64,000 nt of DNA from Deuterostichococcus epilithicus (taxonomy: Eukaryota; Chlorophyta; Trebouxiophyceae; Prasiolales; Stichococcaceae): the NCBI GenBank assembly GCA_033439295.1, contig JAVTLE010000014.1, positions 4,650,001 through 4,714,000 on the forward strand. The letters are read 5' to 3'. Position 1 is the stretch's first letter. Each line of letters starts with the position of its first letter. The translations under genes were made by a program, and so were the position numbers. The notes beneath the pieces were generated by a model that did no database searches, had not been told where the DNA came from, and saw nothing but the letters and a program-made list of their open reading frames with translations. Below are positions 1 through 64,000 of this stretch, in pieces.

Positions 1-2699
1 CCGCATGTGCAGGAGCACCTTGCACTCACTCTTCATTGGGGGCACTCGAAGGGCACTTTTGGGCGCACTTAGGTTGGCGACGTTGTGCTCATTGAAACTT
101 GCAAGCCGTTCAGGGTGAGAATCAGCAGCTGCCGGCACCTGGCTCCAGTAGCCCACGGAGCCGAGGCCCATGTAAGCGCACACCAGCACCGTCAGGCAGG
201 CAGACGCGGCACGCGGGAAGCGTGCCGGCCGCCGCATTGCTGTGAGGATCTCCACGAAGGCGAACTGTCCACCTGCATTTGCAATGGCAACGCCGTGAAC
301 AAGGCATATCTACGATGTGTCAAAGCAGTTTGTGTGGCATTGATTTACGCTAGGCATCAGCACTGACTGAAATTGAGCAGGCTGACGGCGGGCAGCTGGC
401 GAAGGCATCGAGAGTCTTGGTGAACTGATTGCACTCACAAAGGTGCACGTGATGGAAAACGCTGACATAGCCACATATACAGCGCCGAGCGGCGCACCAA
501 AGGCGAAGAAGATGTTCATGACGGCGACGACGGCCGCTTCGAAGGTCTCGCCGCCGTGATTGCCCGCCGTGAAGCGGAAAGCCTCATGCTGCGCTGCCGG
601 GTTGGGGCTGCCCGCCAGCTTGGCGATGGTCAGCCCCAGCGCTGTTAGGCACGCGGCGGTGCCAATAGACAGGAAGCCCGTTAGCTTCGGCAGCGACTGC
701 ACCTGCGCGGCAGTCAGCAAGAGCAGACTGTGAGCGAGCGACAGCATCGTCTTCAGAGGGCCAGAGCATGGATAAAACCAAAGCCGCTATGGAGTGCCTT
801 GTACGTGGTTAAACGACGGAGCGTCAGGGCGGCCCAGCAGCTGCCCTCGAGCTGCAGCGAGAAGCAGACCAAATGCTCAGCAGCCATCCTGAAACTGCTC
901 AGCGGCACCTGGACGACGATGAAGGCGGCGCCGGCAACGACGCCGCCATAGGCCCACAGGCTCATGCCCGCATCGCTGACCAGGTGCTGCAGCGACTGCG
1001 TCGCCGCGAGGTGCATGATGATTGCGCGCGTTGCGTCCAGAGAGTAGACCGTCAGGTAGCAGGCGGCGCGCCCCTGCGAAATTGGGCAGCAATGTCGAGG
1101 CAGGGCTACAGCCTAGCAGGAACAGCTCCACAGCAGAGTCCAGCATTGTCCTCCGCTGTTGCTGCCAGGCTGCCAGGCTTTTAAGTTGAAAGTTTGTGAC
1201 GTGCTGAGGGGTGGCAGCTGTGACAAGCCTAGTTGCATTGGCAGGTCACGATGCACTCACCATTGTGCCACAGGCGGCATAGCCGATGTCGCCAAACAGC
1301 ACCGCATCCGACACACGCAGCTTCAGCCGCGTGAACATCCGAGCAGAGTATGCTGCGGCGCCTGCGGATAGCAATGCATGTTAGAGCCAGACCAGACATA
1401 TGTGTGTGAATGCCTCTGCTTGATGCAGCCGCAATAGCACAGGTTCGAATCATCGTGTCCATACATGAGCATTGCTTGCACATGCAACCACCTTGCAGGC
1501 TCTTGGAGGCCGTGTTCAGACCCGCAGCTGTGCTGCGCTCTGGGCCAAAGACAGCGCTGCAGAGGCGTCAGGCATGGACAAAAGAGTTCACAAGTGCCTC
1601 ACATGCGACGACGGCGATGGTGATGGCGCCGCCACCCCAACCCAGGCGAGAGAAGTCGTACGGTCTGCAGGCGGCACACACACCCCTTGACTTGTTGCAC
1701 GGTCGCAGGGGCGGGAAGAAACCAGGGGCGACAATGATGTGTCATGCTACAATGTCGTCACTGCCGGCAGTGCCGTCTCCCGCTCGCTTGGACGAGGCTC
1801 TTGCTCGAGACTCACATTAGCCAGAGGCCCCATCCCAGCTGCAGCGACAGCAGCGTGAGGATGGTGAACGGCCACCGCTGCCCCGACGGCTTGGAGATGT
1901 CCTGCAGGTCGCAAGTCGCGCCGCCGTCCTCCGGAAGCTGGAAGGCGGGGTCCTTGATGCCGCCGGCGCCAGCGGCGGCGGCAAACGCCGCCGAGGAGGC
2001 ATACCGGCCGGCCTCAAGGTCCGCCGAGCTGGCTGCGAGGCCGCCCTTGCCGGCGGGTGCGCTGCGGGCGGCAGCGGNGGTGCNTGCCGGCGGCTCCGGC
2101 TCCGGCTCCGGCTCGTGCGAGCGCTGCGCATCCGCTGCAATGAACGCCGCGTCTGACTGCTCGCCCTCTGCTGCTGCGCTGCGGGCAGCGGCAGACAGCG
2201 CCCGGTCCAGGTTCATGCTCCCCTGCGCCACCACACGTGCAGTTCCTGGGCAGGTTCTCCTGGGCAGGTTGGTTCCGCGGTCTGCTCTGCAACCAATTGG
2301 CCAGATGCCGTGCCCAACCTTGCAGGACTCGCCAGCTTGTTGAACGTTGCCGTTGATTCGCATGTTTCATTATCACATGTGCAGTCTGTTTGCAGCCTAC
2401 TGCCTCTGTGCTGCGCCCTACGCTGCTGCCGTGCACAGTGTGTATCCATGCAGTGCCTGGGATGGCAGTCTGGCCAGGCCACAAAGGAAAAGCATCCAAG
2501 CTTCAATCCACTGTCAACCACTCGCCTGCATGCTGCTGCCGAAGCTGGAAGAGCGCGCCGACAGAAAGTCTTCTCCCCCGGGGCTGCCGTATGCGCTGTT
2601 GCGCGGCGACACAAACTCGGGGCTGCTGGTTGGCGACACCGTTGCCGGGGCGAAGTTTATGGGGTGGCTGGACAGCCGCCGCAGCGGCGAGTCCGGCAT
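1..2699 (-). CDS. AAAP-family amino-acid transporter, copy A (partial, 3' end outside the window)
   Basis: Multi-pass membrane transporter of the amino acid/auxin permease type, inferred to move amino acids with protons. I place exons at about 2699-2526, 2222-1816, 1664-1603, 1361-1261, 1073-909, 702-498 and 272-139; later exons lie beyond base 1. The N-terminus is Ser/Pro-rich, then Ala-rich with an EPEPEPEP run. The first membrane helix carries LGWGLWL, followed by PYDFSRLGWGGGA. Later helices read VAVMNIFFAFG and GGQFAFVEILTAM. Every block has a counterpart in the 38.4-43.9 kb gene (LGWGLWLLPFDYARLGW, VAVMNIVFAFGE, GGQFSWIEVMGTM), which supports the exon calls. Exon 1 (ATG at 2699) is likely but would need a GC donor after codon 58. 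If it is wrong, translation starts at the ATG at 2216. Two N bases lie in the EP-rich stretch. Confidence 0.72.
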
Positions 2700-3584
2700 G
2701 GAGGCTGTCGGGGGATGCTCGCCCCCAGGGGGAGCCAGCGGCGCCGTGCGTTGCGTGTGTCAGCGGATGCTCATGGGTGCACGGCGCTCCGCTCGCCCGG
2801 TACCCGGCAACCTCCAATACTCCAGCGCCTCGTGGGCGGCTCCAGAACCCAGGAAGCAGGCACAACGGACCTGCAAGCGAACGTCGTTTGCGAAAACTCA
2901 GTTGCACGGCGTGATGTCTGCTGTGGACGATCGAGCCTGCATCCAGCCTAAGAACTCGCGAAGACTCGACATTGTCAACCTGACGGTCGACCTGATGTTC
3001 TCGTGGCATTGACTTATGCCTCACGGAGCAGGGTCGCGCTGCACAAGCTTTAGGCATCAACACGGGGTTGACATGTTGTCACCATCTTGTCACCAACTTC
3101 GCTGTACAGGATAGTTGATTGGACGGTCATAACAGAGCCAGCACATCATGCGCGCATGTTCTCGTTGCCTTTTGGACGCCAAGCGCGTCTACCAGCGAGT
3201 ACTTCCTCGTTTCAACCAGAGCACTCGATCGCGCCTGTAAGCTGCAGGGTGTGCAGCACCGGGTCCTGCAACTCAATCACCTGCCGGAGTGGCTTCGGCT
3301 GCCAAAGCCGGGCGGTGCACCCTTTCGGGAAGATGCACGTGGCGAAAGGATGTTGAAGCCGCGACACCTGCGAATCAATGCAAGACCCCGAAAACCTGCT
3401 GAGCCGACAGCAAGTCGAGCGCAGCTGAGCGCAACTGAACGAAACGGTGCGTCTAGCTGCAGTGCAGCACTCTCGGACCTTGCCAGCTGCCGGTGAAGCA
3501 ATCGTCACTGTGACGTCAGCAGCCGTGTTCGACGCTACAGTGAAACGGCGGGGCGGGCGGCGGATGATACCTTTCAATTTCGTT
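2700..3584. other. Intergenic stretch, no gene seen
   Basis: Between the transporter start and the first copy of the 755-bp element I see only short overlapping frames with no recognisable motif and no convincing exon structure. It presumably contains the transporter promoter, but I could not pick out a TATA-like box with confidence. Confidence 0.5.
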
Positions 3585-4341
3585 TTAGTCTGATCACCTT
3601 CGGTGATTCCAACTTATGCACTCAGGTTTTCCGCCTGGCCGTAGTAAACCCTAAGAGTCGTCGACGGGAAACCTCCTCCGCCTTCTGCCGGTGTCACCCT
3701 GCGGCTTTAGGTCTTCCGTGGTCCGTCAGTTGCTCCTTGAGCCAGTCTGCAGACCTTGCGTGAGGCAGGCGCCTCGCGCTGCGGCTGGCCGTGCGAACGG
3801 CGCCCCGGCAGCCGGCGTTGTTAGATTTGGCGAGTTGACGTAAGATTCGTTTCCGCGCCCTTAGTGCGATTTTCCATAGAACGGGGAAGCACACCCGTCC
3901 TATGAAACCACCCTTATAACGAGGGTGGTATTCGCGATTGCCAGACGCAGATCGTAGTTCAGAAGCCTCTGTTGCAGAGCGCTCCGCTGGCAGGTTGCAC
4001 AGCTGCTGCAGCTGGCAGCCGCTGCGCGCTGCAGCAAGTTGCATAAGGGGCGCTTCGGAGGGAGCAATGACGGGGGAAGAATTTTGACTTTTGAATCCCC
4101 AGCCATCCTGGTGGCTGTGCCTGGCTGGGGATGCTTGGCAGCCGAGCTGCATGCGGCAAATTGCGCGTGCTTGTTCCAGCAGATGTCAGAAAGGCTTCTG
4201 CAGCGATGTGCGAGCGCTTTCGGCGCGGAAATTTCACGTCGCCCTGATTCTCATGCACATCTCATGTCTTTTTCCTCACCCCGAGCCGTGAGTGTCCTGG
4301 AGCGTGCTGATTTGCTATCTGTTTGAGTCCTGCGATCCAAG
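3585..4341. repeat. 755-bp direct repeat, copy 1 (possible structured non-coding RNA)
   Basis: Nearly identical to 9813-10567; the shared part begins at TTTAGTCT and ends at TGCGATC. A minus-strand frame is open here but is broken in copy 2 by a one-base indel near 3832/10049, which argues against coding. Stem-forming sequences are kept in both copies: ATCAC/GTGAT near 3594, GGAAACCT pairing with AGGTCTTCC (one bulge) near 3670/3708, CCACCCT/AGGGTGG near 3906, and CCCCAGCCA/TGGCTGGGG near 4097. The loop of the second stem differs strongly between copies. About 60 nt from its left end the plus strand has TAAACCCTAA, a 1.4-unit match to the telomere C-strand. No terminal inverted repeats or target-site duplications were seen. 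Confidence 0.75.
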
Positions 4342-4772
4342 ATGCGCAACCAATTAGTGAGCAGTCTCTGCACGTGCTTGCCTGTTGAGATTAGTGTATT
4401 CGGAACGGTATTGTTAGTACCGTTAGGGTATGCAAGGTTATGAGTAGCTCGTGTTCATGACGCTGCAGCTCGCAGCATACGAGTGCAGCTCGCAGGAGGC
4501 GTTGGATCATGGGCGCGTGATGCTTGTCGTAAAGCGCATGTGTTGTGGGTATAAGAGCTGCCCAATGCGCTCACAATTGTAAGCCTTCCACTCTCAACTG
4601 AGACACCGAACCCCTGCCACTGCAATCCCCGATTAGCCTTCGGCAGGTTTCGCAACATTGCCGGCTTGGCTGTTACAAAGCCCCGTTCAATTGCTGCTGG
4701 ATATCATGTGTACCTGCACGCTGTCAAGGCCTGCCACAAGCCGCTTGCTGGCAAGCGTCATGTGCAGCACCC

Positions 4773-4785
4773 CGAACCCATAACT
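4773..4785 (+). promoter_or_regulatory. Upstream element of the U1 gene
   Basis: CGAACCCATAACT lies 74 nt before the predicted U1 start. The identical 13-mer lies 71 nt before the U4-like 5' end at 6937, and GACCCATAACCC lies about 70 nt before U5. The position matches the upstream sequence element of plant snRNA genes, though the sequence differs from the plant consensus. Confidence 0.7.
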
Positions 4786-4846
4786 GGTCGTCTGGAAGAT
4801 GCATCTAAAAATCGGTCGAAGTCCCGTTTCAAAACTCGTTTAAAGC

Positions 4847-5010
4847 ATACTTACCTGTCCGGCCGTTCGACCTGATCACGAAGGGGTCGGCGGTAGAGTT
4901 GACTGCNCGCCTTGCACTCTGCTTGCGGTCGCTCTATGGTCGTAGCAAGTCTGCGTTCCGACGGAATAATTTATGGTAGGCTGAGGCTTGCGCATGCGCA
5001 TCCTCGGCAC
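4847..5010 (+). ncRNA. U1 spliceosomal snRNA
   Basis: U1 snRNA base-pairs with 5' splice sites. The predicted RNA starts with ATACTTACCTG, the universal splice-site-pairing end. Stem-loop I has a GACC/GGTC stem enclosing GATCACGAAG, the U1-70K binding loop. The U1A-type loop contains TTGCACT at 4914. An Sm-like site AATAATTTATGG lies at 4966-4977. A terminal stem GCTGAGG/CCTCGGC (about 4980-5008) closes the molecule. The length of about 164 nt is normal for U1. One N lies at 4907. The upstream element at 4773 and the C-rich flank after 5010 bound the gene. Confidence 0.93.
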
Positions 5011-5137
5011 CCCCACTTACCCCACCCCTACACTCCTATACTCCCCACCCCCACTCCACCCCGCCCACGATGCATACGGTTAATCTGCACCTAGCATTTC
5101 ATCCAGGCTAACAATGCGGGGTTTGCATGGCGTCCAT

Positions 5138-5220
5138 GATTAAAGTAGGCCGAGGTTTTGCGCATGCGCATCCTCGGCACCCCTCAACACCCCCACCTCC
5201 CCCACCCCACCCCACCCCAC
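5138..5220 (+). repeat. Partial duplicate of the U1 3' stem-loop and its C-rich flank
   Basis: GTAGGCCGAGG followed by TTGCGCATGCGCATCCTCGGC repeats the terminal stem of U1 (4977-5008), then continues into the same kind of CACCCC-rich tract. The copied stem is GCCGAGG/CCTCGGC, fully Watson-Crick where U1 has one G-U pair. The splice-site-pairing end and the Sm site are missing, so this is not a second U1 gene. Confidence 0.8.
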
Positions 5221-5802
5221 CACACTATGTATTTCATCATAGCTTCTTTTGTTCATGGCTTGGCCGCGGCACGGCATCAGAGCAACCTCTATGCCGCAAC
5301 TGTAATTCTGCCATGCCTGCCGCAAAAGCGGCTGTGCCCAGCGCCGCTGCTGCAGCGGGCTCAAACTTTAATCCGCCAACACTAGCGCTGACCCCGCACG
5401 GGCCCCGCTGCTGCCTCTCTTCCCCACACAGCCTGCCGCAGCAGCGGCGCTTAGTTACTCGTACGTGCACTTGGCATCAGAGCCTANAGCACGCCCACGC
5501 CCGCAATGTGTGTTGTTGACAAGAGACAGTCCTTTGGACACCAAGTGAAAAACTTTACTCGCCAGCCCGGTCTCGCCACNGCNTGGNCNCGTGCACTGCA
5601 GTGGCGTNGACGGTCTTCCTCNGCGGCCTGCGGTGCGGCAATGTTCTCATAGCGGCAGCTCGTCACTTCGTACNGTNTCTTGTTCTCTCGTTCTCTCATT
5701 GCATTGCGAGAGAATATCAACGCTAACGACATGCATGTATGGTCTGATTTTGTTTGGAGTCGAGTTTGTCGCGACAACCACAACACAGATGCTGGACATC
5801 TT
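5221..5802. other. Intergenic, low-quality sequence between U1 and U5
   Basis: Contains runs of uncertain bases (N at 5487 and about 5580-5680) and C-rich tracts. Frames here are short and repetitive. I see no gene. Confidence 0.5.
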
Positions 5803-5814
5803 GACCCATAACCC
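5803..5814 (+). promoter_or_regulatory. Upstream element of the U5 gene
   Basis: GACCCATAACCC shares the core ACCCATAAC with the elements at 4773 and 6866. It sits about 70 nt before the predicted U5 start, the same spacing as at U1. Confidence 0.6.
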
Positions 5815-5872
5815 GTCACCCTAACAGCCAAAATCGCTCAGAACATCAACTGGCATAATTTCTGACCGATCC

Positions 5873-5986
5873 AACGGCGAGGTCAGCTCTGTTGCCGTAC
5901 AAATCTTTCGCCTTTTACTAAAGATTTCCGAGCGCTGTCTTCGACAAGCCGTATTTCCCAAAATTTTTCTGTGCCTGTCGGCACCA
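5873..5986 (+). ncRNA. U5 spliceosomal snRNA
   Basis: U5 snRNA aligns the two exons during splicing. The diagnostic part is loop I: CGCCTTTTACT at 5909-5919, closed by the perfect stem AAATCTTT/AAAGATTT. This loop is conserved across eukaryotes. Downstream are an Sm site, AAAATTTTTCTG at 5960-5971, and a terminal hairpin GTGCC-TGTC-GGCAC at 5971-5984. The length of about 114 nt fits U5. The exact 5' base is inferred from the spacing to the upstream element and could be off by a few bases. Confidence 0.93.
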
Positions 5987-6865
5987 AACCCCACCCCGTT
6001 CCCCCCTCCCCCTCTTCCCCTTCCCCCAACCACCGCTTTCCCCATTCAGAACACGCCCTTATCCAACCTCTCGCAAGCGCGAGGCACCGACCAGCTGCCC
6101 GTGTGCCATGGCGATGAATACGCTGCAATGCACTAGGGTGAGATGCGTTGCGGCGGAAATAGTTGGGGTCAATCACATGCCGCTGCCAAATGTGCTCTAC
6201 TTTTCACGACATTACATCCCAGGCTCAGCGAAGTATGAGCAACTAGCAGTGACAGGCGCGGACTGCACCGCGGTGCGGTAGCATTGCACCCGGCGCGCCG
6301 ACGTGGGCCTGTGCCCAAAAAGGTTCGACGAGGGCCGCTTTCCAGCCTGCACATCGACGCGNCAGCCAGACCCAGGTGAGCCTGCAGAGCTGGCGCAAGG
6401 GCTTGCTAGAAGAGGGCATGTCGGCGCTCTTCGAGGTTGAACTGTGGCGGCTCCGTCATCTTGCCCTGCTTAACTGCGGCGCGATCAGCCGGATGATCCG
6501 CAGCTGTTGGGTGTTGTGTAGTGGCAGGCGGCGCTGCATCTGCCGCCGCACAACATCCAACGTGCTGATTGCTGAGCACATTGACCTTCTGGATGCCGCT
6601 GGAGGATCAATTAGTGGACGCCGTCACAGAGCGTGCGGCACAGCTCCGCGGCACTGTGCTGCTATTGCCGATGTCCCGCAGGGTTTGGTGCCCTTCTACC
6701 GCTTGGGAGTTTGCCACAGCTTCTCTCTGTACTCTCGGCTGCTGCGCTGCGGTGTTAAACGAACTCTCTAATGCCGACCCGCGAAAGGATGCATTGGAGC
6801 AAGAAATTATACTAGGTAACTAGAGCAAAGCGCCCACGACGCTGGGACTCAATGTCTCAGGTCAC
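5987..6865. other. Intergenic stretch, no gene seen
   Basis: Starts with a C-rich tract like the ones after U1 and U4. A plus-strand frame at 6376-6771 is open for 131 codons, but it shows no recognisable motif and no convincing splice structure, so I do not call it. Confidence 0.45.
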
Positions 6866-6878
6866 CGAACCCATAACT
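6866..6878 (+). promoter_or_regulatory. snRNA upstream element before the U4-like 5' end
   Basis: CGAACCCATAACT is identical to the U1 element at 4773 and lies 71 nt before ATCTTTGCGCTTGG, which matches the start of plant U4. Confidence 0.65.
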
Positions 6879-6936
6879 TGGGCAGTGCCGACCGCGGGCA
6901 AAGCCTCTCATTGTCTCCATTTCGTGTGTGAAGTAT

Positions 6937-6951
6937 ATCTTTGCGCTTGGG
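6937..6951 (+). pseudogene. Truncated U4 snRNA 5' end
   Basis: ATCTTTGCGCTTGGG matches the first 15 nt of plant-type U4 snRNA and is correctly placed downstream of an snRNA upstream element. After these bases U4 similarity stops, and the sequence runs into TTTAGGG-type repeats instead of the expected GCAATG. This looks like a U4 gene broken just inside its 5' end. A U4 body without this promoter lies 2.1 kb downstream at 9064. Confidence 0.6.
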
Positions 6952-6971
6952 TTTAGGGTTAGGGTTTAGGG
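6949..6971 (+). repeat. Interstitial telomere-like repeat
   Basis: About three telomeric units of the TTTAGGG type, one of them shortened to TTAGGG, sit directly at the U4 break. Shorter copies of the motif occur elsewhere in the window, mainly inside introns. Confidence 0.85.
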
Positions 6972-9063
6972 CAGCCCGTTATAGGTTTTCCTCGGTTGGT
7001 CGAGCAATGGACAGACAATCCGATGAGCGATGGCAATTCCGGCCATTGCCTCTGCTGCGTGCTCAGTCCATCTCCTCATCAAGCGCAGCTGACCTTCTGT
7101 TTCGCGATTTCGTCTCCTGTCCGACGGCCGCTCGGTGCCGACCCAGCCAACCAGCCGGCACCGCGCCGTCGGTTATGCTCGGCAGCACTGACAGCTGCAC
7201 CGTGGCTTGGACCTGTAATGCCTACCCGCGCCGCCTCTGCATGGTCAAGACATCGGGTTCAGTCATGAGCTCAGTTTGTGTGGTGGCAGTCGGTTTGATG
7301 GCATACAGAGCTGTAGAGCGTTGCTTGGGAACACTTGTCAGGCTGCAACTGTACTTGCCATGTGCTGCCGCCTGATTCTTGCTCAAGCAGCCGATTTCGA
7401 GAGCGAGAGCGCACCCAGCATTACTGCAGAAGACAGAAGTTGATGCCTGGACAGGGACTAAACTGGACAGTGCCGCCAGCCATGGCCATTAAACGATGGG
7501 TGCCGCGGTGATGGCGCCTCGCTTGCTGCATGCAAGCAGTCATCCCCTTGCAGAGCATTCCATATTCCTTGGTGATTATAGGCATGACTATGCCATCCCC
7601 AACGAAGCTTCGACCAGATATGCACGGCGCCGCCGCCGTGCCAGCTGGGTCCCCTCTCTACCAACATGACAGCCAGGCTGGGAGGAATCCAACGTGACCA
7701 GCAAGCCCAAGCTCTGGTGCTGCTCACGAAGGAAGGCGCGGCTGGCATCCCACTGCCGATGACATGGCGTTGGGACAACAAGCCACATCAGAACTCAGAG
7801 CAGCGCACTACACCTGGGGCCAGGCATGCGCATGATACACATTTGATTTGCTGCAGCGGCGTTGTGCCAAGTGCCTTCAGCCTTCAGTGTCCGACACACC
7901 ATCAAGGAGGCGTCACCGGCTGGCATCAACCGGCAGCGCAGCGTGGGAGCGGTCAGGTGGACTCCAAGTGGCTGCACATTTCAGCACGCACCAGTCCTGT
8001 GCTGTCGGAGCTGGTGAGAGGCTGCTGCAGGTGGGTCCATTGCGCGTGCGGCTACTGTCGTCCTGCGCCTTGAGTGCTCACCGAGTTGAAGGTGATGCCA
8101 TCAAGGCACTGTGCCCGCCGGCACTGGGGTCAATCGTCATGGCACTGTGTCCACAGCGGATGGAGTGAGAATACTTTGAGCTCCTTGTAATGGAGCAGGG
8201 GCTGCGTACTTCACTGTTGCCTGTGCAAGTAGCTGACACGGTGATGGGCTTGCCATGCTAAGCCGTGCGCGGCGTTGAAGCCGCGGCAATGGCGGCGTCC
8301 TGCAGCTGCACAATGGAGTTTTACGTTGTTTTGCATGCTCTGCATAGCGATGCACACTCGAAAAACTTCGCGCCCGAGTTCCAGTCTGGATTATTACTTT
8401 ATTCCCCAACGTGATCACGCCTACCTAGGTTCCCCAGCGTGGGAAACTCGTTTGCAGCTCACATCAGGTCGGACCCGAAACGGAATGCGCACAGACTGTG
8501 AGATGCAATCGTCGAAGGCATGAGCGGCGATCGAGGGGCTGTCGCCCAGACGCGCTGCCTCACGGCGCCGAGCAGCGGCAGCACAGCGTGCTTGCAGTCG
8601 GCTTTGAGCTTTGCGGCCACGAGCGGCAGCACCTGGACGCTGACTGCTGCGAGCAGTCGGGGACGTTTTGACAACTGCATCATCAGGGTTGCCACAGACG
8701 CTGCGGTTACGCTACAGGCCCTGATGGTGGCGCGCGCGACGGGCGCGGAGGCTCCCACACCGTGCGGGCATGCGTCCGTTCTACGCCGCATGGCCGAGAC
8801 ATATCTGCTTTGCTCACGGCACCGTCGCTGCAGCGAGCTGCGGCGCCCGTTTGTTGCTCGGCTGACGTTCCAGCAGTCCGTTCTGGTGAGCAGGCGTCCT
8901 TGTACGGGCTTGCCGCACGTGCGCATAGTCAGCAGATAGCGAGTAGTCATAAGAAGCCCGTCATGCCAACGTCTTGCGCGTCCGCCTGATCCCTCAAGTA
9001 TTGAGGAAACTCGTCGTATACGACATGTCAGCATGACAGCGGTATGCACACACCTAGAACGCT
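6972..9063. other. Region between the U4 fragment and the U4 body; possible gene relics only
   Basis: No firm gene. The longest frame is minus 9049-8459 (196 codons, GTG first). It contains a hydrophobic stretch (VLPLVAAKLK) near 8600, but there is no ATG, no splice context and no recognised domain. Other frames are short. It could hold decayed coding sequence or an unrecognised non-coding gene. Confidence 0.35.
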
Positions 9064-9213
9064 ACATGTCGTGCGCTTGGGGCAATGTCGCAGTTAATGA
9101 GGTCTAACCGAGACGCGACTATTGCTGGTTGAAAACTAAATCCAATCCCCGTCGTTGTGGCCTCGGCCCTCTGACAATTTCTGGACGGAGGGCGCTTCGG
9201 CTGTATCCCTCCA
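9064..9213 (+). ncRNA. U4 spliceosomal snRNA
   Basis: U4 snRNA pairs with U6 and is released before catalysis. The signature is TGCGCTTGGGGCAATG near the 5' end, then a 5' stem-loop with TAATGAGG, and ATTGCTGGTTGAAAACTA, which matches plant U4. An Sm site ACAATTTCTGG lies at 9174-9184. A terminal hairpin GGAGGG/CCCTCC (9187-9212) follows. The length of about 150 nt is typical. The first bases (ACATGTCG) differ from the expected ATCTT, and the CCCATAAC upstream element found at U1, U5 and 6866 is not evident about 72 nt upstream. Expression of this copy is therefore uncertain. Confidence 0.9.
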
Positions 9214-9812
9214 AACCCCACATCACATCACCACCCAACCCCCTGCCAAACCCCACACACTCTGCTCACACACCGCACACCACTGATGCCCTGTCCATCA
9301 GTGTTGGATTCACAATTTCATAGGTGGTGAGAGAGGAAGCCCCAGCGTTGGCGGACGAAGCCGCCGGTGACGATGCCGTTCCGGCAGCAACCCCCCAGCA
9401 CAGTGGCGAACGACAGCGCGCCAGCAGTGAACGGCGTCTTTCTAGCTGCGCCACCAGCCGATGGCCCGATCGACACGGTGCGCATGTGCGAAGTGGCCGC
9501 CACAGCGCTGGGCGGCGGTGGTGTGGACAAAGCTATGGGTAGATGAGGAGTAACGCAAGATTCCAGCACCTCGATCTAGCACCGATGTTTGATTGCCATC
9601 TGAATTGGCAATCGGCAGCGTGCTGCGCCCATTGGCAAGCCCGGCAGTTGCACAAGATGGATGGTCTGAGATCTGGATGTCTAGATAGGGGGTTAGCAAT
9701 AAAGCGAGGGTGCGGCGGCAAGCGGCGGAACACTGAAGCAGAGTCAAGCCTCTAGGCCGAGTGTCCAAGCTAGGTCGCTGTGTGCGCAAGGGCTGGTATA
9801 CGGACTACTGAA

Positions 9813-10567
9813 TTTAGTCTAATCACCTTCGGTGATTCAAACTTATGCTCTTAAGTTTTCGCCTGGCCGTAGTAAACCCTAAGAGTCGTCGACGGGAAAC
9901 CTCATACGCCTTTTGCTGGTTTCGGTCTGCGTCTTCAGCAGGTCTTCCGTGGTCCGTCAGCTGTTCCTTGAGACAGTATGTAGACCTTGCGTGAGGTAGG
10001 CGCCTCGCGCCGCAGCCGGCCGCGCGAACGGCGCCCCGGCAGCCGGAGTTGTTGATTTGGCGAGTTGACGTAAGATTCGTTTCCGCGCCCTTAGTACGAT
10101 TTTCCATAGAACAGGGAAGCACACCCGTCCTATGAAACCACCCTTATAACGAGGGTGGTATTCGCGATTGCCAGACGCAGATCGTAGTTCAGAAGCCTCT
10201 GTTGCAGAGCGCTCCGCTGGCAGGTTGCACAGCTGCTGCAGCTGGCAGCCGCTGCGCTCTGCAGCAATTTGCATAAGGGGCGCTTCGGAGGGAGCAATGA
10301 CGGGGGAAGAATTTTGACTTTTGAATCCCCAGCCATCCTGGTGGCTGTGCCTGGCTGGGGATGCTTGGCAGCCGAGCTGCATGCGGCAAATTGCGCGTGC
10401 TTGTTCCAGCAGATGTCAGAAAGGCTTCTGCAGTGATGTGCGAGCGCTTTCGACGCGGGAACTTCACGTCGCCCTGATTCTCATGCACATCTCATGTTTT
10501 TTTCCTCACCCAGAGCCGTGAGTGTCCTGGAGCGTGCTGATTTGCTATCTATTTGAGTCCTGCGATC
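9813..10567. repeat. 755-bp direct repeat, copy 2
   Basis: Second copy of the 3585-4341 element, same orientation. Differences cluster in the loop region about 9907-9940. The paired arms GGAAACCT and AGGTCTTCC, the hairpin CCACCCT/AGGGTGG and the telomere-like TAAACCCTAA are kept. A one-base deletion near 10049 shifts the frame that is open in copy 1. The two copies bracket the whole snRNA cluster. Confidence 0.75.
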
Positions 10568-11841
10568 GTATCAGGACGAGCATGCCATGCCAGCTGCTGC
10601 ATGTTGCGACGTGTCATTCTGCTGTAGCCGTTTTCGCCACAGGGTGCTGCCCACGCCAGTGCTGTCATCCCTCGGCCGGCCGGATCAGCCACCTGGCTGC
10701 TCCCTTTCGACTGGTCCCTTTCGAGCGATCAAACTCGCGTCTCGCCCCCGGCGAACGCCCATTGTTCAATTTCGTTTCCAGTTTCTTAGTGCCTCAAGTG
10801 CTGCAGCACGTGCAACGCACGGGCATGCAGCGCACACCCATAAAGCCGGCTATTGTTCAGGTAGCAGATCTGAACCTAATCGTTAGAGCTGGAGTGTTTA
10901 TACCGGCAGCTTGAAGCTCATGTCCTGAATAAGCAGATTGCGTGGCCACGCTCCCTTCATTGAGGCTTGCGGTGCAGCGCAAGCCTCCAGGTGAAGGTGT
11001 CTGGGTTTGCGAGCCACACTCGATCTCCTTAAAGCAGGAACTCGAACTCCGGCCGTCCGCGAAGTTGCCGCGGCAGCGCCATCCGCCGGCAGCATGTGTC
11101 GATGCGCTGCAGCAGTGACACGCCTGGGGCGCCTCCCAATCCCCGCGGTGCCTGAGGATCAAGCCACACAGATAGCTCAAGCTGCAACTCGAGCTGCAAC
11201 ACCATGGCAGGTTCAGGAACTGCGTGTCATGAGATGAGTGCATGAGTGGTTGTGATGGTTTTGTGGGGTGGGTTTGAGTGGTGTGGGTTTAGTGCCAACA
11301 GGCAAAACGAAAAATGGGAGATACGGATCGTCAATGACAGCGCTCGGTGTTCTCTCTTAAAAGACGAGGAAAGCGTCCAGCAGCAGAGCTGACCTCGCCA
11401 TTGAGTTCAAGAGCGAGCAGCGCCGGTCAGCTCAGACGGAAATTTTGTGGTCCTGGTGGCTAGTTATATGTCCGGCGACCCAACATGCACGACAAAATGC
11501 ATGTTTGCATGCCCGACCGCCTGACGGTTCTGCATGCAAGAGCGTCACAACAGTTCGCACCGCCTGATGTCCGCTGATAGTCAAGAGCAAAGGGTGGTGC
11601 ACCTGAACGAAGTGGCGGGCGGCCTCTGTCAGCAGCTTGCCGCTCCGCAGCCCGCCAAGGAAGGCCGCCTGTGGCACAAGCTAAAACTCGTCAGTCACGA
11701 GGACGAGCAGCACGTAGATGGATAATGCTCAGAGCGGGCTCTGCCCAAACGTCCCGACCCATGCCGCTGTGCTTGTGGGTGCTCGTACGAGCGGGGACTA
11801 TGCCCGCACATCCTACACAGTGATCTATCTGCTTTATGACT
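10568..11841. other. Intergenic, downstream of the myosin gene
   Basis: Short frames on both strands. A minus-strand segment at about 11663-11598 (FLGGLRSGKLLTEAARHF) is bordered by CAG and GT and looks exon-like. It could be an extra 3' exon of the myosin gene or part of something else. I saw no other support for a gene. Confidence 0.4.
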
Positions 11842-14800
11842 TCATTGAGCAAATCCGCAGCCTGCAGAGTGCTCCCAGGCAGTGCTCCCAGGCACCTGCG
11901 AGTCCAGCAGCAGCTGGTCGTCGTCGTCGGCGGCCTGGCCGGCTGGCGCCGCCTCCACCGCCGCCTGCAGCGCACGCAGCAGCGGCAGCGTGCCGCCCTC
12001 ACCGCCCAGCCCTGCGATGCGTGGGACACCGTCAGCACGGTATCTTCCAGCGCCGAGGACCGCAGATGACGGGTTTGCTTCAGAACGGAGTTTCAGCACA
12101 CCGCCAGCGCATCACTGGTGGTCGTTCTGTCAGCGAGTCCCCTCGTCGCACATCTGTGGAACAGTTCTTGCTTCAAAAGCAGCACCCAGTGAGGCAACCC
12201 GGGTGTGGGGTCTCACCGACGGCCCAGTCGTCGTGGTGGTGCTCTGTGAGCTTGTACAGCTGCTGCAGCGTGAGGCCGGGCGCTGCCGCCCGCAGCGCCG
12301 GCACAACTTCGCCGCCGCGCCCCGCAATACGTGCCACCTCATCCTTGCCCTGCAGCGAAAACGGTATGCTCAGATGTGAGCATGCCACAACAGCAGCGCC
12401 GTCCAGTCTCCAGGAGTGAGGGGGTTGCTGCCACTGCACTGCAACTTGTCCTGGCCGTCAGCAAGGAGTCAAGCCACTGGCATGGTTCCACATCGTCCCA
12501 CACTGTTGGCACCATTGCATCGCCCCTGCTCAGCCAGACCCTGCGCAGGCTGGGCCTGGTGCCCGCCGCATGGTCGCAACCACAGCCGCCGAAGCCTGCA
12601 GCATTCCCAATGTGCCCCGAAACGCTCTACGACAGCAGCGCCGGATGCAACGGCAGCAACAGCGACAGGACAGCAGCACCTGCAGCAGGTAGGCGACGGC
12701 CTGCTGGCTGTGGTGCAGGCAGGCGGTGATGTCGGCGGGCGAGCCACACCAGGTGCGCCCGATGTGGCCCAGCCACGCCTTCACCACCGCCAGCCCCGCC
12801 TGCGAACGAAAGAGAATTAAGAAAAGTCAACTGATTGATGTCAGTAGAGAGGTTCCCGGCCATGCCCCAGCCACCGCCATCTTCAGGCGGAGGCCTCTTA
12901 GGCCCGGGCAGTGCTGAACGCTCGCTGCCATTGTGCCGTCACTTGACACCCAAAAACGCCAAAACAAGGCGCTTCAAGACAATGCGGGAACAATGCGGGA
13001 ACAATGCTGAAACATGCTGAAACAAGGCGCTGAAATGCGGGCGGCACCTGCAGCGCCTTGACGGCGGAGAGGGAGCAGCAGTCGCGGCGCAGCACCAGCG
13101 CGTTGAGCAGCTCGGCGTCCAGGTAGCACAGCGCACCGGCCACCACCGCCCGCACCGCCGTTGGCGGCGCGCCCTCCCCCCGCATCACCTCGATCACGTT
13201 GCTCAGCCCGCCCAGCAGGCCCTGCGAAGCGGGAAAGCAACGTAGGAGCTTCCCAGAAGAAGCGTTGCTGTAATGGGCGCTCACTTGTGGGCGGTCAAAG
13301 TCGAGACTGCTGCGACCAATGGGACGAGCTGAGCAGGCAGGCGGAAGCGGAGTGCGGAAGCTGGTGCTGACCGCTGCTGACGGCCGCCGCGCGCAGCGCA
13401 GCAGGGCGGCACATGGAGCAGAATTCTGGCTTTCCTCGGCAGCTGCTGGGCAGCCAGCTTCCGAGCTCTTGAAGTTTTGAAATTCTGTTTTATTTGTTAC
13501 ACAAAAAAGCTGCAAAAAAAAGGGCAGCGCACCTTCCACGGCGAGTTCATGAGGTTCTCGAAGGTGAGCGCCTCCTTGCCGCCCTCCGCCGCGCGCCGGT
13601 CCTCCCGCTTCTTGTCTGCAAATAAGGGTAACCAATGCGTGAACACCCCTGCTGCAAACGCCCAGCCAGGCCAGGTGTCAGCGGCCAGGGCCGGCGGCGG
13701 CATGACAGCGGCCAGAGCCGGCGGCGGCATAGCACGGCATCCTATTGCCGTGTTATGGTGTTCCCGCCCTGGTTGAGGTCGGCGAGTGGCGTTGGGAGTT
13801 CCTGACATCGAAGGGCAGTCCGCACCCTTGCATGGAATGGAGGCAGACCGCAACGCAGCCGAGTGCCACGGCAGAGGCATCCAGTGGTTTAATGGACTTG
13901 CGCCCTTGCCGACTGGTGGCTGCTGCCAGACATGCTGACATCTGTGCCACGATGAGCGGCTCGCGGCCCGCCAGCCGGTGCCTGAGTGAGCGCAGGTCCT
14001 CCCGCCTGAGGACATCCAGACAGGTCGCAGGTGAAACTTAAGGCCGCACCCGTCTTCTGCGCGCCGTCGACGAGCAGCTCGGTGACGGCCACCGGCATCA
14101 TCTCCGGCACCGAGGCCGCCAGCAGCTTGTGCAGGGCGCCGAAGTTGATGAGGTCGTCGCCCAGGCGGAACAGGTAGGCCGTGCCGCCGCGCTTGCCGAC
14201 GCCCCGCACCTGCGTGGAGGGGGTGCGGAAGTGGAGTGGTGCCTTGCAGCACGGAGCAGGCTGGACTGGGGACATTCACGCCGCGAACCGTTCCAGACCT
14301 GCACGTGGCAACTGTGGCGCCGTCCTGCCGGAACAGGTATGCTGTGTTGCGGCGCTTGCCTGCGCTGTGCAGCTGTGAAGGCGACAAACGGCCAGTATGC
14401 AGTGAACTTCTTGAGCAGGCCAGGCCAGAAACACGTTACTTCTGAGCTTTTGCCACCTGAAACTGGACATGAGATCCAGACGCAGAAGTTTTACTGCCTG
14501 GTTCAACTCTAGGCATGCCTCCTGACTCTTTGGAAACAGCTGGGGAGCCGCACCCCGCCTGTGCGATTCTTCACACGAACTGGTGCATGGGTTAGAGACC
14601 CAGTTGCAGAGGGAACGGTGCACGCCTCGAGCAAGGCGCCAAGCGCGAGGGTGATGGCTCAGCCTGTGCGGCTGCGCCACCAGACCGCTGCGGCGCCCAG
14701 TGTGCTGACGGAAGGTCAGGTATTGCCAGGTGCGGCTGTCCAGAGCTGCATCACACCTTGAGGAAGGCGCCCAGCGCCAGCGTGGTGGCCAGCCAGTAGG

Positions 14801-17800
14801 ACTGCGCCACCAGGCCGTCGCGCGTCGCCACCGCCACCACCTCGCCCAGCAGCAGGTGCGCCGCCGCCGTCACCTTTGTGTGCCACAAACACGACAACAT
14901 TGTGTAAACTGAACACTAAACCCGAGGAGGGATTGGTCAGTGCTACGATGCAGGACGTGTCTTCACAGCTGCGCAAGAGGTTGACGCACTCCGCGCAGGG
15001 GTGGCACCACGGCCGGGACCGGGTGCCCGTCTCGGGAAAGCAGCCGGCCGCAGACAACGGGTCACGGGGATTGTATCGAGGGGTTTAGGGTTCAGGGTCG
15101 AGGGCACCTCGGGCGGCGACCATACGCCGGCCCAGTGCATGAGCGTCTCGCCCAGCACCCAGGCAGCGACGTGCATGCCCACAGCGTCCGTGGGACGGGG
15201 CCCCCACACGATGTTGACGATCTGCAGCCGCCGGTGGACCACGCCTGCGGCGCAGAGGTTTCAGGGTTGAGTGTTTTCACACGCTTTCGGTGCCGCTTCG
15301 GCAGTCCTGCAGCGATTGCTGCTGCCATGATGGCAGCCTGAGACGACCCTGACAAACGTTGTCGGACGAACCGGGTGCGCATCCCAGGCAGCAGCAGCGC
15401 CGCCACCTTAGCTGCTGTGCAATGCCCCGTAGATATCCGTCCCACAAGCCCCCATAACTTCCTTGCTAGTTCCCGATCCTTTGATATTGTCGTAGCACGA
15501 GGCTGAGAAAGTCCCACCCGCGATGAGCAGTGTCAGCGGCTGCGACTTGTCCGGACCCAGCTGCGTCGCAGCCGCCGCGGCGCCCGTGCCGGCGAGCGGC
15601 AGCGGTGGCGCCGCCCTCGCCGCGCCGCCTGCGGGTCGCAGCACAATGGCATGGCGTCAACCGCGCCCCCGCATGGCGACCTATGTGACTGACACAGCCC
15701 AAGCGAGTCCGAGCGACGCACACTTTGTGAGCCGGAGGGAACCAAGCGCCAAACCAACCATGCCATCAGGCCTTCCAACGCCGGGCCCGCCTCGTGCTGG
15801 GAGGCCCCCAGGCGGCAGGCACCATGCTGCCCGCAGCCCCGGCAGCACTTCACAGCCCTCACGGCAGCTCCCACCGTTGATGGGCGGCGGCGCGCCGGGC
15901 GCAGAGTGCTTGAGCGCCGTCCGCAGCTGACCCTCCCGCTCGGAGGTCTCCCGCAGCTGCCCCTCCAGCGCCGCGCTGCGCTTGCTCATGTTGACCAGCT
16001 GTGCAGAAAGGCGCACAGGGATCCGGTCATGGAATTCACCAGGACGGAATGCACTATGAAATGCGCCCCGTGCTTTGCGGCCTTGCCTTGTGGCGCGCCC
16101 CGCAGCCGCCCGCCCCACCAGCTGCGCTTGCGCAGGCCCACAAGCTGCAGTCGCACGCATCCTTCCGCCCATGTCGCTTCGCAACACCCAGTCTCCCCGG
16201 CGGGGGGACCACCGCGCCGCAGCTGCCCCTTGCCCGAGGGCACCGGCCGCGGCTTGAGCGGCTGAGTGAGAAGGGGATGCGCAAGCTGGGCAGCAGTGAA
16301 GTGAGGAAAGAGGAGCTGGAATGGCCGAAGTGCGCACCCGTGCCCCCAGCTGCACGTTCTTGGTGGACGACTCGGACAGCTCCGCCACCTTGGCCGCGAC
16401 GGCCGCCTCCAGCTCCGCCAGCCGCGCCGCTACTGCGTCGCGCAGCCCTGCGACCTCGTCCTGCGCGGCACGTCACGGAGGTTTTGAGGCTTGGCCAGTG
16501 GGAGGCAGCACGAGATGCTGTGGGACGGCATGACCGTCGCCACCTCCACCATCATTTGGGTCGTCACCATGTCGCGCGGCCCCGCCAGCCTGTGGTGTAT
16601 GAGGAGGTCGCTGGCGTTGGGCACGCCACAAGACGCTGGAAGGCCCCCAGCCAGCCATGCCAAGCCCTTTGAGCTCTGGCCACGGCGCTGTGCAGGCGGC
16701 CTGTGCCACACACGCAGCGGCGACACTTCGGCGCATCGAGGCATTGCATTAAGCACCAGCACAAGAGCAGAGGCCAACAGAGGTCGAGGTCCCGTCGCCC
16801 GCCGGTGAGCATCCTGAAAGAGACCCTTAAGACACAGTGCGCAGAGTTGCAAGACCGACTTCATGGATGAACCCGCCTGCCACGGCCGCACATGGCATGG
16901 TCTCATGTGCCTCCCCCGTGCCGCTCCGCGTATGTCCTTTAGCCGAGCGAGCGCAAAGGGCCGGCAGCCCTTTCTGAGGCCCCAGGACGCCTGCTTTGGC
17001 TCAAACCTCAGGAGACGCCTCCTTTGGCTCAGAACTCCACAGGCACCTCCCCCATCATGCAATGTCACTTAAACTGCCGCTTGAGGGTCGCGTCCTGACC
17101 CTAGACCCTCAAACCCCTGTGGCTCACCCGCGCCGCCGAGCGCGCGTCCTCCAGCTGCGAGTGCAGCAGGTCCTGGAGCGCCTCCACCTCCGAGTTCAGC
17201 GCCTGGATGGCGGCGTCCTTGGCTGCGAACTCGCGCTGGTACTCCTGCGCCGCGGCTTGCACCTGCGCGTGTCTCGCACAGCCAGGGTCGGACGCCACAT
17301 GCAAGCCTAGATCTCGTCGAGTGTAGCGCCTGGATTGCAGCGTCTCTAGCCAAGTATCACTGTGACCCCCTTGGGCTGCCGCTTGTACCTGCACTTCGCA
17401 CTATTCCCCAGGAGGGCAGCATATTGCAGCCGTGCCAACTAGTCAACTGCTGCCAGAACGTGGGAAGCTTTGGATACGAGAATGATGCAGTGGCACGTGC
17501 AACTTGCATGCGCTTGTTCGGAGAAAATCGAGCATATGAGAGTATCATTCGCGGTACCCGAAATGCAGTCAGAGGGTCGGCATCAACATGACGCGCCTGT
17601 TCCCAGAGCTTGGCGTTGGCGGCTTCCTTGGCCTTGGACTTTGCGATGAGGGCGCGGGCCTCCCCCGCTATGGCCTGCTGCTGCCCCTGCAGCCGCCGCA
17701 CCTGCGCGACGGGATGAAATTTTGTGAGCAGAATGGCAGCATAGAACTTGCTATGGCCTGCTGCTGCCCCTGCAGCCGCCGCACCTGCGCGGCAGGTGCG

Positions 17801-20800
17801 AAAAGCCTGTCAGCGGGGTGGCAGCACAGGCCGCAGCAGCGCGCCGCGGCAAATGGCCAGCAAGTGGCCGATCCTTGCCAAGGCACACAGCCCGGCTGCT
17901 GTTGCAGCGTGCAGTGAGCGTGCAGAAGCGAGGGTTCTGCGGTCCGATCCAGGTGCCCGCGGCGGCCGCCTTCCACAGCCGCCCGGAGCTTTGGCCAGCT
18001 ACGCTGTGGGACACCCGGCTCAGCTGCCGCCGATCCAGGTGCTGTGGAACGCAGGGCCACATCCCTGCAGCCTGCGAGTGCCCTGCAGCGCGGCTGACTG
18101 CGCAACAGCACCGGCCCGTTCCGCTGCGCTCCACACCCACGCAGCCCTGCACACGGCTCCTGAACCCCGCGGCGGCACACCCCAGCAGCTGCTTCCATAT
18201 ATGTTTTCTAGGATTCGTGAATTCAAGGAGGACAACCGAATATTGAAAGAACCAAAAACGTGTCAACCTCCTCCTGCAGCGCGGACTCCCTCGCCTCCGC
18301 GTCGGCTCGCCCCCTGCGCGCCACCTCCAGCTCCGCGGCCAGCGCCGCGGACGCCGCCGCCTGCGCCGCGCCCACCGCCGCGCGCGCCTCCGCGGCGTGG
18401 GCCGCCTCAGCGGCCGCCGCCGCCGGCACCGTGTCCTGGTTGCGGAGTTCAGGGTTTAGGGACGCGGAGCGGCCATCAGGTGCTTGTTTGTCCAACACTT
18501 CCGTCGACACGGAGTGCCAAACAACTCACGCCTCTCAGTGTGGGCTCCCTGCCTCCCGAGCCACCGCCGCCAGCACGGAGTTCCAGGACACCCATCGAAC
18601 ATGTGAGCGGTCAGCCGCCTGTGCATGCTTCGTCCGCACCTGGAATCAATGTTTACTGGCAATCTAACAGCACCCGACAGCCGGCAAACGGCAGCTCAGT
18701 GTTCTGTGTAATCAGTGGTCATCAGCAAGTTGTCAGCAAGCTGTGCCACAGGCAACGCTTGGAGCATCCGATCCGTGGGCCCTGCACAGTCAAATGTCAC
18801 CAAACAGTTGTCAAGTTCGCAAGAGTGCCGGAACCTCTGTAGCAGTCCACGAGTAGAGGAGAAAGAGAAGGAATCTGATGCTCGCCTCCAGCTGTGCGCG
18901 GCTGGCATCCAACTGCACGCGGGCGGCGTCAAGCTCCGCCAGCAGCCGCGCGTTGGCGGCGTCAGAGGCGTCGGCGCGTGCCGCCTCCGCCGCACGCTTG
19001 CTTTTCCAGGCGCCCACCTCCGCCTGTAGGTGTGGAGGTCGCATGCCAGAGTGGGTGAGATGATCGATGTTGCATCGTTTTTACAGGGCGCAGAGCTTGG
19101 GTCGTTGGCAGTTTGACGAGAACTCGTGCACTGAAGTATTGAACAGCACTGGCACATGGCCGCGGCCCTTGACAATGGTCCGACCACGCATGGGTGCACA
19201 TCAGAAACGGGAGCATGCCCGTGCCCGAGGCAGCAGACGCAGGCGAAAAATGCAGTGCACGAAAATTGAAGTTCAGAAGTGTCGGGGGTGCTGACCCGCA
19301 GCAGGTCGCGCTCGCCGGCGAGCGCATCGCGGTCCGCCAGCAGCGTGCGCCACTTCTGCGCCTCCGCCCGCATCGCCGTCGCCTGGGGGAACAATGAGCC
19401 CGCCAGCAGTCAGAGTGGGGGCGGCTCCGCGTCAGGAGGCCGGGCCGCTTCAGTGGCGACTGGCATTGCCGCAGGCGTCGACTTCAGGGAGGCCAGCAGG
19501 GCGGCCGCGACGGCAACGAGCTGAGGAGAGCTCTCAGGTGAGCGCTGCAAGCAAGACAGCCCAGTAGCAACAACCTCGCAATGGGCAGACAGCTGTGCCA
19601 TCTAGTTTGTAGTTTGTCACGGCAGAAGTTCCACCTTGCGCCGCGCCAGCACCCGGCGCGCGTACTTCTGCGCGACGACTGCCGCGGCGGTGGCCGCCGC
19701 GGCTGCCGGGGCGGGCNNGGGGGCGCGGCGGCCGGCTTCCGTTTCCCGCCGGAAGCGCGCCCGCTGCTGGTGCATGCGCACCCACGACTGGATGGTCGTC
19801 GCCCGCTTGTTCCTGCCAAAGAAAAGCAACATGTTTGCAAGCGTGCGCCAGAGTCTGCGGGGCCTGAGTCGGCGGCAGGATCGGCTGCAAAGTGAAGGGA
19901 CTGGCGGGCTGCCGCTTCGGGCTTGTGCAAGACGCCACCGTGCAGCCTTCGCCTCGCTGCTGCGCGCGAATGGGGTGACCCATTGACGGTGACGCCCTCG
20001 CGCGCCTCTGCGGTCGGGACACAGCAGCATCTGGGCGTGCCGCCGTTTGACACACGAATGGTTGAGTCAAGGGACGCATACCTGATGGCGGTGTGGTAGG
20101 CGGCCACGGCGGCATGGCGGCGCCAGTGCTTCTGCAGCACCACGGCGGCGCGCTCCCGCCGGACCGCCGCAGCCCGCTGCCGCCCGGCGTGGCCGCGCCA
20201 TGCAGCCTGCGAACAATACAAGGCATCAGGCTCCAAGCACTGCGGACCAGTGCATCGCAGCCAGTTGCAAGCAGGTGCAGACCCTGACAGTCTGGCTGGT
20301 CGTGGCCATGAATGATGGCGGTGGATGTCCACATCACGACAGGTGCACATGCATGTGCAGGCGGCTTCTCGGGTGCAGTTTCGTGTGATATCACCCACAG
20401 GCTCTGCCGGGCTGCAGGATGCAGGTTCAACTCATCGCAACATTTTCCGCTGCGAGCTCCGCATCCGTGCCAAGCGGATGCATCAGCCATGGACTGGCAA
20501 GCCACATCCGACGGGCGGCAGCACAACTGACACCCACGGCGCAGGCCAGCAACAAACGGGAAGAGCACATTCGGCCAGATGATTGATGGGCGCGAACCTG
20601 GATGACCACAGCGGCCGCCTTCTGGTGTGCGAACGTGCGGCGCTGCAGCAGGCCGCGCCACGACGCCTGGAGCCGCGTGATGAGCTCCGTCACCCGCCGG
20701 CTGCGTGCCGCCTGCATCCAGCAGATGAAGGTGCCGGCCCCGACGAGGCGATGGCACCGAGGTGTGGCGCACCGGAAAGGCAGTGGCGCCCGGCGGTGGC

Positions 20801-23800
20801 GGTCGCAGCGGGGCAAGCAGACAGCGCAGGTGCGGGTGCAGCGAAACAGAGTAGGAGCACAGTCCAAGCCTTGTCCCTGCGTGAGCATCGACCGCAGCCT
20901 GCAATGCGCAGAGGCTCCATATGCCGGTATGCAGGCAGGGGGTGCGATCCTCGATCCCTGATCCGAGACGTGCTTTTCTGTTCCCTGACAAAGGCGCGCA
21001 CCTCCAGCGCCGCCAGCTGCCCGGCGCGCAGAAAGGCTCGTGTCTTGCCGATCTGCCAGCCGGCGAGGCCTGACAGCGTCAGCACCTGCCGGCACACCTC
21101 GCCTGCCTCCTGCATCAGGTGGGTGCAGGGTTCGGGACACAGCAGCCGCTGGTCAGCGTCGGTGCACAAGCTGAGCACGGCCGATATCCACCGCCCTGGC
21201 AGTTGAGGTTGGGGAAGTCTAGTGGGCGCACATCCGAGCCCACCAGTTAAGATCCGATGGGCCTGGGCGCCATTTCGTTCTGCCCAGGTTGACACCGTCT
21301 ACGCAGACGGGTTGTCATGTGCCATGAACCTGATCTCCGAGTGCATCCCATGAACGTGATCTCGATTGCATCCGAAAGCGTGCGGTCAGCACCTCGTCAC
21401 TCATGTCAGCAATGACGGCGCCGGCGGCGGCGCCCCGCAGCAGCAGCTTGTAGCGCTGCGCGAACGGGCGGATGGCCTTGCGCGTGGGGAAACCTGTGCG
21501 CACGAAGCAACTCGTCATGCCCCCGTCCGCTGTGGTGATCAGCACAGCCCTGGATAGCCTCTTCTGCAGATCAGTCCTCCAGGTTCTTCTGGAGGCTATA
21601 TGCGAACAGACCACATGCGGCAACAGAAAAACAGGAACCGTCTGCATGAGCCGAGGGCGTAGTCTCAGGCTTCAGGACTGCGCACGAGTGCAGGTGATGC
21701 GGACGGCCTCCAGAACGCCACCGCCCGCGCACAGATGCTCCCGCAGCTTCACTGCTCACGAAATAAACCACCAACCACAGGGGGCACGGGCAGTGAGGTA
21801 GTCAGGGGTGCCACGCACCGGCGCAGGCGATGCGGACAGCCTCCAGAACACCGCCGGCGCGCAGCTGCTCCAGCGCCATGGTGCCGTCCCACTGCCCTGG
21901 CACGCCCCCGGGGTTGGGCTTGATGCATCTGCGGGTCGCTGCAAGTATATTTGCGACATGGTTGTACACTTGTGTGGCTGACGCAGCTGGGGCACTGCGC
22001 GAGCTCAGGTCTTCCAGTGGCATGCAGCATGTGGCCTTTGCCGCCGTGCTGTCCCAACCCAAGCGCTGACCTGCACGATGTTGAGCTTAACGCATAGCGA
22101 CCTCAGATCCTGAACAAAGAGACCGGCTGTGGCTCACCTAAGCCATAGAGCTAGCACATATAGTGCACAGTCTTTTCGCACCTGACGTAGTGCGGCTGGC
22201 AGGCGGACAGCGTGGCCATGAGGCCCTTGAGCTGGCCGCGGAACTGGGCGCCCACTGAGTTGAGCTTGAACGCCGAGCGGCGGCCCGGCGCCGCCGCCTC
22301 CGCCCCCGCATCCGCGCCCAGCTCCCTGCACGGGGTTGTCAATAAGTAGAAGCTAGGTTCATGCTGACAAGTAAGGAAATGCAGTCAACTAAGGGAGGCA
22401 GGGACAACCATTCGGCCCTGCCCAGGCCTCGAGCGAGACGCCGGCTCGGAAGAGGCCAGCAGGCGACCAGCTGACAGGCAGCCCGGCGCGAGCCGGCCAG
22501 GTGCTGAGGCAGGCGTCAACGTTCCTGTTGCCGCCACGGTCACTGACTCTCACACACACGAGTCAGCGGCGGCCGGCACCTGACAAAGTGGGAGGCGGAG
22601 TTTCGGATGAGCGCCGCGTGCTCCGCCACCACAAAGTCCTTGTTTTTGTCCAGCAGCGCCTCCGTGGAGTACACCACCTGGCAGGGGTCACCGGAATGAT
22701 CAGAAATAGTTATTCAACGTTGTAGGCCGCAGCTGCGAGGCAGGTTACTGGCCGTTGCCAGTTCTTTTCCACGGCGCATGTTGTGGAAGTTTGTGCAACT
22801 GGCAGGGGCCAGCCGGTATGACAATGCTTACATGAGCCGAAGCTGACAAGCGTGGCTCGGCCACCACAAAGGCGAGAAGAACAAGACGAGCAAGGACACC
22901 AGTAGTCCTTTGTTTCGTCCAGCGGCATTTGTGGAATGCACCACCTCCGGCCGCATTTCTTTGTCTAGACGTCAGAAAACCCACTCAGGAAGCAGCCACG
23001 GCATCACCATGCATACTCCATCACGCGCTTGACGGCTCAGCCGCCGGCTTGCGGACATTTCCGTCGCCTGACAACCCCCCAGTGAGCACATGTGCGGCAT
23101 TGCGCCTGCTGACGGCAAGGGTGCCTAGAAAGAGAAAATGAAAGCTTGTGCACCTGACCGGCATAGTGGTCGACGCTGAAGGCATGCGGCGGGCGCTTGG
23201 GGGCACTGAAGCACGGCTGCCCTGCCAGCCGCTTGCGGATCGTGTGCGCCAGGTCCTGCGACAGCAGTGCGCATGGGGTTTGGGAGATGCTCGTGGTCAT
23301 GTGAATGGCTGTCGATTGAGACTGGAGAGCACCAGCGTCAAGGGAGCAACTGCCGCTTCACGAGAAGACCCGACTGGGAAAGGTCACAGCGACAGCGCTC
23401 GAAGTTGGCCTCGATCAAGTGCGAGTTGGCAGCTTTGGCGTGAACGAGTGTCCAGCTGAGGGGGGCGGAAGTCGTGCACAGCACGGAAGAACCCCTGCCT
23501 GATGAGTAGCTCACACAGTGCGCTGAGCCTCATGAATGAGTGGGAATGCAACCAGCGCTGCGACTGTTCGACAGGGCGCAGCGACCGTGCTGCAACAAGC
23601 CCTGCAAACCTGCCTGATAGGTGGCACGCGCAATGCGGTTGGCCTCGTCGATGAGCGGGAACACGCCGAGCGCCGCCGCCGGCCCTGACCCGCCCTCCAG
23701 CAGGTCCAGTGTCTCCTGGTTGTCGATGAAATCCACGTAGCTCCACTTGATGCCCTCGCGCACGTACTCCTCTTGCTCTCCCTGCAGCCAGAACAGGGCT

Positions 23801-26800
23801 GCCTATCTGGGTTGCCTAGCTGCAGCAACCGAATGTCTCACTGGTTGTCAATGAAGTCCACGTAGCTCCACTTGATGCCCTCACGCACATACTCCTTTAA
23901 CTCTCTCTGCAGCCCAGGAGAGGTCTGCCTGTCTGGGCGCAGCCGATCGTTTCCTGGTTCCTTCGACAAGTCCACATAGCTGCACATGATGCATTCCTGC
24001 AAAAGCTCCTCCTGCACCCCATGTGAAGCGCAATGGGAACTATATGGAAGCGTGTCGTCGGCCTCTAGTCGAGTTGTGGATGGTCATCCTCCTGCTCACC
24101 CTGTAGCGGATGTGAATGCCTGTACAGAGCTGTGTCATGACCTTTGCAAGGACGTCTGGTCTCCTGCCGTCGCTGATGCCGCAGGCTGCCTGTTTTCGTT
24201 ACAGCCGCCACTGCCGCAGTCCAAAGCATGCAGAGCAGGTGGCTCGAGGCCCCCACACCTTGAAGATGTGCTGGTTGAAGTGCTGCTGCAGGCGCTCGTT
24301 GGCCAGGTTGATGCACAGCTGCTCGAAGGAGTTGACGGCGAAGGACTCGAAGCCGTAGATGTCCAGGATGCCAATCACGCGCTCTTCACTGTCCTTGGCG
24401 CCTACCAGCAGTGCGGTCGATCGTTTAGCTGGCTCACTTCGACGCTATCATTCGGTGTGGCGCATGCCTCAGCTGCCACACAGGTCTTCGTTATCGAGAC
24501 AGAGGTGTCTGCGTGCGATGCCTGTCCAGCTCCCTAGGAGGATGCGATCAGTGACGCACTGCCCGCATCACAGCTGGCATTGAACACCTAGGCTCATCAG
24601 GGGCTCGTGTCACATAGGAGCTCACAGCGTGCCCAAGTCCAGGCACCAACTCGAAGCGCAAATAGCCGCCATGCACACCCACCGTAGGAGGGGATTTTGC
24701 GGTTGATGGCGGCCACCAGCCAGTCAAACAGGTTGGCGTACAGGCTCTTGGCCAGCGCATCGCGCGACTCCGCCGCGGCGCCATCGTCCAGCACCTTGAC
24801 GATGGCTTCCCCCCGCATCTCCAGCGTCCGTGTCGTCAGCGCATGCAGCAGCGCCTCGGGCGCAACCTGGACGTTTCACAGCTTTTGAGAGCAGTATCAT
24901 GCATACTTTGCAAGACGGCGCAGCAGCTCATCAATTGCCGCAGCTGGCTGTATTGCGTGCAGCAGCTATAGCTCCACCTACGCATGCATGCGGACGGCAT
25001 GTTGAGGTTTTGAATGGCATCGATGCATAGCTGGCTGTTCAAGATTATGACTCGCTCCCATGCCCAAGCGAGTTGCAGGTAATTTTTTTTGGGTGGCGTC
25101 AGCACATGCAGTGGCGCCCCTATTTCGACCTGAGCGAGGACAGTTTTGCAACCACAGTTGAAGGAGACTTCGGTTATGTTAGTCGGGCCGAGTGCAATAC
25201 CATGGTGTGCGGCGGCATGGCTGCGGCACAACTGCCTGCGGCAGCACTTGCATGCACGCAGGGCGGCCGCCAGAGACCAGTGCATTTTGGCCGCGCGCAT
25301 ACTGGATGGCAAGGAAAATTGTATTGATTTGTACACGGGTATGAGAGCATGACAGGCAGGGCATACAGTCCCAGCCTGCACGGCAAGCTTCCTGGGTGCT
25401 CATGAACCAGCGGTTCTTATGCAGCTCTGCACCTGCAGCAGGGCGGCCACGATGTCCAGCTCTTGCTGCGCCGCTGCGGATGCCAGCACCGCCTCGTCAG
25501 CGGCATTCTGCTCGAAGTCGACATTGCCCAGGTGCAGCACCGCCGCCACCACGGACAGCACCGCTTCCTGCGGGCAGAGAGCATACGGTACGTTGCTTGC
25601 AAATGGCATCCAGAGAGCATAAGGATGATTGTCTGCGCAATCTCCGTGTTGCCCAGGTGCAGCGACAGCGCAGCCGGTCGGCCAAACTCTTTCTGTGGGA
25701 TGCTGCGCAATGAGTCAGCTTTTTCCGAAACATGCGATCGACTCTAACCGAGCCCCTGCTCCCTCTTACGCACTCGGGAGCAGCACTTGCGCCGCCAGCA
25801 AGCGCGCTGCTGTCCAGAGCCATCACATGTGCCCGCAGCTGCCGCTGGACAGCACTGTGAACTCGTGCGTGCAATTCGGCATTTCGCACTGATGGCAGCG
25901 CCATCCATCCTGTGCTGCCACCTCCTGCATTGTCGATTAGCCTCCTCCTCCAGTCAGCAGCCAGCTGACAGGTGGGATATGCCAGGACAAAGCAGGGATG
26001 GCACGTCAGCATCAATTCTATCGCAGTGTGCTTGCAGAGGAGCCTAGGCTTGCAAGTTGTAGCAGCGCCCCCTGCTTGTCTGCAAGGGCAGGCAGGAGGT
26101 CGCAGGCACAGCAATGCTAGAGATCGCAGAGCTTTGCTCTGTCTGCAACGGGCCAGCGCTTGCAGCGGTGCCCCGACTTTCTGTTGCAAGGGCGCACCTG
26201 CCTTCTGGATGGCGCTCGCGTCACCTGTGCCCTCCCTGTGCCAGCGCAACCCAGCCAGCATGCCGATATGCGTGCGGCCGCACTGCGGGCGGTGCCCATT
26301 CGTGCTCACCCTTGCAACAGCGGGCACTATCAGCAGCACGACCGTGCCGGCCACTTGACTGTGTGATTGCCTACCTGCTCCGCCTCTGAGCGGCTGGCAA
26401 TACGCATCGCTCCGTGTGTGTTGTGGCGAGGGTGCCAACTGCACCCCTGTCACAACGGATAATGAGCGAGGCAGGGATAGTGTCACCTGCTCGCCCTGCG
26501 ACAGGCCAACAATGGTCATCGCGTCCCGCGTGTTGCGCAGCGCCTCCGCCTCGTCCACGTCCGCCAGCACGGTCACGTCCGAGCGCAGGTACCGGAACGA
26601 CTTCACGCCGCCCTCCAGCCTGCATGGGAGGTGAGTGAAACTCAAGAATCAGTGGAAAGGAACCAGAGGAAACACGTGTGGTGCAGCCGGCGCCTGCCAC
26701 CTGCGATGGGAGGCCCCAGAAATGCCCAAGCCTCGTCCGCCAGCCTGTGGGCATTCTGTTGCTTCGGTTAGTGAAAGGGAGACCGCCGGCCTGCAGCTCT

Positions 26801-29800
26801 GACGCTGCCGCATGCACACAGTACTTGCTGACTGTGGGCAGGGATGCTGGCGCGCACCGCAGCTTCTGGATGAGGTCGGGTGGGCCGCCGCCGCACAGCA
26901 TGTAGAAGATGTGGTACGACCGCTCCTGCAGAACGACAACGCCAGTTTCGTTCTGTTCTCTTTTGTTGCTTTCTTTCAAGCCGCTGACGGCTGCTTGCTG
27001 CTGTCACCTCTTGAGCAAAAGTAGCATCCAGGCTTCGACATGCAGAGCAGCATGATTGGCGACGTGGCCGCAGCCATGCCCTCTGGGCTGTGCAGGTCGT
27101 TGGGCAGGCCGCCAATATGTACAGGTTTCGACTGAAGGATATACTGGGGCGTATGGCGGGGCATATGGCAAGACGCACCAGGGGGTTGACGCGCACGACA
27201 CGGGAGCGCTCCAGCAGGTAGGTGCGGATGAAGGCGCCGCAGATGCGGCCGGTGATGTCAAAGCGCAGCTCCACGAACTTGCCGAAGCGGGAGGAGTTGT
27301 CGTTCCGGCTGGTCTTGGCGTTGCCGAAGGCCTCCAGCAGCGGGTTGGACTCCAGCACCTGGAATCAAAGAGAGCCAAATCTTGGGGCTTGTTCGAAGCG
27401 CTACGAGAGGTTATCGTGGCTGGTCTTGGCGATGCCCAATGCCTCTCCAGTAGCAGGTTGAGACTCCAGCACCTGTATTTACTTAAATCCACCGCTAGAT
27501 TTTTGCAAAGAACTCCGAGTAACACCCTTGCCGTACAGCAACAATCTCCGACATGTCAGCAGGTCTGCAGTCAGGCTCAGAACCTAAGACCTGGCTGCTT
27601 ACAGGCTCAGCAGAGCTGACAGTGCGGCAGCGCTGCCCGCGGCTCTCCTCAACGGGCTACTTTTGCGATTGAAGAAGCAGAGATTGTGGCATGAAACGCT
27701 CGCCTGCTCCTCGATGGGCGCGGCGTCGCCGTGGTCTGACCCGCGCGCCAGGAAGTTGGAAGCAGGTCGCGAGTCCTCCTCTTCCGGCCCGCCGCCGGGA
27801 CCCTCACGCTGCGCTCGGCCCGCCAGGTACTGCATCACCTGCACGTGGCGGCGGACGCAACAGTCAAGCACTGGGCCCAGCCTGCACTGGAGCTGCAGAT
27901 GCAGCAGCCGGTGACAGAGAGGAGAATCTGCTTTGCGCACGTTCCGACAGCCGTGGCAGTACATCTGGCAGATGCTGGAAGGACGGACACAGGCTTTCAG
28001 CCTGACCTTGCCCAGGTAGATACGGGGCGGCCAAACGTGGAATGTCCTGGCTGCACCTCTTTTCAGCTGTGCAGTTGCTGTACTGGCTGACCACTTCTGA
28101 CTCCGGGCTGCGCCTCTGTTCAGCTGCGCAGGGCTGTCCAGCTAGGGGTTTGATGCTGGTGCGGTGCTGGGTGTACAAGCAAATGGGTGCTTCCAGGTCG
28201 GGCCTGAAGTCGACACTCTGCGCGTCAGGGGGTGCGCCTGCCCAACAGCCTGCCCGCAAGCAGACCTCCAGCGCTCTCAAAGTACGAACAGCACGTTCAC
28301 GCCGCGACATTATGGGGGGTCCGTGAGCCAGCAGCTACTTTTCACACTGGTGAGGAGTCCTGAGGTCCCACCATCTTGGCGGACTCCGTCTTTCCGGCGC
28401 CCGACTCGCCGGAGATGAGGATCGCCTGCCGCTGCTCATCGATCATCATGTTGGAGAAGGCCTGCGCGTGCACAGCAGCCGTCAGCCGTCTTGCGCGACA
28501 AGACTTTCCGAGTTGCGTCAGTCGCAGGGAGGCGTGAGACTAGGGGATCCGAGGAGAGCAGCGATGGGAGGCTGTGCCCCACATGCTTTGATGGAAACGC
28601 AGCCAGGAGGCGAGCCAGGCTGCCACAGTGCAGAGTGGCTGCCTGCCAGCACAACAGCAGTGTGATGCCCTGCCCCCTGGTGGCGGCCCACACGGCAGGC
28701 GTTGTCCCCAGTTGTGCAGGCTCTGGGGTGCGTCGCAGCGCGCTGGCACCCCGAACCACGCGCCAAGCCAACAGAGTCGCCGCAGAGTGCGTCACCTGCT
28801 CGGCGATGGCGTAGACATGCGGCGACAGCTCCCCCAGATTCTTTCCGCGGTACTGCGCCCGCATGCGGCTGCCGTACAGGTGCCGCAGCCGCTTGTGCGG
28901 GTTCACCTGCGGGCCGAATCTTGTGGTTGGAGCGGGGCCGGCAGTCTCCAGCTCCACGTTGGCACTGCTTCCGACAGGCAGCGCGTTGATCGAGCTGTCT
29001 GGCTAGAGCGAGGAGGCAATCGGTGTGCAGCCTTTGCAGCGGCGCACCGCTATGAGGATGTTGGAGCTGTAGGTGTAGATCATGTCCAGGCCGTACCGCA
29101 CGCGCAGCGTCTGCAGGATCCTGCACGTGTGCACTGGGGGTTGCGGCACAGGGTGGGTGATCTAGGCCCTCCTGGACTTCGAGGCGCTGCATGGTGCTGC
29201 TGCAGCCATGGCAGGCCCAGAGCACGGGGGCCAGCCGCTGCGGCAGGGATTGAGGGGCAGCGTCAGCCTGCATCTGTTGGCTGCCTCCAGGATCGTCGCG
29301 TCATGCTCACCCAAAACATGCGGCAGCGCTCGCCGCCCGACCGAGCCTCGCGTGGACGGTCAAACGTGGCATGGTCGGCCGCTGTGCAGCTGCACTTGTG
29401 AGGTTGCCTTGCGGCGGCACGACAACAGCAGACTGACGAAGCACCGAGCCCGCTCACCCGGCTTCGTGCAGGTAATCGGACTTGACCAGGTCGTCCAGGG
29501 TGTCGTCACGCTCGTTGGCTAGGTGGCAGCTGCCCGCCGGCACAGCCGCCGACCAGCCCTCTTCCGCCACCACCTTCAGCACCTGCCCGCCGTTGCCGCC
29601 TGCGTCCAGGCACTTCCGCAGATGTGTCTGCCGGGTTTTGTTGCCTGAACGTCTGGCTCACTCGGGACGCATCGAAGAACGGCTCACAGCATTGACGTGG
29701 GTGGGTGAAACGTCCAGGGCCGGCGCTCAGGTTGCAGGGTAGCCCGGCAGGGGCCCGAAGGAGTGGAGGCATGCAACTGCGCACCAGCCTGCATGTTGGC

Positions 29801-30254
29801 GACGCGCCCCCTCGCCCAGCCCTTGGCGCCGGGGTCGGAGGGGTCCAGCGCCGCAGGGATCCACACCGTCGCCCCCATCTGCGCAGCGGCAGCTCAATTC
29901 AGAAGGTGGAGTTGTGAGCCACTGCCTCCCGCTTCGTCCGCTCCACTGACAGCACACGGGTGCACACGGTTGCACCCGAGAGCAAAGCATCGCCTTGGCG
30001 AGCTGCCGCAGTGCGTCCAGCGTGCAGCGATGCTGTGGGAGCTGTCTCCCTCGAGGGGGGGGATGACCCCAGGTGCTTGCTGTCCCTCGCTGATGCCGCA
30101 GCCTTGTGATGCAGCCCGGTCCACGCGGTTTTTCAAAATCTGGACGGTTTGCAGCGGCACAGAGCCTCCATGTGATGAGACGAGAGCAGCGTACCTGATG
30201 CGGCGCCGGTGCCGCAGGGTCACCTCCGGCCACCAGCTGTGTGTCGGCCGCCAT
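11842..30254 (-). CDS. Class XI-like (myosin V-type) myosin heavy chain
   Basis: Actin-based motor, inferred to carry organelles or vesicles in the cytosol. The gene spans 18.4 kb with more than 30 exons. Exon 1 (30254-30195) begins [11 protein letters not shown]. The motor runs to about 20.99 kb, IQ motifs to 19.6 kb, coiled-coil exons to about 15.9 kb, and a globular DIL tail to 11.9 kb. P-loop GESGAGKTE, switch [11 protein letters not shown] and switch II DIYGFE are intact. Four domain entries below give details. The order motor-IQ-coiled coil-DIL is that of myosin V and plant class XI; class VIII lacks the DIL tail. The last exon is the least certain: I end at the first stop (11842) after an acidic [11 protein letters not shown] stretch. 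Several exons are flanked by degenerate copies of themselves. Long antisense or shifted frames over this region (for example a 485-codon minus frame at 19.5-21.0 kb) are shadows. Confidence 0.9.
14158..14375. repeat. Exon echo, myosin tail exon (14.2 kb)
   Basis: The exon segment at about 14165-14218 (CGGAACAGGTAGGCC...) is repeated in degenerate form at about 14327-14375 (CGGAACAGGTATGCT...). The spacing is about 161 nt and the copy lies in the upstream intron. Confidence 0.65.
14636..14822. repeat. Exon echo, myosin tail exon (14.8 kb)
   Basis: The exon segment from 14766 (GGCGCCCAGCGCCAGCGTGG...) has a degenerate copy from 14636 (GGCGCCAAGCGCGAGGGTGA...), both continuing to CTGCGCCACCAG. 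The spacing is about 130 nt, in the downstream intron. Confidence 0.65.
15890..19530 (-). other. Myosin coiled-coil exons
   Basis: Heptad-like, Ala/Glu/Leu-rich exons lie at about 19385-19290 ([19 protein letters not shown]), 19030-18880 ([20 protein letters not shown]), 18440-18263 ([18 protein letters not shown]), 17700-17590 ([19 protein letters not shown]), 17265-17127 ([15 protein letters not shown]), 16480-16350 ([18 protein letters not shown]) and 15995-15900 ([18 protein letters not shown]). They would form the dimerising rod. An identical ~43-nt segment occurs twice at 17669 and 17752. Confidence 0.75.
17669..17798. repeat. Perfect 43-nt tandem copy at a coiled-coil exon edge
   Basis: The segment from GCTATGGCCTGCTGCTGCCC to CACCTGCGCG occurs at 17669 and again at 17752 with no difference I can see, 83 nt apart. 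It spans the splice acceptor of the 17.6-kb coiled-coil exon. Perfect identity suggests a recent event. Confidence 0.85.
19620..20700 (-). other. Myosin neck: IQ-motif exons
   Basis: Three exons carry IQ-type calmodulin or light-chain sites: about 20700-20599 ([12 protein letters not shown], then VVIQVRA), 20211-20084 ([21 protein letters not shown]) and 19815-19622 ([32 protein letters not shown]). At least five motifs are visible, close to the five or six of class XI myosins. Two N bases fall in an Ala/Pro-rich linker at about 19717. Confidence 0.8.
21689..21865. repeat. Exon echo, myosin exon IKPNPGG (21.8 kb)
   Basis: GCAGGCGATGCGGACAGCCT at 21822 in the exon and its donor is repeated as GCAGGTGATGCGGACGGCCT at 21690, both followed by CCAGAAC. 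The copies are 132 nt apart; the echo is in the downstream intron and carries the donor site. Confidence 0.8.
22625..22935. repeat. Three-copy exon echo, myosin exon at 22.6 kb
   Basis: Exon sequence near 22636 (TTGTTTTTGTCCAGCAGCGC...GTGGAGTACACCACCT) recurs near 22757 (weak) and near 22905 (TTGTTTCGTCCAGCGGCATT...GTGGAATGCACCACCT). The spacings are about 121 and 148 nt, running into the upstream intron. Confidence 0.7.
23706..24015. repeat. Three-copy exon echo, myosin exon [11 protein letters not shown]
   Basis: Copy 1 is in the exon at 23709 (TGTCTCCTGGTTGTCGATGA...). Copy 2 is at 23833 (TGTCTCACTGGTTGTCAATG...) and copy 3, more degenerate, at 23950 (TTTCCTGGTTCCTTCGACAA...). All continue through CCACRTAGCT, TGATGC and an acceptor-like CTGCA. 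The spacings are about 123 and 116 nt. The unit spans exon, acceptor and intron end, so each copy brings its own candidate acceptor. Confidence 0.85.
27296..27478. repeat. Exon echo, myosin switch I exon
   Basis: GGCTGGTCTTGGCGTTGCC in the exon (27307) recurs as GGCTGGTCTTGGCGATGCC at 27418. Both continue to GACTCCAGCACCTG. The spacing is 111-112 nt, and the copy lies in the upstream intron. Confidence 0.85.
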
Positions 30255-31876
30255 GCCTGAACGCGGCTCTGTGCACCCGCAACTCTGTATGGGCCGCCTC
30301 TTCAGGCCCGGAGGTCAGCCATGCCTCCTGTCCAGAGGCCCAGCCGAGAGCGCCGCAGCGGATGTGACCACGTCCAGCAGTCGCGAGGATGCCACAGGGC
30401 CGTGCAAGCAGATGCTGTTGCTATTTGACACTGCCAGGCCTGCGAGTCGCGCCCGCTATGTGGTTTGCTGACCTCTGACCGAAGGCTGGGTTCCGCGCTC
30501 GAAATCGCGGTCGTGGGCACTCGAAATCGATGCCTCCGATCGCGTGTCAGCTGCGCTGTTCAAAGATTGTATGCGCACTGTGACACGCGCTGATGAAGTA
30601 GCAGTGCTGCAGGTCACACGCTGCTGTGCTCCGGCTGTGAGTCAGCGAGTAGAAGACTGCGCGTGGCAGAGGTACGCTGCAGTGACGACCAACCCCAAAG
30701 CAAGGTGGCACTGTGCGCACAACGTACACGTGAACTGGCACCGATCCTTGATTGGCAATTTGCATTGCACATCTTGTGGATCTCAGATCACCCTTCCACA
30801 TCAGCTCCCGCGGCATGTACGAGGTACGGTACGTGTGGCCCCGCGCTCGCCGCCTCTTGTTGCAGTGGCGGCTGCTGAGACATGCGCAGCTGTCCCCGCA
30901 ACATGGAGCCAATCTCGAAAACTAGGCAGGTATTTGTGGTCGCGCATTTCGCCCCGCAGGGCCCTTGCTTGTCGGAGGCAACATGCACACGGCGGCCTCA
31001 GGCTTGGCTCGGCACGCCAAAGACAGCAGGCACACAGATATGCCTCCATGCGGTTTGGGACTACTGTTCCCAACACGGCTAAGACCTGCATGGCGGTCAT
31101 CTGGCAACCAACGAATGCTGGTTGCCTCGTGCAGATAGTGCACTACTGCTAAGTATGTGCGTTCAAACTGTACCCTCGAAGCTCCGACATGTCATCATAC
31201 AGGTGTCGCAGCCGCCCTCGCCGCCCGCAGCCGATACCGACGTGCCCCACTTGCCAGCAGGTGATCTCAATCAGTCTCCAGTTGCTGCTGTCGGCTGGAT
31301 CGAGGCTGTCGGAACAAAAGGGCGGCATCGCACATTGTCAGAACCAGGTGTCGGGTCTGTACAAGTAACGCGGGGCGGGATCGGCAGCTGGCGGCGCTTG
31401 TATGACAGTATGCGGTTGCGAGATATCACTGCTGTCCAACCTCATATCAGCTGCATTGCGGATTGGTTCGTCCAAAACAGATTTGGCTGGTGCGCGCGCA
31501 CGCAAAGTCAGCGTGCGTGTTGCTGGCACATGCCGTCAGCAATTGTGCACTGCTACTTGCATGTAGCATCTGCTGCAGGTGCCTGAAGAAGGCTGAATCG
31601 AATGGCATCAGCAGGAAATTGATTGCACGACTGGTACTGTGCATAAAGCCACACATCTTTCCAGGCCCAAATGGAGTAATACAGTGACACTGCTGACAAA
31701 AAGCGCACGGGTATGGAAGCAGGGATGTCTGTGCGGCGGTACAGGTGCCACCTGCGGTCAGGCAGCTGTTCAAGGTCGCACTTCATTATGTGCGCGGCGA
31801 GTGGTTGGCGTGCTAGCAAATGGAACACTGCAAGTTCCCTTGTCCTGCAAGTCTCGGCAGAATGCGCTGCGTGAAG
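30255..31876. other. Intergenic, upstream of the myosin
   Basis: Presumed promoter side of the myosin gene and 3' flank of the small gene at 31.9 kb. Frames of 60-200 codons exist, but none has a recognisable motif or clear exon borders. Confidence 0.45.
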
Positions 31877-32827
31877 CTAAGGACAAGTATAAGCAGGTGC
31901 AGTGTGCTCGGTATTGGCACAGAGGAAAAAGGGGTGTGGCATGCGCCAAACGGTGAAGGCGTGGATGCCGCTGCCAACAAGTAGGATGCTAAGGACGGCT
32001 GCTCCGACCTTGGCCTTGCGGAAGCGCATCTGCATGCACCATCATCAGGAAACTTGCTTCACCATGCAGTCAAGTGCATTGAGGAATGCAACAGCAGCCA
32101 TTAGTCGTTCAAGCAGGCTGGACTGGCAGATTATAGCAGCTCGCCCAGCGCAGTGTCTTTTGCAGAGCAGTCTACCAGCCACTGAACAGTATCTCCCCAC
32201 AGTTTCCTCTGGTTCATGCAGCAGCACTGTGAGCCGTTGTCCCGATAGCAAAGTGCATGCATCAAGAGGGATCTGAGTCTGCCGATCTGGGCCATTTGCC
32301 GCAACGCTCCAATTTTTACAGCAGGCCAGTGAAGGCATGTCCGAGTCGCGACTGGCCCTTGACCCAACACATACACACCTCGGAAATGCGGTACATGTGC
32401 TCGGCGTGCAGGTAGTCCTCATCTGCAGGCACGGTTGCAGCACCTCGGTGCATCATTTATTCCATTGTGCATGAGCATCCGCTGGTTTATGCTGTCAAAC
32501 CACACGCATTCTGTTGACAGGGAGGTGTGCGCAATAACCTGTGAGCATGAGGACTCGACCGCAAGTCTGCAGCTTCCGTGGGTTCTAGCATGATCATGGG
32601 CGCTCACCAGCAGCGCAGCATATTAATGATGGGAGTGTATGTAAAAGCTCACATGTGCCAATGTGCGCCGCTGCGGGCTGGCCGGGCGGCGGCGCGCCGG
32701 CGACAGCAGATCCTGGCAAAGTGCCGCTGTTGTGTTGCAGGCAGCGGCTGGCGACAGACTGTGGCGCCAGCAGCCTCTGCGAGGTGGCCAGGCGACGAAA
32801 CGAGCTGCTCGTGGCTGCCGCAGCCAT
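31877..32827 (-). CDS. Small mitochondrial-type single-pass membrane protein, paralog I
   Basis: Three exons: 32827-32653, 32422-32379 (44 nt) and 32029-31877, giving 123 aa; splice phases agree exactly. The N-terminus MAAAATSSSFRRLATSQRLL has the Arg/Ser-rich, acid-free look of a mitochondrial presequence. The middle exon encodes YEDYLHAEHMYRISE. The third starts MRFRKAKVGAAVLS and holds one membrane helix (VGAAVLSILLVGSGIHAF). Exon sizes and phases match the neighbouring gene at 33924-34884 (44-nt middle exon YNDYIHAPHMYDCMN), so these are tandem paralogs. I think they are accessory subunits of a respiratory complex, based on size, presequence, the HxxHMY block and the single helix. I cannot name the subunit. 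The C-terminus is longer than in paralog II and ends in an unrelated tail, so its last ~20 residues may be intron read-through. Confidence 0.75.
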
Positions 32828-33923
32828 GACGGGCGCGGGTACACGTTCACAAGCGCAGCAGGGGTACAACCTGTCACCATGCCAGGAGATATAAACCATC
32901 TCTGAGATTGACTTGTGACTTGGCCAGCATCCACTCGATATCGGGTGGCCGGCTGCTGAGCAATCGATGAGTTGGCTTGACATCGGGCAGGCAGATAAAG
33001 TGTAAATCACCTGGAGAACTTCCAGTCAGCAGCAGGCGAAATAGCGGCAAAGCTCCATAACGCACCAATCAATGGTATGGAGGCAACTCTCGGGAGGATG
33101 CAATACCGGGGTTCTGATTCGGTCCTTCTCATCGCTGCCGCCGTGCAATAGTGATGCGGAAATTCGATTTGCATTGGCAGCCGATGGGTTTCACATTCAT
33201 TTATTCCCTGCTGAGCGTGAGTGAAAGTGGACAGGCGTAGCCCCTAGCCCCTGCTGCAGATCAGGAGGCTACACGGCGATCGACGAAATGCTGAAATTGC
33301 CATCTCGTGCCTGATTGATCAAGCCGAGGTGACAAGCGAGCGGATGATCTGGAAAACAGCTTTGTCGCTGAAGTAAGGTCATCCGTCGCCAGTCGCACTA
33401 CTTACGACAGTCCAGAAAATAAGAAGTTGGACGCAATAATGAATGCTTGTGATTGCTGGTGGCGGAGCATTTTTGCTACCCACTACCTATCCCTTGCATC
33501 TTCAATTGCTCACGCGTACGATCGGGCCTTGTATGTACGTTCTGCCAGACAATGAATATACTCCGAGCCAGCAGGAGAGGCCACGGAGAACTCCCCCTTC
33601 CCTCATGCCGGGTCCTGGTGTGTGTTGACGCGTTCCTGCTGGCCTGCATCGTCAACTTTTTGTCGGTGTCAGTGCCAGGTTCCTGATGAGAGATAGAACG
33701 AGCAAATTCAGGTCGACCTCTTGTGTCAACGGCAGACAGCTGGGCTTGGCGGGGGCGGCACTCTGGTGCCTACAAACATATAAAACGTCAACCCTTTCAC
33801 CTGCTGGCACAGCGCACGCACGCAGGGACGGCGCTGCAGTTCTGACGTCGTCATCAGCGGGTGGACAGCGGAGCAGGGCTTCTCACCATCAGGTGAAACA
33901 CACCTTGCAAGCAGGGCACGAGG
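32828..33923. other. Spacer between the two paralogous small genes
   Basis: About 1.1 kb, more AT-rich than its surroundings. No coding signal seen. It should hold the promoter of paralog I and the 3' end of paralog II. Confidence 0.5.
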
Positions 33924-34884
33924 TCAGCCTGCCCTTTCGGTCTGGTGCTTGTACACCACGGCCACCGGCAGGGCGCTGCCCACCGCAATCATGGTGACGA
34001 AGGCGGCACGCCACTTGGCTCGCCTGTGCGGCATCTGCGCGCCACCATACAATGGAGCTGTAATGCCCTGTTGCGTCAGCAGCAGCAGTTTCATTCATAT
34101 GCAGACTGTATCCGGACTTGCATGTCAGCAAATGTAATGCGATGCGATGTGCATCGTGGCAGCGCAGAATATGCCAGGCAGTCGGAAAGTTTGAACGCTG
34201 CCTGAAAACCAGCAGTATCTCCCGCCAAGCATCGATCTGGCAGGGGGAGTTGCAGCCAGCAGGTCGGTCTTCGTCACCATGCTTACGACATGGTGACGCT
34301 TTGTACTACAGTGGGGATTGAACGTTTTTGGTCGGGTTCTGTGGGAGATGGAAGTACGGGGCTCACGTTCATGCAGTCGTACATGTGTGGGGCGTGGATG
34401 TAGTCATTGTCTGCAGGTCACAATAATTTGAAGAAAATCAGCATAATTTGAACGACTCTACCATCCGCCGCCGTCGACTGTGCCGCAGCGCGCTCTGCCC
34501 AGCGAGCTGTAGCCGTAGGATTGCTCATTGCTTGAATTTGAGGTGCAATTACAATGCAGATGAAGCAAGACTGTCGCCGATTTGCATAGCTGGTTTCACA
34601 TCAAGAGCACCCACGCGTGCTGGTTGTTAGCAACCAACACCAGCGTTCGTCAATGCGGTGCAGATACTGCAAACAGGTCATGTCATACGCATCTCACATT
34701 GCTTTGATTTGCCTCTTTGTGCCATGGCGGCGCCGTGCGACAGAGAAGACCCCGATTTGGTGGTGACGAACCGGGATGCGGCTCTGGTTTCCTGCATCAG
34801 CGCTCCGCCGGCACATGTCCGCAGCTGCTGCTGCGAGCACACTAGGCGGCGACTGAAAGCGCGCAGCGTCGTGGCAGCAATCAT
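33924..34884 (-). CDS. Small mitochondrial-type single-pass membrane protein, paralog II
   Basis: Three exons: 34884-34698, 34410-34367 (44 nt) and 34034-33924, giving 113 aa with consistent phases (1, then 0). The start MIAATTLRAFSRRLVCSQQQ is a strong mitochondrial presequence candidate. The middle exon reads YNDYIHAPHMYDCMN. The last exon starts MPHRRAKWRAAFVTMIAVGS, contains one helix (AFVTMIAVGSALPVAVV) and ends in a short basic tail KHQTERAG. The layout (presequence, conserved HxPHMY block, R-x-K, one helix, short tail) suggests an inner-membrane accessory subunit, for example of complex IV or complex I. This is inference. Confidence 0.8.
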
Positions 34885-36011
34885 TCCAGCAGAAGAGAGG
34901 GCCAGGCGGCAGCTCTGTGTTGTTGCTGTGTCCTATGTATGTAAACGGAAGCCTGCACGCATGATGGCAGCCGCATGTCAGATCTCAGTTGCACTGCAGT
35001 TGCGATCAACAGCATGCTCGAGTTTCGGTGTCCTTTAGTAACGATGATTCCTGACATACTGCGCCACAGCTGACCGCCGAACCCTGAAATGTCTTTGAGC
35101 CCGAATCATCAATAAGGCAGCAGCAACACGCCGCTGCTGCTGCAATGTCGGGCACTCGATGGAGTGACGAGCGCGAGTTTGCCAGTGAGAAAATATGCAC
35201 GAAGAAGTTCAGAGCTGTTGGCGTGTGTGTGCACGGCTTCCTGCTTCTGGCCCGATTTGCGCGCGTCAGGTGGGTAATCAATCGTGCTCACCTGCAGTAA
35301 TGTAGTAGTAGTAATTGCTGCACGGCAATATTACCGAGCGGAGTGCGGAAACAAAGTATGGGCAAGCGTGCGGAATGCGCTGATCGACTTCGCCCGAGAG
35401 ATCATCGGTAGCGAGATGATCTTCGATGCAACTGGCCGCCAGGCGATTGAACTGCGGAGCTTCGCGCCATCGTGACCTCAGCTGTCTCGTGACCTCCTCG
35501 TTATTGTTGACAAATTTGAATGCTCAGAGTCGTCTCTAGCCCCGTAGCCCGCTGAGCGGTGAGCGCAAAAGTGCCCATCTTTTCTCATACGCGCATTACA
35601 TCTTCTCTGCGCATCCTCTTGCGGGCACTCCGACGGTGTTTGCAGACCGGAGCTGCGTCAAGCTGCAGCTCGCCTACTGTGACTGCTGCACCCCTTGTTG
35701 CCGGGCTCGGGCTCAAATCACATCGTTTCCGCTTGACGCAATACACGTGCTGATACACCATACAACGTTGCCGGTGCTCGACAAGGCGTCACGAATTGCC
35801 TTGCTCGGCATCAACAAGAATCGGACCTTGTCTGACACACCTTCAAATAGTGGTCAGACTTGTAGCCAGCTGGCCCGCCCCTTGCTCGCAGCTGGCTTGA
35901 TCTCACCGGCTGCCTGTCGCTGTGGCGCCAGCAGCAGCAGCAGCAGCAGCCCAGGCACCAACAGGCGGCAGCGGCGCAGGCTCAGCCACACAGCCCCGCC
36001 AGCCCAGCCGC
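34885..36011. other. Intergenic, divergent promoter region
   Basis: Lies between minus-strand paralog II and the plus-strand membrane protein. It ends with a CAG run (about 35933-35951). I see no separate gene; plus-strand frames here may include an untranslated first exon. Confidence 0.45.
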
Positions 36012-36996
36012 ATGCAGCGGCAGCCATCCAAATGGAAGTACGGCGAGCGCGACTCCGGGCGGCGCAGCGGATGCTGGCTGGGCATCGCCATGTCGGTGCT
36101 GCTGGCGGTGTGCGTAGCCACCGTCTTTGTGCGCGTGATGCGCCGCAGCCACCCATTTTACCCGCAGGCAAGCTTGACAGACCACACTTGGGTCGGCACT
36201 CAGGCGAACCTTCGCTCTGATCGTCGTACATTGCGACCACGCCGCTGAAGTCAGAGGCATTTGCTGCTGCACGTCGCGCGCTCGCCGCCGGCGCATGCTT
36301 GAACACTTGCTGAGCCCATTTGTTGAGATGCTGATGCTCGTGCAACGGAGCTGAGCACCCCTCCAGGCAATCAATGAGGCTGTCATGTTATCGTCGTGCG
36401 ATCGGGAGCAGCAGCAGCTGTGCACAAGATGGCGGTTTGAGGTGAAAACTCTTTCTGGTGTGCAGGTGGCTTGGAACCACATTGGGAAGGGCCGCTCGGC
36501 CCGACAAGCGGCCTCGCCTGCACTGCAGGCGCCTTCCGCCAGCCAGCCGGAGGCGCTCCAGCTTTCTGCGGCGGCTGGCGAGCGGCCTGATGGCGGCGGC
36601 GCGCCCGTCGAGCTTGACCCGGTGCCGGCGCAGGGGGGGCCACGGCGGCAGCCAGCACAACAGGAAGGCCGGCAGCCGGAGGTGTCGGAACAAGCTGCAG
36701 GTGAGCTGCCAGCGGCTGCCCGCGCAGCGGCTGCCCGCGCAGCGGACGCCGGCCCAGCGCGCGTTTCGACAGCCGCCGAGGCAGCGGACAGCGGAGCGGC
36801 CGCGGCGGCCGGCACGGAGGCCGACGCCGCTGCTGGTGCAGCACCAGCCGGCGACAGCGCGGCCGGCTCCGGCAGCGATGCAGCACCTGAAGCCGGCCCA
36901 GGGGCAGCCGCGGCGGCTGGCGGCGCGTCGGCAGCGGGCGCGCAGGGGGCAGGCGTGGCGGACAGCGCCGCTGCTCCCGGCCGGCTACTCGACCAA
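36012..36996 (+). CDS. Putative type II membrane protein with Ala-rich stem (3' end unresolved)
   Basis: Exon 1 (36012-36167) starts MQRQPSKWKYGERD. It has a short basic cytosolic end, then one helix (CWLGIAMSVLLAVCVATVFV) and RVMRRSHPFYPQ. Its donor is CAG|GCAAGC, a textbook GC-AG donor. Exon 2 (36466-36996) opens VAWNHIGKGRSARQ and is a long Ala/Gly/Glu/Pro-rich low-complexity region ending before GTGAGT. The phases agree (0/0). This layout resembles Golgi type II enzymes with a disordered stem, but I could not find the following catalytic exons with confidence, so the function is unknown. A possible last exon with the frame LVSCPPIYGVDSGSSCQL ends at 37758. A 348-codon minus frame over the same DNA is a GC-rich shadow. 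Confidence 0.55.
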
Positions 36997-38442
36997 GTGA
37001 GTTGGGCCGTCAAAACGTTTGTCCCCATGCAGTGTCTTCACCCTCGACTGCACGTTACGCCTTCTCCTGCCTCGGCCCAAGTCAGGTTTTCCTGAGGCAT
37101 GGGCCTGCTGCAGCGCCATCTGGCAGCTGTGATGTCATTACACCCCGGCAAAGCTTGCCACCCAAAGGCTGCAGCATTCACAAGGTGGATATCGCTCACT
37201 TCGTTCACACGGGTCTTTGACTATGGGGAAAGCCCAGGCCAGCTCTGTGTGAGTATGCCAGCATCCCACGACGTTGAACCCTATGGTCCATCCCACGATA
37301 TGCATCACGGTCTCAGTCCGCATGCTGAACACCAGCTGCCAGCACATCGCTGCCTCCCATCGGATTTGCCGCTTTGTTACGCTGTCCTGCCCTGCAAATA
37401 GGTTTGACGGCACCTGGCGACGTCGCGGCACTGTGTCTTCAGCCACGGAGCGGCAATACTGACATCGTTTCTCAGCACCGCACCCCGCTGGCTGGTGCGT
37501 GCTGACACTCGTGGCTGCTACAACGTTCGTCAACGTTCGTACGTTGGTGCATTTACTCCTTGGCACTGCGAATCTACTCTGTCGACAAATCCTTCCCTGA
37601 CATTCCGCCGTCTTCCAGCGGCCACGCCGTCATTGGCAGGCTGCGTTACCCCTGCCTGGCATCAGGCGCTGCAGCTTGTTTCTTGCCCCCCAATCTACGG
37701 TGTTGACAGCGGCAGCTCTTGCCAGCTCGTCGTTCCAGGCCAGGAAGTGCCTCCCTGAAGACCATTGGCCAACTTGTTCATCTCGCTGGCTGGCTGCTCC
37801 GCAGGCTCGAGCTCGGTGCCATCTGCTGCGGCCGAGGAATTTGGATGTACCCCAGGCAGCGCAATGTCGTGCGAGACGCCTTAGCGCTGCCGCGGCAGCG
37901 ACGTCAGGGTCACAGGAGGCGCTGGTGGGAATGTACGTGGGGGCTTGTGCATGGCGATGTGCAGTTCACAATTCCAGTGGGTTCTGGTTGTGGGAGCAGA
38001 TGTCAGCAGAGCTGGCATGGTGCTGCAGCATTCAGGGTGACTGCAGGTTGTCGACAGAATCGAGGAGGGGGCAACGAATTTAGGAAGGAATTGGAGATTG
38101 AAGTCTTCAGTCTCTTTCAGCAGACTCGCTCCTCCAGGTCCCACACACGAATCCTGCAAGATCGCAGCTGCGGCAGAATGCGTATCAGCTGACTATCCAA
38201 ACGCTTTCCTAAGCCAGCATCGAAGCTGGACTCGTCGAGTACAAGGGTCTAGCTCACAATCTAGGTAGCAGTCTGTATGTGCGCCAGGATTGACTCTTCC
38301 AGCCTAATCAGCCGAGTCAGCAGGCGTCTGCTTGCTGGCCGACACCACCCTGCTCCGCCTGTCCCTCTCTCGTAGAACGATCTGTGCATCGCTGAGCCCG
38401 ACCATGGCCCTCTCGCTGTCCTGATTCTCACCCCGGCCATGG
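36997..38442. other. Probable 3' exons/UTR of the plus-strand membrane protein and 3' flank of transporter B
   Basis: Plus-strand frames at 37495-37758 and 37676-38083 could contribute exons to the gene at 36.0 kb, but I could not fix their borders. Both neighbouring genes end here (convergent). Confidence 0.35.
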
Positions 38443-41400
38443 CTACCGATTACTAGACACCAATACATTGTGGATGCCCGGCGCCCAGCCATTCGCCGCC
38501 ACGACGGCGGCGAGAATACTGCCACCGCCGCCGCTGCCGCCATCAGATGGCGCCACCTGCTGCACGTCCTGCAGCAGCTTGTGGACGGAGGCGTGCAGCC
38601 CCAGCGCCGACATCGCCAGGCTGGTCGGAATGCCATCTGCGGTTAGGTGACGGAAAGTGAACCACTATCAGCATCAAAACCGATTCCAGGTGCGGCCGTG
38701 TGCTGCGCAAAGGATGAGCATCCGAGAGGAAGTGCTGGCTCGCGGGAGCGCTGCTCTACAACGCACAACAGTTGCGTGTATAGGTATCGGGCTCTCGTTG
38801 TGCTCCAGCATATCGCCTGGCCTTGGCAGACACCAGGTTTGGCTTGTGCGTGTGGCATGGTGCAATCTCATGTCGTGTCAGCACCGAGAGTGATACATAA
38901 TGGTACGTCAGTCCCACCGGGAAGCGAATTTCCCAGCGCGGCTGCTGGTCTGACAGCAGCTTGATGCAGAACACCGCCGGGAGCGTGTACGCGACCTGCG
39001 CAACAAAGGGCAGCAATCTTGGCGGATGACGTTAAGCTTTCGACATCTGCTGTGGCCTCATCGGCAGGGCAACGTGCACAGGCTGAACAGTATGCAGGGC
39101 TGCAGTGCAGGCATAATGTCTCGCACGCCTACGGCGACTGCTTATTCCAGCTCTTCGGGATGTTATCTTCAGGGAATGAGGCTGCAGTCATCGCACCGTC
39201 AAGTAGGTGACACTCGTGACCAGGCCAACCTGCAACAGAGTGTGCTGTCGCTTGAATGCTGCTGCAGAGCGGTTCGGATTTTTAGATCAGTTCCGCATCC
39301 TTTAGGTGTCTGTGCCAACAGCTCAGCTGCAAGTGCACTGCTGCGTGGCGTCACATCTGCTATCTGCGGAAAGCCTTCAAGCCGTGCGTGCAATGTGCGA
39401 CTGAGAGAGCGCATGCGCGGCGGCCTTCAGGCTTATTGGCGAGCAGCAAAGCAGTCCCACGCACCAGCTCGGAGAAATAGGGCAGTGTGGCGGCCAGCAC
39501 CCAGGAGTAGGATGCCACGAAAATGGTGGCAGCTGCCCACACCGGCCGCGGGTAGCAGGCGGCGCCGCTGCTGTTGCCCTGCGCGCTGACCGGACGATGC
39601 ATTGACAAGGGCCAGCACCGGACGAGCGGCGCGCCGTTCGAGCGCCCGACTTCGGTGGTTCTCATGGGCGGTGATATGGGCGGGCGACTTGTCACTTTGT
39701 GGCGGAGGAAGGGGCGTCTGCAGGAGGCAGGTCCATACCAGGGAATCTGCCAGGGAGAACCCGATCCGAAAATATAGCTGTTTGTCGCACCTGGCTGCTG
39801 GAGCACCAGGAGGTTGTACGTCGCAGCAGGGCGCAGATGTTCATCGCCCAGATGTTGATGTTGGCCAGGTACTGCGCTGTCGCCTGCAACACCAGAGCCA
39901 TTCCGTTCGCCTCTCACACAGTTCGTCGTTTGCTATCGCTTCTGCAGCCCGGCCTTTGGAGGGCGGGTCGGCATGTGTGTTCACGCTGTGCATTTCCGCG
40001 CTGGACTCCTGCTGCGCATGCCCATGGTGGGTGTGCCTGCTAGCTGCAGCACGCCACGAGTCCCATGAGCTCTGCGGCAGGCTCGCACCCAACACTATGA
40101 TAGCGGTTTACATGTGCTCTGTAGCCTCGCGAGGCAGGCGCACGGACCTGCAGCAGCAGCAGGCAGGCGGCCACGCGAGCACAGGCGTCCTGGTCCAGGC
40201 TGAATAGCACGATCTCTGACACCGTGTCGCCCTGCGGCGGCACGGATCGACAGCAAGTCGACGACAAGTCGACAGCGCAACCTTTGATGGGTCACTCCGC
40301 GTCTGTTTGCAGCGGCACAAGGCTCCAGGCAGGCTGGCACCTGAAGCGGGGTGAGCAGGCTCAGCAGGCTTTGCCCACTGCCGCATCTGGACGCAGAGTA
40401 GTGGCATGCATACAAAGGCATGTGCTCCTGTTGCGGCATTGTGAATCGCTACTCAGAGTTGACAGCGGACTGGCGACAGCAGGTCGCCTCTGCCATTGGG
40501 GCTGCCGCCGTCCCTACTCACAATGGCTGTGTGCAACATGAGGTTGCCATGCGAGGCTCGACGAGAGGTGCGGACGCCTTAGACATTCCCTCTTGAATGG
40601 CCCAGCAGTCCCGAACCTGATGAGGCCTGTCCAGGTGCGTCGCGTCAGCTCTGAGAGACTGGACAGCGCACCTTGCTCCAGTACCCAACGGCACCGACGG
40701 ACAGGTAGGCGGCAGTCATGACGCCAGTGCAGGCGGTGATGGCTGCCGGGAAGCGCTCCGGCTGGCGCATGGTGCCCATGACCTCGATCCAGGAAAATTG
40801 GCCACCTGCGCAGCGCAGGCCGCAACAGACCCGCATCACCATGCAAGAACTACCCCATGCTGAGCAACGGGCGGGATCAATTTGACATGTGCGGGCTGCG
40901 GCTGCGGCTGCGGCTGCGGCTGTCGAGCCGCGCTATGTCCATAGTGGCACCAAGCCACTGGCGGCGGGGTCCTGTCGTGGCGGCTCTGCTGGATCGGCAG
41001 CCGCAAGAAGCTGCCTTGGTGCAAGCGGCATTCACATGCACTCTCGCCCCTCATACGATAGCCAGTGCAAACACCTGACCATGCAATGTATGCAGTCGGG
41101 CCTGCTGGTGTGTGCGATCATGTGTGCGTTCAGTGGATTCAGCTGCACAGGTCACCACAGACATCAGCAGCGCAGGGATCAGGTCAAAGAAGGCAAGGAC
41201 TTGTGAATGCGAGTGGGGCAGGGCACTCGCCGAAGGCGAACACGATGTTCATGACGGCGACAAGAGCCGCGTCTCGGTCTCGGGTCTGGAGCAGCTCGTG
41301 ATGGGCGCTTGGGTCCGGGTTCATCAGCAGCCGCGTCAGCACCTGAGCACACAGATGCCATGAGGCAAGCCTTTGACCGGCCCAGCAGGACCGGCATTCT

Positions 41401-43928
41401 TGGACACAGCAGGAGTGTGCTGGAGCGCTGCCAGACTGCAGTGCGCACTCCAAGAATCACCTGAGCACATCAGCTTGGGTGCCTGTCAGAGTTGACACTC
41501 AAGGCTCGTGGAATCATATGGCAGACAGCCAAGGGATGCAGACAGAAGCTGTACCAGCACGATGGCGACCTGCTGCGCGGCCGTGCCCGCAGTCAGCAGC
41601 CACCCCAGACGCGCCAGCGACTGCACCTGCAAAACACACAAGTGGCCCCTCACAGGTGATGCCAGTTAGGGGAATGCTCTTAATGTGATGAGCATTACCT
41701 GCACGCGGAACGCCCATGATGTGCGCCGTGCGCTCCTCCTGATCAGCGAAGGATTGTGACGCGCAAGTGCGGCTAGAGATTGGCCATTGCTGCATGCACA
41801 AACGGGCATACAACGTCGTTCATGCAGCAGAAGGCTGCCAGGCTGTCAAGAACGCAGCTTCACGAAGCCGCTGGTAGTTCGTATTCCGTCAGTGCTGTGA
41901 GCAATGGAGTAGGGCTCATCATCAGAGTGCACACCCATCAGCACCGCAGCTTGCCGGCAAGCACCACACAGAATGTGCTCGGTCAGCCTGGCGAACGCAT
42001 AGTGTGCTGTCAGATCGACCGTGCTGCTGCCGCCGGCGGGTCAGTTCCGGCGCCTGACCGCTGCAACAGACCAAGAAGGCCGCACAGCATTGTGCCTAGC
42101 AGGCCTGCTCAGTGGCTCCAGACCAAACATAGCCCCATCTTGAGGAGCCTTGCTGATACGCCCCCCGCGCTCGCTCGACACCACTCCACTTGCACCAGCA
42201 TGTTCAGGGCCGCCAAGATCATCATCATGAGCATTAACGAGCGGCGCGCCTGGCTCAGCGCAATCTCGACTGCCGCCACGGCGCCGCCGGCTGCCCACAG
42301 CCCCAGCCGCCCGCCGCCCGCCCGCTGCAGGCTCTGCGCGGCGGCCAGGTGCAGGATGACGCAGCGGGTCGCGTCCAGGGAGTAGACCACCGCATAGCAG
42401 GCCCGGCGGCCCTGGGGCGAAACAGCGACAGACACCTTGCACGAGTGCATTTCGGAGCGCAAGCCGGCTCGAGCTCGTGAGCTAGAGCTTGTATCTTTGG
42501 AATTGAAGGCCGCACTTGGGTCAGGCCACAGCCAAAGACTGCGCAGGCGGCGCCCATGTTTCCGAAGTGGAGGGTGACCGCCGCGCCGCGCCCCTGCGAC
42601 GGCCAAATCAAGGCGTCAGCGGCTTGTCTCGCCGTCTGTGCGGCGCCACCCGACCCTGGACTGCTCAGCAGCATCTGGCAACAAGGCAAGCTCCATGGCG
42701 CACAACTCTTGAATGGCCGCATTCTCAGTCTTGCATGCTAGCACTAGTTTCCATGCGTCTGCCTAACTAGTAGCCGGCTTGTGTGCCGAGAGTGACTACC
42801 CGCGGCAGCCAGTATATCACACGATGAAGACTGCAGAGGTCAGCTGAGAAGCAAGCTCTTGCATGACTGCGGTAGCTGCGATCTAAACTATGAGGCATTT
42901 TATGCATATTGTGGCACCTCACAGATGAGCTCCTGAGGGCATGAGAACAAATCATGCAAATGCACGCAAGCATAGGGATTGAGAGCTGGATGCAGGCAAG
43001 ATCCGGGTTGAAGTATCGCACCAGCTTGCCGAAGGCTTCCTCGCCAATGTCGCCGAACAGCACTGCTTGCGGCACGCACTTGCGCAGCCGCCCGAACATC
43101 AGGCCAGAATACACCGTGAGGCCTGCAGCCATGCAGGCAAGAGCACATCCAGTCAATGTCTGTCACCGCAGGACCTATGGACGCCCAGTCACATCCCCTA
43201 GTCGCATGGTAGAGCAAATCTGCAGGTCTGCAAGCTGCTGGCGCAAGCGGATGAAGGAGCAGGCACACCTGCGAGCGTGACGATGGCGGCGGTGGCGCCC
43301 GCCCAGCCCAGGCGCGCATAGTCGAAGGGCAGCAGCCATAGCCCCCATCCCAGCTGGATCATCACTCATCATTCTTGAGTTTCACCACCCACCCACGCAT
43401 GCATTAGGTATGCATGCAGGCACGCATTCATAAGTTCACACCTGGATGGCGACCAGCGCAGTGACCGCCAGCCACCAGCGCTGCCCGCCCTGCAGCAACA
43501 GGAGAATATGTAGCATATCAGGTGCAAGAGCATAATCAACATTGGATGGCTATCGACATGGTGACCGCCAGCTACTACCGCTGCCCACCGCTACTTCGTT
43601 CACGCTGCGGGCGGCAGCACCGCAGCACAAGAAACGCCATTGAACCAAAATGTGCCGGCAGCCAAACGACAGGCTTTGTGCTGTCATCCTGCATGGCAAT
43701 GATGCATGCTGGTGCGGCACCCATTGACTGTGCTTTGCACCAAAAATGCACCTGGCGTGCCGCCGAACCAACACCCTCCTCGGCTGCGTCCTGGTCGGCG
43801 AGGGGCGCGTAGCAATCCCACGACGACGCATCCGCAGCCATGGGTGCGACGCCGCCGCGCGCAAAGCCGACGTCAAAGGACGCCCGCCGCTCTGCGAGCG
43901 TGTACCGCTCCGCCCCCGCGAGTGGCAC
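38443..43928 (-). CDS. AAAP-family amino-acid transporter, copy B
   Basis: Paralog of the transporter at the left edge and complete at its 3' end. Recognised exons in order: up to 43928-43752 (N-terminus), 43489-43442 (GGQRWWLAVTALVAIQ), 43353-43269 (LGWGLWLLPFDYARLGW), 43122-about 43000 (LTVYSGLMFGRLRKC), about 42420-42260 (RACYAVVYSLDATR), about 41635-41560 (VQSLARLGWLLTAG), about 41345-41220 (LVAVMNIVFAFGE), about 40806-40680 (GGQFSWIEVMGTM), about 40240-40150, 39890-39815 (YLANINIWAMN), about 39570-39465 (FVASYSWVLAATLPYFSEL), 39001-38920 (YTLPAVFCIKLLSD) and 38642-38443 (stop TAG). The start is uncertain: the first exon stays open upstream without an in-frame ATG, so an earlier exon may exist. 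About ten membrane helices are visible. Substrate unknown; amino acids inferred from the family. Confidence 0.78.
43442..43595. repeat. Exon echo, transporter B exon 2
   Basis: The exon segment from 43444 (TGGATGGCGACCAGCGCAGT...) recurs from about 43545 (TTGGATGGCTATCGACATGG...). Both continue GACCGCCAGC and CCGCTGCCC. The spacing is about 100 nt, in the upstream intron. Confidence 0.75.
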
Positions 43929-44985
43929 AGCACCAGTATTGGTCAGCTCGTCGTGAATTTCTAGGAGATATGCCTTTTCCTAACTCAAAGTTGCTGCTTT
44001 GCCTGCAAAAGATGCTCTGATCTCTTCGGACGAATGGCAGGCAACATGCAGGGTGGCTTCATCACGTCCCAAATCGTCCCAAATGCTACACAGGCAAGAT
44101 TTGTGCACCAGCTGGACATGCAGACACCCCACAGCCCTGCCCCCGAACCTGATCGCATCTGATCCTCGCAACGCATCTGATGGTATGGTCACTTTGCAAC
44201 CGCAATACTCTCACCTGCTGCCAGAACCTCCTCGTGACGCACCACCACGGCCACCCGCCGTGCCGTCGAGGACGGGCTCAGGTCTCCCTGTGGCTCCATC
44301 CCATCCCTTGTTGCTGCGCAGAATGCAACTCAGGGTGTTCCTCCGAGCAGCTCTGTGACCTGGAAGAGATTCTTACAGGACTAATCCTCCCATCGGAACG
44401 GCGGCTTGGGCCTGCCCCAGAATTTGGCGCAGGTGATGCGCCTGCTCATCCGAGAGTACCACCGCTGGAGGCGCTCTTTGACCGACATTGTAGCAAGGCA
44501 GTGTGCATTCGAGTGTCGCTTTGCGCAAGTGTCTGATCTGCGGTGAACAGGTGCCGCCCATACCTCCGAATGCACGAAAGGCATGTGACTTCCACCGCCG
44601 ATATTTCCACTGCGCCTGGCTTTACTTCCTGATGCTGGCGGCAATGCTGAGGGTGTAATTTAAATCTGCGTACCATTGCTTTACCGTTGAAGGTCGTTCG
44701 CACAAACCACAAACGCTATCGGCATACACCTGATGCGGATCACTGTTGCAAAGCTAGCGATTTTTTGCTGCGGCTCCCAGACCTCTCCGTCGCACTCACT
44801 GTACCGCGTTGAGAGGCACAAAAGCTGTTTCAGCGCGACAACGCAGCTCCTGAATCAGCTCATTACTCATCGAACTCAATGGCACTCCGCCGCGCCGCCG
44901 CAGTGAAGGGGCCAGCAGGCCAGCATTCCCTGCCTTCGACTGGATGTCGCTGCGGCTTCTGCAGCCAGCCAGCTGACCGCCTGCG
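43929..44985. other. Intergenic between hydrolase 3' end and transporter B start
   Basis: Short frames only. It should contain the transporter B promoter and perhaps an unrecognised first exon. Nothing else recognisable. Confidence 0.45.
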
Positions 44986-47733
44986 TCATTGCGGCTCAGG
45001 CTCGGCGTGTTGCAGCAGGCTGCCGCTGCCGCCACCGCCGTCGCTGCCGCCACCGCCAATATTGCCGACGCCGCCGCTGCCAACCCCGCCGCCGGCGCCG
45101 CCGTCGCCGCTTTGCCGCAGCCCTCGAATCTCCTCCGCCAGCTGCGCCGCGGTGCGCTGGCGGCAGTAGCCGGCCACCGCCGAGACGCTGGCGTCATGCC
45201 GCTGCTGGCTGTGCGTCACGCAGGCGTCTGCACGCCAATACGGTGGAACCCTGAGTGCTGAATATCTGTCACCATGCTAACAACTTTTTCATGCGTGGGC
45301 GGCTCTCCTGCACTGTGTGCTCCACCCCAAGCTGGCTCTGTAGTTGAAGTGCTCTCAGATGAGTACAGCTCCCGAAAACACGTAACAGCGTCGCCAGCCC
45401 CACCGGTGACCATGATGCCGCAGCGGCTGGCGTCCGCCGCGGCGGCACGCACTGCGTGCGCCACCCTGTGTCACTTTGCGGCAAACACGCTTTATGAATG
45501 CTTCCTCGAGACAAGAAGTTTGCAAAGGGTCCCCTTGCTAGATTGCAAGACCCTACCAGTGACCAAGGTGACGTGGAAGCTGGCGTCCGCGGCATCCCGC
45601 ACCGCGTGCTCCACGCACTGGTCCGTCACGGCGCCGCAGACGGCCAGCTGTTGGATCCCCATGTTGCGCAGCAGGTAGCCGATGTTGGTGGAGCCGAACA
45701 CGCTGGAGGAGGTCTTGGGCAGCACGATGTCGTCCTCGCCCGGGCGCACAGCGTCCAGCACCTGGGACACCGGGTCTAGGGTTTGAGGAATGCATGCGGT
45801 CAAGGAGTGATGGCGGCGGTCAGGTGGGTTTGAGCCTCGTCGTGGGTGACATGACGCCATCGTGTGTGGCGGGACACACACACAGCGTCCACGCATACTG
45901 TGGTGCAATTGACAGGGTGGCGGCACACCGGCTGCGCGCTACAGCCTGTCACTTATGCAGCCTGCAGGACGCCTAACGTGATGTCAGGAGGATCTGCTGC
46001 AAGGAGCGCATCATCTCCCATTCCCACAGCAGGGAGCTACCCCAGGCTTTTGTGCGCAGGCAGGCTGGCCGTGTGTGGCGCAGCGTCGTTGCAGCAAGAA
46101 GCCCTGCCCCCCTGCCTCGTTGCGGCGCTGGAACCACATGTGGGCAACCTCATGCTCCGCCCACATTCAAGGGCTTCGACTAGGAAAGCACGGTCCCGTT
46201 GCAAGAACGGCTCACCAGGGAGTCCCAGGAGTGCGGGGCCACATGGAAGCCGGAGACCATGCACAGCGCAGGTCTGCTGACATCCTCCTGTCCATGTTTG
46301 CGGATGCTTTGGCAACTGACGGAGCTTCATCAGCGAGTCCCAGGAGTGCGGCGGCATATGGAAGCCAAGAAATTCATGGTCCAGGCCTGCTGACAGCCCT
46401 CATGCTGTCGTCTCATTTCAAGTCAAGCCTCGATCTTGTAATTATTGTTGGGAGCCCACCAGCGAGTCCCACGAGCGCGGCGGCACGTGGAAGCCGGAGA
46501 TCTTGTAGTCCAGCCCGCGGTCCCGACCGTCGCGCGTGAGGCTCTGTATCACCGTGTACATCACCTGTGGCGTTTGGAAAGGATTGCATGGGATTCGAGT
46601 GCGCCGTGCTGCGAGCTGAGGTGCGATGCAACAGGGCACTGGTGAAGGTGAGCGCTTGGGCGGCCAGCTGCATGCTTGGACCCTTGCAAAAACGGGCTGC
46701 AAGTGTCGCAAATAGCAGCAACATCGGCAGAGGCTGACTCTTTCAAATCCAGACACAGGGCAGGGAGACGTTGCAAGGTGCATGCCTCGACGCCGACGGA
46801 GCGGGCGGCGGCAATGAGGTCCGCCCACAGCGGCAGCGCCGCAGCCACGCGGCCCCAATAGTACTTTTCACCCTGATCCAAAGGAACTACAAGAGTACAC
46901 TCGCGTATGTCGCGAAACAGTTGACCGGGCTGACACGGTCTCTGCATGCGCTCCCCCAATCTACAATACATGTGCACTCGGATGCGTGGCATGATTTAAC
47001 ATTGCGCAGCAGGCACCGCCTGAACCATCAGCTGCTGGGGACCACCGCTGCTCAGCGCAGGGAAGGACACGAGGACGCGCCAGAATCTGGCTGCCGAGCG
47101 CGCCATCGGGGTGACAGTTGTAGTTCTGTGTGTCCACCAGCAGCAGCGCCGACCGACCCAGCTCCAGGGGCGTCTGCCGATGCTGCGGCACCACAGGCAG
47201 GCACGGCTTCGTCAGGGCAGCGCAAGGGTGTTGCAGGGCGCGCCGGAGTGAGAAGAGATGAAGAGCCCCAGCTCCAGCGGGGCTCGCTGCAGCTACGGCA
47301 AGCAAACGGAAGGCGGCGAGAGCTGTCAGGCGGTGATCTTGTGCGGACCAGAACCAGTCCACAACGGTGCCGCGGCAGGCAAAGCCTCGCAGCTGGATTG
47401 CAGCGGGTTCGGCATAAGGCAGCCCCGTGAATTCCACCGTGCCGGGTTGGACCGCCGAGGCGGTGCTGCCGGATGCCTGGACATGCAATTGCAGATGCCC
47501 CCGGGAGGTGCATTCGCAAGGCAGGCACCCCAGAGGCCGGCTCTGACTGCCTCAAAGCTACTCATGCATCCAATCAAACCCAGCGTCAGGCCGTCTCACG
47601 GCCGCCTCACCGCGCTGGAGCATCACACCTCAGGGTGCGGCCGGTAGTATGCTGCAGGCCCGGCCCCCGCCAGGCCGCCGGCGGCACCGCCGTCGTCAGC
47701 GCCTGGCGGCATGAGCTCCTGCGACAGCGCCAT
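44986..47733 (-). CDS. Isochorismatase-family cysteine hydrolase
   Basis: Alpha/beta hydrolase of the isochorismatase/nicotinamidase superfamily. The catalytic triad can be read: Asp in RSALLLVDTQNYNCHPDGAL (about 47140), Lys in DDIVLPKTSSSVFGSTNIGY (about 45715) and Cys in AVCGAVTDQCVEHAVRDAAD (about 45640). Further exons: about 46878-46790 (YYWGRVAAALPLWADLIAAA), about 46564-46460 (VMYTVIQSLTRDGRDRGLDY, KISGFHVPPRSWDS), and 45236-44986 (DACVTHSQQRHDASVSAVAG, then a Gly/Ser-rich tail ending EPEPQ). The order agrees with plant homologues. The junction GVE|VMYTVI seems to use a GC donor. The 5' end is uncertain: an exon at 47480-47355 (GTVEFTGLPYAEPA) looks real, but the ATG exon at 47733-47629 could instead be the last exon of the upstream zinc-finger gene. 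Substrate not determinable. Confidence 0.78.
45400..45625. repeat. Exon echo, hydrolase catalytic-Cys exon
   Basis: Minus-strand exon sequence GTGGAGCACGCGGTGCGGGA (about 45620) recurs as GTGGCGCACGCAGTGCGTGC (about 45470). Both run on to GACGCCAGC and GTCAC and a GGT donor-like end. The spacing is about 150 nt, in the downstream intron. Confidence 0.8.
46205..46515. repeat. Three-copy exon echo, hydrolase exon SGFHVPPRSWDS
   Basis: Plus-strand CCAGCGAGTCCCACGAGCGC (exon, 46459), TCAGCGAGTCCCAGGAGTGC (46330) and CCAGGGAGTCCCAGGAGTGC (46209) each continue with GGCG/GGCC and RTGGAAGCC. The spacings are about 129 and 121 nt. Two copies lie in the downstream intron; the middle one would still read GFHMPPHSWDS. 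Confidence 0.9.
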
Positions 47734-48664
47734 GGAGGCCTGCGGCGTGGCGCGAGCGGTCGGCCCCTGCCTACGGTTCTGCGATGTGAGGCAAGGCAGG
47801 CGCTTCAGAAGCTGCCTGAGCGCAGTGCGGCCTGAATGCACAATGGGCGCATGAGTGCATGCGAGCATTGGCTGTGCATGGGCAAGGGTCAAGGCGCTGG
47901 ATTGAGGTGGCAGCAGGTCAGCCTCCAAGCGAACCAGGATGCAGCTGTAGCCTGGCGGGCTGTCAGACAAGGCAAAATCTGGAGGTGCAGCCAGGCAAAG
48001 AGGCCTCGCAAGCGAGCCCGGACGGCTGCCGGCATGCACTTCGGCAATGCTGCGGCGTCTGCAGCGCCTCTGGGCGGCTTGGAGCTCTGTGTGACGGCTC
48101 CGTGGCCCGGCATGCTCGGCGTATGCCGCCAAAAGACGCCGTAAGTTTGCACGACGATACGTCAAGCACTTCGGTTTTGCGAAAGGTCAGCGCGCGGCTG
48201 TGCGGAAGTCGCGAAAGGCAACCCACCTTCACGGGAAGAGGCCCAGAGTACTTCTTGCACGCCTTGAGGTGGTCGGCGACTGTCCTGGACGGATTTTTGG
48301 CGCTGAAGAGGATTGAGCAGTGCTTGCACCGCAGTTTGCACTCCAGCGGCTGCCCCGTGGTCGGGTGCTGCATCAGTACCGGTTCCAGATGGCCTGATCA
48401 GCAGCACAAAAGCGTGGCGCGTCAGCATGTGCCAAATTGCGAGGCTGCGTGATGGGCGAGCCGGCAACCTGTACGATAGCCTCCAGGCCTCAACGCACCC
48501 CAGGCCGCGGAGCGATTCGCCTTCTGTTTTGTGCGCAGGGAAGCATACGTCGCTGCAATGGGGTCCGTGTCCCCCTCCTGCGGTGGTCCCCCATCGGCAA
48601 GGGGCGAGTCGATCTGCATCGAGTCCAAAACCGAGCCGGCCTGCACGCTCTCCCGCTCCGCCAT
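47624..48664 (-). CDS. BED-like zinc-finger protein (3' half uncertain)
   Basis: Exon 1 starts at the ATG at 48664 (MAERESVQAGSVLDSMQIDS) and is acidic. The next clear exon, about 48390-48227, holds LECKLRCKHCSILFSAKN and VADHLKACKKYSGPLPVK. The pattern C-x2-C-x(~19)-H-x3-C is that of a BED/C2HC DNA-binding finger, and the exon ends before GTGGGT. Exons after that are not clear. A candidate terminal exon, with acceptor CATCGCAG at about 47767, runs through ALSQELMPPGADDGG to YYRPHPEV and TGA at 47624, but it could belong to the hydrolase. BED fingers occur in chromatin proteins and in domesticated hAT transposases. I saw no transposase domain. Confidence 0.55.
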
Positions 48665-48982
48665 CGCGACTGCAGTGTTGACCTGCTCCGAGCAGTGACC
48701 AGGAGTATAGCTTTCAAATCCTCCTGGCGCCAGCGTTCTCTTCTGGCGCTCTATTTGCAATCGATCGCGTCATCACACGTGGACTGAGGTTTCAGGCTTT
48801 CAGGTCTGACCTGACGGAGAGCAGCGGCCTAGGTGCAGCCAGTCTCCGGCTTTTCACATTTCAGCTGCATGGCGTCAGGAGGTCTCTTGAATGCTCAGAT
48901 CAAGCCTATGCTGCCGAGGGCCGACAGGGCCTGACCATGCAGACGCTGCGGGCGCTGAGCAGCGCCTGCAGGCTCACCAGAG
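48665..48982. promoter_or_regulatory. Divergent intergenic region between zinc-finger and HDAC genes
   Basis: About 320 bp separate the two start codons, so the genes probably share a bidirectional promoter region. An upstream ATG at 48937 on the HDAC strand opens a short frame (MQTLRALSSACRLTRD) that overlaps the HDAC start in another frame and stops just after the first exon. Confidence 0.5.
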
Positions 48983-51900
48983 ATGCCGTGTCTTCACCCG
49001 GACCACGTCTGGGGCTGCAGCGCGCCTTCGCAGGTGATTGACAGGCGGCGTGAAGTGATTCTTGGCTTCTGCAATCTCGGCCTCTGCAAAGGTGTCAGGG
49101 AGGCTCGAATGTATCATGACGCCGGGCGTTCATGTCGCTTTCAAGGTGGCGCAGGGGCAGATGCGCATGCCGGGCGCTCGGTGCATGGGCTGCCAGTGGT
49201 TCACCACCCGGTGAGGCTGCTGCAGAAGCTTCACTCATCACATCTATGCTGTTACTTATGCTACTGCGACTGACGGATGCGCGGTGAGCAAAATATGGGG
49301 TGTGAAATGCTTATGCACGGCTTGCAGGCGTACAGCGCTCCGCAGCTGCCCCCAGGCCACCGCTTTCCCATGGTGAGCAAGCTCACTCGGGCGGCTGTAA
49401 TGCTGTTGATGCAGCGACTGCTGCTGCTGGCGCCAATCTGATCATGGTGGGGTGCGCTACCCCAGGCTGAGCGCCTCTTGTACCCCTGCAGGGCGTCTTC
49501 CAATGTATCTATGACCTGCTGCTGCGCGACGGCGTCATTACGCCAGAACAGGTCAGCTTGCGGGCTTGCCAACTGTCCTCGCATGCCTGTCATGTGCACG
49601 GTGGCAGCAGCTTTGGGATGTCGGGTCCTGAAGTCGCAGGGGTGCGCCAGCACATGGCATCGTTCCTGATGTCATGACGTGCAGGTGAACATACCAGCGT
49701 CGCTGCCCAATCGGGAGATGCTCGAGCTGGTGAGCCCTCGTTCGTCACACTCTGCGCTTGCATCGTGCAAGTCTGCAGCAGGGTGGCACCCCCAGAAACC
49801 ATCCGCATCGTGCAACACCAATCTTCCCCGGCATCTTCCTCTCTGAACGGTGCCCATACAAAACCTGGCCGCAGGCGCACGACCCCGCCTACGTGGAGAC
49901 CTTTTGCAATGGCGCCCTGGGCTACGCAGCCGTCAAGCGCATCGGCTTCGGTGCTGTCACGCGCTCGCCGGTCCTTGTGGAGCGCACCCTCGCCGAGATC
50001 GCTGGTGCTCCGGCTACTCAGGCTGCTCCCTCGATCTGAATTTGACAGTGTGACCGGATGATGATCGTCCGCAGGAACACGGAACCTGGCAGTGTCGTTG
50101 CATGCTTGCCGGCATCCGCGGATGTGCCTAGGCATGCAAAAGTGCGCATTGACCTGAGCTGCTACTTAGGGTTGCCTGACTGACGCATTGTGCATGTTGT
50201 TTTTTATAATGGTTACGAAGGTGTCCCTGCTTTCGGCGCTCAGGCACGCTGCTGACGGCGGAGCTGGCGCTGCAGCACGGCCTGGCGGTAAACACAGCCG
50301 GCGGCACACATCACGCCTTCAGGTACAGCTGGCATTGCCATTCGCCCCCCTGCAGTGTCGACGCCATGCCTTGGATTGGATGTTAATCCTTCAGACCTGT
50401 TTCTCAAGCATGAGGCTGTTCCTGTTCATCTGGTGCTGCCCGTCTGGCGTCTCTGGATACTGTTGCTGGAACCCATGGCGGAGTTGCGATGTCCCTGCCA
50501 CCGCGCAGGGGCTACGGGTCGGGTTTCTGCATCCTCAATGACCTGGCGGTCACGGCGCTGGAGCTGCGGCGGCGGCGTGATGTGGAACGCGTCTTGATCC
50601 TCGACCTGGACGTGCACCAGGTGGTCCTGAACGAGGCTTCACAAATGCCGGGCCCTGTAGCTTTCGGTGTCCTCTGACTGAGAACTAAGCCTGCCTTGCT
50701 AGTGCATCGGGCATGTCACATTTGCGTCACACAGCGCGTCACTGCGGCGGCTGCATAGCATACGCGCAGCCTGATGCGTGACGCGCAGGAGCAGCGACTT
50801 GCGAGGTGCCAGACGGTGGCTCCACTGGATAGGTTTGCAGTTTGTTTGCATCTGTTCTGCCTGCGTACTGACGCCCGCTCCGCGCGTTGCTGCTGCGCCA
50901 GAGCAGGGCGATGGGACGGCGGCCATACTTGAGGGGCACGAGCACATCATGACCGTCTCCTTCCATGCCGCTTCCAACTTCCCCGCCCGCAAGCAGCGCA
51001 GCCACCTGGACGTGCCGCTGCCTGACGGCATGCAGGACGACCAGTATCTGAGGTGGGCTGGACCTGGTGATTTTGAGCATTGGCCTGACTTGACGCATTT
51101 GACATGAGAGGTGGGAGAGATGACACCCTTCCACGACAACAGCAAAGCTAGAACAACTGAGGCGCTTTGATACATCACCCCCAAAATTATCAGTTCCAAC
51201 CCTGGTGGATTGAAGTCCCCCAATCTTTGCAACATTGATCTAGGCTCGTTCCAGCGCTGCGTCATCATCACAGCTGCTCTATCGAGGATCAAGCCCGCTG
51301 GTGCATAAGCAGGCAATAGGTGGCGGGCTGCGGCACAACCAGAACCGTTTTGACACTGCCCAATGCTGGATGCGAGGGATGCAGCTTCATGCTGCAATGC
51401 AATCATTGCTGTGTCCACCTCGGGCACTGTTCTCAAAACCATCGGCTGATACCCGCAGGAGGGTGGCCGACACGCTGTCGGGGCCTCTACAGCGCTTTCA
51501 GGAGCCGAACCTGGTGCTGTATTGTAAAACGTTTTGCTGCCTCCAAAGGCAAACCCTCCAGCAGGGCTGTCCATCTCTACTGCTGCAACCACCAGGCGGG
51601 CGGTGAAAACCTTCAACCCTGAACCCTAGAGACTCTGCTGCTGGGGATGCCGGTGCGCATCCGGCCGGGCTTGGTGCCATTTTTGACACAGCGACCGCTG
51701 CCCTCGGCACTGCCTTTCGCTTTGCACAAAACCCCTGCTGTCATGGCCGCAGGAGGGTGGCGGACACTCTGCCAGGGCTGCTCCAGCGCTTCCGGCCGGA
51801 CCTGGTGATGTACGATGCGGGCGTTGACCCGCATGGCGGCGACGCGCTGGGGAGGCTGGCGCTGACGGACGCCGGCCTGCACCGCCGGGAGCTCCTGGTG

Positions 51901-53134
51901 AGACTCTTATGCTGCTTATTCCCACATAGTTCACACTTGTGTGAACCATTCTCTTGAGAAAGAGAGGCCGAAAACTCCAAAAGCGCATGGGCCGAGCTGC
52001 TGCGGCCTGGCACGCTGGCGCGGCTGCCGCTGACAGTCGCCGCTGAGCACCGAAGGCAGCTGATGGTGCGTCGCTGCTATGCTCCGGCATTCCTGACGAG
52101 CAAACTCCGGAATTTCCAAGGCGCACCGGCCCATGGCGCTGACAAATGCCAGCGGCCTGCAAGGGCGGCCGGGTGCTTTCTGACAAGGCCTGCGGCAAGG
52201 GAGCTGCCGCTGCTGATGAGTCAGCTGGGCACAGGTTGCGCAACAAGAGAAACCCTGAACAAAATTATATCTGAGATCCTCAGAAGCTCCCTGGTGCTGC
52301 GGCATTGTGGCCGTGTGGCACGCCACTGTCGTGCCCTAGTGGATGGCGCATGTGGACGGCACCCCCTGCCGGCCAGAGACCAGCGCCTGCTGCTGAGCGG
52401 ACCTGACTGTGGTCAAACATGAAAGGCAGACCACAGGTCGTGGGCGTCGTTGCGGCAGCACTCAGTCCCCGCACTAGCAGTCTTGGAAGGGTGTCATTGA
52501 GGATGACACCTGCCGTAAAGCGGCAAGCATATTCCTCGGTTTCTGTGTCAGCTGCTAGACTCTGCGCTGGGCGTCGACGTTGCGCTGGCGTGCATCGAAG
52601 AACCTGCCTGCTCATCATGACGATTTTATTAAGATCCTCTGCAAGCATGCCGCACATGCCTGCAGCTATGTTGCATATTTTTCACAGGTACGGGACACTG
52701 CGTTCGCGCGATGCAGCAATATTTCCGGCAGGCGTCATCGGCGCGGCGGAAGCCATTGCATCTTTGCGTTTACTTCTGCAACTCCTGCAGCTTTGCAATG
52801 GTGCAAAGTGGACGCTGACCATTTCCAGCTTCTGTGCAGTGCCAGTGCGGTGCTGAGCTTTTGACTCCGGACTCCCGCTTGCGGGCGGCGTTAGTTGCAG
52901 GAGCCGCTAGGGGATTCTTACCAGCGCTTCTCAATTGCAAGTTGGGCAGCAGACGCATGAAGCTCATCCTTGATCCACCTGTAAATGCAGGTGCTGGACA
53001 CGGTGCTGGGTGCGGGAATCCCGCTGGCGGGCGTTGTCGGCGGCGGCTACCATAAGGATCTGCTCGTCCTGGCGGCACGACACACTTGGCTGCACCGCGC
53101 CGCGGTGCAGATGTGGACTGACCACGGGCTGTGA
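48983..53134 (+). CDS. Histone deacetylase-family protein (bacterial/class IV-like type)
   Basis: Zinc-dependent deacetylase of the arginase/HDAC fold. Ten exons join in perfect phase: 48983-49033, 49328-49372, 49492-49551, 49685-49729, 49875-50004, 50244-50322, 50509-50620, 50907-51052, 51753-51897 and 52991-53134, total 957 nt, 318 aa plus stop. Motifs: LPPGHRFPM; HDPAYVETFCNGAL; GGTHHAFRGYGSGFC with the active-site His pair; LDLDVHQGDGTA with zinc ligands Asp and His; YDAGVDPHGGD with the third ligand; and GGGYHKDLL with the catalytic Tyr. All key residues are present, so it is probably active. The length and GGTHHAFR resemble bacterial-type deacetylases more than class I enzymes. The substrate may be histone or not. 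The start is chosen because its frame fits exon 2; the ATG at 48937 does not. Confidence 0.92.
51450..52070. repeat. Exon echoes around HDAC exon 9
   Basis: The exon start CGCAGGAGGGTGGCGGACAC (51749) has a close copy CGCAGGAGGGTGGCCGACAC at 51454, which still reads RVADTLSGPLQRF, and a weaker copy near 51629 (GACTCTGCTGCTGGGG...CGGCCGGGCTTGGTG). Downstream, the exon end GAGGCTGGCGCTGACGGACG with its donor is copied at about 52015 (GCGGCTGCCGCTGACAGTCG). The exon is thus echoed on both sides. Confidence 0.8.
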
Positions 53135-53447
53135 CGCCGCACAACCGCGCCAGCATCCCTGGCAGCAGCACGTCGCGGCACAGTTACTGGCTGAGCTAGT
53201 TGTGGCGCGTGATGTCGTATAGCTGGGGTCAACCCGCACAGTTGTCAGATGCTGCCCGGTGCTATACACGCGACTCAGCAAATTGGTCTGCCCCAGCTCG
53301 GCGGCGTTTGTTATTGCGACGGCGTGACGGACAACTCCAAGGGTGCATGAGGGAAAATCCTCAAAATATACCTTCTCGAACTTCCTTCGGAACTTCACAC
53401 TCCCCTCCTTTCATCCTTGAACAAATCAGAGCATACGATGCAGATCC
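53135..53447. other. Promoter side of the small gene at 53.4 kb
   Basis: Short gap. Its CT-rich end (CCCCTCCTTTCATCCTTG at about 53402) resembles CCCCTCTCTTTTGCCC at the same place before the paralog at 58.3 kb, so the duplication seems to include upstream sequence. Confidence 0.5.
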
Positions 53448-53803
53448 ATGGCTGAAGACAGCACCTTCGCGCGGCAGGCTTGGCAGCTGTTTCGCAAGTG
53501 CCCGAATCAAACGCTTCAGGACGTGTTTGCCCTCAGGCCGAGGCCGAGGGCCGGATCAGAAGTCGACTACCTTGCACTGGCTCTAGTCGTGAATCGCATC
53601 ATCTGCTCCGTGGATCGCGAGCAGGGCTGGGTGGTCCTGCAGTGGTTCACAGGCGCTGGCCTGTGAGTACAATAGCACGCAGCTTGTGCACAAGCTGCCT
53701 TGTCTTGTTGAGAATACATCAGCCATTCACACGCTTCATTACCCATTTCCGTGCTCGCAGACAAGACTTTCTCAAGGGCCAGAAGGCCTGGAAGCAAGAC
53801 TAA
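53448..53803 (+). CDS. Small protein of unknown function, paralog 1
   Basis: Two exons, 53448-53662 and 53761-53803, join in phase 2 to give about 85 aa. It begins MAEDSTFARQAWQLFRKCPN, continues TLQDVFALRPRPRAGSEVDY, and ends LQDFLKGQKAWKQD. A second locus at 58287-58639 shares the layout, the intron position and phase, and the motifs W-x-L-x-x-C-P-x-x-T-L-Q, AL-x-x-RPR and the ending K-x-W/L-KQD. No signal peptide or membrane helix. I do not recognise the family. It looks like a compact helical protein. Confidence 0.7.
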
Positions 53804-54699
53804 AACCTGAACCGGCGGAGCAGTGAGCTGCGTCATTGTGTGGAGCACGCTGGCTACTGCAGTTCCGTCGCTCGCGTGAGGGGCGGGATTGAAGGCTGCG
53901 GCCACTGGAAGGCTGCCACTGTCTGCGCTGACATCGCCGCCGCCGGTGATGCCGTGTCGCGTTGCGTCTTGCCTCTGTCCGTGCTGCCTGCCCTGCCTGT
54001 AGCTCTGCAAGTCCTGGGCCAGCCCCGACGGGCTGCCGCCAGATGCCGCAGGGTATCTGGCGGCGGCATCGGCAGCTGCAGCGAAGCCGCAAGAGCCTGT
54101 GTTGGCGACTCGCTGGAAGCCAGCTGCTCGGCCGGCGGCGGCGGCAGCGGTATGCGCTGATGCGGGGCCTGCTGCCAGCCCGACCGCTTCTCGCTGGCTC
54201 GTGGGGCATGCCAGTGCGCATTGGTTGCGGGGATCATCAATACTTGATCAGTCACCAATAATTAAATCAAGCTGTAAAGCATGCCGTGTAGGCTAGCAAA
54301 ACGGCTAGTCCTCACGCATGTGAGATCCTCAAGCCCACCATGCGCTAGCGACCTCAAAACAACGAAACCATGCATGCACGACCAAAAGCGGTCCACGAAT
54401 GTCACCGCTGACCTGCAGTCCCGCGGGATGGCTGCACTAGGTCATTGCACATATACGGCACATGTGAAGCCGCATCAAAAGCTCGCTGCAAATATGGGAG
54501 CAGTGCATAAAACCTAAATAGTTTTGCAGCCTGCGCTGCACAGAGCTGTTCAGCAACCTCCTCATCTCTGGCAGCGCTGGCCGCGCTGGCGGAGATCAGC
54601 CTGCATGGGGCAGCTGACGTTCAAGTGAACAAGTGCTGCACACGGCGGCAGCTGATAGATGCGCCTGCGGTGCGTCAGCGGCGACCGTGCATGGTGTTG
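53804..54699. other. Intergenic between convergent genes
   Basis: Contains GC-rich overlapping frames at 53.8-54.25 kb (Arg-rich on minus, Ala-rich on plus) with no motif, then an AT-richer stretch. I see no gene. It holds the 3' ends of both neighbours. Confidence 0.45.
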
Positions 54700-56330
54700 C
54701 TACAGCGCCGCGTCAGTGCTGTGGGCCTCCGGTCGCCGATGTGCAGTACGCGCTGGCGCTCTGGCGGAGTCTTCCTCGGATAATGTAGGAGTGTCCTCCA
54801 TCGGCTGCGTGTCCGTTGCCGAGGTCTTGAACCGGCTGCCATGCTCGGCGGCAGCGGCGTTAGCGCACACGAGAATGTAGAATCCGAAGATGACGATGCG
54901 CCCGATGGCGTACTTGTAGTTGATCAGCACGCCAGAGGCCGCCAGCACCTCCAGCGGCAGCTCCATCAGCACCTTCGTCCTGCGCTGACAGCAATGGAGA
55001 TGGCGTCAGTAGCAGTAGCAGCGCAGCCCCACGCGCTCGCTCAGCTGGCAGCCTGCACGGAGGGGTGCGGGAATGCACTGTCCTGTGGCAGTGCGGCGCA
55101 TGCTGCAGGATGTACTCTTAACACTGCATGACGCATGTGCTCGATCGGGATTTCAGCAGCATGGCAACGCATCACATCAGAATGGATGAGCACGTGCAGC
55201 CGGCGCGAGCGGCGACGCACCGGTACCGGCGCTGCAGCTGCGGCGTCTTGTGGGCGCCTGATCTCAAGGACGGCTTCCAGGCGGCGCGGCTCGCCAGCCA
55301 GCAGCAGCAGCCGTCGAGCGCCACAAAGAGCACAATGCCTGCAGAAACTTAGATGACTATGTTAGCTGGGCCTGGGTGTGGACTAGAGAACTTATATAGC
55401 TTGCTGGTGAGGCACCAGTAGCAGCGGCAGTGCAGTTCTAGGTCGTCCCATTTTCCACTGCAACACAGACTGCCCCGCTGAAGGGCTGCCAAATCAGCAA
55501 TCGGCCCAGCGACGCGTAAGTGCTCGCGCTTGCATGTCGTGCGTGCGAATGCGGGCTCTGGGATACAGCGTCAAGGGGCGCACCCCCCAACAGCTCAAGC
55601 ACATTGTAGACCAGCCAGGCGCCCGCCTCAAAACACCTCCACGACGTCCACCGCGGGTCGCAGGCCTCCTGCTGCGGCGCCGCCTCCTCACAGGTGGGAT
55701 CAGGGCCAAAACAATTGGCGTGCTCGCCGTAGACGGTGGCGCAGAACGCCAGCACCCACAGGCAGGAGGTAACAATGGGCAATGCGGTCTTGTCGCTACT
55801 CAGGAGAGCGCCCAGCACCAGCCCCAGCTTGACCGTCTCGGCCACCACTTTGGCCCTGCGCAATTTTGTGGAACACACGTCAGCGCCAGCCATGAGCAGA
55901 CAAGTGGCTCGGCAGCGACAGGAAAGCTTGCGGCTGAGCAGGAACTCGGGCTGTCGAGCATATGGTGTGCATGCACGAGGAGTGCGGCAGGAACAAGGGC
56001 AGTTGCGCCAGGGAACTGAAATGATGGGCAGCCGTCATGTGCAGGGTCGGACCTGTAGCGCTGCTGGCAAGGGCAGCGATTGGTGCCGGCCGGTCCAGAT
56101 GGACTCCTTGAACTCGCCCTTGTCGGTGAAAGTACATCAGGAATGAAGAACACTACCTCGTGCAGCCCTGCAGGTGCAGGAGAGTGGACCATGAGCTCGG
56201 CGTGCTCGGGGCAGCAGGAAGCAACACGCAGCGCATGCAGGCGGGCTGTGGAAGTGGCGGGAGGCGGCGCGGCAGTCGCTGCGCCGCAGTGCGCCTCGAA
56301 CACGCCGGACAGTCGGCACAGCTCAGGTGG
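54700..56330 (-). CDS. Multi-pass membrane protein of unknown function
   Basis: Exon-like blocks in order: about 56310-56150 (LCRLSGVFEAHCGAA, Cys-rich), 56135-56052 (FTDKGEFKESIWTGRHQ), about 55870-55570 (RRAKVVAETVKLGLVLGALL, then CLWVLAFCATVYGEHANCF) and 54976-54700 (RRTKVLMELPLEVLAASGVL, RIVIFGFYILVCANAAAAEH, acidic tail, stop). Each main block begins with a basic RRxK plus helix and continues with a second helix ending in Y-x-x-H-x-x-CF. The 56.75-56.96 kb block is a further copy of the same module. I do not recognise the family. This could be one gene with the exons at 56.7-57.9 kb, with 57938 as the true start. Confidence 0.5.
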
Positions 56331-56744
56331 GTGGTTCGAACAAGCCTCACAGGCAATAGTGGCCGGTCGGCAGTGTGCGCCAGGAGCAAGGGATATTGGT
56401 TGCCGTAAAACTCACAACCCAGCTATAGTAGTTGCCCATGACAGGCAAGGCTAGTTAAGAGGTAGTATGATGTACGAGAGGAGATTGCAGGGAAGCGAGC
56501 ACGCACGGTGGATGCCCTGCTGTGCGTGGGCGGCTGACTGTAGATAGCTGGATCTCTAGCGGCTGTTGCAAGTGTCCAGAGATGCGGGAGTTCGAAGGCA
56601 GGTGCTGCAAATGGAATTGTGTCCCGAACCGTCGGAAAGCAAGCACAGTGATACAAACAAACGAGGAATGTTCAAGGCACTGGCAGGGTCAATGACTAAA
56701 CACCGTAGGTCCTGCTGCCTAAGGGCTCCTCCAGTAGCACGATT

Positions 56745-57938
56745 TCTACACCAGCGGGGCGAACACGAGGTCCAGGCCAATGAGCAGGGATTTGGGCGTC
56801 CGCCCCGGCTCGAAGCAGGCTGCATGGTCGGTGTACACCCCAATGGCGAACACCAGCTAGTAGAGGCACCAGGCGGCCCATGCCCAGGGTGTGGCTGTCA
56901 GCCCCAGGCCGGCGCATGCCAGCCCCAGCTTGACGAACTCGTTCAGCATCCTTGTCCTGCATGGAGTCAACTAGGATTCATCAGCTCTAGCATGCGACCA
57001 GGGGAACTGCTGGATGTGGATCTCGAATGGTTGCGACGCTCCTGGCATGCGGTGGCAGAGCAGCATCGTGGAAGTGCTGAGCTTGCGCCGTTGCCACGAC
57101 AGAGACGGCAGAGTGCTGCGTTACGAGCTCGTGTTCAGCCGCAACGAGTTTCCAATGGCAGCTGCAGTGCATGCAGCTTCTGACGCACGGAACATGTTGC
57201 AGGGTGGGAGGCCAACAAGAATGAGAGGGAATCCGTACCGCCACTTCGTCTTCTTCTCAAGCTTTCCCCAGCCGCCAGACCAGATGGCCTGCGACAGCCA
57301 CAGACCGAGTGCGATATGCAGGGCCATCTTGAGCGGCCCCTTCGGCGGCGGCTGTCAACTCGGCGGTGATCCCTGCATGCATCGGTGCACAGGCAGTCAG
57401 CTGCTCCTGCAGGCTGTGTTGTACTCGCTGCATGCTCTGAAGCGGCCACCCTTCGATAGCCTGCAGGTGGAATGCGTGTGCCTAATGAACAATAAGCATG
57501 TGCAAGGCGGTGCAGCCTTCCAAGACCCTGCAAATGTGTTACAACGAGCAATGCCCTTAATAAGCTGGTTCGTTACGACTTTCTGCAAACAAAACCCAAC
57601 ACTTCTACCTTCTCCTTCATGCAGATGTGCCAGAGATTCGTTCATGGACGATGCGCGCGAGCACTGCTGCCGTTGTCCGGCGCAATTGTGCCGGTACTGA
57701 TAAAGACATCAAATAGAACTGCAGCGAGCGTCAGGGCTTTGTTACAGGAGTTCCAGTCTTATACGAATACATGTAGCGTAGTTCTGTGCCAGCAGGAGCA
57801 GCCCGTCAACAAGCAGTAGGAGCCACTACAGAGTGCAATTCATGTGCCGACTGATTCTGATTGTAGATACAGCCCCGTGCTTACCTTCAGCGTAGTCTGC
57901 TGCCGCTGCAGCACCACCTCGGCGTTTCGAGCCGGCAT
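56745..57938 (-). pseudogene. Related membrane-protein exons with an in-frame TAG
   Basis: Start exon 57938-57885 (MPARNAEVVLQRQQTTLK, donor GTAAGC), exon 57351-about 57222 (PLKMALHIALGLWLSQAIW, KTKWRYGFPLILVG) and exon about 56960-56750 (MLNEFVKLGLACAGLGL, AWCLY, stop, LVFAIGVYTDHAACFEPG). The last block aligns with the 55.8-kb module: CLY*LVFAIGVYTDH against CLWVLAFCATVYGEH. The TAG (56857-56859) lies inside the second helix. It may be a decayed duplicate, a sequencing error, or an exon skipped in favour of the downstream copies. An alternative is that exons 1-2 belong to the gene at 54.7-56.3 kb and only this block is dead. Confidence 0.45.
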
Positions 57939-58286
57939 GGTGCGTGGTGCTGCTTCGTACGTACAGCCTGCAACCTGTGAGATCGTTTGCTCACGACCAA
58001 GCTGCTGGCAGCTGCGATGTTGATGCGACTGGAATGCCTCCGATGTGAATGAAGCGGCCTCGCTCACATGCAATGAGAGGAATGCTTTGATGTTTGATGT
58101 TTTGTGAAGAACGAAACTTCTGGATGTGTTATGAAGGCACGCTTCGCGGGAGGATCTCCGGAGATTCCTGCCAACCTCGATGCCCCCTGCCTCTACACCT
58201 CGGATCTTTCGAGGGGCACGTCGGCGCTTCTGACGATTCCCCTCTCTTTTGCCCACACGCTACGCTGATTGCGCCGATGAAAGCTT

Positions 58287-58639
58287 ACGGCTGTTGCAGC
58301 CACATTCGTGCAGGAGGCTTGGAAGCTCTTGTATCGCTGCCCCCAGCCAACGCTGCAGCATCTGCTTGCCCTGCACTCCAGACCGAGGGAGGACTCGACC
58401 CTTGACGCCACTGTGCTGGTCCTCCTTCTATACAAGATCAGCTTTACAAACACCTCGGATGAAGAGCACCAGCGGCTTTACCTGGAGTGGGCAACCTGTG
58501 GTGGCATGTGAGTTCACTGTTGTGGTCAATGCGCGCATGCAGGCAACAATGGTGCTTGCAGGGTCTGCATATTCAAGGTGAATGTCCTGCTCGCAGGGAC
58601 GACTGGTACGCCAACGGCAAAGCCCTCAAGCAGGACTGA
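58287..58639 (+). pseudogene. Small protein paralog 2, start codon replaced by ACG
   Basis: Exons 58287-58507 and 58597-58639, phase 2, about 87 aa. Codon-by-codon alignment with paralog 1 puts ACG (58287-58289) opposite its ATG. It then reads AVAATFVQEAWKLLYRCPQP, TLQHLLALHSRPREDSTLDA, and ends MDDWYANGKALKQD, stop. The reading frame is otherwise intact and splice sites are normal (GTGAGT, CGCAG). Upstream in the same frame a TGA follows within three codons, so no in-frame ATG is available in this exon. It is either a recently silenced gene, a non-AUG start, or a gene with an unseen upstream exon. Confidence 0.6.
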
Positions 58640-59884
58640 CGCCTGCAATGCGCGGCTCAGCAGCACTCTGGCCGGCAGCCCCGGCCATGAAAGCAGGGTC
58701 TGACGCTGCACGCTCTGCTTCGCCAGCAAGGATTCACGGGCCACATATTGCTACAGCAATGACGAAAGGTGGCAGCGGAAATGCACAGCCAGCCGCACAG
58801 GCTGCTAGAGGCGCGGCACTGTGGGGCTGTGCTGCGGGATGAAGGGTATGCATCGTGGTGTCAGAGTAACTGACGTGGTCCGAGTTGTACGGAAGCCGGC
58901 AGCGTACCATCCGACGCATGTCAGTGTCATGCTTTGGTTAGGACTCACGATCAGTAATGCTGTGATTTGTAAGGCGGCTAGAATGACGCAGCTGTGCAAC
59001 GTACACCTGTATACTATTATCTGTGAGTGTGTCTCCAGTGAGATTGCAACCTTGTGCACTCTCGTGTAACAGATGGTGACCACGACAACGATGTCCTTCG
59101 TCAAGCTGCACCAACATTGAAGACCGCTGGCACCGTTTGTCGCCTGCACGAAAGAAATAAACATTATGATAGATCGTATGCGTGGGTGCAGATTATACAC
59201 TACACGAGGTCAGCTTGACATGATACATGAGCCTAAATCGAAGTATGTACCTTGACGTCATTGCGCACTGGTCACACCGTTCAGCAAAGGAGACTTTGCT
59301 CAAGATGGGCCCAAGCGGGCCATATTTAAAGGCCCAATAGGGACAAGCTCATCTCAGCCATGAGCAGACGACTTGTAAAGTTGACGGTGGGAAGGGCGAC
59401 ACCAAGCTGGACAGGCAGCGCAGCATTCATGCCAGTTGTGGGTGTCAGAGCGGGTTTCGTGTATGCATGGGACGGACCGTGCTCAGCACGGCACAGCAGG
59501 GTGACACTCCGAGAGGCGAGTGAGTTTCATCAAATTGTCAGTGTGTCGACAGGTCAGACCTTGAAACAGTCTGTTCGCTCCATGGCTGGATCTGAAATGG
59601 TGCAGCAACAACCTGGCACCGAGTGCACTGCAACGTCGCGCCATGTGGCATCAATGGCATGGTGTACGGCTCGCGGACGGCTGTCTGTGGGGTTGGTGTC
59701 AACAGTAGAGTTTGGAGACGAGCCCTGAGCTGCACCGAAGGTCCATAATACCCCCTGCCACGCCAGTGGCTGCTGGCGGTCTACATTCAAAATCGTTGCG
59801 TCCAGTGGTTGTCGCACAGCGCCCGGTCACTGATGCCGCAAAGTCTGCTCAGAGCTGCTCCGACGCCCTCCAGACGGGTCGTCA
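58640..59884. other. Intergenic between convergent genes
   Basis: About 1.2 kb with short frames only, partly AT-rich (58.85-59.3 kb). A plus-strand frame at 59360-59728 (122 codons) has no motif. I see nothing to annotate. Confidence 0.5.
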
Positions 59885-62800
59885 TCAGATGCTAGAACCC
59901 TCGTGAAGCAACACGTACTCGCGCGTGCTGTTGCCGAACCGCACCATGTCCTGCGACATGGGCAAACCATTGGCAGGTTGCAGGAGGTGGACGAAAGAGC
60001 AGCTTGTTACACCAATGAACGACTGGTCCTGAAACACACCCACACATGCCGAGATAGGCGAGAGACGAGGAAGGAACACAACAATCAGTGCGGCTCAGCA
60101 GTCCCAGTGTAAGGCCTCGCACACCTGCTCCAGCAGGTCATGGGAGCGCTGGACCTCCACGCAGCAACACCAAGACGTCCTGACATCTGGGCATCGACTA
60201 TGAAGTCGGCAATCCGAATGAGATGCGTGCTTGTGGGAGACATCCACCTGCTCCAGCAGCTCGTAGTATCGCTCCCCCTCGATGCGCTCGTTGTTCACCC
60301 AGGTGCCGTTCACGGAGCCCAGGTCCATAAGATAGGGCCGCACGGAAGAGTGCATCATGCCGTCTGCGCCCTCTTTCTCAGTCCGCCTGCGCATCAACAG
60401 GAGGATGACGCTGAAGGACACTGGAGCGAGGGCTGTGGACGAAAACCTCGCCAGGTTGGGCCGCACTGATGCGTACATCATGCCGTCCGCGCCCCTTTGC
60501 CTGTGCGCCTGTGTGAGGAGAGATGGTCGGAAGCAAAGAGTTAAGGGAACATGTCCACGAGGTATGGCTGCACTGAAAGCGTGCATCTGGCTGTCCGCGG
60601 CCTCTGTTCTGCGCGCCTTCGGATCATACCAGACAAGAAGTTGCTCAGACAGTGTAAATGCAAATGATTAAAGATAGTTGGAGCGTAGGTCTACAAGTCA
60701 CGGCCGCGCGCAAGCATGCAGCATGCCTTCAGCACCGCCCATCTCCGTGCGCCTGCGCAGCGCAGATGATGGACTCGGGGCATGAGGCCGTAGGACACTG
60801 ACAGCAAGGCCTGTTGCATTGGCCCCTGGTTGGGGTCTGCGCCTGCCCGACACACACGGGCATCCAGCTGTCAGCCTGTCCAGCCGGTGCCATCGTCCGC
60901 GTGCATGTGCCATAGACTTGCACGGCGCGCCGCCATCTCGCTGCAGCCGGCCTAGTGTGCCACCAAATGCGCACCTGAATTGCAGCACCGCATGCTGCTT
61001 GGAGCAAGAGGGGTGGTCCGTCGGCACATCCGCAACCCGCCGCTCCCGCCCAAACAGGTAGCAGCTCTGCCGGTGGATCGGCAGCGGGTCCTGCGCGTAA
61101 GGCACAGCAATCATCGTCGTTCGGGATGCTGCACACAGCATGGCGCACATGACAACGATACAGCGATCGCCCGCCGCTGATCAGCGGCTGCCGAGCCCGG
61201 CATGTTTCCCGTCTCCCCGGCCTCCCTCACCGCACTCCGGCACAGACATCGTCGACGCCGCAGCATCTGTGTCCGTGCCAGACCCATTCGAGCCTGGCCC
61301 CGGCTGACGATCCGCACACGTCTGTGCAGTTGGCATCGCATCACATCTGAGACATGACCAGACACGGCGCCACCCAGCAGGGCTTGTTGCCCGTGACTCG
61401 GCACAGGCGCCTGAGGCGCTGCAGGGTGTTGCCGCTCCGCTGCTGCCAACCGAGCTACGCTGCCAGCCACTGCGTTTCCGCAGAAGGGCCGCCAGCCTCC
61501 AGACCCACGAGGGCTTGCCGCGCCCGGACTGACACAGGCGCCCGCGCTGCTGCAGAATGGCCGTGTCGCAGCCGCTGCCGACTCAGCTGGAGCTGACCTG
61601 ACAGCCTCACAATTTCGCAGGAGGGCGACCAGGCTTCGCATGACCAGGCTCCGCCACTTGAGATGGCAGCGCCCACCTGGAAGGGCTTGCCGCCCTTGAA
61701 CTGGTACAGGCGCCAGCGGTGCTGCGGGTTAGCGGCTTCCTGCGGCTCCGCGTGCAGCATCACCACACCGTTCACCTTGTTGCTCTCCGCCGCCAGCGCG
61801 CCCGACAGCCCAAAGTCCGGCTCCGGCTCCGGCGCCTGCAATACAAAAACCGTGAAGCCATCGTCCTACAGGTGGCCGTCCTGTGTCCCTTGTGCAGGGT
61901 CACACCGGACAGCGTTTGCTCTCTACTGCCAGCGTGACCAGGTACGCAGAGTTCTGCTCCGTCGACGGCGCCTGGGGGAATATCATTTATACTATGGTGA
62001 AAGATGATGCTGGAAGGGCTACGTATGACTCATTGCTGTGGCGCTCCACCGCCTGCGCGCATGAAAGCCCGAAGCCCGGTTCCGCTACGAAGGACATGGA
62101 CAATCTGAAGCAGCAAACTGTCGAACATGGCAAGAGTAAAGAAGCTCGGTGACATAGGTGAGAGTCTCTGTCGCAATTGCAGTGCCTCCAGCTTGCCTGG
62201 CCGCGGCACAGAGACCGAGCACAGCATCTGACCTTTCAACAGGCAGGCGCGCACACGTCTGCATCTGGCGCATGCAGTGCCTGCTGATGTCAGGATAGGG
62301 CTTGTCAAAGAAGCTCGTGGGCCACTGCAGCCTCGGCTGCCTCGGCCTGCGGCCGCACCTACTGCTGCTGCAGCGTCGCTGGCCGAAACAGCATGCCGGT
62401 CTGACTCGCGCTGGGGCTGGCCGAGGGGTCGCATGAATGCATAATTGGGAGCGGTCGCAAGCATGTGCCAGAGTTCAGGGTTTAACTGCCAGTGTCCCAC
62501 CTCCTCCTCGGCAGGCTCGTCCAGTGGCGGCGGCCCCTGCTGCTGTGGCGGCGGCGGCAGCGCCTCATTCAGCTGAGCCGCATCGGGCGACTGGTCGAAG
62601 CGGCTGCGCCTGCAGGGCGACCAGCAGCACAGGAAGGATTGTACGGAGCTGCTCATCTCAGCAGCTTCCGGCGGCAGCTGTGCGCAGCGGCGCCTGGCTT
62701 GGCTGCCCTGCTCCCGACGGCTCTCACACAGTGCCGGCCCCAGGTGCGGGGCATTGAGGACTGCGTGAAGGAAGGTGGCTCGAATGTGCATGTTCTCTGC

Positions 62801-63712
62801 TGAGCTGCGAAGCCGCCCCTCCCACTGAGAATGGCAGCTCCATTCGAAAGCGGCGCCATACTTCAGCAGGACACCGGCACCTTCGTGTAGGCCAAAGCGA
62901 TTCACTGCCTCCGGAGGCCTCAAGCCCGCAAGACAGTACACGCTCTCTGCACAGAAAGCATTTTCAACACGCGCCGCCCGCACGGCGTGGCGCAGTGCAG
63001 GAGCACAGCGCACCGCTTGCCGGGCTTCCCGCCGTCCGGCGGCGGCGGCGGCGCTTCCCGCCCGTCACGGTCCGTGCCGCGGCGAGCCGGCGACAGCGGC
63101 GGCTCCCGTCGCTCGGAGCTCCTGCCCCCCGCCGGCTCCTCCTCCCTGCCGCTGCGCTGCCGGCGCTCGCCGCTCCTGTGCCCGGCCGCCGGACTGCCCG
63201 CGCGGGCGTGCAGGGTCCTGCGCCGGCTGCCGGCATGGCCGCGGCCCTCGTGTCGGGGGCTGTCATCGCGCCGCCTGCGAGGCGCACAGTCAGCCTGCGT
63301 CGGCCCACACCGCCGCTCGCTGCACGACGACTGCTGATGCGTGTTTCAGGCCCCGCAGCACATGCGACCCAAGTCGCTGATGCGCCTCATGGCACAGAAC
63401 ATACGATGCCAGGTTCGGTCATGCCATGCGTGATGTGCCACTGGCAGGGATTGCAGGCGGCGTCCAGTGGCTCCCACTGGGTCCATGCTTCTCAGCCACA
63501 TCCACTCTGGGACCAACTGAGCCCATGATTGGTATATTTTGCATCACCTTTGCAGCGGTGTGTACCGCACACCATGCAAATTTTGCCGACCTGCGGTGCT
63601 TCTCGCTGTTGTGGCCCTGATCCTCGTCCCGGAGCCGCTCCCGCCGGCGGCCCGGCGAGTGATTATCGCTGCCCCGCCGCGGGCTGCGGCTGCGGCTGCC
63701 GTGGCGTCCCAT
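59885..63712 (-). CDS. SNIP1/DAWDLE-type FHA-domain protein
   Basis: Nuclear phosphothreonine-binding FHA protein. In plants the DAWDLE family works in small-RNA biogenesis and splicing; animal SNIP1 is a spliceosome component. Seven exons: 63712-63591 (MGRHGSRSRSPRR, RS-rich), 63274-63014 (Arg/Ser/Glu-rich), about 62608-62500 (RFDQSPDAAQLNEALPPPP), 61835-61677 (PDFGLSGALAAESNKVNGV, RWRLYQFKGGKPF), about 61091-60977 (YLFGRERRVADVPTDHPSCS, KQHAVLQFR), about 60393-60251 (PYLMDLGSVNGTWVNNERIE) and about 59950-59885 (MVRFGNSTREYVLLHEGSSI). FHA signature residues are present: GR, S-x-x-H (SCSKQH) and NGTW. About 325 aa, as usual for the core family. The order and wording of the blocks fit the family closely, so confidence is high. 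Confidence 0.92.
60335..60790. repeat. Four-copy exon echo, FHA-gene exon 6
   Basis: The exon start (plus-strand TGCATCATGCCGTCTGCGCC at 60351) recurs at about 60474 (TACATCATGCCGTCCGCGCC), 60582 (TGCATCTGGCTGTCCGCGG) and 60717 (TGCAGCATGCCTTCAGCACC). The spacings are about 123, 108 and 135 nt, filling the upstream intron. On the minus strand the copies still read GADGMMYASVRP and GAEGMLHACARP against the exon's GADGMMHSSVRP. Confidence 0.88.
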
Positions 63713-64000
63713 GTAAGATGAATCGGCGTCCGCCGCGCCTGCAGCACGGTTTGGTCGTGGGATGGAGGAAGGCTCGACACGACGCCACCCGAAAAGCTCC
63801 AGCAGCTGCACGACTGAAGTCCTCGTGCTGCTGGCTGGCGGGTTTCCGCCGGATGTGCATCCATCAGTCGCCAGATGTGCGCCACATACCTCTGATGTAG
63901 GCAGATCTGGGGCTCACAGTCCTTGCGACGCCAAAGCAGCGTGCAATCGACGATGCCTCGTTCAGGAGCGCTGCTCTGAGCCGCAAGAATGATGGAGCTG
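63713..64000. other. Upstream flank of the FHA gene
   Basis: Presumed promoter and 5' UTR. No further gene is visible before the window ends. Confidence 0.45.

Follow-up and report, generated by a model that had tools for sequence, protein, structure and literature searches.

Where does exon-like sequence inside an intron come from? An earlier note on the 64,000-nt stretch of the Deuterostichococcus epilithicus genome analysed here (the window) had claimed that part of an exon, with its acceptor or donor, is echoed in the adjacent intron at a series of places in unrelated genes, and that such introns are built from tandem copies. We compared each intron with its flanking exons (up to 150 nt) by Smith-Waterman alignment, accepting scores of at least 35. 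The gene models came from our own HMM gene finder, run without RNA support, and gave 90 introns in the window and 402 in a sample of 21 other 10-kb stretches on other contigs of the same genome. The analysis covers this one genome, and the window had been singled out for its echo-rich look. A Pfam check on the proteins of four gene models backed all four: a myosin head (profile positions 2-679 of 679, E 1e-210), HDAC, FHA and Aa_trans. The collections of viral and genome contigs searched yielded no relatives of the myosin.

Copies of exon ends in the adjacent introns

Copies of the neighbouring exon end were found in 16 of the 90 window introns and in 22 of the 402 sampled introns (5.5%), that is, in 38/492 overall. 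The window count compares with 0/336 for swapped exons and 0/90 for reverse-complemented exons, and the first 16 sample stretches gave 20/305 compared to 2/1468 and 2/305, respectively. At the same score, exons swapped in from other genes produced 1 hit in 759 side-tests in the window and 5 in 4704 in the sample. The swapped-exon control used exons of up to 150 nt and the final list, which holds 42 echoes, exons of up to 400 nt. Echoes thus lie far above both controls and extend beyond the window to other contigs. They are more frequent in the window than in the sample (16/90 vs 20/305, p 0.003), as expected because the window was picked by eye. The claim that introns are built from such copies is overstated, given this frequency in the sample and a unit that is usually only partly recognisable.

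Comparing the window with itself without gaps (+1/-1, score at least 17) revealed 69 direct repeats at distances of 20-1000 nt compared to 5 at 5000-5980 nt. At a score of at least 24 the counts were 25 and 0, and 18 of these 25 lay 110-300 nt apart. The first 16 sample stretches contained at least 36 near repeats and no far ones; the 36 is an undercount, because the complexity filter dropped long repeats. Contiguous tandem repeats of similar size also occur outside predicted exons (L009, L032). Repeat pairs joined exon to intron in 49 cases compared to 7 joining intron to intron (26 vs 2 as clusters), an excess of which slower decay accounts for only a part (p 0.003 under our own decay correction and 0.06 under a generous correction). 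Several of the near-perfect copies, at 24-47 nt, fall short of a whole unit. Since the copies are 70-90% alike, their sequences make assembly duplication an unlikely source.

The places listed in the earlier note were all recovered as direct repeats. On the minus strand, an exon tail with its donor (14752..14822) is echoed at 14621..14692 (distance 130-131; matches start at 14621 and 14660 against 14752 and 14790). The opposite end of the same intron holds an echo (14318..14375) of an exon head at 14155..14212, 163 nt away. Also on the minus strand, the unit at 17.7 kb, an acceptor with an exon head, looks young, with its downstream copy at 17667..17744 and its upstream copy at 17750..17829 (distance 83). 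Its identity, described as perfect, is 45/47 nt with 42 consecutive identical positions; the exon part is identical over those 42 nt and the intron part roughly 70% alike. In the myosin gene (minus strand), the exon tail and donor at 21814..21874 recur at 21681..21744 (distance 130-133), and those at 23609..23676 recur at 23494..23561 (distance 115) with the donor copy kept. A myosin exon head with its acceptor and the intron end (23716..23811) has a first echo that includes the acceptor and some intron sequence (23841..23937, distance 125-126) and a second, more diverged one (23968..24023). Further myosin exon heads lie at 17180..17262, echoed at 17305..17392 (distance 126-127), and, with the acceptor, at 27283..27361, echoed at 27394..27475 within the intron 27703-27359 (distance 111-114; one in-frame stop). 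The myosin intron echo at 22.6 kb was recovered as a weak match (score 42, distance 267).

In the amino acid transporter gene (minus strand), 47 nt of a 48-nt exon (43443..43489) are echoed at 43543..43589, a distance of 100. The HDAC gene, on the plus strand, echoes an exon head and acceptor (51747..51812) at 51453..51521 (distance 291-294) and an exon tail and donor (51836..51913) at 52002..52083 (distance 166-168); the repeat pairs 51638/51769 and 51845/52013 were recovered here as well. The FHA gene (minus strand) echoes one exon head and acceptor (60314..60393) three times, at 60453..60494 (distance 122-123), 60577..60618 and 60680..60759 (distance 366), the last with its acceptor copy kept. 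Its exon tail and donor at 61673..61745 recur at 61510..61553 (distance 172) and 61370..61425 (distance 300-303). A further exon tail and donor on the minus strand (62492..62558) is echoed at 62317..62383 (distance 175). At 45-46 kb the segment 45398..45464 repeats 45551-45614 (distance 150-153), and a three-copy array occupies 46210..46285, 46327..46398 and 46454..46516, all without an assigned strand. These are confirmed as repeats and not as exon-to-intron copies, because a gene model is lacking there; any copy of the array could be the exon, and one of the five frames tested matches Isochorismatase. Separately, weak GC-rich matches were noted in the introns starting at 18267 and 47759.

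Position and spacing of the copies

The copy is an exon end with its splice site: in 34 of the 42 echoes it begins or ends within 8 nt of the splice junction, on the donor side in 18 of the 42 and on the acceptor side in 24. The spacing, first put at mostly 110-160 nt with two to four copies, is better given as 95-180 nt in 34/42, with a median of 126 among distances of up to 200; arrays of three and four copies are present. All 35 single-unit echoes have spacers of at least 34 nt. The nearest echo is the one most identical to the exon in three of the five arrays (23.7, 60.3 and 61.4 kb) and not in the other two; scores and identities order the copies differently at 60.3 and 61.4 kb.

Decay of the copies

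Mismatches between exon and echo amount to 0.184, 0.205 and 0.283 at the three codon positions, 11 stop codons occur in 675 aligned codons, indels are present and echo distances modulo 3 are distributed 8/15/12. With stops, indels and all three frames represented, the echoes look neutral, and coding or frame-selected echoes were rejected on the stops, the weak codon-position bias and the distances. The same features, together with the mostly partial nature of the exon copies, make it very hard to credit that the echoes are functional alternative, mutually exclusive or regulated poison exons, even though an AG or GT/GC is kept in 15 of 28 copies. At a rigid offset, which could be applied to 28 of 36 echoes, AG is kept in 9/19 acceptor copies and GT or GC in 6/9 donor copies, so the suggestion that echoes supply decoy splice sites stands in part. 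Preferential keeping of such decoys, at first indicated by 36/39 bases, did not hold once echoes with an alignment ending near the junction were included. Transition hypermutation was likewise rejected, with 250 transitions and 255 transversions.

Intron growth and intron birth

The median length of echo-bearing introns is 411 nt compared to 218 nt for the others, and they are also longer than a length-biased draw (median 270 nt, p 1e-6). After subtraction of the repeat distance the median is 251 nt, which does not clearly set them apart from ordinary introns (p 0.064). The echo unit is added DNA. The myosin intron before VLESNP is 345 nt long and carries a 114-nt echo, and the paralogue has an intron at the same position and in the same phase, 244 nt long and free of an echo. 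The myosin intron is therefore older than its echo.

Tandem duplication had been proposed to create or lengthen introns; the lengthening is borne out, creation as a general outcome is not. Birth of introns from a duplicated exonic AGGT segment (the Rogers model) would fit the absence of the 43.4 kb echo intron from the other Aa_trans-like gene in the window, and a gapped register test from donor to acceptor gave a small excess at score 28 (5/487 vs 1/1829), leaving a few possible cases. However, none of the 36 aligned echoes had a repeat distance equal to the length of its intron, and there is no overall excess of in-register identity: on the upstream side it was 0.264 compared to 0.267 in the control for the window and 0.251 compared to 0.262 for the sample, and the downstream side was likewise at control level. 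With one echo also lying in the older intron common to the paralogue, we disfavour this model as highly improbable for the echoes. Collectively, the echoes show how introns can grow and mostly not how they are born.

Origin of the echoes

The reading that we favour, with a probability of about 0.58, is that tandem duplications of ~80-175 bp arise across a splice junction, that splicing keeps to the outer site and that the inner copy becomes part of the intron. Short tandem duplications of this size (median distance 126) would arise in many parts of the genome. If such a unit straddles the boundary between exon and intron, splicing would continue to use the site closer to the part of the exon that was not duplicated, and we propose that the gene survives because of this. 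The duplicated exon piece and a spare splice site would then lie inside the intron and splicing would presumably ignore the inner site, so that the intron gains one unit with mRNA and protein unchanged. Free of coding constraint, the copy would decay into a fading echo of a conserved exon, and repeated rounds could yield arrays of three or four copies. Parts of this sequence of events are shown directly: the repeats and their junction position, the length that they add, their decay without coding constraint, and an echo within an intron that predates it. At 23.7 and 17.7 kb the two copies are alike along the unit, intron sequence included, and the 61.5 kb spacer resembles its counterpart; most echoes show no such continuity.

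Junction-spanning duplication predicts less divergence in the intron half of the unit than we observe, and the model leaves this unexplained. In the 34 junction-reaching echoes the intron-side flank scores 13.8 compared to 12.3 for unrelated flanks, and a matched simulation with acceptor-side geometry and our own rate assumptions predicts 26.1. Of the 34, 31 do not exceed the simulated median, and the flank would have to have diverged about twice as much as expected. Spacers score 16.9 against their counterparts compared to 14.7 in the control (p 0.07), and 2 of 30 exceed the 99th percentile. Alternatively, templated end joining, or a break with staggered ends or a pair of nicks at the junction, could copy the exon end with a few intron bases and add unrelated filler, which implies that the intron half was never duplicated. 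Flank similarity near the control, short near-perfect copies amid unlike sequence (L003, L014, L028) and the spacers of single-unit echoes, none shorter than 34 nt in 35 cases, are consistent with this. Still, the intron part remains recognisable at 17.7, 23.7 and 61.5 kb, a transition-tolerant flank score is above the control (p 2e-4 to 8e-3), spacers have no clear match nearby (direct p 0.07, inverted p 0.13), and one spacer searched with its echo matched, genome-wide, only itself and its own exon. We regard filler as unlikely, though worth keeping in view. It is rather doubtful that a copying process tied to the splice junction, acting on DNA or linked to transcription, places 20-100 nt of the exon end, counted from that junction, ~100-175 nt away in the intron and leaves the adjoining intron uncopied; if true, introns throughout the genome would be steadily supplied with exon-like sequence by recurrent events.

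Tandem duplication followed by exon-to-echo gene conversion, which would maintain similarity in the exon part and let the intron part diverge, appears improbable from the sequences. The contrast between the two parts of the 17.7 kb unit fits it. At 60.3 kb, identity falls from 0.73-0.80 between exon and echo to 0.63-0.73 between echoes, but independent decay predicts the same. Several other origins were rejected. A retrocopy of spliced RNA is not indicated, as echo flanks score 11.2 against the neighbouring exon and 11.1 in the control (34 echoes). An introner or transposon origin found no families, with a non-local match for 5 of 503 introns in an all-against-all comparison of 274 kb, and genome-wide searches with two loci recovered nothing beyond the query itself and its exon. 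Copying of spacers from nearby sequence was not significant (mean 22.6 direct and 21.0 inverted, control 20.5).

Relation to known systems

Introners add sequence within genes that is removed by splicing. The echoes are likewise added sequence within genes; unlike introners, they form no repeated family in the 274 kb compared or in two genome-wide searches. Tandem exon duplication, as in mutually exclusive exons, places an exon copy beside its parent, whereas most echoes are partial copies, and they have decayed and show no selection for frame. To our knowledge, gain of intron length apart from transposons is poorly documented.

A study of a potato RdRp gene describes a tandem duplication across a 3' splice junction that created an intron together with an additional piece of exon, and also mentions an intronic tandem duplication of 83 bp (Ma, Lan and Niu 2016, PMC4974935). 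As in that account, the duplication here would span the junction and carry splicing signals with the copy; in contrast, the inner copy here appears to end up silently in an intron that was already present, in many genes and at donors and acceptors alike. In the AGGT model of intron gain by tandem genomic duplication, as outlined in a review (PMC3443670), coding DNA with splice-like ends is also duplicated; here the distance differs from the intron length and the splice sites are out of register. The titles and abstract openings surveyed describe no such echoes, nor do the portions of text consulted for Coccomyxa (PMC3446292) and Auxenochlorella (PMC12636532).

An appreciable fraction of introns in this alga has been lengthened by local copies of exon ends and splice sites that decay like junk DNA, and 22 of 402 sampled introns retain a visible record of their own growth. 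Because the copies occur on donor and acceptor sides and at many levels of divergence, one organism allows direct tests of how introns grow, how splicing chooses among duplicated sites and how decoys are lost.

Near direct repeats and gene models

Self-comparison of the window (C12:4650001-4714000; genome of 46.8 Mb in 21 contigs) revealed 69 direct repeats at distances of 20-1000 nt compared to 5 at 5000-5980 nt at a score of at least 17, and 25 compared to 0 in the same two ranges at a score of at least 24. The distances of the near repeats peaked at 110-170 nt. The places listed in the earlier note are real repeats, each being found in the self-comparison or in gapped alignments. Gene models were built without annotation using a Viterbi gene finder made for this analysis, seeded with myosin exons from a Pfam family search and trained to convergence on the window and on 10-kb stretches sampled elsewhere in the genome. 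This predicted 503 introns (median 223 nt) with a CAG|GTGCG-like donor and a YGCAG|G acceptor consensus. GC replaced GT at 44 of the 503 donors (~9 percent), and at 7/38 among echo-bearing introns. Four window models were backed by Pfam: myosin head (full-length, E 1e-210), HDAC, FHA and Aa_trans.

The window also holds an LTR-like direct repeat pair (3584-4337 and 9813-10567; 757 columns, 94.5 percent identical, 6.2 kb apart), between whose arms lie five frames without a Pfam match. There is also an inverted repeat of ~125 nt (5872-5995 and 11280-11403, 76 percent identical); its first arm falls inside the LTR-like pair, its second just outside. Fifteen Ns are scattered over 14 places within 2078-19718, nine of them within 5487-5677; these lone Ns are perhaps ambiguous or heterozygous bases replaced during assembly.

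Exon echoes in introns

Echoes, decayed direct copies of an exon end and its splice site inside the adjoining intron, were first counted as exon-to-intron alignments scoring at least 35, using 16 sampled stretches. They were detected in 16/90 window and 20/305 sample introns, compared to 0/336 and 2/1468 with exons swapped in from other genes, and 0/90 and 2/305 with reverse-complemented exons. The final count (21 stretches, retrained models, score at least 36, introns longer than 60 nt) gave 42 echoes in 38/492 introns (16/90 window, 22/402 sample), 18 on the donor and 24 on the acceptor side, with both sides represented in 4 introns. The swapped-exon control at this threshold gave 1/759 side-tests in the window and 5/4704 in the sample. 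The intron-exon self-similarity proposed earlier is therefore borne out, with real matches far above both controls, and it extends beyond the window into the sampled stretches. Echo density in the window was ~3x that of the sample (p 0.003).

The exon part of an echo measured 26 to ~90 nt, and 34 of the 42 echoes came within 8 nt of the junction. Exon-to-echo distances were 95 nt or more in all 42, with a median of 126 nt when values above 200 are set aside; at a young case in the myosin gene (17.7 kb) the distance was 83, and the gene finder calls two exons there. A spacer of at least 34 nt separated all 35 single-unit echoes from the splice site, in a test whose blind zones were limited to 6 nt at the start and 14 nt at the end of each intron. 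The suggestion that each echo supplies decoy splice sites held in part: at rigid offset, some inner copies were intact (AG kept in 9/19, GT or GC in 6/9).

Added length and decay

Introns with an echo had a median length of 411 nt compared to 218 nt for others. Subtracting the distance left 251 nt, whose difference from other introns is unclear (p 0.064), and a length-proportional draw of ordinary introns reached a median of only 270 (p 1e-6 versus echo introns). The myosin intron before VLESNP is 345 nt and contains a 114-nt echo; the myosin paralogue on contig C18 has an intron at this position, in the same phase, of 244 nt without an echo. Among tested paralogue introns, echoes occurred in 2/15 of the C19 myosin and 0/11 of the C18 myosin. 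Echo DNA is thus an addition to the intron rather than an overwriting.

Exon-echo mismatch at codon positions 1/2/3 was 0.184/0.205/0.283, and 675 codons showed 117 synonymous and 250 non-synonymous changes and 11 stops. Distances modulo 3 (remainder 0/1/2) were 8/15/12. Exon parts had a G+C of 0.692 and echoes 0.667, compared to 0.566 for spacers and 0.591 for the remaining sequence of echo introns. Mismatch, stops, frame spread and G+C fit an unconstrained copy next to a constrained exon. Of the five arrays, three (23.7, 60.3 and 61.4 kb) had their top identity to the exon in the exon-nearest copy; the other two (46 kb and 61.8-62.1 kb), where the exon copy is provisional, did not. Sampled stretch L013 carries a local duplication of ~2.2 kb (1-2206 and 7342-10000; 96-98 percent, second copy broken by ~420 nt), which might serve to calibrate how fast introns diverge neutrally.

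Origin of the echoes

If introns are born by duplication of an exonic AGGT segment, the donor context matches the acceptor context at an offset equal to intron length. In-register identity was not above control (window 0.264 versus 0.267; sample 0.251 versus 0.262), and distance equalled intron length in 0/36 aligned echoes. The earlier note cited AG|GT duplication as a proposed way to create or lengthen introns; creation is not supported as a general rule. Gapped donor-to-acceptor similarity at score 28 showed a small excess (5/487 versus 1/1829 control). Two related transporter-like genes, at 139-2699 and 38443-44299, have four intron positions and phases in common; the latter, which carries the Aa_trans match, has several further introns, and its 43.4 kb intron is missing from the former. 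The gapped excess and this intron leave room for rare births.

We give most weight to tandem duplication spanning the splice junction, which would place a copy of the exon end in the intron, where it would then decay neutrally. One known event type explains the added length, distance, arrays, decay and orientation (echoes are direct, and reverse-complement matches are close to control), and the clearest cases show it. Such a duplication should copy intron sequence as well. A copied intron part is seen at two places, 17.7 and 23.7 kb, and a third, 61.5 kb, has a spacer similar to its counterpart. Over 34 echoes the intron-flank score was 13.8 compared to 12.3 for unrelated flanks. Simulated duplications with matching exon score and length (acceptor-side geometry, assumed rates) gave 26.1, with 31/34 echoes at or below the simulated median. 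A transition-tolerant score found weak residual similarity, and 2/30 spacers exceeded the controls' 99th percentile (overall p 0.07). The flank would need a total divergence of ~0.8 or more, whereas by our calculation the exon part (0.25) predicts ~0.43. Exon-intron repeat pairs outnumbered intron-intron pairs 49 to 7 (26 versus 2 clusters), where pair placement alone predicts near-equal counts; after correction for slower exon decay the excess had p 0.003, and 0.06 under a generous correction. Either the copies were exon-limited from the start, or conversion keeps exon parts alike, or intron ends evolve faster than assumed. The main rival, duplication with filler at DNA breaks, reportedly seen in plant studies of paired nicks, would account for the absent intron half.

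Among published cases found, the nearest to junction-spanning duplication is the potato RdRp gene, in which a duplicated segment crosses a boundary between intron and exon (PMC4974935). In the open-licence literature, covered mostly at the level of titles and abstract openings, no genome was found described as carrying echoes of this kind in large numbers.
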